From assembly GCF_035083965.1 (NCBI RefSeq), contig NC_089726.1:13211501-13275500 (forward strand): 64,000 nucleotides of DNA. Reading direction: 5' to 3'. The translations under genes were made by a program, and so were the position numbers. Under the pieces are notes generated by a model, which worked only from the letters and a program-made list of their open reading frames with translations, was not told where the DNA came from and made no database searches. The stretch is from Branchiostoma lanceolatum (lineage: Eukaryota > Chordata > Leptocardii > Amphioxiformes > Branchiostomatidae). Shown one piece after another: positions 1 to 64,000 of the stretch. Numbering within the stretch: position 1 is the stretch's first letter; each line of letters opens with the position of its first letter.

Positions 1-119
1 CCAGGAAAGTTCACACATTCACTACAGCGTATGTATGATACGTTCCATTGACAAGATAGTGCGAGAAGAACAGGCTAGATTTAGAAGTGGTGGGGAATGT
101 ACAGATCAGATATCCCTCG
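1..119 (+). pseudogene. Relic of LINE reverse transcriptase (5' piece)
   Basis: A frame at about 40-119 reads IDKIVREEQARF followed by GGECTDQIS, which matches the conserved reverse-transcriptase block (EEQAGFR..RSCTDQI) of RTE-like and related non-LTR retrotransposons. The frame is cut by the window edge on the left and ends at a TTAA target site at 120-123, where another element has inserted. No intact element remains. The 949-1125 piece is probably the downstream part of the same element. Clade assignment is tentative. Confidence 0.6.
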
Positions 120-123
120 TTAA

Positions 124-638
124 AGGAGTCCTAAACCCCAGAGGGGGGAGTTATTTTCCAATAGATGATAATTTTACGTAAAAATGAATGTTTTTTACAG
201 TATACGATTAAGTACCCACTAGTCCCGTGCGCATCAAAAAGCATTCAGTATTCTACCAAATTCCCCAGGTGACCCTCTATTTTCTGATTCATGACAATGC
301 CTGACAGAAGTTAGATGACAAAAAGAACGTCAGGGTGGTTAAGAAAAACTCGTCTTGCTATGTGCTCTTTTATATCTTATTAACAATCGGCCTTCTTATT
401 GTGATTAACCACCCTCTTCTACGCCGAAAATATCCACGTTTAAAGATGTATGTTTGCGCATAGGGAATACATGGGTAGGGTCTGCATGGGTTTAGTGAGT
501 ATCATATTGTTTCAAAAACCCACCTTGTGTAATTCATGATCACCACAAGTGGAATTCTGTAAAAAGTCGGCTGATTATGTATTCATTGATACACAATCTA
601 GTGGAAAATAACACCGCCTTCTGGAGTTTAGGACTCCT
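124..638. mobile_element. 515-bp nonautonomous TTAA element (piggyBac-like MITE)
   Basis: The two ends are inverted repeats of about 37 bp beginning AGGAGTCCTAAAC; the right end reads GTTTAGGACTCCT. Directly outside both ends is TTAA (120-123 and 639-642), the diagnostic target duplication of piggyBac elements. The interior has no long open frame, so the copy cannot encode its own transposase. It interrupts the reverse-transcriptase relic and is therefore younger than it. The piggyBac assignment rests only on TTAA and the TIR layout. Confidence 0.75.
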
Positions 639-642
639 TTAA

Positions 643-948
643 ACATTTTTGTTGGGGAGTAAAACAATTCAAAAAAAAGTTTTGGCAAATGCAGACCAAA
701 CATTTCTTTTAGAAAGGTAAACTTGCCTCCAGGAAGGGTGACCACGCCACAATAGAACTCTTCGCTCTATATCAATTACATCGATTGAGAAGCTTTCGTA
801 TACATAGTATACATCACTCTTCCTTATGTGGGATACTCGCCACGCATATGGCTTCCCAGCGAAATTCAGAGATACGTCGTGTTCTTTGATAAAGGACATG
901 TATACCAATAAGCAGTGTTGCGACGTCCGTTCAGTCCTTCTATATGAT
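643..948. other. Non-coding stretch between LINE fragments
   Basis: Lies between the right end of the TTAA element and the second LINE fragment. It probably derives from the same old LINE, but I cannot align it to reverse-transcriptase motifs. A 99-codon open frame on the minus strand here has no recognisable domain and I do not call it a gene. Confidence 0.4.
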
Positions 949-1125
949 CCTATATGCAGCAGAAACATGGAGAGTACGTAAGAAAAAAGATCGAGAGCCG
1001 CCTCAGGGGATTTGAGGGTAGATCATAGAGGCCTCCGAAGAATCCTAATGATCAATTTGAAATGGCTAGGGCACATCCTACGTATGAACCAAAAACAAGA
1101 CAGGAAATGCTGGAGAAAGTTCGTT
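949..1125 (+). pseudogene. Relic of LINE C-terminal region (3' piece)
   Basis: The + strand reads LYAAETW at about 949-969 and then HRGLRRIL and KWLGHILRMNQ at about 1023-1095. These are the conserved post-RT blocks of RTE-like LINEs (LYG.ETW, R.LR.ILG, RWLGH.LRM). About 30 residues normally found between the RRIL and WLGH blocks are missing, and the first block is in a different frame from the second, so this is a broken copy. It fits as the downstream remainder of the element seen at 1-119. Confidence 0.6.
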
Positions 1126-1169
1126 AGCACCTTATGTACAAACACTGAAGAAATTGGTTAGTACTTGCA

Positions 1170-1247
1170 TAGCCTGGATGCCAGAACCCCAATTAAATAT
1201 CTATCGTGTGATAGATATTTTAGTTTGGGGGTCTGGCATCCAGGCTA
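1170..1247. mobile_element. 78-bp hairpin MITE with 9-bp target duplication
   Basis: The whole element is a near-perfect hairpin: it begins TAGCCTGGATGCCAGA and ends TCTGGCATCCAGGCTA, with arms running on through an AT-rich loop. It is flanked by a perfect 9-bp direct repeat GTACTTGCA (1161-1169 and 1248-1256), which is strong evidence of transposition. Four other elements in the window have related ends (3291-7198, 21177-21279, 36607-37612, 41926-42045). A 9-bp duplication would suit Mutator-like transposases, but no transposase is present to confirm this. Confidence 0.85.
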
Positions 1248-1499
1248 GTACTTGCAAGAAGTTCACCTTGTGTTCTTTTTACAGGGGGGGGGGGGGGGAG
1301 AAGTAATAGTTCAAGGATGGGCGGGCCAGTTTGTGGGGATATATCAGAGCCCCGCCCCCCAAGGAGCTTGTGAGCATCCCGAGGGCGTCTAAAGACTACA
1401 ACAGTTCCTCATGTCTACCTTCATGAATGGGCTTGTTTTTATTGCCAAGTTCCTTTATTTATTCGTTTCTTTCTTTATATTTTTGTTTGTTTATTCGTT

Positions 1500-1593
1500 A
1501 GGATGGATGCTTGGATGGATGGATGGATGGATGGATGGATTGATGGAAGGATGGATGGATGGATGGATGGATGGATGGATGGATGGATGGATG
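1500..1593. repeat. Tetranucleotide microsatellite (GGAT)n
   Basis: Tandem GGAT/ATGG units with a few interruptions. It creates an open frame of repeated DGWM residues which is an artefact of the repeat, not a gene. Confidence 0.9.
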
Positions 1594-1808
1594 GAGGCGG
1601 CTACGCTACAAATCATGGATTTTAGGGGAGGGCTTGGTCAAATGAAGAAATGATTTTATTTTCTCAGAGATCCGAACGGGAAAACACCCGTGTTAACCCT
1701 CGCTGCTACAGGACACGGCTAGATCCCAGTCCTACCTGTGCGCTGTAAGAGCCTTTTCAGGTCGAAACTGTGAAAATGGCGCAAACATCTGCATAAAAGC
1801 TTTCCCAA

Positions 1809-1985
1809 CACTGCACGAAATGGCCTCGGATCCTGACCACTTGCCGATGTAGGTAATGTAGGTAACTTTGAGTTGTTTTAGTACAATACGGCCCCCATAT
1901 CCGTCCGGATTCTTACGGATCTGAGGTTCCGGATCCCGTTTCTCCTGTCCGGATACGTCAGGATCCGAGGCCATTTCGTGCAGTG
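1809..1985. mobile_element. 177-bp TIR element with 29-bp perfect inverted ends
   Basis: Left arm 1809-1837 and right arm 1957-1985 are perfect reverse complements, starting CACTGCACGAAATGGCC. The trinucleotide CAA flanks both sides (1806-1808, 1986-1988), a possible 3-bp target duplication as in PIF/Harbinger elements, although 3 bp is weak evidence. Another copy of the same terminal motif lies at 14693-14711 in opsin intron 1. Confidence 0.75.
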
Positions 1986-3454
1986 CAAGTTCTTACTTTA
2001 ACCCGTCTTCTCCTGCTTTCCACCCCACTGGGTCATCGCCTGGAGCAGCCCTAACGCATCTAGTTCCCTGACGTCACACATGATTATGCTCACTGATGTC
2101 TTGCTCGCTTTATTGGACACTCATAGTGATACCGTCGCAGTGGTTGTGCAGGCAGCGGAAAGGCCCATCGCTTCGGGGAGATCGGTAAGTGTGAAAGATT
2201 TGTCTACAAACTGTTTATAGGAGTGGTGCGGTGTTGCAACAACCACGAGAGAGATATGATCTATTGTCATTAGATTTATGATATAATCATAGCGCGATTA
2301 CAGGGCAATACCTGAGCCCACGATGTGAAAAGGATACATGAGCAAAGTGTGAAGCGAATCAATGAGGTTTGCTTCCGGCTTGTTACACTGCCTTTGTTAC
2401 TGCCTAGTGTTATGATAAACAACGACATAAATGGAAACAGGTTTCCAGGAAATTGTTATTCATGGTAAAGAGGGCATCAAAGTTCAAACACCTTAGTTCG
2501 CACGGCAAACGTTATCATTATTTCACAGAGGCTTGTGTCCTGTGGACTCTTGTTTCACATTTCGCCAGTTCCATTTGAGATAAATCAGATCAGATGACAT
2601 GTATGGAGTTGGAAACAGCGCCATTGAAAGGCACACAGCTAATTGATTACATCAAACATGTTGCTTTTATGGCGGTGGGAATATGTAATTTGGTACTAAG
2701 CGCATTTTTTCAGAAATGTTAAAACATTGACCTACCTGCAGTACAGGGTTTTGCTTTATTTTGTATTGAAGTCATCTTTTGATAACGTTGTGCGCTATGA
2801 AATATGGCGAAAAATAACTGTGGACACACCGTGGCACCCTGCAGATACACAAACACGCACACACACACAGAAAGCAATACATCCGTTTTTACAGTGGCAC
2901 ACCAGGTCATGTCGTCACTATGGCGTATTGCTCTAAATGTTCTAATGTTAGTAGACTACAATCCGAAGTTATTTCAACAAGACACACTCTTTGTCATGTA
3001 CAGTGAAACCTGGACGACTAACCACCTGGCGGAGTCAAACCACCTCCAGTTATAAACCACATCACCTTTCCGTCCAGTCTTTCATAGCTACGAACCTCTG
3101 CTAACTAACTCAAGTAACAACCACTTTATGCAGTCCAAATGGGGAATCTATGCCCCAATCAAGTACCAACACTGACGACGATTGCTCCATTCACAAGGCA
3201 ATCAGACACAATGCACAATCAATGAAGTCCATTAGTCAGGATTGTGCAAAGCACAAATTGTGACAATGCGAATTTGGACATGGAAAAACTTAGCCTGGGT
3301 GCCAGACCACCGAGCTCCTAGCGCCAATCCCTCGGCCGGGGAAGCAACTTGCGCCGCTACCACAGTTAACACACGGCCCCATAATTACCTCTCACGCGGG
3401 GTAGAAATTGAGTTCGGCTGCTAATAGCGCCCGGGTGCGAACTCTATCCCTACG

Positions 3455-6400
3455 TACTAGAAGAAGAATTTTATTGCGAAGAAGAACAATTGTAGCTGGT
3501 ACAATGTATGGCAACTTACGTGCATGATAATTAAGCTATTGCTAATTGTTGACAGATATAGAGAACTGATCTAATCTATGACTAACAGTAAAATAGTCTA
3601 TAAAATAATGTACATGCTAACGCTGTAGAATAAAATATGTAATAATAATGTTGGTAACAGTATGCTGTGTCAGGAATGTATGATATTGTCTCGTTTTTGC
3701 ACAGAGTTATATACAAATTTGCCTACATAGCTGGATATATGAACAGGGCATGATAGTATCATATTAAATGTATCTGTCCTGGTAGGTGCGGATATTGTGT
3801 CGGACGTACATACCATAGATTGTAACAATTTTTGTCGGTCATCTGCATAGGTTGGACAGTCCATAATAAAGTGAAATTCATTCTCAATATCGTTATGGCA
3901 TGTCGGACACAGTCTCTCTTTGGCTGGCGTGTTAAAGTGTCGGCCCTTTTCAATTTGTAGGGAGTGGGCACTAATCCTCAGTCTCGTTATGCTATTTCTA
4001 ACAAATTTGCTTTGAATGGATGAAAGATAGTTTTCAAAACAGAATTGTTTTTTAATTTTGCAGTAAGTGCTCAGTTTGTTCATGCTCTTTATTTCTTGTC
4101 TCCAGCCCGAGAGAAACGTGTCTTTCAAACGATTCTTGAAGATGACTCCAAAATGGTTGGCACTAACAGCAGGATTAAGCCAAACATTTTGGAAGCCATG
4201 TCTATATAGCATGTCTTGTACATGGACAGCCCAGTCTTGTTGTAGCTCAACAGAAGTATCATATGCTTTCTTTTCAAGTCTGTCATTCGGCAGATTATGT
4301 AATCTGAGCCAATATTTTATCAATTGTGTCTGTGAATCGATATATAGTGGGAATACTCCTAGTTCGCCCCTGACTGCGGCGTTAACAGAACTTTTGGGTA
4401 CGCCAAGTGAGATTTTGCAATAGTTCAAGAGTACAAACTCTAAGTCGGGGTTTTCGTAGGATATTGTTGGCTGCTCAAGTGTTATATTATTTTCCTTCAG
4501 CAAGTTTGATTGATAAATAATATTCAGCTTGTCGCTGTATTTCTTAAAACGAACAAGAACGGGGCAGGTAGGGGAAGGGTCTGATTTTTTGACGATACGG
4601 GAAGCTCTAATGATGTGAGTTAATGATGTGATGTTTTCTGGTCCCAATATCGTATTGAGGGTCTTAGCTATTGATACTCTGCTAGTTTCATTTTCATATT
4701 CTTTTATTCCATGGAAAATAAGGTCTCTACCTTGTGCATTTGTTCCGAGAACCTCACTGCAGTACAATAAAATCGGTTTGATGCAGCTGTTAAAAAGGTC
4801 AAGGGCGAGCGAAATAGATGGGTTAAAATTTGTTGACTGCAGAGATTTTAATTTGAATGAAGCACGAAGAGCTTTAAGCCGTAGCTGTTTGGTGGCACGG
4901 TTAAATGAACCTGAGGGGGTGAAATCAACTCCTAGGTATGTGTAGGAGGTTGTGATGTCAATTTTGCGGCCTTGTAGAGTATACGGAGAATGTTGGCTGT
5001 TAGTTCGTCCAATATCATAACTTTAGTTTTATTTTCATTTATTGATAGTTTCCAGATAGAGCAAAATTGATCAAGTGTATTTAGACATTCTTTTAGGCCT
5101 TCCTCCGATTTTGACAGGAGAACGAGATCATCCGCCCAGAATAGACTGCTAATAGGTGTGTCTTTTAGAATTAGAGGGTCTGAGGATCGTGAATTTAAGA
5201 TGTTTGGGAGATCATTTAAATACAAGTTGAAGAGAAGAGGACTAAGATTGCAACCTTGACGTACCCCACAGGTTGATTGGAAGAAGGATGATAGGCCATT
5301 CGGTGTTTTTACGCAATATCTAACGTTAGAGTATATGGATTTTATAATTTTGAAGAAGTTCCCCCCTATCCCCGATGACAGCAGTTTGTAGAATAAACCA
5401 TAACGCCAAACAGAATCAAATGCTTTACGGAAGTCTATGAAGCAGGCATATAGTTTACCTGCAGGCTTGGAGATTTGTTGGTCAATTAGTGTTTTAAGCA
5501 CGAAGACATTGTCACTCGTACGGAAGTTTTTTCTGAATCCGGATTGAAAGGGGGACAATAAGTTTTCTCTCTCGAGGTGATGTTGCAGTCGTTTGTTTAA
5601 AATGAAAGTGAATAATTTACCTACACAACTGGATATGGCAATGCCTCTGTAATTTGTTGGGTTTGAGGGTTCACCACTTTTATATATAGGAACTAATGTA
5701 CTCTGGCTCCATTGTTGTGGGAACGTTCCAGATTTCAGTAGGATATTAAACATTTTCTTCAATGGTTGGTTGAGTTGGGGGGAACTATATTTCATCATTT
5801 CGTTAATAATTGAATCCGTTCCGCATGATTTATTACCTTTTAGATTACATAGTCCCTCCTGAATTTCTTCTATTGTAATATCAAAATCAAGTGGATCATC
5901 TGTTTGACATTCTAAAGATGCAACAATATTGTCTGTATACTCCTGTTCTCTTTTGTCCATGGTTATGTTATTATTAATAGTCTTAAAGTGGTTTAACCAT
6001 TCCTCAGTTGATATAGATTCCTCTGTATCATCTTTGTTTCCATTTTCTAAATTTCTTAACTTGTTCATTTCTCTCCAAAATGATTTTGGATCTTTCTTTG
6101 ATAATTTAGAAATGTTTAACATTTTCTTTCCAGAATAGTATTTCTTTGTCTTCTTAATCAGTCTTTTGTATTCTTTTATTTTACAAATATATGTTTGTCT
6201 TTTGTCTTGTCGCCGCCAAGGATATTTCCTTATTTCAGCGGCAAGAAGTTTGATTTTTGACTTAAGATCGCGGCATTGCTGGTCATACCATGGCTTATTA
6301 GTAGGTTTATTCTTTCGTTTTGAGACTCTAATTGATTTTAATGATATGTCAGCAGCCATCTTGATTATATGGTTAAACTCCTCGACAACTTTTCCAGTTT

Positions 6401-7152
6401 GATTGTTTGTGTATTGTTCCAACATGAACTGTTTAATCTTATTTTGAATTTGAGGAAGTTGAAGCGCATCCTGGAACTTTTCTCGAGAATTGTCGTCCCA
6501 AATGTATTTCTTTGGATGAGGATTGAGTTTTTCTTTATTGATATTTCTGAAAGTGGGATGGTTCGTTTTAAGCGAGACGGAGATCTGACAGTGGTCTGAT
6601 AGCCAGGTAGGGTTATGTACTTTGAAGTATTGCACTGATGAGAAGAGGTGTAGACTAGTAATGCAATAGTCTACGGTACTTGTGCCATTGTACTTTATGC
6701 ATGTACTTCTTCCTGGGAGGTCCCCAATCGTTCTCCCATTTACTATCATCATGTTAGCGGCCGAGCATAAATCAACTAATTCCCTACCATACTTATTTTT
6801 TATATTGTCTGTATTTATTCTAGGTTCTATCGTTATTTCTGTTGAGTTTTCGTCAACGCCATCGAAGAGTTGTTCAGGTAAATTTGCAGTTCTTGCGTTG
6901 AGGTCGCCAAGAAGAAGAATGTGCCCTAAGTTGTTGAATTTTGCAATGTCCTCCATTAGATCTTCAAATATTGTGTTCTTTTTTGTAATGAATATGGGTG
7001 AATTTTCAGGGGGTAGGTATAAACATCCTAAAATAATATCTGCCTCTAGTCCAAAAAAGGTCTTGTCCAATTTGCACCAGATGATGTCAGGATTGTTACT
7101 TTTAAGTTTGGTAATTCCTTTAGCAATAGTTTGTTTAAAGAGGAGACCCAAA
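3455..7152 (-). mobile_element. 5'-truncated non-LTR retrotransposon (LINE)
   Basis: The minus strand encodes, in order, part of an APE-type endonuclease, a reverse transcriptase and a C-terminal zinc-knuckle region, then a 3' end with AATAAA inside a TTCTTC-rich tail near 3460-3480. The 5' boundary near 7152 falls inside the endonuclease: the first catalytic block and any ORF1 are absent, which is typical 5' truncation. The clade looks CR1/L2/Jockey-like but I cannot settle it by eye. The boundaries are approximate. Confidence 0.8.
3670..7151 (-). pseudogene. LINE ORF2: endonuclease-reverse transcriptase, truncated and frameshifted
   Basis: A retrotransposon polyprotein that would nick target DNA and copy its own RNA. 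Visible motifs, in order: endonuclease LLGDLNAR and the SDH of LSDHCQISV; reverse transcriptase ACFIDFRKAFDSVW, GVRQGCNLSPLLFNLYLNDL and the catalytic FWADDLVLL; and a C-terminal CPTCHNDIENEFHFIMDC zinc knuckle. The frame starting at 7151 runs to 4932, but the recognisable protein leaves it near 5010 by a single-base frameshift. It then continues through ITTSYTYLGVDF and LRLKALRASFKLKS to the stop at 3670. Apart from this break and the missing N-terminus the copy is well preserved, so it is relatively young. Confidence 0.85.
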
Positions 7153-7198
7153 AGGGGTTATCGCATCGCATCGCGCGAAAGGTCTGGTATCCAGGCTA

Positions 7199-9702
7199 AG
7201 AAAAACTGGAATCACTTTTTGGCTGTTTTTTTTAACAATCTACCTAAAGACCACATTAGGCTGTTAAACAAACACGGCTTTGATGGTTGAACAATTGTGG
7301 ATAGATCTATCTACATAACGATATGGCTTTTTATTAAACTGTGGGCTTCTCTTGCAGATATGTTTCCGTGAACATTGATCCGCCGGGTTTCATTATTCCG
7401 CCACTTTGAAAAAAATAAAACGGTGGGTTTAAGAGATCTCTAGTGCAGCTGCCCCAGGTACAGTTTAGATATACAGGAGTGCATTACACCGAGGGACGTT
7501 GGGTTTCAGATCTGTTTTGACGTATCTTTTCAGGGTGGCGAAATTGAACGCTGGTGGAATTATGTTAGTAGTCTGTTTTCCGGCCATTGAACCAATTTTT
7601 CTGGAGCAACCACTCCTCTTCACCAACCATATTTCATCAATCCTTTGAGTGGGGACCAGGTTTAACTGTACTTAGGATCAAATTTTAGATATATCTAGAT
7701 ATATTTTCCCCTTTGAATGCGTCAGGACGTGTTAATACGGGGGCGATCGTGTTTTCGACCACGTGATGTACTGATCAAAGCTAGTGAACTACTAGTATTT
7801 GAAATGATCAAGTGTCTAAATCAATCATTGGCTTAGCTTGTTTTCGTTGCCGTGTCCGTGTGTCTAAGACACACAACAGATACTGTTGAATTTCTGAATA
7901 CATGTGAAACGAAAGCCAAATACAACAAATGCAATGTATTGTCAAACTAACGGTTTGTTCCTTAGTATTTTCACTAACAAATGCACTCTACTTGGAGATA
8001 ACTCGCAACAAGTGCTCCTTAAATGATTCACGTGAACGATTCAGGAGCCTTTCTTCGCCTCAAAAGCGACCAACGTGATTTTCTAAATGCGCCGTGACCA
8101 TATTCGTGACCAGCGTAGCGCAGGACAGGTCAATGACCGCGAAGTGGGGATATTCTTGGGACAATATAGTAACGTATATGTCTTATGTCTCAAATTTCAG
8201 CCATTCTGTCATAGCCGCCTGTTGAAAATCTTCCGCTTCTATTTGGATGCCATGTGACTGCGCCCCATCCTATAAAGTTAGATAGAGGTAACTGAAGATT
8301 CACAACTAAGCAAACTGCTTACGTGCTCCGATTCAATCTAAATCTCGACAAAGCACCAGCTAGGGACGGTGCAACACATTTGCCATTAGCATTCACCTGC
8401 TGCAAATGTCGTATTCAAGTATTCAGGTCGCCTAATGGTGCTTCGCCGTGATCTATTTTCTACTTCTAAGCTCAATGACCGCCCGATTGATCCCCAGCTT
8501 TCTTCTGACCAGAACTGCATCAAATCTGCTGGACACAGCTGACCCCACATTAGCAAATGCAGTAAAATAATCACTTAAATAAACAATTATATATATATGA
8601 GGAACATCATAACGCTCTAACTAGTACTATAGTAAAAGCTACAGACAAACTAATACTTAATAAATCGGCAAAAACTGTGCCTATGGAATGTTCTTCTGTA
8701 AACACACATGTGGAAGTGAGTGTGTGGCCAACCGTATAGATAACATGTTTGATATCCGCCGCACGAGACAAGCTGTCCTTTGAATAGTTCTATTCATGGA
8801 TACAATTTTACACAGACTTTAATGAGCAGCTGATGTGTCTTGGACTATGTTTCAGTGGTACTAATTGGAACCCAGAAAGTGTAAGATTCTCGTTTTTCAC
8901 ATAGAACTATGAAGATTTGAACTGGTTATCATCAAATACTTTCTTTATGAATAGAGAGTCGTAAACAATCATCGGTTTTGTATGTACAAGATTATGACTT
9001 AGGTGTGTCAATACCAGGCCGGCAGTAATATAACCAGCTGACCCAAAAATGCAAGGCTGTGTATTACTCTTAAGGGCGGGTTGCTTGATTTTCCGATACG
9101 TAAGGACAACGAATCCGTCTGAAACCACTTGTCATAGAACACGCTGTAAAGACTGCGTTTATATCTGATCCTCCTACTTCTTTCTTAGAGATCTTTTGAT
9201 AACGATAAGAACTAAATGTCGTAACTTTCGCCAAGAAGGTTCTGTTTTCGGTAGCGTTTGGATGTATGTTTGGATGTACGGTATGTGGTTTAGCAGCATA
9301 ACTCAAGAAGCTATGGATGGGTTGAAATGAAACTTGGTATGTGGTGAGGTCCTGCCCCGTCGAAGAAATGATAAGATTTTGATATCTCATATTCTGGACA
9401 TGCTATGGTCGTGATTTTTGAGTCGTAGCTCAAGGAACCGAGAGTCGAAGTGGTGTAGCTTTGGCCCCCAGGCGGCTTTTATGAAAGACCTTGAGGACCT
9501 CATTTGCATAATTAATGAGGAAATTCCTGAATAGCTTCCTGAAGAAGGAGATTTGCAACATATGTGATTTGGAAAGAGGAGATGATGAATTCATATAAAT
9601 TATGCTAATATGCGACTTCTTTGCATATCCATAATGTAATATATATATATTCTTCTTCTTTTCATCCTGCCGGACGTTCTGTTCAACGTCGATGTATATA
9701 AT
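7199..9702. other. Intergenic region, no gene recognised
   Basis: AT-rich sequence with only short, domain-free open frames. At about 9285-9560 there is a copy of a dispersed repeat marked by AACTCAAGAAGC and GACCTCATTTGCATAATTAA, which is also found at 13.6-14.4 kb, 33.1-33.5 kb and 47.3-47.5 kb. A short AT run precedes 9650. Confidence 0.5.
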
Positions 9703-10806
9703 GGGGGCGCCCTAACATCGCACGCGCCCTAACACCGCACGGATTTTTTACTGACCTTATTTTGCATAAGTACGCCGTGTTTGTGACCACCGACTATGCT
9801 GATAAGAAAGGTAAATAAACCAAGTTCATGCACATAGCTGTCATTTGCATTCAAAGCATATGTGTACATATTTATTTCTTGTTTTGTCGAAAAATAGTAT
9901 TTAGACGATAATGCTGGTAGCGCTGAGTAGACTGAGTAGAGGGTCACTGCATAGCTAGACGTCCCGGCGCCTAAATATACGACCTGTGCCAAGCTGATAC
10001 ACAACTATCATTCACGTACGAAATATAACTTCATAAAACACTAAAAATTTGGGTCTTAAAGTTTTGTTGAGTAGAAAAGCGACCAACGTAAACATCGGTG
10101 TCGTATAGTGACGTTGTTTTCCCGCCTTTTTTATGGCCGTGATGGTGGCGGGGCAATTCAACGCACAGCGAGGTCCAGAGATTTGGTTCGCTCTAACATG
10201 CGATTAGTACCGTATATGAAAAGGAAACTGAATACAGAGATGGCAAAGACATTAGTCAATAACTAGACGGAGTATTATTGATGTAAGCGGTGTCGTTTTT
10301 TCGTAATTATTTTGTCAGTCGGGCCGCATGCAATACGTACGTCAGGCCGCGCACGCAGTGCGTAGTAGCATATTTCCCGTGAAAACATGAGCTGGGATGC
10401 GCTAGATATAGCCCTTCTCACAGGACGTGAGAAGTGTACACAGTCAAAATTTTCCAGTCAAAAGAAAGCTAGAATATAACAGACTGCAAGCTTCATTTAC
10501 ATTTTCTTAACTCCATCGCCAACTTACGAAGAGAGCAATGTTACAAAACGTGCCAAGTTAGGCACACTATCTGGCGTAGCAGTAAATCAGAACGTACATT
10601 CGCGAAAACATCTCACAGCGTTTGCCGCTTGTAACGCGGAGCGTGAAGGGCTCATGAACAGTATTAATACATTTCTTATCGAAGTATATTCTTTAGATGA
10701 ATGTGTTCAAAATTCATTCATCAAAACCTGACCACTCTCTGGCAACCAGCGATGGAGCGCCGTGAGTTCGAGCGCGTAAAAAACGTGCGATGTTAGGGCA
10801 GTCCCC
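9703..10806. mobile_element. 1.1-kb nonautonomous TIR element
   Basis: The left end reads GGGGGCGCCCTAACATCGCA and the right end is the reverse complement of GGGGACTGCCCTAACATCGC, inverted repeats of about 22 bp. Flanks are GTATATAAT on the left and GTATATATA on the right, similar over 9 bp but low-complexity, so the target duplication is only suggestive. The left end carries a second near-copy of the GCGCCCTAAC motif immediately inside. No transposase frame is visible. Confidence 0.6.
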
Positions 10807-13367
10807 GTATATATATAATATATGATTTTTTATCATGTAAAAATCAACTCCGCTAAAGCCGTGACTGGCAATGTTATATTGGATAGCAGAAAGGTCGTTG
10901 TTCGCCTGCCAAGGTTATGCCAATCACCTGTTATCACCTTGACTTTAGGTGCTATACATTCCAAAGTAACTAAAGCCACATAGTAAAGCACCCGTAGAAA
11001 TCACATGCATAGGCCTTCATCTAAGACTGTATTCATCACCTTAAGCTTGTTGCGGGGTGCAATTCAAGGTTTAAATAGTAGCTAGGGTGCGATTTGAGCC
11101 TTAAAAGGCACCGGGACCGCTAGCAAGGGTTTAAAGTTGTCGACCTGAGTCGATTTTGGTGGAAATATTGTGATGAGCTCCGCAACCAATTACAACTTAT
11201 ACTTCACTAAAATGAAGCGTAAAGTACAACACGTGGGTTTTACATACACATGTATATACACAGATATGCATTGAGTTATGCTGCAACGTGCCTGCATGTG
11301 CCAGACGGTTTAACGCAATGATTAGTAAGCAGCACCTCTATCATATTTGTTACAACACGGTGCTTGTGCACGTGCCAGACGGTTTAACGGAGTGATTAGT
11401 GAGAGGTACCGTTACAACACGGTGGATAACGAGGCCCTGTCGGCAACTGCTATTTTTAGGTTTTCTATGGATGCGCAATTGCGCAAAAGATCTCAACCCT
11501 TAATTCAGAGTAGTCATTTGAAGGAGAATCTGTTGACTTTGTTAGCTAGAGATATAAAGACAGAAGTAAAGAAGAAAATTGTCACTTCACTGCAGTTCTG
11601 GTAATTTTTTTAGATACCAGGACTTACGCCCGCTCGCCGATGCAAGACACCAATATTACTCTTTATGAAAAGAGTAAAAGATCTCAACCTAAAAATCGCA
11701 ACGGAAAAGATCTCAACATAAATTTAGAGTGACATTGAAACTTCTTTGCTTCTTTGTTTTTTGTTTTTGCTATGTTAAAGGCCCTCCCCCTCGCTAACTA
11801 TAGTATGCCCATCTACTTGTAAGACGATATTTCTACCGATACACGCAATGAATGCTCTACGTAGTTCTGCATTGCTAAACTCCACTATACTAGTTTCGAG
11901 GCTAAGAAAAATAGAAACTGGCCAAAGATAACGAATAAGGTGAATTGGTCAGTTGTCAAAGGTGGCAGCTTCCTGCAAAAGACAACATACCAAACCACAC
12001 CACCCCCCGCCCGCTACAGGCGTGCGTGTGCGCATGAATTTAGGCAGAATCCACAAGGCGACAATGATATTGCATATTCCTGTCCCCAAAAAAGGCTATG
12101 CAGTAGTATGTTACTCAACGTGAACTGAAAAGAACACTGCCTGTCAGAACTGACAGCTTAAGTCCCATCCAGAATATTCACCTTGTCCAGGACTAATGTG
12201 TGCAGTGGTCGGGCCCATGGGAGGCCGTTGGCGGCTACTATAATCGGGAAGGCAAAGAAACAGAACATTCTAGTTGCGACCCTTTGATATTGATATGTAC
12301 GCATGGTGTTGTTTGAAGTACAATGGTTGTCCTATTGGAATGATTTAATGACTTCTTAGCAACTATATTAGTCGTAGTTATGCTTCGGTCCCAATTGGAA
12401 AAGGGGCCCCGTCGGGTAGTTCACGGGCTGTTTTTTGGCACTTTCGGGCGTGACTCCTACGTGGTCCCGTCGGACACACTGCGGTTGCCAGGCTATATTT
12501 TGGCCCGGCCGGGACAAATTTGTGGCTTCAGGCCCGACAGGGACTACACCCGACCGGCACCGGCGCAATTAGGACCAACCCATTAGTATGGTAATGAAGA
12601 TGCTCGTCGTCAGTGATCCTTTTTTTAAGGCGATGGACGGAATAGCTTGGAAATATACGCCCGGGTTTTGTTATTTTCCTTTTTTTACGTAAGACCATCT
12701 TCACGTACAAAAAATATGTACTAGTAGTACCTGTGCCATGGCACTCATACCAGACAACGCATCATCGTTGCAAATCTACCCGTGGAAGAACGCTGAATCG
12801 GCGCTTAATCTGGATAGCATTTCGTAACAAAAGGATGAAGGAAAACGTTCTGTACCTTCGCCCCCTTCTGCTGTATGGGTCAGGACCCCCCATGCAGACC
12901 CCCATTTAGTAAGATTTACGTATCTGTTGTCAGGGCTACCAGAAAATGAAGGGAGTTTTTTTGTTATTTCTTGGTTGCTAAGACGACAAGGGCCAAAGAT
13001 ACACGTGTCCAGCTATTGCAATTATCAGCGACTGTGCTTCTGGTCGGTTATCATTCTACGTGTCTTCAAGGATTGACGTCACAGTTGCCATGGGAACTCG
13101 GGGCATCAAGAAACTTTCCCTCCAATTAGTACTTACGCAGGTGCTATCTACTAACGAAGACCTTTTTCCCCTCTGGGCATCTGTGCATACTACACAAGAA
13201 GCATTCATTGCGGCACCGGGATGGGCAAAGGCGTGGAATACAGGACTGCTGTATCTCACGGTGGAGCGCATCTTTGTCTGTCGAACACACGTAACGGGGT
13301 GCGTAACGGTTAGAGAGACGTTTGACAAGCTTGGTGCTTTATTTCCTCAAACAGGACTGGTAGAAAA
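10807..13367. other. Upstream region of the opsin gene
   Basis: No coding exon recognised. A roughly 60-75-bp partial tandem duplication lies at 11295-11425 (GTGCCAGACGGTTTAACG twice, TTACAACACGGTG twice), and AAAGATCTCAAC recurs three times between 11485 and 11720. The promoter and any 5' untranslated exon of the opsin probably lie here, but I see no motif I can assign. Confidence 0.4.
12378..12590. repeat. Dispersed repeat (GCTTCGGTCCCAATTGG family)
   Basis: A GC-rich block starting TATGCTTCGGTCCCAATTGG and continuing GGGGCCCCGTCGGG. A related segment in the opposite orientation lies at about 35825-35880 (CCCGACCGGGCCCCGGATTG then GGGACCGAAGCATTA). Two copies show that it is a dispersed element; I cannot place it in a class. 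Confidence 0.5.
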
Positions 13368-16300
13368 ATGTTCAACAGCAGCGATGGCAAGTCCAGTCCT
13401 AACGACGCACTGTTCCTGTGGCACTACGATGGCGAGTACCTGGATAAGGCCCACATTCAACCGCTGACGCCGCAGGGATACCTAGCAACTGCCGTCTACC
13501 TGACCTTTATAGGTTAGTTTTTCATTCAAAAACGTATTTTATAAGCTGCGCGGTTTCTAAATGATTTGTTACCTTGTCCTTCGCCAAGAAGTTCATGTTT
13601 TGCCGAGCATGTGTCTACGTGTGTGTTTGTGTGAACACGATAACTCGAGAATGCTTGGGTGGATTGTTTTGATATTTGGTATGTCTTTATGAAACCTCAA
13701 ATTCATTAGATTTTTGGCCCTCTTGTATGCATGATTAATGAGGAAAGTTTATAAATCCGCTATATTGCATGATAAGACCATAAAATGTGGCTCCCAACAG
13801 CTATCAGTTGACACCCTGGGGCAAATATTCCCCTGCTGGTAGGACCTCTCCCCATGGGCCCTACAGCTAGTGGTCAAAACACAAAAGGATAGCTAGAACC
13901 AGTATACAACTTGTTTTTGACATGTGGATAGCTTGAGTGATGTCTGATATATTGAAATGGTAATTAAGCAAATCGGAATTTATTTTGCATACTTAATGGA
14001 GAAATTTTATAAATCCACTGCATTACATGATTCCACTATTGAAAAATGTAACATATGTAACTGAGAAATAGAGGGACATCGATATATAAATTTATGCAAA
14101 TAAAGACCTGATTTGCATAATTAATGAGAAAACATTGTAGTACCATATTGGTCAATAACTGGAATTTCATTCTTGTAGCATTTGGAAGTTATGTGAATAT
14201 GATCATGGTTGAATTTGAATTATGCAAATGAGGGCCTAATTTGCATTATTGATCAGAAATGTTGCTATTTGAGAAGATAATCAACTGATGTGATTAATTC
14301 AAATGATGACCTTATTTGCATTATAAATGAGAAACACTCATTAATACGTCAATCGAAAAGGTGAAAATCATGTGGCGAAGGTATGAGGTCGTGGAACTCT
14401 AGTTGTAATATTTTGTTGTTGATATCACACCTTGCCTTCCTGATTGTAGACATATTTAACTTGATTTTAGGAAATCAGGTCTTGGATCGCTAGCATATGT
14501 ATTATAGTACGCTAAGGGCAAATTATAAACTTTCACATTAAACGAAAATTGTGTCCACTGGATTTAGTTTGGGCACATATTACCACTATACAGTGTAAAT
14601 CTAGGGATCGCCTGGCGAATCACACACCACTTAACAACGCAACCGCGACTGTACTTATCACACCGGACAAACTGGCACTGCAAGTGAGACAAAACACTGC
14701 ACGAAATGGCCCCTGACGTTTCCGGATATGGCGCCTGCATTAACCTGCAAGTGGTACCTTGATCCCCAATATGTGGATGTCCCTCAGCCTGCCCCGAAGG
14801 AAATGGATTACTTAGCCACATCACTTCAGGAAAAGTTGAGTTGTTGAATTGATGCATCCTTTTACAATTCAGCATTTCCAAGTTCACAGTCCATTATATA
14901 CGATACTGAAGTGATGTGGCTAAGTAATCCATTTCCCCGACAGCTGCCAGGATCATGGGCGCCTCTTCAGAAATGCCAAGCCATCACTTCTGGTATTAGA
15001 ATTCTCCAAATCGTTCCAGCTGACAGTCTCGTGATTAGCGGACGTGCCAAAAACGGCTACCTTGCAGATTACTCAATTTTCCTGTAAATGAACGGGGATA
15101 CTTGAATATTCATCAGTAACGAATGGAAACTGCCGTCGCCAAACGCCGCTTAAGCTTTCAAACAGGAGTGCACAACCACGTTGCTTTCGGGCAGAGAATT
15201 CCATTACAAGATATATGTGGGGGCCAGTACAAGATATATGTTTCTTTACATATCATCAACTACGTCGTCGGTAAAGATATGCATGCTTAAGTTTTTTAAA
15301 TCAAAGTTTCACCATACCGGGTTCGAAAAATGTAAAATTCAATTTATGGTAATCTCAGCACTCTTCTGCAGGTACGATGCCACAAACAAACAAGAGATTC
15401 ACTGCAGTTGCAAAGAAAGCCACTAGGCGCCCAAACATGCACTACTCTCTCTACTCTCTGTCCCAAGAGCTATTTACCGCTCAAACCGTATCATGTCCAA
15501 GACACGAGATATCGAAACCGGCAGTTCCGCTACAGTAACATGGAAAGCGGCTGGGAGGGGGGGGGGGGTAATGCTGTTCACAAACACAGAAACATTCACA
15601 CACACGAAAATGTAATCTTCACGAAGGTAAATATCGTCATGGCCATGGATTTTAAAACACACTAGTCAGTAGCTGTAAGCTTGTGGCAGTAGTAAGCTCT
15701 GGAAAACTTTCTTCGTTATCTGCGCCCGATCTCACTTAGCAAAATGTTGAAAGTTTTCTAACTGCTGGATTCTAGAACTCATAATAGTGATAGGTGACAA
15801 GCGGTTTCCGAAAGGCGCCGACGTGTTGTCAGTGACTAAAGATATGTCGTCTAGACGGTGTGATCTCGATGACGATATGCTTCTCTTTCGTGGCTTTCTT
15901 TGCCCTGTCGTACGGCAAACAAAAGAACAAGTTGCACAGTGGATATTCATAATTGCCAGACTATTGTCTAAACATTGATTGATGACGATGAAATGCATGT
16001 ATGTTTTACAGCTTTTGTTTTTTAATCATCCCACAGTTGCAATCAGTCTTTCTTAATTTGATCCCATTGTGTATTGTCCCTATTAGTATCCTCCAACGTT
16101 TAGGTTTCTGCGTTTTGGTAAATTTGTATTCCTTTGTCGTTCTGTGCCTGTACTGTACTGTACTTTAAGGCGATAAAGCCGCCCTTCCGCCAACAGCTTA
16201 AAGAAATGTATTCAATGTCTGCTTTCCGTTAGAAATCTTTGATGGTAGGCGTCGGCGCCTTCATTTCGATGTCAATTCCTATTTGCCGGAAATGTCTGAG

Positions 16301-19300
16301 TAGATAAAGGCTTGGAATCGTTCGTAGATACAATACGACATTATACAACGTATGGAGAATGACAGCTCCGCTGATTTGCCACCTTTAAAAAAAGTACCTG
16401 AGACACTCTTCCACAGGCAAAGGAAGCTGCCAAACAATAAGAGTCCGGAAACCTACCATAGGCCTGTCCTTGGTGCTGAATCTGTGATAATTATGCAACA
16501 ACGTCATTCCTGTCTCTGTTTCCGATGCGGGTTGTTTACAAGCATCGTCTCAAAAGCACTTCGGCCGGTTCTAAATCTGAAGGAACATAAAGAAAGCAAA
16601 CGGAATTTCTGACTGCTGCAAGACCAAAACAAATCCCGATTTATAAGACTCATGCATTTCTGTTAGTTGCGAAGTGAGAAACAAGCTAGTGGGTACATTT
16701 TTGTCTACAGTAACAGTATATGATGATTCATTTAGATATTTGTCAACTTTGTAAGTGATCCCTGAATCTTAAATATACAAAGCTATTTGACATTGGAATC
16801 TCCAACGGAATCTAACAGATGATTAGGTAAAACAATTCACATTTGTTTTAGTATTCATGGCCTCCCTGTGCATATGACTTTCCGTTTTATTGCTCTTGTG
16901 TCCCTTGACAATTGCAAAAGTCACAGACAGAATTGAATTACAAATATTACAAATGTAAATATTATCGGTGAATAGGAAGTTAATTTCTTCTTTCCCCCGA
17001 TGCTTATTATGAAAGGTTGCATCGCTACCCTGGGGAATGCCTCTGTCATTGCTGTTTACATCCGTCAGAAAAAGTTCCGCTCCAAACCTCACAACATTCT
17101 CATCCTCAACTTGGCGGCCAGCGATCTCGGTAAGTATGTTTTATTCATTCTCGTCAACATCATCGCATCTCAGAATATCCTGAGGCGGGCCTTCATTATG
17201 ATTCTCCGCTGCCTCTTGTTTGTTGCTCGCAACTGTGTCCTCTCCCATCCATAATCCAGCTCTGTGAGCGCAGCTAAGGTCTCAATTCATTGTCCCCTCC
17301 CGAGTTGTATTATCAATAACTTGTTGTGGTATCTTAAAGGAGGATTCCACACAACAATCTTTTTCTGATTCATACGGACCCACTTCTATGTATTTACATG
17401 GCCAACTTCCGGCACAATTTATCGCTAACGGTAGACGCGATAAGAAATCGAATGACTATCATACATTCAGGACAGTACACAAAAAGTTTGAAGACTATCG
17501 CGTATGGGGATACAGAGATTTTGGTACTTGTGTAAGAAACATTGAACTCTGTCATTGTTAGAACGGTTCTCGGGGAACTCAAGAACTCGGTCGCTACAAT
17601 ATTCGCCCTGCGTTCAGGCTTCAACTTATGGTAAATTTGACAAAACAAACTGGATTCAAACATAACAACTCTGGTGAGTCATAATTCCCGCTTCCGGAGT
17701 AGAATGCTTCTTTAATTGCAGTATCCCAGTAGTGCTGAACAATGGATGATCCCCTGTGAAGGTCTGTCTCTTCTTTTTAACAATCATCCCCCAGGAGACT
17801 CGTTACGACAGGAAAGTTTTCAAAAGTCACCGTCATGAAAAAAATTGAAACCGATCGCAGATACAATACTTATATAACGTATGAACAATGACAGCTCCGC
17901 TGATTTGCCTTCATAAAAAACAAACTTGAGACGACTTGAACTCCAAGGTCTACCTTTTGGTCGCCTTCCTTGGATACAGGAAGCTGCCAAACAATGCACT
18001 AATCAGTTGGTGAATGAAGGTGAAGGAAGGGTCTCAGGGCAGGCTACGTTTACTTCAACTTCTTCAGAGTTGGTGCTTTCTGGACCTTCTCATGTCGGTT
18101 GAAAAATACAATCGACTTAAACTTTAACAACGTCACATGTGGTTGAGTCAAACTGACAACGCAGATAGTATCTATATTCTTGTGCAGTTATGAATTTTGG
18201 AAAGGACCCTCATTAGTCATTCTCCACAAAGGGGAAGGCATGTGCAATGCATATTGAAAGAAAAAGTCTTGACATTGATTCGCGAGCCTTTCTGCCTGGC
18301 ATGTCATGTGTGCACAGTGTCGTAATTGGCATCCCGAAGGATATCTTATATGAAAGCGACTTTGAAGGAAGACTCAAATTTCCTGCAAAATGGAATTACT
18401 GCCTCAGGAGCGGTAGCAAGGCCTCATGAGTATACCTCGTTTCGTCGCTTTGTGTGCTTCAACGTTGACATTTTCCCGATATGCAAACGGTGCAGTCAGT
18501 GGTGATTGCCTGCTTGGGTGAATAGCAGCGATGTCACATTCCTCCTGACCTTTTCCAAAACGTTTCAGACGTAACTGTCACCGCGCCGCAGCGCAGCGAA
18601 TCGTCGTTTTGACTTTTGCCTTAGTTGGAAGCTGAACCTATTCGTCTTGTATTTTTAGGTTAAACGGTTCCTTAACGTGTTTAACGTGTTCCCAATACCA
18701 TGACGTCCAAGTAGATATCGATTAGAGATGACCCGGTAGTATTTGTAACAGCCATAAGAGATACATTATCAGAACTAACGTTATATTTCTTTGTTATAGG
18801 GAACACTGGATTCTGAAAATTCGAGTGCTTATGTAAGAAGATAAAAGAAACCCACTGGGGCTGAACTTCGACAAAGGTCGTTAACAGAGGGTCAATAGCA
18901 TGTGTGGTTTCGTAATGTCATCATTAAATTTTTATGAAGACAATCTTCTAGGAATTTTAATGGATAGATAAGTCATTAAATGTCTGATTTTCTCACTCTC
19001 CTACCAGCTGTGCCATGTATATAGCATGCTGTAATTGGATACTGTGCATGAAAGCTATCAGAGCAGACGATACAAACATTTACAATCGTATGCATCAGTC
19101 TTCCGCCCTCCGCCAGTAACTAGAAGTATGAGCAGTTATAAATTGCCCTCCAGAAATCACGAAGATCATGTTGTGCAACTCACATTGTAGGCAAGGTCAC
19201 CCCGTGGGGCTGTCTGATCAATTTTCAAAGCATGTTTAGACGTAACGGTCTCCGCACATTTTGTTCTTTCTTCTTTCCTCCCCTCTGTCTCTCTTGATTT

Positions 19301-19459
19301 TTGGCGCTATGTCACCCTTAGCTTCACACTTCTTTTATCACATTCATCATTTCTGACGGATTTTTCCCGATGTCTTAAAACTTTGACACGTTTCTCCTAA
19401 GGATGCTAAACAAAGATAGTTCCATGTCTACCTTTGTTAACAAGGTTACGTTTTCTGGG

Positions 19460-19538
<79 letters not shown>

Positions 19539-19575
19539 TGTGTTTGTGTGTGTGTCTGTGTCTGTGTGTCTGTGT

Positions 19576-19627
<52 letters not shown>

Positions 19628-22600
19628 CTGTGCCTGTGTGTCTGTGTGTCTGTGTTTGTGTGTGTGTGTGTGTATACGTGTGTGCGTGTGTCTGTCTGTG
19701 TGTGTGTGTGTCTGTGTGTGCCTGTATGTGCCTGTGCGTGTCTGTATGTGTGTGCCTGTGTTTATGTGTGTATGTGTTTGTCTGTGTCTGTAAACAGCAT
19801 ATCCAGAGAAGTATGTGGATGCATCTTAATGATATTTCGTATGTTGCTAGGTGGTGGCAAAATAAAGAAATTATTATATCATAATTTGACATCTCGTGTT
19901 CTGGACATATTTATGGTCATGATTTTTCTTATTTTGACCTTTTTTTAATATACATTTCTACAGGTATCTCTATATTTGGCTATCCGTTCTGCACGGCGTC
20001 TGGGTACGCTGGGTACTGGTTGTTCGGGGACGCGGTGTGCCAGCTGTACGGCTTCATGTGTTATACTCTGTCCATGAACAGTCTAAACACCCTGGTCGTC
20101 ATAGCCGGATTCAGATACATCTCACTCTGCCACCCACAGTATGGTAAATCTTCTTATTCTTTGTAGAATTTCACAAACATTTTGTAAGAAGCTCCTACGA
20201 CCGATGACTTTGTAGAAATATAAAGCCGGTCCTCGTTATTGAAACAGAATGGCCACACGGTGGGCCGCCTCTGCTTACTGGCCTTTCAATTAATCAATGG
20301 CATGATTTTTCTTTGAAAAAGGATGAAAGTCAGCGTTCCATGATGCTTCAATACCTATCTCAGCCGGCTATTACACGGGTTGTGTAATGTAACATTACTC
20401 ACAAGGAAAGCAAATTAGAGATAGAGTATTGCCCGGGGAAAAAATTAAATGGCAGTTTTGTTCAAATTTGGAAACAGGAAATACGATGGTAGGTGGTAGA
20501 ACAGTGCGTCACATTTGGTTTCCTGACCATCAACAGCACGCAAGGGGAAGAAACGAGAGTTGAAGGTTTAGTTCTGTTAGGCAGGGCTTTCAGTGGGGGG
20601 TTATTTTGTGCTGCTTTTTACAGCCTTTTCTACGATTGTATTTCTCTTGTAGTGGCCATTTCTTTCATTTTCCTTGCGAATGATAGACGTTGCGGCCACT
20701 ATTAGGAAAGAGAATCGTAGAAAAAACAAAATAACCCCCGATGAAAGATCTGCCCGGAGAGTGGTTATGCCGGCTGATCAATTCAGACATAGACATTCTG
20801 AAAACAATATGTAGCTGCGCCTGTTGCAAGTTAAGTGTTGTTTATTGGAGAAACGCTGAAATGTAGCTGTCATTTTTTGTCATGAGAACACAGGGTGTCC
20901 AACGGTGTTTTTGCGGCCAGGATCGCCCTCTGGCTTTGAAGTGTACAAAGATCATTTGCTACTCTACAGCCTATCTGAATTCGATTGTCAGATGAAAAGA
21001 AAGATAGATGGTTCGGTTCGGAAGACTTCAAAGGCTGTTACAGTCACGTAAGACGTTCTTATCCATATCCACGCAACAAAGGGAATACCCGCATCCGTTT
21101 CGTATTTAATGGAACACATTTTTGAGCACGTGTCTTGCTACAGTCCTTGATAACGCAGTCCCTTGCTATATTTTACTATCCTGGAGTCCAGCTTCTTAGC
21201 TTTTCTTAGCTTCTCGCTCCTTGGCGGGGAGCGGAGCTTGGGTAGCGGACTAAAGCTAAGAAGGCTGGACTCCAGGCTAATATTTTACACACCGATGGTG
21301 GTAATCAAAAGTGTTCAAGTTATCTAAAATAAAGAAACGCATTTTTTTTTACATCATGACTTACTCATGATCAGATACGAAACGAGTCGTGGCTTCCCGC
21401 CTGAATTGAACAAACATGGATTTCGTTACCAAGCAACCGTTGGTCATGAGAGATATGTTATGAGCAGTTGATTAGAAGGCACAGGTGGTGATCAAAACAG
21501 GACAATGAACACTACATGAGACGTGTGATGTGAGGTCACTCACGACGTGTACTTCCTCTGCTCGCGTATCTCATCATAGCTCCAAAAACGTACTTTGTTA
21601 CGACAACGTGCATCCGGTATACTGGAAGCTCCTATATAATATCATACGGACGTTCGTGATTCCTATAACGGACCAATGAATCAATTTTGTTGCATGCGTT
21701 AAACACCAATAATTATGCACAAATCTATAACTTTGACATCAGATTAGTATTATGCACTAGTATAACTACCTGCGGTCTTGTCGTTACACAGCCTACAGGT
21801 TGACACACCGTGTGACGGCGTACTCGCTGATCGGGCTGTGGTTCTACGGCCTGCTGTGGACCGTACCACCGTTGGTAGGGTGGAGCAGCTACACGTATGA
21901 GATATTCGGTAAGGGCAGTTGCCGTATTTCTTCTGGAGTTTTACGGGAAGTTCTAAACTGTTTTCCTCACTTTTAGAAAATCTACCTCCCCAGTCCACCT
22001 CTAAGTAAAATATATTTTGTTTTCAGGTACGTCTTGTAGCATCAAGTGGACGGTGGAGAATACATCAGAGATGGTGTACGTGGTGGGAAGCTGTCTCTTC
22101 TGTTACCTTCTCCACCTGCTCCTCTTGGCTTTCTTCTACTACAAGATCGCAAAGCGGATGCGTAAGCTAAACCTGCGCGGTCAACACACCGTTCCGGCAG
22201 CCAGAGGTAGACGGGACTTCGTCACCAGTAGCCGGATGAAGTCGGAAAGCAGGGCCACTCTGGTTAGACCTGGCGTCTAACGCTTTCTTAAAGTATATAG
22301 ACGCGAAGTTACGTGTGGTGAAAGTATTATGATACATGTTTCCTGTTTCATACATTATTAGTTGTATAATGTGAAATCAGCAAGGTCAATAGTTTATACC
22401 AAGCAGCTATACTAGGTGCCTTGTGGTATACGTCGATTTCCGTTAATCTTTGGAAAGTGTGTATACTGTATACGATATATAGATGATAAGTGCATTGGTA
22501 ACTTTGTCCTAGATGTGCTTCCTGATGGTAATACTGTTCGTGGTGGCGTGGACTCCTTACACCGTCTCGTCCTTCTGGTCTATACTGGTGCAGAAGATCC

Positions 22601-24106
22601 CCCTGGCGGCCGCCACGTATCCGACAATGTTCGCCAAGTCGTCCTGCGTCTTCAACCCCATTATCTACGCCATCGCTCACAAGAAGTAATTATAAAGATT
22701 ACAATCTATGTTGGAATTGTGTTCCTGAAGAAATTTTTTTTCTTCTATTGCGCACAAGTTATTTCAGTGTAGAATATTCATACTTCACAAAAATGGCGAT
22801 TTCGTCCATGTTTTCGTGATCTATGAAAATTTTAACCAAAGGAAGCAGTCGTATCACTGTAATGATTTTCAAATTTCATTTGTGTAAGGACCCTCACTTC
22901 TCGTTGATTTACTATCTTCAAAAAACCGTTTCTGAAAAGCTACACTCAGTCAAATTATCTGTCCCCTTAGTGATTAATTACTTGCCCTGAATGTGTTGAT
23001 TGATTATTTTGTTGTTTACTTGTTTGTTTGTTTGCTTGTTTTGTTCAGGTTCCGGTCGTTCCTGTTCCAGACGTGTTGCCCCTGGCTGTACAGAAGGGTG
23101 GGGCTGGGGGAAGACAACCCTTACATGGAGCAGCGTCGAAGGGACCGCCTGCGCAAACAGAAGGGGCAGATCTTCTGCGTACAATACACCAATGTTAGTC
23201 CTTATTAAGCGTGGCTTTTGCATTTCGCATTTCTTATCATTATCACAGCAAGTAAATCTAATGGGTGACATCAGCGCGCTCATTAATTTTCGCTCAATCA
23301 GAAAATAAAATAAATGATTTTCCCCTTCGGAGATGATCAACATGACGAGAAAGTACCAATATGGGAAAATACTGATGAGGTAACCATGACTGAAGTTTTA
23401 GAGGTGAAACTAGTTCGATAGTTGTAAAAGTGGCACCAATACTATAGCAATGAGTGTACGAGTATACCACACTAGTGTCACGTTGTGCACTACTTGAATA
23501 CAGGAATAAAGTACTTGTTGGCTGTGATACCATGTTTTGTACAACGTTTATGGTGTCTATTTTATAATTGTAGCCATCCTGATTTTTTTTACTCATCATT
23601 TCTCGCCCTCTCGCATCCAATTTGTAGTCTGCAGAGGATGCCATCCAAAGATTTTCTTGCTATGGCCCAATCTAAGTTGTCGTGCATTCGCTTGAATATG
23701 CCCCAATAAGAGTTGTATTTCTTACAATGTGTGTGATGATAATAATGATATGTACCTTTGCAAAAGAATGTTATCCATGGTCCCACTCTCCTGTCGTTTT
23801 TATTAGGGGAATGTTTACATTGGTTCCCATGGATCACGTGGCTGCTGGTCAGAAGACGGAAGCAATAACGGAGAAACCAGTGGTTCATCCCGCTACCACA
23901 GGGCGAGGGCGTCCTTCTCCACACTGCGGGTAGACAACCTGATGAGACAGCCGCAGACAGGCAACACACTGTCGAATCTTCACTCGAAAGGAAGGAAGTA
24001 CATAGTGCAAGCACAGGTAGAACCCGTGCCAAGGACGGACAACGACACGTCTAGCGGCGAGGTCTCCGTTCATGACTTGTCATGTATTGACTTCGCAGTG
24101 ATATAG
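13368..24106 (+). CDS. Opsin (retinal-binding G-protein-coupled receptor), 8 exons
   Basis: Predicted 469-aa light-sensing or photoisomerase receptor. Exons: 13368-13512, 17016-17129, 19964-20143, 21792-21908, 22027-22262, 22513-22685, 23049-23193, 23807-24106; all junctions are GT-AG and phases fit, total 1410 nt. Lys306 in [13 protein letters not shown] is the retinal Schiff-base lysine, followed by NPIIY and HKKFR. The TM3/ECL2 disulfide cysteines are C112 and C189. Glu183 matches the ECL2 counterion (bovine 181), while the usual TM3 counterion site (113) is Tyr115. The DRY motif is FRY (136-138). Asn3 is a possible glycosylation site, and CC in FQTCCPW a possible palmitoylation site. The GISIFGYP stretch, the intron after DLG and the HKKFR end resemble peropsin/Go/neuropsin (group 4) opsins more than vertebrate visual opsins; the class is inference. 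The start is the ATG opening exon 1. Confidence 0.9.
13610..14400. repeat. Dispersed repeat in opsin intron 1
   Basis: Contains ATAACTCGAGAATGCTTGGG then several degenerate copies of an AATTTGCATAATTAATGAGA motif spaced about 120 bp apart. The same motif set occurs at 9285-9560, 33140-33540 and 47280-47530, and the ATGCAAATGAGG core also builds the 127-bp array at 31.7-32.6 kb. Confidence 0.6.
14799..14936. repeat. Perfect 31-bp inverted repeat (hairpin) in opsin intron 1
   Basis: Arms 14799-14829 and 14906-14936 are exact reverse complements (GGAAATGGATTACTTAGCCA and onward), separated by 76 bp. The sequence just upstream at 14693 carries the CACTGCACGAAATGGCC end of the 1809-1985 element, so this may be a rearranged TIR element. 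No target duplication seen. Confidence 0.7.
16326..16438 (+). repeat. Direct repeat copy 1 flanking opsin exon 2
   Basis: Shares TGACAGCTCCGCTGATTTGC and GGAAGCTGCCAAACAAT, in the same order and orientation, with 17857-17995. One copy lies upstream and the other downstream of opsin exon 2. Confidence 0.6.
17857..17995 (+). repeat. Direct repeat copy 2 flanking opsin exon 2
   Basis: Partner of 16326-16438. It contains an extra roughly 30-bp segment in the middle. I found no second copy of exon 2 near it. Confidence 0.6.
19464..19796. repeat. Long (TG)n microsatellite in opsin intron 2
   Basis: About 330 bp of TG dinucleotides with CTG/CCTG interruptions, ending about 170 bp before exon 3. 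It generates long VCVCV open frames on one strand and HTHTH frames on the other, which are repeat artefacts. Confidence 0.95.
20581..20755. mobile_element. 175-bp imperfect palindromic MITE in opsin intron 3
   Basis: The left end GGCAGGGCTTTCAGTGGGGG and the reverse complement of the right end (GGGCAGATCTTTCATCGGGG) match, both continuing into GGTTATTTTGT. Inner arms around TTTTCTACGATT and AATCGTAGAAAA also pair, so nearly the whole unit folds as one hairpin. No clear target duplication found. Confidence 0.6.
21177..21279. mobile_element. 103-bp hairpin MITE with 9-bp target duplication
   Basis: It begins TATCCTGGAGTCCAGC and ends GCTGGACTCCAGGCTA. A perfect 9-bp direct repeat ATATTTTAC flanks it (21168-21176 and 21280-21288). 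The ends and duplication length match the group at 1170-1247. It lies in opsin intron 3. Confidence 0.85.
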
Positions 24107-24971
24107 AGTGTGGAGAAACCTAAAATACAGATTGTTGTCAGGGCGTAGGACAGCTCTTCAGCACCAAGGCCAACATGCCCCAATGGAATTTTGGGGAAGA
24201 ATCTGAGTGGGCCTAGTTGGACAGATAAGGATAGTTGCCGAGCAAATGAGGCCCTAGGGTTATCCACACGAGGGGAGACTACTTTCCACAACAAATACGG
24301 GCGTGTTGGCCGTGCTAAACATAGGAGGTTTTAACTCATTGGCTACATACAATACTAGTATATTGTGTATAAAATGTCTAACTTATACATGTGCCAAGCG
24401 ACGCCATATATATTTCTATCAGAGTATAGTCTGATTTGTTTTATGACCTTTCGACGGGTTGTCAGAGTTATGTCAGTTGGTATCTTTTATCGTTTGTAAT
24501 CGTGATTTTCTGGAACGACTAGCTCTTTGACTTGCAGGATTTACGTATACATCGTAACGTTACATATAATCAAAACATTGTGTTGATGGCTGTAGCGAAA
24601 TCAAGTACAAGTTAATATTTGTTTGTGCGTTCATAGACGATGATCTTCGAGAGACCAACCAGACTACCCGTCAGTGGATGCAGCAGTGGGGGGGGGGGGG
24701 GGCAAGATATGACGATGATTCATAGATAGATGTAGAGTTGTATTTACTTGAGACTGATGCGGTTTGACGTGTTTTTTCTTGTATTTTCTGTGACATTGCG
24801 GCGGCTATGTCCAAATACATTTTAATACGACTTCTATCATTGTACGAGGTAGCTACCTACATGTATTTCCTTGTAGTTTGTGACGATATCAATTATGAAT
24901 GACCACTTCTCAACAAATTTAATCATATGTAATTGAATTACTGTTTATTCAATTATATTATTCAACTATAT

Positions 24972-24977
24972 AATAAA
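24972..24977 (+). terminator. Candidate polyadenylation signal for opsin
   Basis: AATAAA 866 nt downstream of the opsin stop codon, in AT-rich sequence. A second GGAATAAAT lies near 25055. Canonical hexamer only; cleavage site unknown. Confidence 0.4.
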
Positions 24978-25567
24978 CAATATTGTAACCAATATGGTGT
25001 TATTAACCACGTGGTATCGATAGATTATGTCAATCACATTTTTTTAAAACTGTGTTGGAATAAATCAATAAGTTAAATATTGTCAAAATCTGCTATTTCA
25101 ATTACCGAGCTAAGAAGGAGTAAATACGTTCTACACACACTACATTCACCTAAGCTATGATGTCCTCTTCCACCAGTTCAGCCCAAATTGGCCGCAATAC
25201 CAGTTTCGGAATTACTGTCATCTTCCTTAGCGCTTTGGTTTGACCATTATGCATAGGTATGGAATCACAATTGCGGGATTTGTCGCGTGTAACAAGATGA
25301 CCGCCCATGGAAAAGAACCCGAGACAGTTGCAAGAGACCAGGACCACATGCAAGGTACGCAGAACTTCATTTGAACCTAGCAACAGCATGAATTCTACTG
25401 TTAGTCTTTACCAGACTCCGCAGGTCGCTGGAAAAATAACAGAAAGTGCCCAAATAGACAGTTAACATGCCAGAGGAGTTAGCCGGCCCGGGAGTAGGGT
25501 ATGCGACCTTGGGAGCGACCTAGGGTGTAGACAGTGCCCAGTTGACAGTTGACTTTTCCACTTACCA

Positions 25568-25573
25568 TTTATT
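25568..25573 (-). terminator. Polyadenylation signal for METTL27-like copy A
   Basis: AATAAA on the minus strand about 90 nt after the stop codon of the terminal exon. Confidence 0.6.
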
Positions 25574-25663
25574 GAAATACGTAATTCATTAGCAAGGCTG
25601 ATTGTTCTGAGTCTCGCGCATGCATATCACGTTCTCTTGATGGGACTGGATTACGTGACTGAA

Positions 25664-28600
25664 TCACGTGACTTTGCAGACGAAGAAGGTTCCCTCCCAG
25701 TCTTTGAAGAACATGGGCCGGGTAGGTTTGTCCACTATGGACAGAAGGCTGCGCTCTTGGAGTTCCCGCAGTTTTGCCTCCATCGCTTTCCCGATATCTG
25801 ATGCAAGCGTTGACGTCGAAGTCCCTACGATGATAAATCCTCCTGGAAAAAAAAAATCCAGCAATGAAATACAACTTAGAGTCTAATTCAGTCTAACTTT
25901 CCCAGGAACTAACCTCTGACCTTTTCCATATTTCATGGACTTGTTGGATAAGGGAAAATGAAAAGAATATCTCTCTTACATGTATAGCCGAGCATTGATT
26001 GGGCAGGTTGCTATTTTTTCGCGATAAAAACCCAGGACAATAGAGCAGCCAGAGCTAGTATCTCTAACGTCGTTACATGGTTTTCATCATTCGTAGCTCG
26101 ACTGCATTCGACCGGTTTCGACTTTATTAGTCTTTTATACTTTTTCTGTGCCTCCCCAGTGCAGGGCGCTCTAACTCGAGTTTCAGATATTGACCAATCA
26201 GCGTAAAGGGTCTCATTTTGCCCTGATTATAGGCTAGGTTGCCCTGATCTGAAGGTCTAGTTCCCTATGTACTAGCTAGGTTAGGTTGCTCTGTATGCCC
26301 TCCAGGTCGTTTAGCACTGACCTTAGTTGACCTATCGTTACCTGGTTTAGTTATTTGGACGAGCTCCTCAAAGCACTCCGGCTGCAAGTGTGACCAGTTC
26401 GGAGTGAAGGCACCAACTATCAGCACTGCGTCATATGTGTCTGGGAACGAGAGACAAATGTCGTTACTCTTTCAAAACAGAAGATGAAATGTCGCTTAAT
26501 GTCTTCCTAGGGTCCGGCTGACACATAAAGCGCGGTGTGGGAGGGGGGTTGAACCGGCGTGGTTATTCTTAAGTCCCCGTTGTGTGGGATAAAAGACGAA
26601 CAGATATATAGAAAGAAAGATGTTGGTAAAACACGTATGTGAAAAAGTAACAAAGTTAACGTTACTATTCTTAAAACCTTGCGTGGGGTGAAAAATCTAC
26701 GTATATAAAATTGCAGCACATAGGCCTAGCCAGGTAGGTCCTGTCGGCATTATTTCTTTACCAGCTCTGTGGCCAGTAGACTCTCCAGACAAGGCTGGTA
26801 GAAAGTTGCATGCCATTTTTATCGCGTAATGAAAATGAACTTTGTCACGTCCACTTATGCTTCGCGAAGGTTCAAAGCGCAAATCTTTCATCCAGCGTTT
26901 TAGCTTACTTTGTAACGCCACTTTATTTCCAGGTTCGGGGTTCGAAACCAAAATTATTACAATACATGGATTAGACAAGCAGATATGTCTCTGTCAGTGG
27001 GAAAAGAAGAATCGAAGAATCAACTAAGAAACACAGACGATGTGGGCATGAGGTAGAAAGACTCGGTACAATGCATACATTCTTATCGTAATTAATGTCA
27101 GCGATATCGATTTATACAGAGTGCGGTACATAGTAACATTGTTTTTCGGTCTCGTGCCAAGGTACAGAATCATCAATCATATGACCTCCGTCGATCAGTA
27201 TTGACCATGGTAAAATCCTACAGAATAGAGCAGCACTACCCCCCTCAAATCCACCGCCCTAGCTTCCAAGTTACTGGCGATTAGCGAACGTTATCGAAAA
27301 CCTTAAACGGAAGGTTAGTATAGGTGGTCGGAAAGCATGAAATTTCTATCGCATAGAACAGATATATGACACTAAGTTAAGGAGAAAGAACCTTTAAAGA
27401 TCGCCACACAACATGTTTTATTGACCAGCATTATTGGCCAGAATTGTTCTATAACTTGAAAGAATTGCAAACCTACATGAGAAAAAAAGACTTGAGGGCA
27501 CACGCATATGAAATGACTTATATGGGCAGCAACCAGTTTTATATCATAACAATTTGACATAAACAGATTAATTGTTTTTATTGCATAATTTGTATATATA
27601 AAGTACTTTAGGTATATTATTCAATACTTTAACTTTGTTGAGATTAAAGCTTAAGTTGTATAATGGCACAGGTGCATTTTCCCAATACATTACTTATAAT
27701 CGTATAGGTCATAGAAAAGCAAGCAAACATTCTGAATACATGTCAGAAATCTGTAAAGTGGAATTATAATGTTACATGCTATGTAGAAGGAAATATGAAA
27801 ATGTGCTTAATTTTCATGTTTCTGAAACTTGAACATTTTGAGAGAATGATTATCAGAAACAATCAAATGTCCTTCGTGTGTCAGCGCAAGTCCGTTTAGA
27901 CAAACCAGATTGTGTTCTTTCTCAGTAAGCAATTGCCTTATAAACGTGCCATCCGGACTGAACAGCAAAACACGATTGTTGTAACTGTCCACCACGATGA
28001 TGTTGTCCTCGCTGTCCGCGATGACACTGTCGGGCCACTCCAGCTGACCGGTTCCCGACCCACGCGACCCGCTCGTGAATAGATGACGACCCGAGGGGTC
28101 AAATATCTTCAGACAGTGGTTGTGATAGTCACTGATGATGATTTGGTCCCTGCTGTTGACAGCCACACGGAGGTTGGAACCTAACTGCTGCTGACCTTGA
28201 CCTTTGTCCCCGAACCTCCGCACAACGTCATCACTGGGACTGAGTATGAAAACTTGGTGCCCGATAGTGACGATGACACGTCCCGACCCATCGACAGCGG
28301 CACCTCTTGTAGTTTTATGTTGGTCTGCAGCCCCTGGCACCTGGATGACACGCGCGCCCCTCCCTCGCTTGTCCAGTACGTGAATCATATGTCCGTCTCC
28401 CGTCACCAACAGCTCGTCGTTTGACAGGACCGACACACCCATTGGCTTGAACCTCAGTTTGACCTTCAGCTTGAAAGAGCCATCTTTGTTCAGGAATTGC
28501 AGACGTGAGTTGCCGTAGTCAGCCACTACAATGTCTCCCTCTGTGGTGACGGGAAGTGGAACGTTAAACTGTCCATCTCCACTGCCTAACTCTCCAACAG

Positions 28601-31339
28601 TTTTCATTTGTTTTAGACGCGTGTCACCCATATCGATCACCACCTTCGGTCGCACATGCGTATGCGTAGTTTGAGGTAAGGGCAAGTATGTTGTCACCTG
28701 GTTTATCCTGTCTCCACTGCCTGACTCTCTAGCAGTTTTGACGTGTTTTACACTCGTGTCGACCTTACCGATCATCATGTTTGGTTGCACCTGCGTGGTT
28801 TGAGGTGAGCGCAAAGATGTTCTCACCTGGTTTATATCACCTACAAGTTTAGCCACTTCCTGCTCCAGTTCACCAGCTGGTGGGTCAAAGGTCAAGTTCA
28901 CAATGTTCTCGGTCCATTCAGACTTTTCGGCCTTCTTTTCGTCCGCGATCTGTCCCAATCGCCCGACCAGTTCTCCGGACACTGATATGACCTCCACCGG
29001 GCTCCCGTACTCTAACACGTTGTGCGTGAACTGAATACAACTCTCGGCTGAGGCCAGGTCCATCTCAGCTGCCTCCATGGCGGCTTCCAGCTGTTTCTCC
29101 CGAGCAGCATTCATGGCGCGAAGCTGACTGATCCTGTCGTTTTTTACCTTCTTCAAAGCCCGTATGGTTGCTTTTGTCTGCTTTTCGATCTGCTCTTCTG
29201 TATCCTGTACCTGTAGAGACCACTCGTCCTTCACTGACCGGAGGTTTTCTATCCTCTCACAACGAATGTTCACTGTTTTCTTCACGGTGGACAGTTCTGC
29301 AGTGATCTTTGCTCTCTCCCTCTCGGCCACCTTTCTTACCTTATAAAACTGGTGATCTTTGTGAGTCGTGACCACACAGTGCCGAGTGATGACCCGGTGA
29401 CAAGTGTCACAAAATAACATCTGCTGTTCATGGGGATCCTCAAACTTGGAGGTCTCCCTTGTCTTGGAGGTCTCCCTTGTCTTGGAAGTCTTCCGTTTCT
29501 GCTTCTGTTGCAGAATGTTGCGCAATTTGTCGACAAGAAAGTTGGACTTCAACCCTTCGAGACCATTTTGTGGGAGTAACACCTTCTGTCGGCATGTTGG
29601 ACAGGAAAGTTTCTCTTCATGCTGTCTGACCAGGAGTTTTTTCAAACACGGCTGGCAGAAGGTGTGAAGACACGGCAAGATCTTAGGCTGTATGAAGTCC
29701 TTCAAACAGACCTGGCAGACGAAAAATTCGTCGGTAATGTCGCTGATCGCTTTCGACGCCATCCTTGACAAGTAGTGAACATGAACTTTGTCACGTCCGC
29801 TGAAGTTTCGCGCAGGGTCACAGCGCAAAGGGTGGAGCAATTTACTGATCTTTGAAATGTTGTAATATGCCTGAGGCCATGTTGATTTGATTATATGGAT
29901 GACACCCGCGCGCATCAATTTGCGTCCGTTTCCAAAAATCAAAGAAAAGAAAGGTGTTTGACCATACTGTAAATCATACAAAGAAGCTACAAAATGAACA
30001 AATAATTGCAAAAGAAACATGGCGGAGAAAGGATACTAATATTGGTGAATGCCAAGTTCAACTCCAAATTCAAAGAAGATATGAAAGAACAACAATGAAG
30101 ACTCTATCATGTGCTATACCTTACTCTGTGTGTTTAGTCATTTGTTCAACCTTCCTGACCACGTAGATTTCATAATGAAGACAATTTTTTTTGCCAAACT
30201 TTCTTTTTCATTCGCACGCTCGCATCAGTTTTGGAGTCCCCAGAGGACGTCTTCCATATTATCAAATCGACATGATCATTGGACAGACGACATGCTTACA
30301 TGAGAGGAGTATCTTATCCAATTCAAGTTTACACAGTACAGGATGTGGGCTTTGTGAGAACACTCACCAGGCGCTACAGGTAGTTGTCCTGTGCCCAGTT
30401 TGGCCTCAATCAGCCTCTGGTAGACATGTTTGTTCTCTGCAACCTTCAGCATGTCCGGGTTAGCGTCCAGACCGTCTGCGTTCGTGTACCCGAGCTTCTG
30501 CAACTGTTTTAAGCTAAACGTTAGAAAGATATACGTAGTACAAAGGCTCCTTGTATTTGTATTTATTGACAATGACAACAATCCTTTACACCGGGTCAGC
30601 CAAGGCAGCTTTCGCTGGTAACGGTTGACATGATACATTGAAAAAGACAATTGTAAGGGAAAAGATTAATGTAGTCTTACTTCAGATCCCACCATGCCGG
30701 TCCCTGCCGCCACATCCAACACCCGGACATTGCTGGGGTTGACTCCGCCTAGCATTCCGTGCATCACAGACACTAACTGCTGAGGTGCCTGATAGCCAAA
30801 GGTAGTCATGTCCTGCAGAATATACACATGGCTAGGGTTCATAGACAACATTTCTCTGCCAATTTTGAAGGTAAATAATTGGCATGTAATGTTTGTATCT
30901 AACGATATTCATCCATACCGAGGCTACATGAACCATAAGAAAGAATGAACATTTATATTGTTCACTTCAGGGTTGTCCTGTTGCACGTTCGACAACATTT
31001 ACGACACAATAGTTTTGCTATGACATTGCTGTAGATATTCTCGTCGTATCGGTAATTCTAACGGACAGTATGGTTGGTCGGGCTGATCAGCCTGCAGTAA
31101 AATTGTTCAAGGATATGCTTAATGAGAGCCCAGAGAGCCACCTCCTTAATGACCTCGCCCCTCTAGGCTCCACGACGTATCTGAACTGCTCTCGCAACAG
31201 TCGTTACCTGGTCATAGTTGGCCGCCCATGTCGAGTATACGTTCTGTGCATCTTCTGTTCTACATTCTTCAGAGCAATCCAAGAACTCAAAGACATCAGC
31301 CGCAGATTTTCCTGATCCATATCTACTGAGTTGGGCCAT
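25664..31339 (-). CDS. METTL27: METTL27-like SAM-dependent methyltransferase, copy A
   Basis: Predicted 225-aa class I methyltransferase of the METTL27 (WBSCR27) family; substrate unknown. Minus-strand exons in order: 31208-31339, 30681-30812, 30368-30503, 26342-26440, 25664-25842 (678 nt, phases 0, 0, 1, 1). After an N-terminal WAANYDQDM block, the SAM-binding motif I is VLDVAAGTGMVG (75-86), the acidic residue after strand 2 is Asp101 (DGLDANPDML), and the strand-4 motif is DTYDAVLIVGAF (134-145). The C-terminus has KPGGFIIVGT and DWEGTFFVCKV. The length is close to the human 245 aa. Intron 3 is about 3.9 kb and contains an intronless TRIM gene on the same strand. Copy B lies about 2.4 kb upstream with the same exon plan. 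The start is the only ATG before the conserved block in exon 1. Confidence 0.85.
26700..26905 (-). pseudogene. Duplicated TRIM 5'-flank fragment
   Basis: The minus strand here matches the region just upstream of the TRIM start: ATGAACTTTGTCACGTCC, then a diverged segment, then AGCGCAAA, on the plus strand at about 26828-26880 versus 29780-29828. In peptide terms both read SGRDKVH.HY. After this the sequences diverge, so no RING domain follows. It looks like a truncated duplicate of the TRIM promoter or 5'UTR, also inside METTL27-A intron 3. Confidence 0.5.
27577..27582 (-). terminator. Candidate polyadenylation signal for the TRIM gene
   Basis: AATAAA on the minus strand about 225 nt after the TRIM stop codon. 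Confidence 0.45.
27807..29762 (-). CDS. TRIM-NHL protein (RING E3 ligase), intronless
   Basis: Predicted 651-aa cytosolic ubiquitin ligase. A canonical C3HC4 RING has ligands C16, C19, C31, H33, C36, C39, C54 and C57. A degenerate B-box follows at about 108-137 (H111, C118, C121, C129, H134, H137); two expected cysteines, near 108 and 126, are missing. Then comes a KTRETS repeat linker (91-106, before the B-box), a coiled coil at about 145-240, and C-terminal NHL propeller repeats at about 389-651 (YGNSRLQFL, YHNHCLKIF, YNNRVLLFS). No filamin domain is evident, so the layout is TRIM56-like or belongs to the lancelet-expanded TRIM-NHL set rather than TRIM2/3. The open frame extends 86 codons further upstream, but MASKAISDI directly precedes the RING and is chosen as the start. 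It lies wholly inside METTL27-A intron 3, same strand. Confidence 0.88.
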   Translation of the reverse strand: MASKAISDITDEFFVCQVCLKDFIQPKILPCLHTFCQPCLKKLLVRQHEEKLSCPTCRQKVLLPQNGLEGLKSNFLVDKLRNILQQKQKRKTSKTRETSKTRETSKFEDPHEQQMLFCDTCHRVITRHCVVTTHKDHQFYKVRKVAERERAKITAELSTVKKTVNIRCERIENLRSVKDEWSLQVQDTEEQIEKQTKATIRALKKVKNDRISQLRAMNAAREKQLEAAMEAAEMDLASAESCIQFTHNVLEYGSPVEVISVSGELVGRLGQIADEKKAEKSEWTENIVNLTFDPPAGELEQEVAKLVGDINQVRTSLRSPQTTQVQPNMMIGKVDTSVKHVKTARESGSGDRINQVTTYLPLPQTTHTHVRPKVVIDMGDTRLKQMKTVGELGSGDGQFNVPLPVTTEGDIVVADYGNSRLQFLNKDGSFKLKVKLRFKPMGVSVLSNDELLVTGDGHMIHVLDKRGRGARVIQVPGAADQHKTTRGAAVDGSGRVIVTIGHQVFILSPSDDVVRRFGDKGQGQQQLGSNLRVAVNSRDQIIISDYHNHCLKIFDPSGRHLFTSGSRGSGTGQLEWPDSVIADSEDNIIVVDSYNNRVLLFSPDGTFIRQLLTEKEHNLVCLNGLALTHEGHLIVSDNHSLKMFKFQKHEN

Positions 31340-31679
31340 GGTGTAAACTACGCAAGGTCCTACTCCTGTTTTTCAACACTATTAGTGATGACGCGACAAT
31401 TGGCTGACTCATTTTGCGAGAGGGGGTGCATGTGCTTAAAACATATCTGGTGCAAAGCTCATGGTTTCCCCACACGTGCCGTGACGACACTTAAGTTACA
31501 AACCATTGCTTTAATCAACTTAAGTCCGTTCATCCGTTCAAAGCTCTCTTTCTAAATAAAAAAAATACTATTCGCTCGGACAACGCCCACTAGGACTAAG
31601 TTAATATATAACTAGAATGGCAACATTTTCGGGAAAATGCAGGATATTCCCCTCCCATTACCTACACCTCAAATATGAC

Positions 31680-32580
31680 ATCCTTAGCATTGACTGTAAG
31701 GGTATGATGTAGTTTCTGCATAGATTATGCAAACGAGGTCTGCATTAGCATAATTTATGGTCAGGTGTGTCAGATAGACCAACTTGCTTGGGATGTAGGG
31801 GTGAGGTGTGAAGATCTAGACCAACTAATGGCGGACCGTGATGCCTGGCATTAGCATAATTTATGGCCAGGTGTATTCACCTTTCCTTAAGGTACCTACA
31901 AGTCAAATATGACATTCGTAGCTTTTACGGTAAGGAAAATTCAAGTTTATGCATAAATTATGCAAATGAGGCCCTCATTAGCATAATTTATGGCCAGGTT
32001 TTCTGACCTTTCCTAATGGTACCTACATCTCAGATATGACATCCATTTCTTTTACAGTAAGGAAAATACAAGTTTATGCATAAATTATGCAAATGAGGTC
32101 CTCATTAGCATAATTCATGGCCAGGTGTGTTCACCTTTCCTAAAGGTACCTACATGTAAAAGATGACATCCGCAGCCTTTACGGTAAGGGAAATGCAAGT
32201 TTATGCATAAATTATACAAACGAGGTCCTCATTAGCATAATTTATTGCCAGGTGTGTTCACCTTTCCTAAAGGTACCTACATCTTAAAGATGACATCCGC
32301 AGCTTTCACGGAAAGGGAAATACAAGTTTATGCATAAATTATGCAAATGAGGTCCTCATTAGCATAATTTATGGCCAGGTGTGTTCACCTTTCCTAAAGG
32401 TACCTACATCTCAAAGATGACATCCGCAGCTTTTACGGTAAGGGAAATACAAGTTTATGCATAGATTATGCAAATGGTCCTCATTAGCATAATTTATTGT
32501 CAGGTGTATTCACCTTTCCTATAGGTACCTACATCTCAAATATAACATCCGTAGCATGTATTGTAAGGTACATAGTCTAT
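31680..32580. repeat. Tandem array of 127-bp units (minisatellite)
   Basis: GGTACCTAC recurs at 31891, 32018, 32145, 32272, 32399 and 32524, exactly 127 bp apart except the last (125). About seven units in all, the first ones degenerate. Each unit holds a near-perfect dyad centred on GAGGTCCTC, with arms ATAAATTATGCAAAT and ATTAGCATAATTTAT, including the octamer ATGCAAAT. It lies just upstream of METTL27 copy A. It is not a CRISPR array: repeats are contiguous, with no spacers. Confidence 0.9.
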
Positions 32581-32636
32581 AACTTTCTGCAATACCATTA
32601 GTAGAGATACCTCCGCACATCTACTTGGATTTTGGC

Positions 32637-32667
32637 AGAAGAAGAAGAAGAAGAAGAAGAAGAAAGA
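32637..32667. repeat. (GAA)n microsatellite
   Basis: Tandem GAA units with one interruption, between the 127-bp array and the decayed METTL27 exon. Confidence 0.85.
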
Positions 32668-32776
32668 AGAAGAACAGGCAAGCAAAAACAGTATATCCCC
32701 CTTCCCACTGGAAGGGGAATATAATAAGTGATGTTGTGTAGTGCCTGCATTTGGGCACTACACAATATCTAGTCCC

Positions 32777-32850
32777 TACCTCTTCATACTTTAGGGCCCA
32801 TTCTGAATTATGCTGATTGGCTGCCAGCAAAGTCGGTGGATGATCGATGA
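32777..32850 (-). pseudogene. Decayed exon 1 of a third METTL27-like copy
   Basis: The minus strand reads TTTGCTGGCAGCCAA and ends AAAGTATGAAGAG followed by gtaggg. This aligns with the 3' half of copy B exon 1 (TATGCTGGCAGCCAA and AAATATGAAGAG followed by gtaggt). In the copy B frame it hits a TAA stop and then a one-base shift, after which WALKYEE reappears. I could not find the other four exons nearby. It sits between copies A and B, so it marks a lost or rearranged middle duplicate. Confidence 0.75.
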
Positions 32851-33139
32851 ACCTTTTCAAAGAGGCGAACAGACGTAGGGTTAGCCATTTTTGAATTAGG
32901 GACACGTACACTAACTCCAGCGAGTTTGTCTTCCGGGTCAACAGTAAGGTAGGGTTAGGGCGTTGGTGCAATGCTGGGGTGGTGGCCTGGCCGGGTTCTG
33001 CAAAAGTTACATTAATTTGTAGGCGCCAATTAAGGAAAGCTAGGGTGCAACTGGGCGCGGAAAAAGTTACCTGGAAGTTTTCGGTGCCTATTATCTGTGT
33101 GTGTGTGTGTCTGTGTGTGTGTGTGTGCGTGGAGGGGGG

Positions 33140-33540
33140 TGTAGAGGCATAACTCGAGGAGGTGGATGGATCCTATTATAAATAATATTTGTTTGGTAGG
33201 TCGTAGGGGGCGGGAAAACGAAGGTCAAGTTCGATAATAGGCCCCTAGCTCATTTGACCTCATTTGCATAATACATGCGAAAATATTACGATTCCATAGT
33301 GGTAAATGATGGGAATTTCATACTTGCAGCATTACGAAGCTAAGTTCATCTGTGAACACTATTAGAAACAAATTATGCAAATCAGGGCCTTCTTTGCTAA
33401 CATGAGCCTTTCATACTGTGAACAACATGTGTCATTTTGAGAATATAATGGACTGAAAGAATGAGGACCTTATTTGCATAATCAATGGGAAACACTTGTA
33501 TGGGGTCGTGGAACTATATAATGATCATGACCTTGAGAGA
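33140..33540. repeat. Dispersed repeat copy (ATAACTCGAG / CATTTGCATAAT family)
   Basis: Starts at GCATAACTCGAGGAGGTGG and carries GACCTCATTTGCATAATACA and CTTATTTGCATAATCAATGG further on, the motif order of the 9.3-kb and 13.6-kb copies. A short TG run at 33103-33127 precedes it. Confidence 0.6.
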
Positions 33541-33688
33541 TCGAAGAGATGCTGTTTCAATCCTAGTCAAGCCTTGACACGTAACCAGGAATTGGCCGAT
33601 TTGGGTCTTCAACGGTTACGTTAACGTTGTGACAATTGAGTAAAAGAAGAAAACACATTGTGAGAGCGCAAACCTCTGTCGAGTCAAG

Positions 33689-33694
33689 TTTATT
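33689..33694 (-). terminator. Polyadenylation signal for METTL27-like copy B
   Basis: AATAAA on the minus strand 44 nt after the copy B stop codon. Confidence 0.6.
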
Positions 33695-33737
33695 AGACAT
33701 TTTCCTTTCCTGAGCGATATATTGTACATGATATCTG

Positions 33738-35334
33738 TCATGACGTCACCCTGCAGACGAAAAATGTTCCCTCCCAGTCCCTGAAGTAACCGGGGCGGGT
33801 GGTTCTGTCGACTATTGAGAGAAGAGCGCGTTCTTGAAGGTCCTGTAGTTTAGCCACCAGGGCCGCTCCAACGTCTGACTGCAGAGTTTCAGAACCAGTG
33901 CCTACGATAATGTGTCCATCTGGAATATACACAAAAGGACATCTTGTTTTTCCTCAGAACAAAAAAAAAAAACAGTACAGTCGTTGATGAATTATTATCC
34001 AAAGTTGAAAGTGCATGTTGTAGGTCGATGTGGAGCGCAATTTGCATTCCTGTCATTCACAAGAAAGGTTATGTCGAATCTCTAAGATCTTACCTGGTTT
34101 TGTGATCTGAACCAGATCGTCCAGACATTCACAGGGAAGATGTGTCCCATTCTGAGTGAAGGCACCAACCAGTAGAACAGCGTCGTACGTATCTGGGAAA
34201 AGTCGTGTGTCACCATGTGATGGATAACTTATTCACGAAAATCTAGCAGTTGGTAATATGGAGCAAGACGGAGATATATATGGTGCAACACAAACCACAG
34301 CCAAACTATTGTACATGTACCCGTGTGGAAAATGAATCTACCCTGTGCCCTGTTCTTAAAACTACTAAGTACTATGTAGCTTTGGGCTCCTTCGCTACCA
34401 GAGTTCTTAAACAGTCACGACGTGGCGTCATTCCTTCCGGTATGCCCGCTCCTAGGAGGCACTACACTCTAAGATGCGACGATCCAGTACCGTGAAATCA
34501 AGTATCAAAGATGGAGTCTCACGAGAACTCAAGACGTTACACATCGGAAAGAGATCCTCTGAGGGAAGGGGTAGAAGGGACACAGCTGAGGACAGTCACG
34601 TGACTTTTGTCAACAGTGTCTGTGTACAGTGAATAACTGTCTAATAGGGAATGTACTATTCAGACTTTTACATTCTAGTATCTTACCCATCTCTGACACT
34701 TACTAGGCGCTACAGGTAGCTGTCCTGTGCCCAGTTTGGCCTCTATCAGCCTCTGGTAGACATGTTTGTTCTCTGCAACCTTCAGCATGTCCGGGTTAGC
34801 GTCCAGACCGTCTGCGTTTGTGTACCCGAGCTTCTGCAACTGTTGTACAACATCACGATTAGCAACAACCATTGCAAGAAAGCAAACAGGGACAACAAAC
34901 AAAATTTAGTTTTACTTTGCATTCCAGAAAGACAATGGAGTGTTAAGCTAATGTTACCTCAGATCCCACCATGCCGGTCCCGGCCGGCACGTCCAACACC
35001 CGGACACTGCTGGGGTTGACCCCGCCGAGCACCTGGTGCATCAGGGCAACAATCTGCCGCGGGCCGTTGTATCCCATGTCGGCCATGTCCTGTAGGAACA
35101 TTTCCATAAGCTACGGCTTTTTGACAAGCATTATCTCATCAACTAAAGCACAGAAGTGTGTTTTTGTTATATCCTTAACTTATAGTTTCAAGATCTTTCA
35201 AGGACCAAACCTACCTCTTCATATTTTGCAGCCCATGTTGAGTACACTGCTTGGCTGCCAGCATAATCGACAGGAACTGACGCTGCCTTGTCAAATGGGT
35301 TGTTTGCATTTTCATTCGGCATGCTTCGGTCCAT
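33738..35334 (-). CDS. METTL27: METTL27-like SAM-dependent methyltransferase, copy B
   Basis: Predicted 222-aa paralogue of copy A. Minus-strand exons: 35215-35334, 34958-35089, 34704-34839, 34094-34192, 33738-33919 (669 nt), with the same intron phases (0, 0, 1, 1) and the same lengths for exons 2-4. Motif I is VLDVPAGTGMVG, with Pro in place of the first Ala of copy A; the strand-4 motif is NTYDAVLLVGAF; the C-terminus is DWEGTFFVCRVTS. Exon 3 encodes the same 45 residues as copy A and differs by only about three bases, while exons 1, 4 and 5 have clearly diverged. Introns are short (about 120-250 bp), unlike copy A. Substrate unknown. The start is the first ATG of exon 1 (MDRSMPNEN). Confidence 0.85.
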
Positions 35335-36606
35335 AATGGAACTGTCCAGTCGTCAGTATTGCTTAAATCGTGAAGGCACAAAGGTTCGAAGCTCTTGGAA
35401 TGTTTGATTTAGCTTAACTTCCGGGTCAGACACATACACATGTAGACCGCGGTTCAACCTTCGTGGCCGTCGCTTGCACATCGTGTCAAATCCGATAGGT
35501 GTCACTTTAAACAGTAAGCTATATCAAAGAAGAGCCAACTGACATAAACAACACATCAGAAGTAGAAAGAGTCGAAGAGATCGGAAAATTGTTTTATATT
35601 CGCGCAAGATATTGAATAAAAGTAAATGGGCCAATGGAGCCATTTTAATGGCCAAAACACTGCTCTGGCAAGGAGCAAGCAAATTATTTCTCTAAACGTA
35701 TTGTATACAATTACAAGCTAATGCTTGTGGGAACGAAAAATATAACATAAAAACAACAAAAGACAGAAAACGCAAAAGAAAGTTGCCATATACTGCGTAT
35801 TTTCTTGATATGCATTTTTCGTTTTCGCAAACAGCCCGACCGGGCCCCGGATTGGAAATGGGACCGAAGCATTAGGGTGTCATCCGTTAAAGTAATTTAG
35901 TACTATTAAAAGCTAAATAAATCATCACGACGCACCCTTAGTCTGTACAATTCACGACTTGAATCACGTTTTATGAAAGAAGCAAACAACACATTTTTTT
36001 GTAGTAAAATATCACACACAACCTTTATAAGAATGAATGAACATGCAAGCCTAAAATACAAAGCAAATATGACTCGACTATTTACAGGTACCCATACTTC
36101 ATTGAATCAGGCTGTGTACAATTAATTGTAGGTAATTCAAACTAAAAAAAAACTGCATGCCACAATTCAATATAACAATATTATCACATGTACAAACGTG
36201 TCGTCGGTTAACGATTGGTACTTATTGGCTAGGAGTAATGATCTGGAATAATATTACTCTCTAGAGGCAAGTCTAATCTTGTACTACATTTATATAGATG
36301 ATAAGTACACCAGTCAAGTTGGTGATATTTATAGTTTCTGTGGTTTAGCTTTTACACAGTCTGGCATGATGTATAAAAACCCGTCGTCAAATGTTAAGAG
36401 AGACGATGAAAATAAAATAACTCTTCTCATATGTGAATCTGTACTGGTTTAGTTTTATCTATTTGCAAAGCTAACATGATATCTGTACAATGTTCCAGGC
36501 TAGTGGTAAATGCCATATTTCTACTATTAGCTGCTCTGCCCGACACGACAGAACACTTAGGTCGATCATTTCTGTGCCACAGTTCCTCATCTTTGCCCAA
36601 AAACCA
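35335..36606. other. Intergenic region, no gene recognised
   Basis: AT-rich sequence between METTL27 copy B and the TIR element. At 35825-35880 it contains an inverted relative of the GCTTCGGTCCC repeat of 12378-12590. The short open frames show no domains. Confidence 0.45.
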
Positions 36607-37612
36607 TAGTCTCCGATGCAGACTCCTCCCGGCTGTTTTCTTTTTAGCGAAGCCTTAGGGGCGAGCTTAATAGTATATTTTACGCCCGATTTGCAAGAAT
36701 TCCCAGAATTCCACAGGAATTTCAGGAATCCGTCCGGCCAACTCTGTGGATGCCCTCCTGTCACTTGATACCTCATTAGCACGTCTGGCATCTAGGCACT
36801 CAGCAGTCGATGACAGATGACCTACTTTTACGTGGTGTCAGATTTCGTACTGTCCGGAGTGTGTCAGGGAGTTCACCGGATCTAGTATTCTAGCTTTGAA
36901 AAGGGTTTGCACATCCCAGTTGATCTATTATCACAAAAACGTGCTGAACATCATGCCTCCCACCAAAAAACCTCTGTAAAAACCAAAACTTGAGGAGATC
37001 CAAGCATATAAAGAAAGGCAAAGTTTTAAACGGAACGATAAATAACTTGGGTTACCGCTTGGGCAGTCTACACTGAACGCCTTACGGGGAGGGGTGCGGT
37101 GTCGGAAAAACAACAGTAGCTCCTCGAAAACACATTCTACAGAGCTAGAATAACAACCAAAACGATCATAGGAGCCCCAGCAAACCGATTTTCTAAACTT
37201 CCGGCCTAGTTTCTCACTCCACCTATCCAACAATGCCAGAGAAAAAAGACACTACAACGGGAGTGTACTCCGGCCTTTCCACATATGCTAGGAACTCCTC
37301 GAGTTACATGGTGCCTTTCTATATCTGCTTGGCGGATGCCTTTCGGATTTCTTAGTGCGTTTTGCGCAATATTATGGCAGAACTAAGATCTAGAGTGCTA
37401 CGTTGGTACTTTCCTTACAGTGAAGTAAGATCAATCCAGACACCTTCGCTAAGGCAATGATTTTTAATTGCCACACTTATTCAAGTTACAATTTTTATAC
37501 TATTACTTTTTTTTCTTATTGCTGGCCAGGAATAAGAAGAAAAAAGATGTAATAGTATAAAAACTGTAACTTGAAAAAGAAAACAGCCGGGAGGAGTCTG
37601 CATCGGAGGCTA
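36607..37612. mobile_element. 1.0-kb TIR element with perfect 9-bp target duplication
   Basis: The left end begins TAGTCTCCGATGCAGACTCC and the right end is the reverse complement of TAGCCTCCGATGCAGACTCC; the inverted repeats extend about 38 bp through CTCCCGGCTGTTTTC. A perfect 9-bp direct repeat CAAAAACCA lies outside both ends (36598-36606, 37613-37621). A second inverted repeat sits inside the right end (CAAGTTACAATTTTTATACT near 37482 and its partner near 37575). No transposase frame. It is a long relative of the TAGCC/9-bp group. Confidence 0.85.
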
Positions 37613-37880
37613 CAAAAACCACAGCTGCCGTATTGGTCCATTCTTGAACATTGCCGTGATGCTCACATATACTAGTACCCTGGTGTTTGAAGCACCTCGG
37701 CGTTTTTATAATAATATTAGTGTGCATATGCATGTGCTTATTGGTAAACAGTACATACAAATCATATACATGCTACGGGAGTCCTTGGTTTTCTAGACAT
37801 AGTTGGAAGTTTAATGTATTGTGATAGTTGCGAGTCTTGTGTTTTTTGTTGATTACCTAGCTATAGGCCTATTCAGATAG

Positions 37881-37886
37881 TTTATT
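37881..37886 (-). terminator. Candidate polyadenylation signal for the fibrinogen-domain gene
   Basis: AATAAA on the minus strand 19 nt after the stop codon. This is unusually close but canonical; other downstream signals may be used. Confidence 0.4.
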
Positions 37887-37904
37887 TGTTTTCTAGTTTA
37901 TATC

Positions 37905-40900
37905 TTATGGAAGCTCTAAGTCCCTTTTGAAGTCTCTCGGTCTGATCTTCATGGATACCGACTTCAGAGAAACAACTTTCTTCCATTTGTACCAAACTAC
38001 ACCCTCCAACCACCCACAACAGTCGTCTAACCCGCAGCAGGTCTGTCCGTGGAACTCTGATCGCCAGTCCTCCCGATTCCGACAGTTTCCCAGGTACTTC
38101 CCGTTGATGAAGGCGCCTCCGCATTCGAAACTGTCCATGCTGCAGCTGCCGAACACCGGCGTCCAGCGGGGCGTGCAGCCGCAGTGCCACCAGCCGTCGC
38201 TTCGCAGCCCGGCGCAGTTATGGTAGTCCTTCTCGTCGTTGTCCTGGTCAACAGTGGAGAACTTGGCGCCGTTGTGCCCCTGGAAACCGTCCCCTGCCGT
38301 CCCGCTGTAGTTCCCAATCGACAGCTGGTAGTAGGTCCACTCACCTCCCACTTTGAAGACGTCGTACCGCGCCCAGGCACTATTGTCTTCCCAATCTTCC
38401 ATGTCGATGCGCAAGGTATAGTTTCTCTGGTTCGTCAAGAAGTACATGTTGTCCAACCCGAGCCAGTATTCGCCCCGAATCTTCCCGAAGCGGCGTTTGT
38501 ACTGGTGCCAGGTTCTGTTGAAGAGGACGGAGCCGTCCAGACGCCGCTGGATGACTGTCCAGCCTCCTCCGTCCGTGGTCATGTCGCAGAAGACGTCCAT
38601 CGGACGGCGCTCCTTCCCCAGTCGGGCTGTGATGGAGTTGATGCCGTCCGATCGCTGGCCGTTGTAGTACAGGTCGGCACAGTCCATAGCATACTGGGCC
38701 TGGGGCTGATAGTCTGCGGGAATAGAAATAGCGAACGTTAACTACAGTGGAAGAAGACCGTTCTCCAGTTTCTTCATTTTATATCAAGAAACATTTTCAT
38801 GTTCCTGTCATGCGTAAAAACACATATAAAACAGCAGCAACTGCATGGTATGAACCAAGTTGCTTGAAAAGCTATTACAAAGGTTGTAAAAACTAACGTA
38901 CTTTCTGTTGTCGTTGATAGTTTGGGCATTGTGGTGACCTTAACGGGTGTAGGTCTAGTTGTGGGCTCCACATCTTGAGGGCCCGGAGTTAGTGGCTGTT
39001 CCGCAGTGCCAGTGTCACCCTCTGCGCCAGACTCGTCCTGCTGGACGCCTTCTTTCCCCTGGGTCGACAGGTGGTTGTTAGGCCGACTGGTCCCGGTAGG
39101 GGGAGTAACCGGTGTGTCACCAATGCTGTTCGATTCTGTGTCCGAGGATGCCGTGTTCGCATCTTCACACTGGCATCCGTTGAACATTCTGTATAGTTTG
39201 GAAACGTGCTCTGGGGATAGATGGATGCGATAGAAGTGTTAAAGTTGCGTCTGCACCAAATTCAAGAAACCATTCACCAATTCATCATGCATATTTTGTT
39301 TTATTCTAATGTCGTCAGAACCACTCATTGACCGGAAAATCAAGTGACTACTTTTTCGAGCCATTTATTTGGCGTCGACATAGAATAAGATAGTGTTCTT
39401 AATAGCCCGCTGCACCTTACCTTCCAGTTTGTCCAGTTTCCGCTGCTGCTGTGCGATCGTGGACTTCAGCGCAGCGTTCTCGTCCTGTAAAACTGTCAAT
39501 CAAAAAGTATACGAAGATTACTTCTCTCATGAGTTAACGTTGGATAACAATACATGACGATATGATGGTTTCTTTGTTCAAACTCTTCAGTCTGAGTGAA
39601 CTTCAACATTTAGCACATTTGCTCCTTGTCGTCATCTCTTCGTGTGGTGTTCGAGTAAACAACACCAATCAAAACCTGTTCTAGTCACAGCACACGCTAA
39701 TACCTGACCTTTCATCTAATGCCAAATATTCCATATCGCCCACTCATGACTTAGATCTGTGCAACCTAGCCTAAGTATAGGGATCAAATCTGCTTTCTTT
39801 CTCATATCTACTCCGCGCCATTTCCTTAAACCTATACTTTACCAAACATTTCCCCTCAGGAGGTGGAGTTTAGAAATGAAAAAGATGCTTGAAAAACAAC
39901 ACAGTGACATTGCTAAGGTCGAGGTCTTTTATTGTTTTTTTTTAGAAGATGCATCAGATTTTCATTCGTCAACTCTAGAGGAATACGTTTTCATATGTAA
40001 GAGCTGTTCCTTTTTTCAAGATATCTAAGGGAGAAAAGGCCTTGAGCATTCGCAATTTAAAATATATACAATAAAATTTGTGATTAAAGGCCCCAAACCC
40101 ACCCCTCGCGCCTAACATTGTACTTTGCGCTCCAGGGCCCTATACTCCCAGCTATGTAAAAAAACGGCACCAGCTGCAGGCACAAGACATTAACTTTCAC
40201 CTGGTTGTCTTGAACAGTATCTGTACCTGTAGGCGGTGGTTTAGATGTTGTACACCTGTCCCCGAGCTAGGCTATACGCACCTAGGCGTGTGTGTCACAA
40301 GAGGCGTGGGAAAAACTGGCCCCAGATAAACGCAGCGACCCGAAAACTCGTTCGAAGGACCCTCAGAACTCCGGCTGAGTAGACATTGAAAGATGAAACT
40401 TAGTATAGTAACTTTATTGCTACAATAAAAAAGGACTAAAGGCCGGGTCGTCGTGTCATTCTGTCACTGCCGAACCAACGATGTCATTGTTACTGATGCG
40501 AAAAATTACAGATGTCAATCATGACAGTTTACAATATACTTTACTGTAAATGTTTGACCTCCGTCCACTTGTATGTCAACTGTTGGCGCCTGGCGAAATG
40601 TTAGTTAAGGAAGCCATAAACACCGTCTATTGTTACCGGACATGCCGAGATCATCTCATAAGATGTGGTCTGACTACTGTGGCGCCTTGGCTAGCGTTCT
40701 GGTCATTTCTTGTTTTCGTGCCTCGGTGTTTTCAAAACACGACGCACTGTTACCACCAGTCACAGAAATTTAGGGCGCATGTCATTTGAGACTACACGTG
40801 GTACGGTTGGGGGAGACAAGCTCTCCTACGTTTCCATGGAAACAAACAAACCAAGGAAAATACAAACAACAAGCAAGCAAAGAAACAGCGCTCGTATGAT

Positions 40901-43871
40901 CTAAAGTAGCGTTGGATGGCAGAAACGCCAACCCTTGACGAACTAGATACATGACCAGCAATCAGCTACCGATGCATGTCTACAAACCGCATGTGAAGAC
41001 TTGTCAGTATACGCCGTGACTTAAGGCACGTCTTGACTTGATTCATGAGTTGTGATATGTCTTCAGTTCCTATTCTGTGATTTTATGCATGTCGCGTAGA
41101 AATTTAAGGACTACAAATCGACTTTTGCCCCCTACAAGTCACACGAACAAGGACACACAATCTAAGCTTCTTCGAACAACTCAAGACACGTGGCCATGGG
41201 TCGTGTACTGCTAAGGCACAATCAAATCCCAGTGTAGCCTAGCTACTCAATTCGTGTCACTTGTCATACCTCAAGTTCCTGTCATGTGAGTGACATACTA
41301 GTGCACTCAAGTCCCTAACCTGGGGCGATTCCAACCTTCCGAGACGTCCAGGGGTCGTCAATTCTTTTAGCATTTCTTAGCGCTACCTTTGTCCTTGACC
41401 TTGAGGACCTGTCACAACCATTTTAGACTCGCTGACTTTAAAACACACATACAGTGTAGTACTAATCTATATCAGGTCCAGCTTGATTTTTCATTTTCCT
41501 GACAGAAAGAAAATAACCACTATCTTTTTCTTCGACAGAACACTTTAGAAACGAACATCTACTGTTTTCTGGGGGTAGTGGGTGTAGGTTGGTGTATACA
41601 CTGTCGAGGAAAAATTACTACACTATCAAAAGTTGATTTTAGAATCTTACTAGCTTATAATACATTCAGCTCATGAGCTCGATCGGGATGTTTAAGATAC
41701 GAACATCTGGGATTGTTGTCCCGGACCCGGTCCGTGAGAAGTGGGAAGGTCTATATAATGACAATGGTTACTGCGCCAACATGTACTTCCGACATGCTGT
41801 GATTATGTGCTCAGTATGGAAGGGTTTAGGAGTGGTCTGACCACATTGTAAGAAGATGTTACTTGCATTGAGCTGGGTTATCCACGGTGATATATACGGG
41901 TTAGGCAGGATAAGCACGCATAGACTAGCCCGGGTGCCGTCCTAGTTAGTTTACATTTACAAGGCAACTTGGACCCGGGGCTCCTATACTCACCTCTCCA
42001 ACTTATTATAAGCCACAATAAGCTAACTAGGCTTCACCCAGGCTAGGTGGAGGAAACAATTATATCATCGCTTGTTAGTCAGAATATCAGAAAAATCCCC
42101 GAGCTAGAATCTTGTTTTCGTTGTGTTCTTAAATTATTCGTCACATTGACCCCGTCGCCGATAGTATATGTGTTGTGAATATCATGTTTATCAGTTGATG
42201 CGATGACTGCTGCTAGAAGGGTTATGATTGTCTTTTATTGAAAAAAGAAGAACTCGAGTTTTGACTGTCTTCCTATTAGGGCACTCTTTTGTATTGGTTA
42301 CCCGGTTAGACAGCCGAAATAAAGAAGGTTAAAAAGACAAAATCACAGCATGAAAGGGGGGCCGTCTACACCCCTAGCTCCAACCTTAAGTTAAGTGTTA
42401 CCGGAGGGGAATTCTTATGGTTTTCCACGATAATGTGCAGTCGGCACGCTTGTTTGCGTGTTTCCAGCGATGTTTTTACTCGATTCACCCATGCGTAAAT
42501 GCGATTGGCTCAGGGCGCCCCTACGTGGGTGAGGTTAGAAGGGCAGGTAGACCTGAGTCGCATATCTTCTGCAGTGCTACTATGTCCTGCTGTGAATTGG
42601 CCAAGTCACCTGGCTTCAAATCATTAGGGCCTCCTTAAATAGCCCATTAACGCTCTGTGATCTATGGTGATTGATTGCATTTTCTACGTCTTACAAAAAG
42701 ACGGAATAAACCCCGGCAATCTAAAAAAATGTTTCAAAAAAATATCAGCTCTACCACGTCAAATTCGGTCAAACCGCGTGTCACTTTGGACAAGCGTGCT
42801 ACACGATCTTTTTATACTGAACACCGGTGCACCATATTTCTATGTAACGTTGGAACCGTTTAGAGGTAATCACCAGTAAAGAAGCGGTGTCATAAACTTG
42901 CAATTATGTGATTGTCGTAAATACAGCCTCGGGGTTTTGTATCTCTTTGTTTAATGTGTCCTTGTCAATATTCGCCCCTCTACCACAACACGTACACGAT
43001 GTTTGAAGTTTTCGAAACGACATTAAAAAAGAGCGAGGTACATGAACATGTCTATATCCCCCACAATGGCTACAGCCCCAAACTAATCACTGCTCTGACT
43101 GATAGTCGTTAACGTACCTGCCACAGCGCCTTCCACCTGCGCGTTGGTGACGACGTTCCCGCCCGTGGAAGTGCCGTCTGCCCGGGGTACTCCGTCTGAG
43201 CTGTCCTGTACGTGCTGGTGAAACTGCACGATGAGACCGTCGATAGCTGCCTCCAACATGACCAGCCTGGCGTACAGGTCTCCCGACTCGCCGTCAGACC
43301 CCCCTCCCCCACCGCCCGCCTCTCTCATATAGACGTCCAAATCGTTGATCCTCTTGTCCTGAGCGTCACACCTGGCCTGAAACCGGCTGGCAAACTCTTC
43401 TTGTTTCGTCTCCAGTCCTTCCAGGTAACCGTCAACGCGGGTGGTTTGACGCTGCTGCGCCTCCCACCTCTCGTTGGCGAGGTTAGTTTGTTCCTGGTTG
43501 CCTTTCTCCAGCCCAGCTAGAGAGCGCCAAATCTGGTCGTGAACTTGCTGCAGTTTGACCAGAGTTTCCCTCAAGCTGCTGACGTCGTCGCCGTGGAGGT
43601 TGAGGAGGTCCTCCACCTCCTGCATCCGTTCCCTCTGCTCGCCGATGCCGGCTCGGAGCGCCGCGACGTGCTGCAGCATTTCGCCCTCCATGCCCGCCAA
43701 CCTCCGCTCCAGTCGCCGCACGCGTCGGTTCCGGTCCTTACGATTCTTCTTACCGCCCCTTTCTTTCTCTTTCTCCCTCTCCTTCTTCGTCTCCCCTTCT
43801 GCTGCCTGTGCCGCACACGTCAAAGCTGTCAGGGCGACAACAGCCACGACAAACACACGATAGCTGACCAT
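37905..43871 (-). CDS. Secreted coiled-coil protein with fibrinogen C-terminal domain
   Basis: Predicted ficolin/angiopoietin-like extracellular lectin of about 638 aa. Minus-strand exons: 43137-43871 (or ending at 43118), 39421-39484, 38902-39210, 37905-38713. The N-terminus has a signal peptide (MVSYRVFVVAVVALTALTCA), a basic KKEREKEKERGGKK stretch and a long heptad coiled coil with a GGGGGGSDG spacer. A second coiled coil follows (QQQRKLDKLEEHVSKLY), then a Thr/Pro-rich linker and the FReD (DCADLYYNGQ, DGGGWTVIQRR, GEYWLGLDN, Ca-site DQDNDEKD). Between WWHCGC and NGKYLG the domain has a cysteine-rich insertion, and CCGLDDCCGW follows, both unusual for the family. The start is the ATG at 43871; the upstream extension begins with GTG only. 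The exon 1 donor is uncertain because the stronger site is out of phase with the next exon. Confidence 0.8.
41926..42045. mobile_element. 120-bp TAGCC-ended inverted-repeat element
   Basis: The left end reads TAGCCCGGGTG, leading to CTAGTTAG; the right end is the reverse complement of TAGCCTGGGTG, again leading to CTAGTTAG. The ends resemble the 3291/7198 pair. I see no 9-bp target duplication, so the insertion is old or one end has been lost. It lies in the large first intron of the fibrinogen-domain gene. Confidence 0.6.
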
Positions 43872-46454
43872 CTTCCTGGTTTTCACAACGTGCTCCTACT
43901 GTCTTCGTATCTCCCCACGTTTTAAACAGCTCGAACGTTACACACAGAATATACTATCTAGTACTACCTGCGCAGCTGGGCCCTCCCCTGCAGCGGTATC
44001 GCACGACCGGTCAGGCGTGAGAACCAATGACAAAACTCGTATCATCCCAAACAATGATGAGTCATTATACGGACCAGGGGTCACTCCCCAGTTTAAGAAC
44101 CTGTCCCACACACAAGTTTCTCACTGCAAATAGCAACAACATAAAACTTCCTTTCGGATGTTTATATAAACTTTTTTTCGTGGAAAGGATGTGGCTTAGG
44201 ACAGGAAACGAATGTATTATCAGTTTCCAAGGGAGCGGTCCTTTCGAAGTAAGAATTAACTTGCGATTTGTAACGACCCATTTCATTTCCAACATACTAC
44301 AGTGTCAAGATCCGTGGGACAAGATCAATGGTCATTTAATCATTCATAGGATTCAGAGCATTCTCAGTGGTTATACAAGTGGCCACGTCAAATATGGTAT
44401 CATCATGCATAATTGGGGAAGCTTTTTCTCTAATTCTATGACAAGCAAACATTGGGACCATAGATTTTACCTTCCCACTCCCTCTTCCTTGGAAAAAAAA
44501 CGTAACGTAAGAGAGTTTCCATCTGCTTGAAGGTGATAGGCCCGTGTCACCGACCTCCTCGTGGCCTGACGACGGAAGATGACAAAGCGACCAGGTTAAC
44601 GGGGAAAGGGGAGGCACGTAAAAGATCACTATCAGTGACAACCATACCCGTGTACAGATAAACTCTCACTAGGACCTGGTGCACGCATAATTCATTCCAA
44701 CAATAAGACATTACTAAAGCCGTCCCATCGGCGACCTACCAGATCAAAAATGGTGGTTAAGTTAGATTTCAATGCACAAAAGACAGGTATGTCGTGCCAT
44801 ATTGTTTGGTGCTTTTCCTCCAGCAAATGGTCATTCTTGGTGCCCCATGTAATCATTATTATTCACTCCAGACTGAGCAATGTAAAAAGGAGTTAAGAAA
44901 ATTGGGGTCATTTTGGGCTCAACCACAATCAGAGTCGTTTTAAAGACTTAAAAGTGTAGCCGTAATCATAAGTGCAGATAGTATGTTTATCCGTAGAGAA
45001 AATATCAGGAACTTCGAGTATAGGACCAGAGCTAAGGCTAAATTAAGGTGGTGAAGTGTGGTACAGATAGAGTTGTTGCTATTTGATGATAACATGATAG
45101 CTCTAAGTTCTTGCGTGTAGGTGTAACTCGTCCGCTGTTTCCTTTGGACTTCTACCTATCGAGTCGTCCCGTCACAACTTCAATGTTTGACTGGCAAGGC
45201 CCTCTTCAAATATACATACATGTAACAGTTATACAATGTGTCTCTCATAAACGGACGAATGCAACATGCATGTAAAAGCACACAAAGTGGTTGATACTTC
45301 ACGGACAGTTGAACACCTTAATCCATGGGATAACAAAACCAACGTTTCATCCCTCAACAAGGGTCACTACACATGACTCATGAGCCAGCTTTTGTAACTT
45401 TAAATCTCGAAAGTCCCGTAAATTCTAATCAAAACATGATGCAGATTCCACACTTGCTTTTCTTTGCACACGCCCATTTACATCCAACCTCAGTTGGAAT
45501 AGCTTCCGATTCGTAACTATCCTCGTGTCTAGGAATCGTTAAGATACTTACAGAGTCAAGACCAATACTTTTCGATCGTATGATAAAATGCATCTACCCA
45601 TATTATCATAAAAACGGAGTTAATAATATATCATAGAAGAAATGCGTCATTGAATGTTTGAAATAACAAGTACTTGACGTAAGGAAGAAGGAACAACAAT
45701 CGGAAGTTCAAAACTGTTTGGAATGCGTGTTTCGTGTGATCCACCGATAAAGTACAGGTTTGCACCCCGGCATTGGATAAACATCCCTCTACACGTCACA
45801 CCAGTGTCAGTAACGTTACACTGGGATGCCCACAGAATGTTTCATACTACTGAGAACGCCAGGAATGTTTTAGTAGGTTGGGCAGGAGTAGTTTGAAGCT
45901 TGCGTGCGCTGTAACTTGTGTAAGTTTACATCCTGTTGTGTGTAAACGGGCGTCAGTGTTTGTAGTAAATCAGTTCGTTACTGCGAAAGCCAGCATGATC
46001 CAGCGTCCTTGGGTTCACCGAAAAGCTTCAGTAACTCATGGATATACATGTTTCGGTCCAGTTAGCTTGAAGAGGAAACTGCGGCACGGTAGTCGTTTTA
46101 CTTTCCGAGATTGACGGATGCATTCTTCTTGGCGTGGCTTCATAGTCACATATCAAAAGGGTGGGGTAGCGGACTGGACGAGATATCTGCCTATCAGAAA
46201 ATCTCTTGCTCTGTCACATTCAGTGTTGGGGCTGTGTTTTTGTTGTTTTTGAGCAGAGTCATGTAGACTTTTTGAGTCAATGAAAAGTTGCATGGATTGA
46301 AAGAATTCGTCGATCGCGAATAAGTGTAGCATTCAGCACCAAAAATGGCTAAGTATGCATTGCACGTATGGCTTTTCAAAGTAATAATCATTGAGAGAAT
46401 GATATTTTGTTCAAGACGTTTTCTTAGTCAAGTGTATTATTGATCCACAAATCC
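43872..46454. other. Intergenic region between the fibrinogen-domain and sulfotransferase genes
   Basis: No exon or repeat family recognised. It should contain the promoter of the minus-strand fibrinogen-domain gene next to 43.9 kb and the 3' end of the sulfotransferase gene near 46.4 kb. Open frames here are domain-free. Confidence 0.4.
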
Positions 46455-49219
<2,765 letters not shown>

Positions 49220-51614
49220 TGTTCTCAATACTCTTCGTTACTTAGGCTAGCCTCGTTGCCGTTGAACTACGGTATGCTCAGTTTATGAAAGAAAACTGAA
49301 TGGGAGCTAACATCGAGGGCACAATTAAACCACACTATCTAAGAATTTAAGTAAGTTCTATATAGGTAGTGAATTTTAAGTTCTATATATAATCAATAAA
49401 AAATACGAAAATAATCCCAAAGTCTTGGGATGTGACACTAGCTGTTCAGTCTATGAAGTTTCCCTGGGTACTCCGCGATTTCTACAGATCTCTGGTCCAA
49501 CCCTGTATCAATTCAAGAAGGTAGGTAGATTATTTGTTGGTATAAAGTGCTAATTGTTTCGTGACAAGACTGGTCGGTTGCGCCAAAACAGATTCATAGT
49601 CATCCGATTGATGCACTGCTAGAACATTTTGGCTTGTCAAACAAAGAATCTTGTGTGGGACTGGGACCTAAAAACTCTCTCAAATGACTGTAGGAACATC
49701 CTCACTAAATAGAACGATTGGAGTCAGATGTGCAAAAGTTAGGTGTGACAGGGCGTTCAGTGTAATAAAAGGGCGGTTATACCGGCTATACACGTATACA
49801 GATGACAGCACATAATTTTTTCAAGGACAATGAGAACATATACACATTGAGTGTGCAACGAACTCGACATTACTAGTCTACCACGTGTACTGCCCGTGTC
49901 TATTTCTGTGATAGATTTGACCCAAATCACTGTATCCATTCATGTTCACGTCAACCTTACAGCTTTATACAAGACCTATGAAAGCAGTCCAGGTTAACAT
50001 AACATACTGACAATAGACAACAATGCATGTACCAGTTATCTTCAAACTAACGCCACACCAGTAAGACGACTTTAACCGTCAAAGATCTTCAAACTGTGAC
50101 TGTAAATCTTGACTTACATATTTGTCTTGTGAACCCCACACTAGGCGATGGTGGCGTATGTTTTATAGAATGTATTTAGGCTGAAGAATGTGTGAAAGGT
50201 TGAAGGTAACATGGCACACTGTTTTTGGCAATATATAGTTGTTCGGGTAGGGGTCAAGTTAGGCGTTACCCGCCGTACGTGTCTGCCAGAATTGTCTAGC
50301 GCCGCGGTAAGGTCAAATTGGGACAGATGTCTCAACATTACAAGGGGATGAAGAATGAAAAGTTCTGGCGGTATTGAATACAATCTAAATTTGGGTTACC
50401 CACCCATGGGCAGCGAAGAATAGTTTCTCATAAGAAAATGTGCGTTAGTTTAGTGACTATCATGAGAAAAAACTCTGATAGCTGCCAATGTTGTTGTGGA
50501 TGACGGCCCTGGCTTGACAGAGTTGTCGAGCGAGGTTTGGCTTTAACGTTACTGTTAATGGAGCCCTAAGGGCAAGACGCTCCCATGTCGCTTTTGTTAT
50601 TAGGCCTATAGGATTTTCCGTCTACGAAGTACTTGTGCATGTGGCCGTACCGAATCTATTAACCCGATCATAGTAGCACACCCTGCACAGTATTATGCAG
50701 TTTACATCTAAATCGCCAGAGGTCCTGTTGGGTGACATGTCATGCGCCTACGGCATCTATCTGATCCTATCTGACCTGTCAATTCGGCGGGAATGCCAGC
50801 CTCTCCAGCAAAATATCTCTTGGTTACTTTAAAGTAACACGTGTCATTCTTGAATAATTTGACCCACCGTATTCCTGTGTGAAAGGGAGAGACTGCAGGC
50901 AATTCCCGAATCTGTGTGTCTAAATATAGGACTTTGTTTTGTCCCCAAGTTTTGAAGCAAGTTCCCAGGAAATTTTCCAATCCTGCATCCATCAATCTGT
51001 AAGATGCTGTATTTATCAGAATGTCCGAGGCGAGATGAATTTTGAACTGTCTTGAATTCAGATGCAAACTCTATTGAACCTAAGGTAAGCGTCGCAGTAC
51101 ATACCAATGAGCAGATACCGTTATCTATCTATCTTTAGTTGATGTCAAAGTTTGGAGGGAGGGGGGCATACAAGATTTTTTGCTAATGATAATATGCAGT
51201 GTAACTTGGGGCTTTTGTGCTCTATTCGTTCTTCTTTCCAATTTCAATATAATAGATATAATCGCCTCTTGTCGACGGTAATCGCGTGCTCCTCCATGGC
51301 AAGGGTCTAGAGAAATTATGACTGATTTATAATACAGATGAAAAAAATACTATTTGCTCAAACTTTCTAATAAAAGAATACCATGTAACCATGGTGAAGC
51401 AACTGTGAGCTTTTGTAACAGCGAAATATATGAAATTATGAATGCAAATGATGAAGACACCTATGTATGATTTTCCAACAAATTCAATAACTCCTATGTT
51501 TTTGACTTCTGAAGTGCGAGTTATCAGTATCAGGAAATTTAAGATTCCTAAAACATCAGTGGTTGCCTTTGCTGTGTCCTGTAGAAGACTGTCCGTCCCT
51601 CAGAAGGTGCCGAC
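49220..51614. other. Intergenic region between divergent sulfotransferase and MOV10L1 genes
   Basis: The two genes are head to head about 2.4 kb apart. No coding exon recognised. Near 51580 the sequence TGTCCTGTAG just before the MOV10L1 start could be an acceptor for a 5' untranslated exon. Promoter motifs not identifiable by eye. Confidence 0.4.
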
Positions 51615-54600
51615 ATGCTGACAGCTGTCACAAAAGTCCTGAGCCTCATAACAGGTCTCAACGGAGAGTCCGAGGACTCCTATTCGTCGGAGTCGGAGAC
51701 GGAATCCTCCGTGTCAGATGACAACGATGCACCTCCGCCATCCCACCTGGGAAAGGCAGCCGAACAAGACAGAAAGGAAATTTCGTTGGAATGGAACTTC
51801 TCGGGCGTTGTGACACAATTCTCGCACAACTGTGGACTGGTAGACGACACCGTTTACTTCAGCAGGGGCGTAGTTCAAGGGTCAGAGGTCAAACTGGGTT
51901 CACCAGTACAGGTAACAGACGCATTTTTCATTTGTAGTTTTAACACCTACAGTGGTGACCTTTTCAACAACATGTTGGTTGGGATCACATAATCATACTA
52001 ATCATATTCAATCATCTACTCCAAGTCGCAGATGAGAATTGTTCAATGATGATAGCCTTTCTGTAAAAGACTGATATAGACAAATGTAGACCTCTTACAA
52101 TAGCTAGTGATACTGGACAAAGGAAAGCCACTCCACAGCTGAGGTAACATTATGCATAATTTAGAAAAAAATGGGTGGCTTCAGTGACAGTCTTAGATTA
52201 ATATACACAGTCAAAATTTGAATCTGCATCAGGCAAATGTGTTTGAAACTTGAAGTATTATCGACCCTAGTGCATCATTAACAGGCATGAGTTCCACAGG
52301 GTATATACGTAGGAAACAATTTGTTATTTTCCAGGTGACAGCGAAGCGCAGCAGTCTGACCGCTGGCTGGTGTGCAGAAGTCGTCACGTTGATTACACTT
52401 GGAGGCTGGGAGGAGGAGGAGTCAGGGATAACAGGTCCTACTGTTGGGATGGTGACAGATGTCACACATAACACTGTAGTGATCGACTATGTATGTACAG
52501 TGAACATGGATGGGACAGTAGATGGGTACAGGCCGTGTAAAGGGGACTGGGTCAAAGCCGAGACGTCGGAAGATGGGACAGTCCAGGTGGAGCCGTTAAG
52601 GTCACAGGTTATCACAAGTAAGGGCTGAGTCTTCAACTTTTTCTCAAGTAAATCTCCCCCCTTCCTTTCTGATATGAATTAATCCACTCTGTTGAAGTTA
52701 TGTAAGAAATTCACACTGAAACCAAACTCCTGGTACTTTATTATTAGTACACTAGAGAAATTCATATATGTTAGAGAATATCAGGTACGTTTCTATCGAT
52801 ATCGGTTCTAAAATGGTGTGTGCCTTCCTTTTCATTTGAGTCCCATACGTAAAATTACTTATTGTACATGTAACAATGTACATGTTATTGTATTGTAGAA
52901 TATAAATGTAATGTACCTCATATATGTGTTGTACACCTTTTGTTCATCATCCATCTATTCACTCCATTTTTCGTTCCTTCATCCTTTTATTGTTTTCTCA
53001 GGTAAGGTGAGCCAGGTGAGAGGAGATACAGGTGTGGTGGACGGTGAGGTGTTGTTTTGGCCACAGGTGTGTGTGGATGGGTACATCCCCTCCAGGGGGG
53101 ACTGGGTGGAGGTGACAGCCATCGAGAGCACACAGGGACACTACAGCTGGAGGGCCACCAGTGTCACACCACTCAAGAGACCTCCAAGAGACAGGTGTGT
53201 TTAGAAAAGAAGTTTAGTAAAACTGCACACATTTAGATGGAAAAGTAAATTGCTCTAAAGCATATCAGGTGTTATATATTGTAAATGTATTTTTAAGTTC
53301 GCAGTCGTTAAAAGTTAACAGTTTTCGCGGTAGCCTCTTCACCACGATCTTAAAAACTATGGCGATAATGCTTGTTCTGTCTTCTGCCTGCATACCACCT
53401 TGTTTCAACCACAAACTAAAAAAATACCTGCAAACACATTTTCTCCCTACCTTGAAATTAAATCACAGCAAACTTAAATGCATTTACAGTAGTGTATCAG
53501 GTAGATTCTTCAGGCTCAGTACAAGATTGACTAACACTACAATATAAATGTTGCTGTTATATATTCACTTCTTGCATTCTTTGCTGTCTGCTCTCACAGA
53601 TGTCCAAATAACCTGAAGTCTTGGCAGAAACAGAAATTTCAGGATGGCTGGGTTGTACCGGGACAGAGTCCTTTCAGGTTGGTGGAGTGGCCCTGGGGTG
53701 GTGTGGCTTATTGTAAAATTCTGAAACTTGCACACATCCCTAGTGATGTTCCAGTGTATTGTATCATGATTTCCCCCTCACAACTTCAAGGCAGGTCTCT
53801 GATACAGACTCCTGTGTCTAACTCCTATGGCACCATGTGTTTTGCAGAAGAAAACCAGTAAGGTTTCCAGTGCACCTGCCCCAGTACCCAGTACCAGACA
53901 TGCTGAGAAACTGTGTGTTTGAAGGCAGGGATGTCAAGAAGATCATGCCTGTACTATGTAAGGTAAGTAGGAAAGTCTTAGAATATAGATAATGTATTGA
54001 GAGATTTGTCCCTTGTATTCATACTTATGTATAGCAAATGTATGAGGTAACCAAATGTACATTTGTGTTGTTCCCCAGCCCCTGACCATGACAGACTATG
54101 CCCGGCGCTGGTCCTGTCTGCTACACCTGGAGGAGCTGCAGATGGAGATGGACATCCATGAGTTTGACATGATCAACGTAATCAGGATCTGTGTCTTAAG
54201 ATTTCATCCCTGAATCTTTGATGTACTGAAATCGGATCTTCTATATGGCTTGGATTATTGAAAATTTAAGGTGGACTTTTCGTCCTTTGGTGCTGAAGTT
54301 TGTTTATGTTTCAGGAGTCTTTACAGCCATGTGGTGAGTACCTGTCCCTGACTGTGCCGGGGTTAGCAGAGGGTCGTCCTTCCGTACTGATCGGAGACAA
54401 GGTGGTCCTTACTGCACCAGGGGCAGGGGACTGTTCCCCTAGCTACGAGGGCTATGTGCACGAGGTAAAGATATTCTGTTGATGATTCACTGCAGCATTG
54501 CTTTTGCTTACTTCAACATTACCGTCAAACCTGCCCAAGTTGACCACTCAAGGGACCGATAAAATCTGGTCTGTGTGGACAGGTGGTCACTATAGACAGG

Positions 54601-57600
54601 TCGAGGATACTTTATGCTTTTATCAATAGTAAAAAAACAATCTAAAAGTGGTCACATTGAACAGGTGGTCCTAATAATGTAGAGGTGGCCTCTTGTATAG
54701 GTTCAACTGTAGTTTAAGATGTCAGTGACAATTATCTATAAGCCATATATCTGTGTCTCATTCTTTTTCAGCTTTTTCTTCTATCTTTCTATCTTTTCTA
54801 CCCCCTAATAGTGAAACTGATTTTCGTCATGCAGGATGTGTTCAGCTTGTCCTTGATTGTTTTTTTGCATGCTGCAGGTTTTAAGGGAGGAAGTACTGCT
54901 GAAGTTCCACCAGGACTTCCACTCTAGCTATGATGGAGAACCTTACAATGTCTTCTTCATGTTCAACAGGTGATGTATACTCAATATGGGCTTCCATGAA
55001 AATAGTAGGTGTACATGTCCTTGAAAAACAAAGATTTAGAAGATATGATTTTCTTTGATTTTTATTCTCCACTGAGAAATTTGGGAAGAAATGTGAACAG
55101 GGTACAAAGGTGATAACTTGAAGAAAAAAATGGTTCAATTGATTAGAGACCAAAGTTTCACACTTTTAAATGTGAGCACTGGGAGGATGGTAAAAATGTA
55201 CAAGCAAACAGTAATTTAAAAAGGAACACAAAGGACAATAGCAAATTTATTTTAAAAATCCCCAGTTCCTACAAGAATGGTTTCACCAGCATTCTCACAC
55301 TCCCTAGAATCCATCTTTGTCCATCCCTAAAATGTTCCCTGTTTTTTAACCAGGTCCACACTTCGTCGCTGCCACCAAGCTGCCAACTTTGCCCACAACC
55401 TGGGCTGTCAGGTGCTGTTTCCATCCCAACCCACCCTCAGTCCTCCACTGGTTAACTTCCAGCTGGATAGGAACAACACACAGCTAGCAGCTGGGAAGGG
55501 GAACCATTCAGGTGGAGGTGCATCTTGTCTTTTATCAAGTTGATTCTAACATCAGTAATAGAAATTAAGATTTCATTTTAAGCTGCTCTTGCTGTATTTT
55601 TGTTTTTTTCAAATTTTATTGAAAGGACAAGGCATAAATTTTATGACTACAGTCAGACCTGGGTTAAGCAACCACTCAAGGGACTGACAAAAGGTGGTTT
55701 CTGGGGTGGGGGTGGGCCGTGGGGTTAACCAACCTCCTTGGGTTAACTATATAAAAATGGACGAAGCTGTTTTAATGTGGCTTGTGACTGGAGGTGTTTT
55801 TTTGCAGCAGGTGGTTGCCCAACCAGTTAAGGTCTAACCATATTCCTTAACAGGTGCACAGCAGAATAAGGGAGGAAGGTTCCCAGGTGCATCCCTTCAG
55901 CTGTTCAACCCCAGGCTGAACCAGCAGCAGCAAGCGGCTGTTACCAGGATCCTGCGGGCCGAGGCACGCCCTGCACCTTACGTCCTCTTCGGACCTCCTG
56001 GTAAGAGTGTTTATTTACGACTCTATTGTATAGTAGACCACTGGTACGAATGGTAAAATTGGAAACTTGTCAATATTGGCAATAATCAAAATGTTCTACC
56101 AACCCCACTTGATTTTTAATTGTTCTTCTGACTGGTCCCTGAGGCCACTTTACCCTGAGGTTGAAACTGCCTTGCCCTTAAAATGAATTTTCTTTGATTA
56201 GTTTCTAAGTTTATTCATTCCTAACTACGGCATGTTCTTTTTTGTTGTTGTTGTTGTTGTTGCACTTAATCTTTCATAGAATGGAAATGAAGCAAACTAA
56301 ACGTCCTTTATACCTTGTCTCCTCACAAGTGTTCATGGTTTGACTGTACTGTACATGTTTTGCCTTAATTTATATTTCAGGCACAGGGAAGACAGTAACT
56401 CTTGTAGAGACCATCCTTCAGGTGTTCCACAACCTGCCTTACAGTCGCATCGTAGCCTGTACCCCTTCTAACAGTGCTGCCGATCTACTGGTAATATAGA
56501 CTGTATCTTCCCTTGGTTATGGGATACAGAGAATAGAAAATAAGTAGAAATGTAAGACAGACATAGCAATGAGTGAGGAAGAATATACGTATTGTATACA
56601 TATATCTTAAACTTTGCGAAATCTATTAATGTAATGTAGGTTGTATGATGCTAGGTATGCTAAGTTGCAATCAAAGTTTTGATTACATTTTTGTAACCAG
56701 TACAACTTAGCTGTCACCCATACAAGATACATTGTACATAAGAGATTCCATTGTCTAGGTGGCCCATATGCAAACAATGTGTACAATATCAGTCTGCCAT
56801 AACTACAGTGTTTTGTAATGTGCATTTTTCAGGCAGAGAGACTTCACAAGAGTGGGAAGGTGAAACAGGCCGACATGGTCAGACTGAATGCCTTCCAGAG
56901 AGTACAGGAGGTTAGATTACAGTCCTTCTTTTACAGTAGTTTTCCCCAAAGAACATTTTGATCAAATTCCTATTGCTCTAAGGTGTAGAGTTATTTTTTC
57001 TTTGAACTTGAAAATAATTCAGACTTACAAATCAAGAAACAGTCCCACTCAAATACTTTTAGTTTTTATACCTATGTACGGTTTTGGAACTACCACTCTC
57101 TACTTCAGCAGCGTGCATAGTCCAATGGTTAGTGACCATGCCTCTGGACCAAGAAGCTGTAAGTTCGACTCCTGGCTGTTCCGCTCACCAGACATTGCAC
57201 GCTACTGGAAAGCATTGCGGTCCTAAGAATGGGACATTAAGCCATGGTCTATTACTGTTCTTGGTGCTTGTCGACAAAATCTAGGGAATTTCCGCAGCAC
57301 AGTGAACCTGTAATTACTATACATAGCGTCTGTTTTCTCTGTCACAACCATTAGCTCTTCAGTGAGCTAAACTGCTTCAAGATCATTTTCCCTTTTTTTC
57401 TCAGATTCCAGGGTCCATAGAGCGGTACTGTATGGACGGAGATCAGCTGGAGCAGGTGTCCCGTCGTCGTATCATCGTGGCCACCTGTTCCACGGCAGGC
57501 CTGCTGTACTCGCTCGGTCTGCGGTCGGGACACTTCACTCATGTGTTTGTTGATGAGGTACAGGTGTTGTTACACATATTGGAAAACAGAATGGAAAGCA

Positions 57601-60600
57601 AAGTTTATGCTGAAAATGTATACTCAGCATGCCAATCTGAAAGACCTTGAAAATGTACCTAATATTAGCATGCTAAGGTAGCCGTTTGTATCAAATTTGT
57701 ATTGGTTATGGAGTAAGGCAGCAGGATGGGGAAAATGTTGATCAAGGTCTCTTTCAATTGTGTTTGGCACAGCAATAACATTGACATGGATGCTTTTATT
57801 GGTTCCAGGCTGGCCAAGCTACAGAACCTGAGTGCATGATCCCAGTTGGCCTTTGTGCAGGGGCGCAGTCTCAGGTTTGGTGTTTTCTGTTGTTACGTAA
57901 TATAGCAGGTACCATTTAAGGATAGAGGTCTAAAATAAAGGCCCTTCTGATTTTCATTAGTTCCTTAACAGAGTTCCTCGGAGTCTAATCTTCTCTCTCT
58001 AGATCACAGAAGAAATAACAGACTGTTATTGTCCACTCCAGGTTGTACTGTCAGGAGACCCCATGCAGCTTGGCCCAGTACTGCAGTCCCACCTTGCCAA
58101 GGACCTTGGGCTGGGCCAGTCCCTGCTGGAGCGGCTGATGACCAGTGGTCCCTACCTCAGGGACAGCAGCAGGTTCTCTCAGCATGGAGCCTACAACCCG
58201 CTTCTGGTATCTTCCATTTATGTCTTGATCTATGAAATATCAATAAAGAAAACAGAAGGCTATTCCGGTTTCCATTTTAGCCGACAGTTCATTTTGTTGT
58301 TTTTATAACATCACATTAAACATTACAGAGGTTTAGAGGTGTCATGTAGGATCCGACAATTTGTTCTAGAAACTGAATGCAATTCCTCTGGATTCCCCCT
58401 AGGTGACAAAGTTGGTGTGTAACTACCGCTCCCACCCTGCCCTCCTGAAGCTGCCATCACAGCTGTTCTATCACGGGGACCTTTTCACCCTTGCCGACCC
58501 CTCGCTGACCCGACAGCTGGAGGACTGGGAGGGGCTGCCCCGTAAAGGCTGCCCAATTGTCTTCCATGGAACAGAGGGTGAAGACATGCGGGAGGGCAGC
58601 AGCCCATCCTGGTTCAACCCTGTGGAGGCAGTACAGGTCCTGCGCTACACACAGCTGCTGCTAGGGGGCAGTGTCAAACAGGCAGACCTTGGAATCATCA
58701 CCCCTTACAGAAAACAGGTCAGTTTGAGAGTTTCTGATATGCAACGTCCCATCAATGTGAATGTAGTATGTCAATCAGGAAAGCTGACGTTGGAAGGTTT
58801 ATCAATGGCCTGTTTAAAAAAATGGTAGAACCTCCTTGCTTAAAAGTACATCTCATCTATGCATTTACACAATAATAAACATACTGGAACGTTAGGAATA
58901 ATTTTGATGCACATGCAGGTTGAGAAGCTACGGCTGCTGCTGGGGTCGGTTGGACTGGACGAGGTCAAGGTCGGGTCAGTGGAGGAGTTCCAGGGACAGG
59001 AGAGGCTCATCATCATCATCTCAACAGTATGTCTAATCTTCTTCTTCATCTAATAATCACTGTAATTTCTGTCCTTCATGTTGAAACGACTACATACAAA
59101 AGTAATAGCTTTCTTGTAAAATGTTGCTTCTAACCCTTAAGTATTTTAATAGGAATGTAGAATAGAATAGAATAGAATAGAATAGAATAGAATATGAGTG
59201 CATCCTGATACCAGGTGCTCCTTCCATCCGTCCTTCCTACAGGTTCGATCGACCACCAACATGCTGAAGTTCGACACCGTGCACACCTTGGGCTTCCTCA
59301 GTAACCCCAAACGGTTCAACGTGTCAATCACCCGAGCACAGGCCCTGCTGGTCATGGTGGGAAACCCCCACGTGCTGGGACAGGTCAGTCTCCGTCAGAT
59401 GTTATCATGTATCTACAACTTTACCCATCAGAAGGTTTTTACCTTATTCACACTGTAACATATCTCAGCTGTGTTAAGTATGTGACAGATGAAGTGATGA
59501 TGAAAGCTATTTTCTCCTTCCTCAGGACCCCTATTGGCTGTCCCTGCTGCAGTACTGTGTTGACCAGGGTGCATACACTGGCTGCTCACTCCCCCTAACT
59601 GTGGTGAGTTGGGATAGTTTTTTTACAGCATCTATTCACTTATTTACATGGCAAAGTTTACCACACCTGATGGAGAGGTTGATGTAACTTGTAAGGGGAC
59701 CTGTCATCTTAAGAATTTATAAGTCATCACCCCAGGCAGATATACAATAACTCTATGAAGACGGCTGGCTTTAACATCATCACTGTATTATAAAACCTGA
59801 AACATTAATACACAACATGATCTAGTATTCTTACCCTTACACTTGTACATGTAACTCGTTTACAGAAAGTGAAGACAGACTCTAGTAGTAGAAGTACAAG
59901 TGATGTCCAACACACAGAATCAAGTTCTTCACTTCCTACAACAAACGATGCTTCTTCCAACCAGCTGGATAAGGAATCACAAATACAGCTATCGAGTCTT
60001 GATAGAGACAGAGATCAGTGCAATCACAACATTAGCAGCCATGAGGTGAATATCCCAGAAAAGGGGCCCAGAAAAGACAATAATATTGCTCACAGTGAAG
60101 AGATGATAGCACCAAGGTTAGGTGGATGGAAAATGAAGAAAGACATGATAAGACATGATAAGAATACTTCCAACCAACCACGAGCAGCCCTTGCAGTAGA
60201 CAATCAGGTCACAGAGAAAGGCAAGGACACAAACAGTGTGAAACCTGCCAACAAGGACACTGTTGTAGCTGATGTCAAAAGTGAAGATCACTTTGGAAGC
60301 AACGTCAAACAAGCAGAGGTTAGGAAGAAAGAGGACAACAGCAGTGACTGCTTGGTACCAGAACTTGCAAACACAATCATCCAGAATAGTGGCAATTTAC
60401 TGAATGACGGGGCATCAAAGTTGCCAATCATGTCAGTACAGGCCATGGAGAAAGGAGGCATGAATGCAGATGTAGCTGTATCAGACTGTCCAGGTACACG
60501 TGAGACTGTATGTGACAACAGTAGTATGCCATCACTGAGTGATGGGGAGAGTGACCAACATGACAGTGATGTGATCGTGGAGAGTAGTTATGAGGAAAGT

Positions 60601-60615
60601 GGGGAGGAACGTTGA
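51615..60615 (+). CDS. MOV10L1: MOV10L1-like piRNA-pathway RNA helicase, 20 exons
   Basis: Predicted 1191-aa superfamily 1 5'-3' RNA helicase. In mammals MOV10L1 feeds piRNA precursors to the germline silencing machinery; that role is inferred here. Exons: 51615-51911, 52335-52617, 53002-53194, 53600-53677, 53848-53962, 54079-54177, 54315-54464, 54878-54969, 55354-55511, 55854-56000, 56381-56490, 56833-56910, 57405-57557, 57809-57874, 58042-58206, 58403-58717, 58919-59026, 59243-59383, 59526-59603, 59866-60615. Motifs: Walker A GPPGTGKT (about 533-541, split by an intron), Walker B VDEAGQA (about 649-655, split), [25 protein letters not shown] and [11 protein letters not shown]-terminal GDWVKAE and GDWVEVT repeats match the family's OB-like region. 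About 200 aa between that region and [10 protein letters not shown] in mammals are absent, and a 249-aa Ser/Asp/Lys-rich tail replaces the usual short C-terminus. Confidence 0.92.
54525..54715. repeat. Dispersed repeat in MOV10L1 intron 7
   Basis: Reads GTCAAACCTGCCCAAGTTGA, ACTCAAGGGACCGATAAAAT and GTGGTCACTATAGACAGGT, a motif set that recurs at 55648-55840 and, decayed, at 2998-3060. Probably a transposon family common in invertebrates; class not assigned. Confidence 0.55.
55648..55840. repeat. Dispersed repeat in MOV10L1 intron 9
   Basis: A second copy of the family at 54525-54715, with CAGTCAGACCTGGGTTAAGC and ACTCAAGGGACTGACAAAAG. Confidence 0.55.
57105..57300 (+). mobile_element. tRNA-derived SINE in MOV10L1 intron 12
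   Basis: The head contains an A-box-like TAGTCCAATGGTTAG and, about 40 nt on, a B-box-like AAGTTCGACTCCTGG, the internal RNA polymerase III promoter layout of tRNA-derived SINEs. The body then has GAATGGGACATTAAGCC, resembling the conserved central domain of Deu-type SINEs. It cannot be a working tRNA, because no acceptor stem closes around the two boxes. The 3' boundary is approximate. Confidence 0.65.
59158..59193. repeat. (AATAG)n microsatellite
   Basis: About seven tandem AATAG units in MOV10L1 intron 17. Confidence 0.9.
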
Positions 60616-61135
60616 TGGTCACATTCCATAGTATTTAATGGTCTCCCTGCTCTGGATAAAATGTATTCACTTTGCTTCCCTTTTTAGCAGGGAGAAAGTT
60701 GTGATCTAAATCTCCTGGTTTACTATCATCAATTTTAACAAATGTTTCTTACACATTCCACAAATTTGTTGCTTAATTTTAAAGGTACTCTCACTCCTAC
60801 CTTTACAAGAACATTACCGGTACAGTAAAGTTTTCAAACTCGATCGCTAAACATAGCCTTTGTTGCAATGTGACATTCTTACTAAGAAGTCTATTGTCAG
60901 TGGTAGACAACTTAATGGCACACTAAATAGTTATAGATTAGAGCATCACATATGTTTAAACTTATCACTTGTCACTTGTTCTATTGTAATATCTGTTATC
61001 TTGAAGATTTGCTTCCCCATGAAAGTTATATCCATTTGTACCCTTATTGAATCAAGCTACACCTTGTTATATAACATGTTTTTGTTACTAACAGATTTTA
61101 GTTATCTTCATATGTTATTTTTTAAGTTTTGATAA

Positions 61136-61141
61136 TAAATC
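61136..61141 (+). terminator. Polyadenylation signal for MOV10L1
   Basis: AATAAA in ATAATAAATC, 521 nt after the MOV10L1 stop codon, at the end of an AT-rich 3' untranslated stretch. Confidence 0.6.
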
Positions 61142-61172
61142 AGTTCAACGGAATGATTGGCTTCACCGATTT

Positions 61173-61178
61173 TATTTG
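61173..61178 (-). terminator. Polyadenylation signal for the ADP-ribosylglycohydrolase gene
   Basis: AATAAA on the minus strand about 405 nt after the stop codon at 61583, only 32 bp from the opposing MOV10L1 signal. Confidence 0.5.
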
Positions 61179-61582
61179 TACAAAGTGTGAGGCTGAGTAC
61201 ATTGTGCTTGTATGTAAAAGAACTAACTTTGTACATTAATTGGGACAAATTGCATGTTCTTCTGCTATTGCAAGAAGCTGATATCTAGTACTATTAGATA
61301 GACCACTGTGTTTTAGATTACATTCCTGTTGTACAGAAAAGATGTTAAAGTTACATGTTTGTGTCAAGCCAAGCTTCTATATACCCACACAGTCTACCGT
61401 CATCACAATTCTTACCATACCCATCAGGTACATCACCAATCACAGATCATTAACCATGACCATCAAGTCCAGTCCTGTTTTCCATGTTATCCTCTGTCTG
61501 GTTGGTTCTTATTATTTTTCATACTCTTGAGAAGGAAGCTACATTATAGTCTTTCAGATTTTGGATGTAACAGCAAGAGCTG

Positions 61583-63756
61583 CTAATATGGATTCATTTT
61601 GGTCTGGGAAAGCAGATGCTTCCCCTTTTCTTTTTCCTTTCTATTTGGCTCTATGAACTGGTTAGAGCCCTCCCAGGTGTTTGCTCTTGGTTCAGCTGCA
61701 TATCCAGTAGAACCCTGTGTGCCCCTGCTTGAATCAATCTGTGATACTGAGGCCCTATCCTGACCACCATATGCAGCACCATATGATGTCACATAGTGGT
61801 CTGGATCATCTGTTCCATGTGGCCGATCAGGACTCGGGTTGGGGAAAGGCTCTTCATGACCAGGCCTCTGGTGGTTCTCAAGAACCTTCTGAGAGCGGGG
61901 CTGCCCTGCATGACCAGACCTATTTGGGTTACCCTCATGAACATGCCCCTTTGTAACTGTTGGAGGAATACGGATGCTAACACTGTCATCCAAGCCTCCA
62001 CGACTACTTCTGGTTTGTTCAGAACCCCTGTGAGCGTGAGCATTACGAACTCCCTCCAAGTGTTTTTCCTGCGATGTTTTACTTGTCTTCTCCCTGTGCC
62101 TCCCTTGTGCTGTGTCTCCAGAGAAGCCAGAAGAGGATTGTTCTGTGTGTCTGAGGCCCTCCACAGTGTGTCCATGGTTACCATGACAACCTGCTCTGTC
62201 TTCTCCATCCCTACCTCTGGATCTTCTATGAGATGTGTTGGCCTTCATCAAACCAACAGCCTGTAGATACCTATAAACAACAACAACCTGTTAATACTTC
62301 AACCTATACTGGACAAGGTAAATACATTAAGAATGATCGCAACAGATTCTTAACTATAAAGATCTTATTCTTAACATCTTAAGCTAAACCATTTGCCAGT
62401 TATCCCTTTCACTTTTATGTACCCATTTAGTCATGGAATGATTACAACAACCACTCTAAATCATGTGTATGGTTTACTCCTTACTTTCTGATCTGCCTGT
62501 TCAGCCAATCCTCGTGTGGCATCATCTTTACCCACGAGTCTGGCAGGCTCCTCCTGCCCAGCTTGCAGCCCAGCAAGGCCCCTGCCACTGCAGCATTTGT
62601 GTCTGCATCACCTGCCTTTCAAAGGGATAGAAAATTTTCAATCTCTAAAGAAACTCTCAACCTTTGCATCCATCAAAGGTGCTGTATTCAAGATGGGACG
62701 AGGCTAACATTTCAAAAAGTATATTGGATAGCACCAATAATGAATGTGATAATTTAAGAGCAAAGTAGATTCCATTATGTGGTACTACAATGCCTATCCA
62801 ATCCGTGGTTAGCAAGCAAAAAGATCTAGATTGAGCCAGCAGTTACTATGGAGGATGGTACTCAGGCTAATACCTCCATGGTGATCATCTCAATAGCCTT
62901 GCGGAAGTTGTTCTGCCTAAGTGCCCAGAAGCCGGCACCCAGAGTCTTGTACGTATAGCCGATCACACCCTGTGCATCCAGCTGTAGCTCTTCCAGCTGT
63001 CTCTGAGGATCCATGTACCATCGCAGTTCATCCACTTGCTAAGGAGAGAGAAGGGGTAGGTAAAATGAGCGCTCTGATGATCCAGCTGCTGTAGAAGGAA
63101 TGTCAGGTATAGATTATTAAGAAGACTCATGCACAATCAAATTTAATCATGTACCTTTTCATCGGGCAAATATGCAGAAGCACGTCTGAAACTTTTGTGG
63201 ATGGTTTTCTCCACATCTGTCTCACCCTGCAGCATCTGGGCAATGGCAGTGGTGACAGCAACACAAGAAGCAACACATCTGATGAAGAAAATGAAATGTT
63301 TTGTTAAACAATCTGAAAGCTATTCCCTCAGTTAGTGCAAGCTAGCTATAGAATGTTTCTGTGGAGGCTACTTCCAGTGTCTAAGTTAGTTTTCTTTAAT
63401 TTTACTGCCAGCTTTCTGTCTGCCATGAATTTCTTCCTGTACTTGTTTGAAAGTACATCTGTTAGAATCAACACATATATTCCGGTGAGTTTTTAACTTA
63501 ATTATTCATTAATGGTAATAGCTGTAAAAACAATGATGGCCCGCCTCAGTGAAAGGACTGAAAAGCGACAAAGATGAGTGACAGTGTGTAAAAGTTGTTA
63601 CCGTGGATCTGCGTGTGTTGTTTGGCAGAACAGTTTGGCATTCTCCCCGACAGTGTCCAGGTCCCAGAACTGCTGCACACCCAGGATGGACGTCCTCATC
63701 ACAGCTCCGTTAGGAGCAACTGCCTTCCCTGTACCCTCCCACACCTCCCGGGCAGC
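61583..63756 (-). CDS. ADP-ribosylglycohydrolase family protein, partial (5' end outside window)
   Basis: An enzyme family that removes ADP-ribose from proteins or related substrates using a paired metal centre. Minus-strand exons seen: 63602-63756, 63155-63278, 62874-63038, 62485-62615, 61583-62270, with consistent phases (2, 0, 0, 2). The core reads VMRTSILG, THADPRCVASCVAVTTAIAQ, GYTYKTLGAGFWALR and the C-terminal metal-binding signature AGDADTNAAVAGALLG. The N-terminal metal-binding GD motif must lie beyond 64000. The THADPR pattern resembles microbial and fungal type ADP-ribosylglycohydrolases as well as animal ones; the subfamily is undecided. The last exon encodes about 229 residues, beginning KYLQAVGLMK and becoming a His/Ser/Arg/Gly-rich, probably disordered tail ending KMNPY. 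The gene is convergent with MOV10L1. Confidence 0.85.
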
Positions 63757-64000
63757 CTGGGGGTGGGGAGATGCACTAGGTGAGTGCAAGGGTTCTTAAA
63801 ACGGTAAATAGTAAATTCTAGTGTAAAATCATGGGATAAAGGACATAATATGCCAAAAATAGTTACTCAAGCAACTGGATAAAATTTTGAAAAAACATTT
63901 GCTCAAGTAACTTTTTGCCGTACAGTACCTTACTACCTGTATGTCCTATATAATGCCCTTGGTATACCTAACCTTCATCAACGTATAAAGGACATAGTGT
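63757..64000. other. Intron of the ADP-ribosylglycohydrolase gene up to the window edge
   Basis: The next upstream exon is not recognised. A short inverted repeat of a TGTCCTTTATA/TATAAAGGACA type occurs near 63840-63995. Confidence 0.4.

Follow-up and report, generated by a model that had tools for sequence, protein, structure and literature searches.

Five elements with short inverted ends of the form TAGCC, or a close variant of it, lie in the window, a 64,000-nucleotide stretch of Branchiostoma lanceolatum DNA, and four of them are flanked by 9-bp direct repeats that are exact or nearly so. Taken as a group, these ends and repeats are real and stand well above chance. We consider it probable that the elements are non-autonomous DNA transposons with terminal inverted repeats (TIRs), or MITEs, that two of them (E1 and E2) represent one family, and that E2 has been enlarged by a LINE in its interior (Table 1). 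In kind, the group looks ordinary.

Table 1. Positions of the TAGCC-ended elements, their parts and their flanking repeats in the window.
Feature	Position	Strand	Description
E1	1170..1247	.	78-bp palindromic MITE, ends TAGCCTGGATGCCAGA; DNA fold z -12.6
E1 left direct repeat	1161..1169	.	9 bp, GTACTTGCA
E1 right direct repeat	1248..1256	.	9 bp, GTACTTGCA
E2, whole element	3291-7198		3.9 kb, 18-bp ends
E2 left direct repeat	3282..3290	.	GGAAAAACT
E2 left end	3291..3308	+	TAGCCTGGGTGCCAGACC; 0 mismatches to E1/E2 end motif
E2 left non-LINE part	3309..3460	.	Inner limit inferred by eye
LINE within E2	3461..7157	-	5'-truncated; outer limits approximate
E2 right end	7181..7198	-	TAGCCTGGATACCAGACC (minus-strand reading); 1 mismatch to E1/E2 end motif
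E2 right direct repeat	7199..7207	.	AGAAAAACT; 8/9 match to left copy
E3	21177..21279	.	103-bp near-palindromic MITE, ends TATCCTGGAGTCCAG / TAGCCTGGAGTCCAG; z -6.8
E3 left direct repeat	21168..21176	.	9 bp, ATATTTTAC
E3 right direct repeat	21280..21288	.	9 bp, ATATTTTAC
E4	36607..37612	.	1,006 bp, 39-bp TIRs (97%)
E4 foldback	37476-37579		Adjoins right TIR
E4 left direct repeat	36598..36606	.	9 bp, CAAAAACCA
E4 right direct repeat	37613..37621	.	9 bp, CAAAAACCA
E5	41926..42045	.	120 bp, related ends, imperfect palindrome, without target duplication; z -2.65

A first-pass annotation of this DNA had described five such elements, with 9-bp duplications around E1 to E4 and ends only at E5. All five are present, and each has the inverted ends that are expected of a TIR DNA transposon such as a MITE: 16-17 of the first 18 bases match in E1 to E4 (17, 16, 16 and 17, respectively) and 12 match in E5. 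The fixed-length target duplication that is also expected of a MITE is exact at 9 bp in three of the five elements (E1, E3 and E4). The duplication described for E2 is imperfect, with 8 of 9 bases matching, and E5 does have ends without a duplication, since its flanks match at just 3 of 9 bases and the best repeat obtained when both flanks are moved as far as 6 bases reaches only 6 of 9. The E1 repeat is readable as 11 bp if a terminal TA is counted, the left copy being preceded by TA as well. Despite this longer reading of E1, we take the repeat length as 9 bp because E3 and E4 fix it.

The ends differ in how far their resemblance extends. With up to 3 mismatches permitted, the 18-bp motif TAGCCTGGRTGCCAGACC occurs at only four sites in the window, which correspond to both ends of E1 and both ends of E2. 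Judged by sequence, E1 and E2 are members of the same family, an assignment made because this 18-bp end is common to both. The ends of E3 have TAGCCTGG in common with E1 and E2, in the form TATCCTGG at the left end of E3, and all three elements carry, by sequence, a CTGG-nnn-CCAG inverted repeat just inside their ends. This inverted repeat, which folds as such in 5 of the 6 ends (the left end of E2 folds otherwise), could be a common recognition site. E4 has TAG(C/T)CT in common with the group in addition to its own 39-bp TIR, and E5 has TAGCC, its right end corresponding to the first 11 bases of the E2 left end.

Overall, E3, E4 and E5 have about 5 to 11 end bases in common with E1/E2. They may be of the same family as E1/E2, or may constitute related or separate families; for these three we claim only that the style of end is common to them, with the same stagger for E3 and E4. 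The resemblance might even be a superfamily hallmark only, with E1/E2, E3, E4 and E5 as separate families that have their own transposases and that have in common the terminal bases and a 9-bp stagger. The divergence of the E3, E4 and E5 ends from those of E1/E2, and from each other, past the first few bases is in keeping with this idea, as is the private TIR of E4, but the occurrence of TAGCCTGG across E1, E2 and E3 and the possible recognition site inside their ends argue against it. We put its chances slightly short of even, and it is compatible with most of the explanation that we prefer.

The first-pass annotation also held that the interiors are unlike even though the ends are alike. Comparison between elements indeed found no similarity among the interiors of E1 to E5, and the sole cross-match beyond the ends is between an E1 end and a 15-base stretch inside E4. 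Positions 36782-36799 inside E4, read on the minus strand, resemble the E1/E2 end over 18 bp with 4 mismatches, which possibly reflects an older end or chance.

To gauge the flanking repeats against chance, each was compared with all position pairs of the same spacing in the window, the element itself being counted. Pairs that match at least as well number 3 of 63,904 for E1, 14 of 60,074 for E2, 66 of 63,879 for E3 and 2 of 62,976 for E4; we think that the E3 figure is inflated by simple repeats, such as those at 19.5 kb. When the right flank is slid by 1 to 8 bases in either direction, the best matches are 4, 5, 6 and 5 of 9 bases for E1, E2, E3 and E4. The low count of equally good pairs for E2 bears on whether this element could be a chance pairing, in which the ends of two separate E1-type MITEs stand around an unrelated LINE. 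Its repeat is A-rich as well as imperfect and its arms are unlike inside the 18-bp ends, as might be seen in such a pairing, but with so few equally good pairs and only four such ends in the window we regard this explanation as highly improbable.

The same question was approached through pairs of ends. Ends similar to TAGCCTGG, with up to 2 mismatches per end and 40-8000 bp apart, form 4,623 pairs. Exact 9-bp repeats flank two of these pairs, which are E1 and E3, while exact repeats of 4 to 6 bp flank 26 and exact repeats of 7, 8 or 10-15 bp flank none. Of 300 control runs with random anchors, 281 were without any exact 9-bp pair and 19 had a single one; two were never obtained. Permitting one mismatch in the repeat adds E2 to E1 and E3. 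E4 is captured only if one of its ends may carry 3 mismatches and the other 2. With ends at 3 mismatches there are five exact 9-bp pairs, including two without TAGCC ends (37651-40207 and 55912-58611), and four exact 8-bp pairs also appear. Given these additional pairs, it is the 39-bp TIR that supports E4, rather than the number of pairs.

A blind scan of the whole window used no end motif, and instead called for TIRs that match at 11 or more of 14 positions and agree in their first two bases, at a spacing of up to 6 kb and with low-complexity repeats left out. At a repeat length of 9 bp the scan recovers E1, E3 and E4, together with two rows that fall within a tandem palindrome array near 32 kb, and at 8 bp and 10 bp it yields no rows. 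Seven rows are obtained at 7 bp, five of them in the same array and none TAGCC-ended. Among control pairings of three kinds, three rows turned up at 7 bp and a single one at 8 bp, with none at 9 or 10 bp. E2 is missing from the scan because its imperfect repeat falls below the scan rule. A weight-matrix search for more ends showed no excess, with three non-training matches above a score of 12 compared with a Markov mean of 2.9. None of 13 orphan ends tested has a partner for which 8 of 9 repeat bases match and the agreement of the ends exceeds 6 of 14 bases; the orphan end at 36502 has a 9/9 repeat with its partner, but only 2 of 14 end bases match.

The palindromic character of the small elements is evident from their folding as DNA. 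Among 200 shuffles, none folds as well as E1 or as E3, and two do as well as E5, whose fold is weaker. Four end stretches of 70-74 nt from E2 and E4 fold in no unusual manner (z of +1.03, -1.29, +0.73 and -0.25), and no unusual structure is seen for the left arm of E2 (3291-3465; z +1.54). No Pfam match was found in E4 for the 9 frames scanned (8 wholly inside the element and 1 across its left end) of the 13 stop-free frames that overlap it and span at least 50 residues.

Most of E2 consists of a minus-strand LINE, that is, a non-LTR retrotransposon with an apurinic-type endonuclease. A 741-residue open frame (7157-4935) encodes a partial endonuclease and a reverse transcriptase, which match Exo_endo_phos_2 (PF14529; 9.3e-10) and RVT_1 (PF00078; 4.5e-38), both above the Pfam cut-off when the frame is run from 7151. 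These assignments rule out the long frame as a transposase. The two domains expected of a LINE are therefore present in the interior. In the E2 LINE, however, the GDLN motif comes after only 83 residues, compared with about 144 in the human LINE-1 protein, which indicates that the endonuclease start is missing. Ten of the 11 sequences retrieved at E <= 0.01 by a search of solved structures with this frame are R2, LINE-1 and other reverse transcriptase proteins (3.7e-25 to 3.6e-16), and the eleventh is a maturase (E 0.0012). Only the group II intron reverse transcriptase model of NCBIfam responds to the E2 LINE, at 65 bits versus a cut-off of 300.

A second minus-strand frame (5022-3673), in a different reading frame from the first, has no Pfam match and is read as the probable C-terminal part of the LINE protein; the change of frame falls between 5022 and 4935. 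Thus, E2 resembles a LINE in its reverse transcriptase and endonuclease, but differs in that the copy is 5'-truncated, frameshifted and broken. TIRs and 9-bp repeats, moreover, are not LINE features.

A search for LINE-type direct repeats inside E2 (7-15 bp, 0-2 mismatches) found none marking an insertion, and returned only four overlapping matches of 8 and 9 bases within the LINE, with one mismatch each. We only infer that the LINE is a nested insertion, because no insertion-marking duplication is present inside E2. Nonetheless, a LINE nested in a MITE would be a simpler explanation for the size of E2 than a transposase that moves 3.9 kb. Alternatively, gap filling or template switching might have captured a LINE piece between the TIRs, after which the whole would have moved as a unit and so acquired the 9-bp duplication around E2. 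The lack of an internal LINE-type duplication is in line with such a capture, and so are the two non-LINE arms, which have no inverted match past the end region. However, a 5' truncation within the endonuclease is the kind of trace expected of an incomplete target-primed insertion, and some LINE copies are without clear duplications. Only one copy of the arrangement is seen. The available text of PMC8277862 establishes that sequence captured between TIRs is known in animals, but reserves the term Pack-TIR for content other than transposable elements. On balance, we consider capture of the LINE piece unlikely. Far less likely still is a mixed class I/II element, with a LINE body and DNA-transposon ends, that is spread as a unit by a transposase with 9-bp duplications.

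The proposal in the first-pass annotation that one transposase may be moving very different cargo holds only in part. For E1 and E2, a single transposase is plausible given their 18-bp end; for E3 to E5, where the agreement amounts to about 5 to 11 bases, it is unproven. The cargo part of the proposal is weakened, as the 3.9-kb case is a 5'-truncated LINE inside TIRs, most plausibly a nested insertion, and E1 and E3 are palindromic miniatures.

Under the explanation that we prefer, a transposase whose gene lies elsewhere in the genome would recognize ends starting with TAG(C/T)C. As the anatomy suggests, each element would have been moved and inserted at a 9-bp staggered break, and repair of the break would have produced the 9-bp duplications. 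For E2, the probable order is that a MITE of about 200 bp inserted first and that a LINE copy later entered it by target-primed insertion. The LINE protein would not be the mover of the group. All five elements presumably belong to one superfamily.

No transposase was detected with Pfam in 27 of the 111 stop-free window frames of 85 or more residues (some scanned in part), or in 7 further, shorter frames. The window is animal-like by its domains, with RING/NHL, fibrinogen C and AAA helicase matches above the curated Pfam cut-offs and pieces of rhodopsin-type receptors below them. Other repeats are also present. A 523-bp element at 120-642, with 47-nt inverted repeats (89%) and both ends starting with TTAAAGGAGTCC, looks like a TTAA-duplicating DNA transposon. 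A 177-bp element at 1809-1985 has perfect 29-nt inverted repeats that start with CACTGCACGAAATGG and possible CAA flanks; its CACTG ends are reminiscent of the CACTA/EnSpm group. The boundaries of these two elements (TTAA, and CACTG with possible CAA) differ from those of the TAGCC group. Perfect 31-nt inverted repeats (GGAAATGGATTACTTAGCC...), 76 nt apart, form a MITE-like structure without a clear duplication at 14799-14936. A tandem array at 31849-32555 consists of 5.6 copies of a 127-bp unit that contains the palindrome CATAAATTATGCAAATGAGG..., and related pieces occur at 14.1-14.3, 33.3-33.5 and 47.4-47.5 kb. Finally, a 152-bp direct duplication (30360-30511 and 34696-34847) is 96% identical over copies 4.3 kb apart.

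Searches of other collections gave no relatives. The 18-bp end occurs in one viral contig, inside a 710-residue frame and with no partner end seen, and is taken there as chance. Six stretches of viral contigs fit the pattern of the LINE protein, none of which encodes a relative. Paired ends number zero in GTDB and zero in viral contigs, the E4 TIR is likewise absent from viral contigs, and Rfam yields no match at gathering cut-offs. Among the matches listed from open-licence papers, there is no description of these elements, and the end strings appear only as the 8-letter end and as no longer string. The available portion of PMC5802833 describes amphioxus elements, with nothing comparable to this group.

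Four marked members of a TIR group with 9-bp duplications are thus available in the window, and discovery of an autonomous TAGCC-ended partner would place the small palindromic elements in a superfamily. MULEs are described in passages of PMC6446971 as having 8-11 bp target duplications and TIRs of 14-500 bp, ranges that include the 9-bp duplications and the 18- and 39-bp TIRs found here; the same passages give 9 bp as the duplication length for Rehavkus and some other groups, and an excerpt of PMC3627910 describes MuDR-like elements with 9-bp duplications. In contrast, the ends here start with TAG or TAT, and so depart from the G/C in the first three bases that the accessible section of PMC13359780 gives for most arthropod MULE ends, which is a tendency of MULEs and not a definition. 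The window frames scanned also differ from a MULE in having no transposase. By sequence, then, a Mutator-like assignment would fit the 9-bp length well and the TAG ends poorly, and we assign no superfamily.

The hAT and P superfamilies likewise combine TIRs with short target duplications. However, available text gives 8 bp for hAT (PMC2874221) and 7- to 8-bp for P/Galileo (PMC4168063), where Galileo is a P-type element with long Foldback-like TIRs, versus 9 bp here. We reject hAT-type duplications on the basis of the empty blind scan at 8 bp. The P-type length finds no counterpart either, as the scan has no rows at 8 bp and, at 7 bp, has five array rows and two without TAGCC ends. The nearest precedent that we found for the cargo idea is the animal Pack-TIRs, as portrayed in part of PMC8277862. 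Similar to these elements, E2 holds foreign sequence between TIRs and has a target duplication, but Pack-TIRs are characterized by captured sequence that has a parental copy elsewhere and is not from a transposable element, whereas E2 is a single copy whose content is itself a LINE and may well be nested. Apparent cargo can thus be a retrotransposon sitting inside the element.
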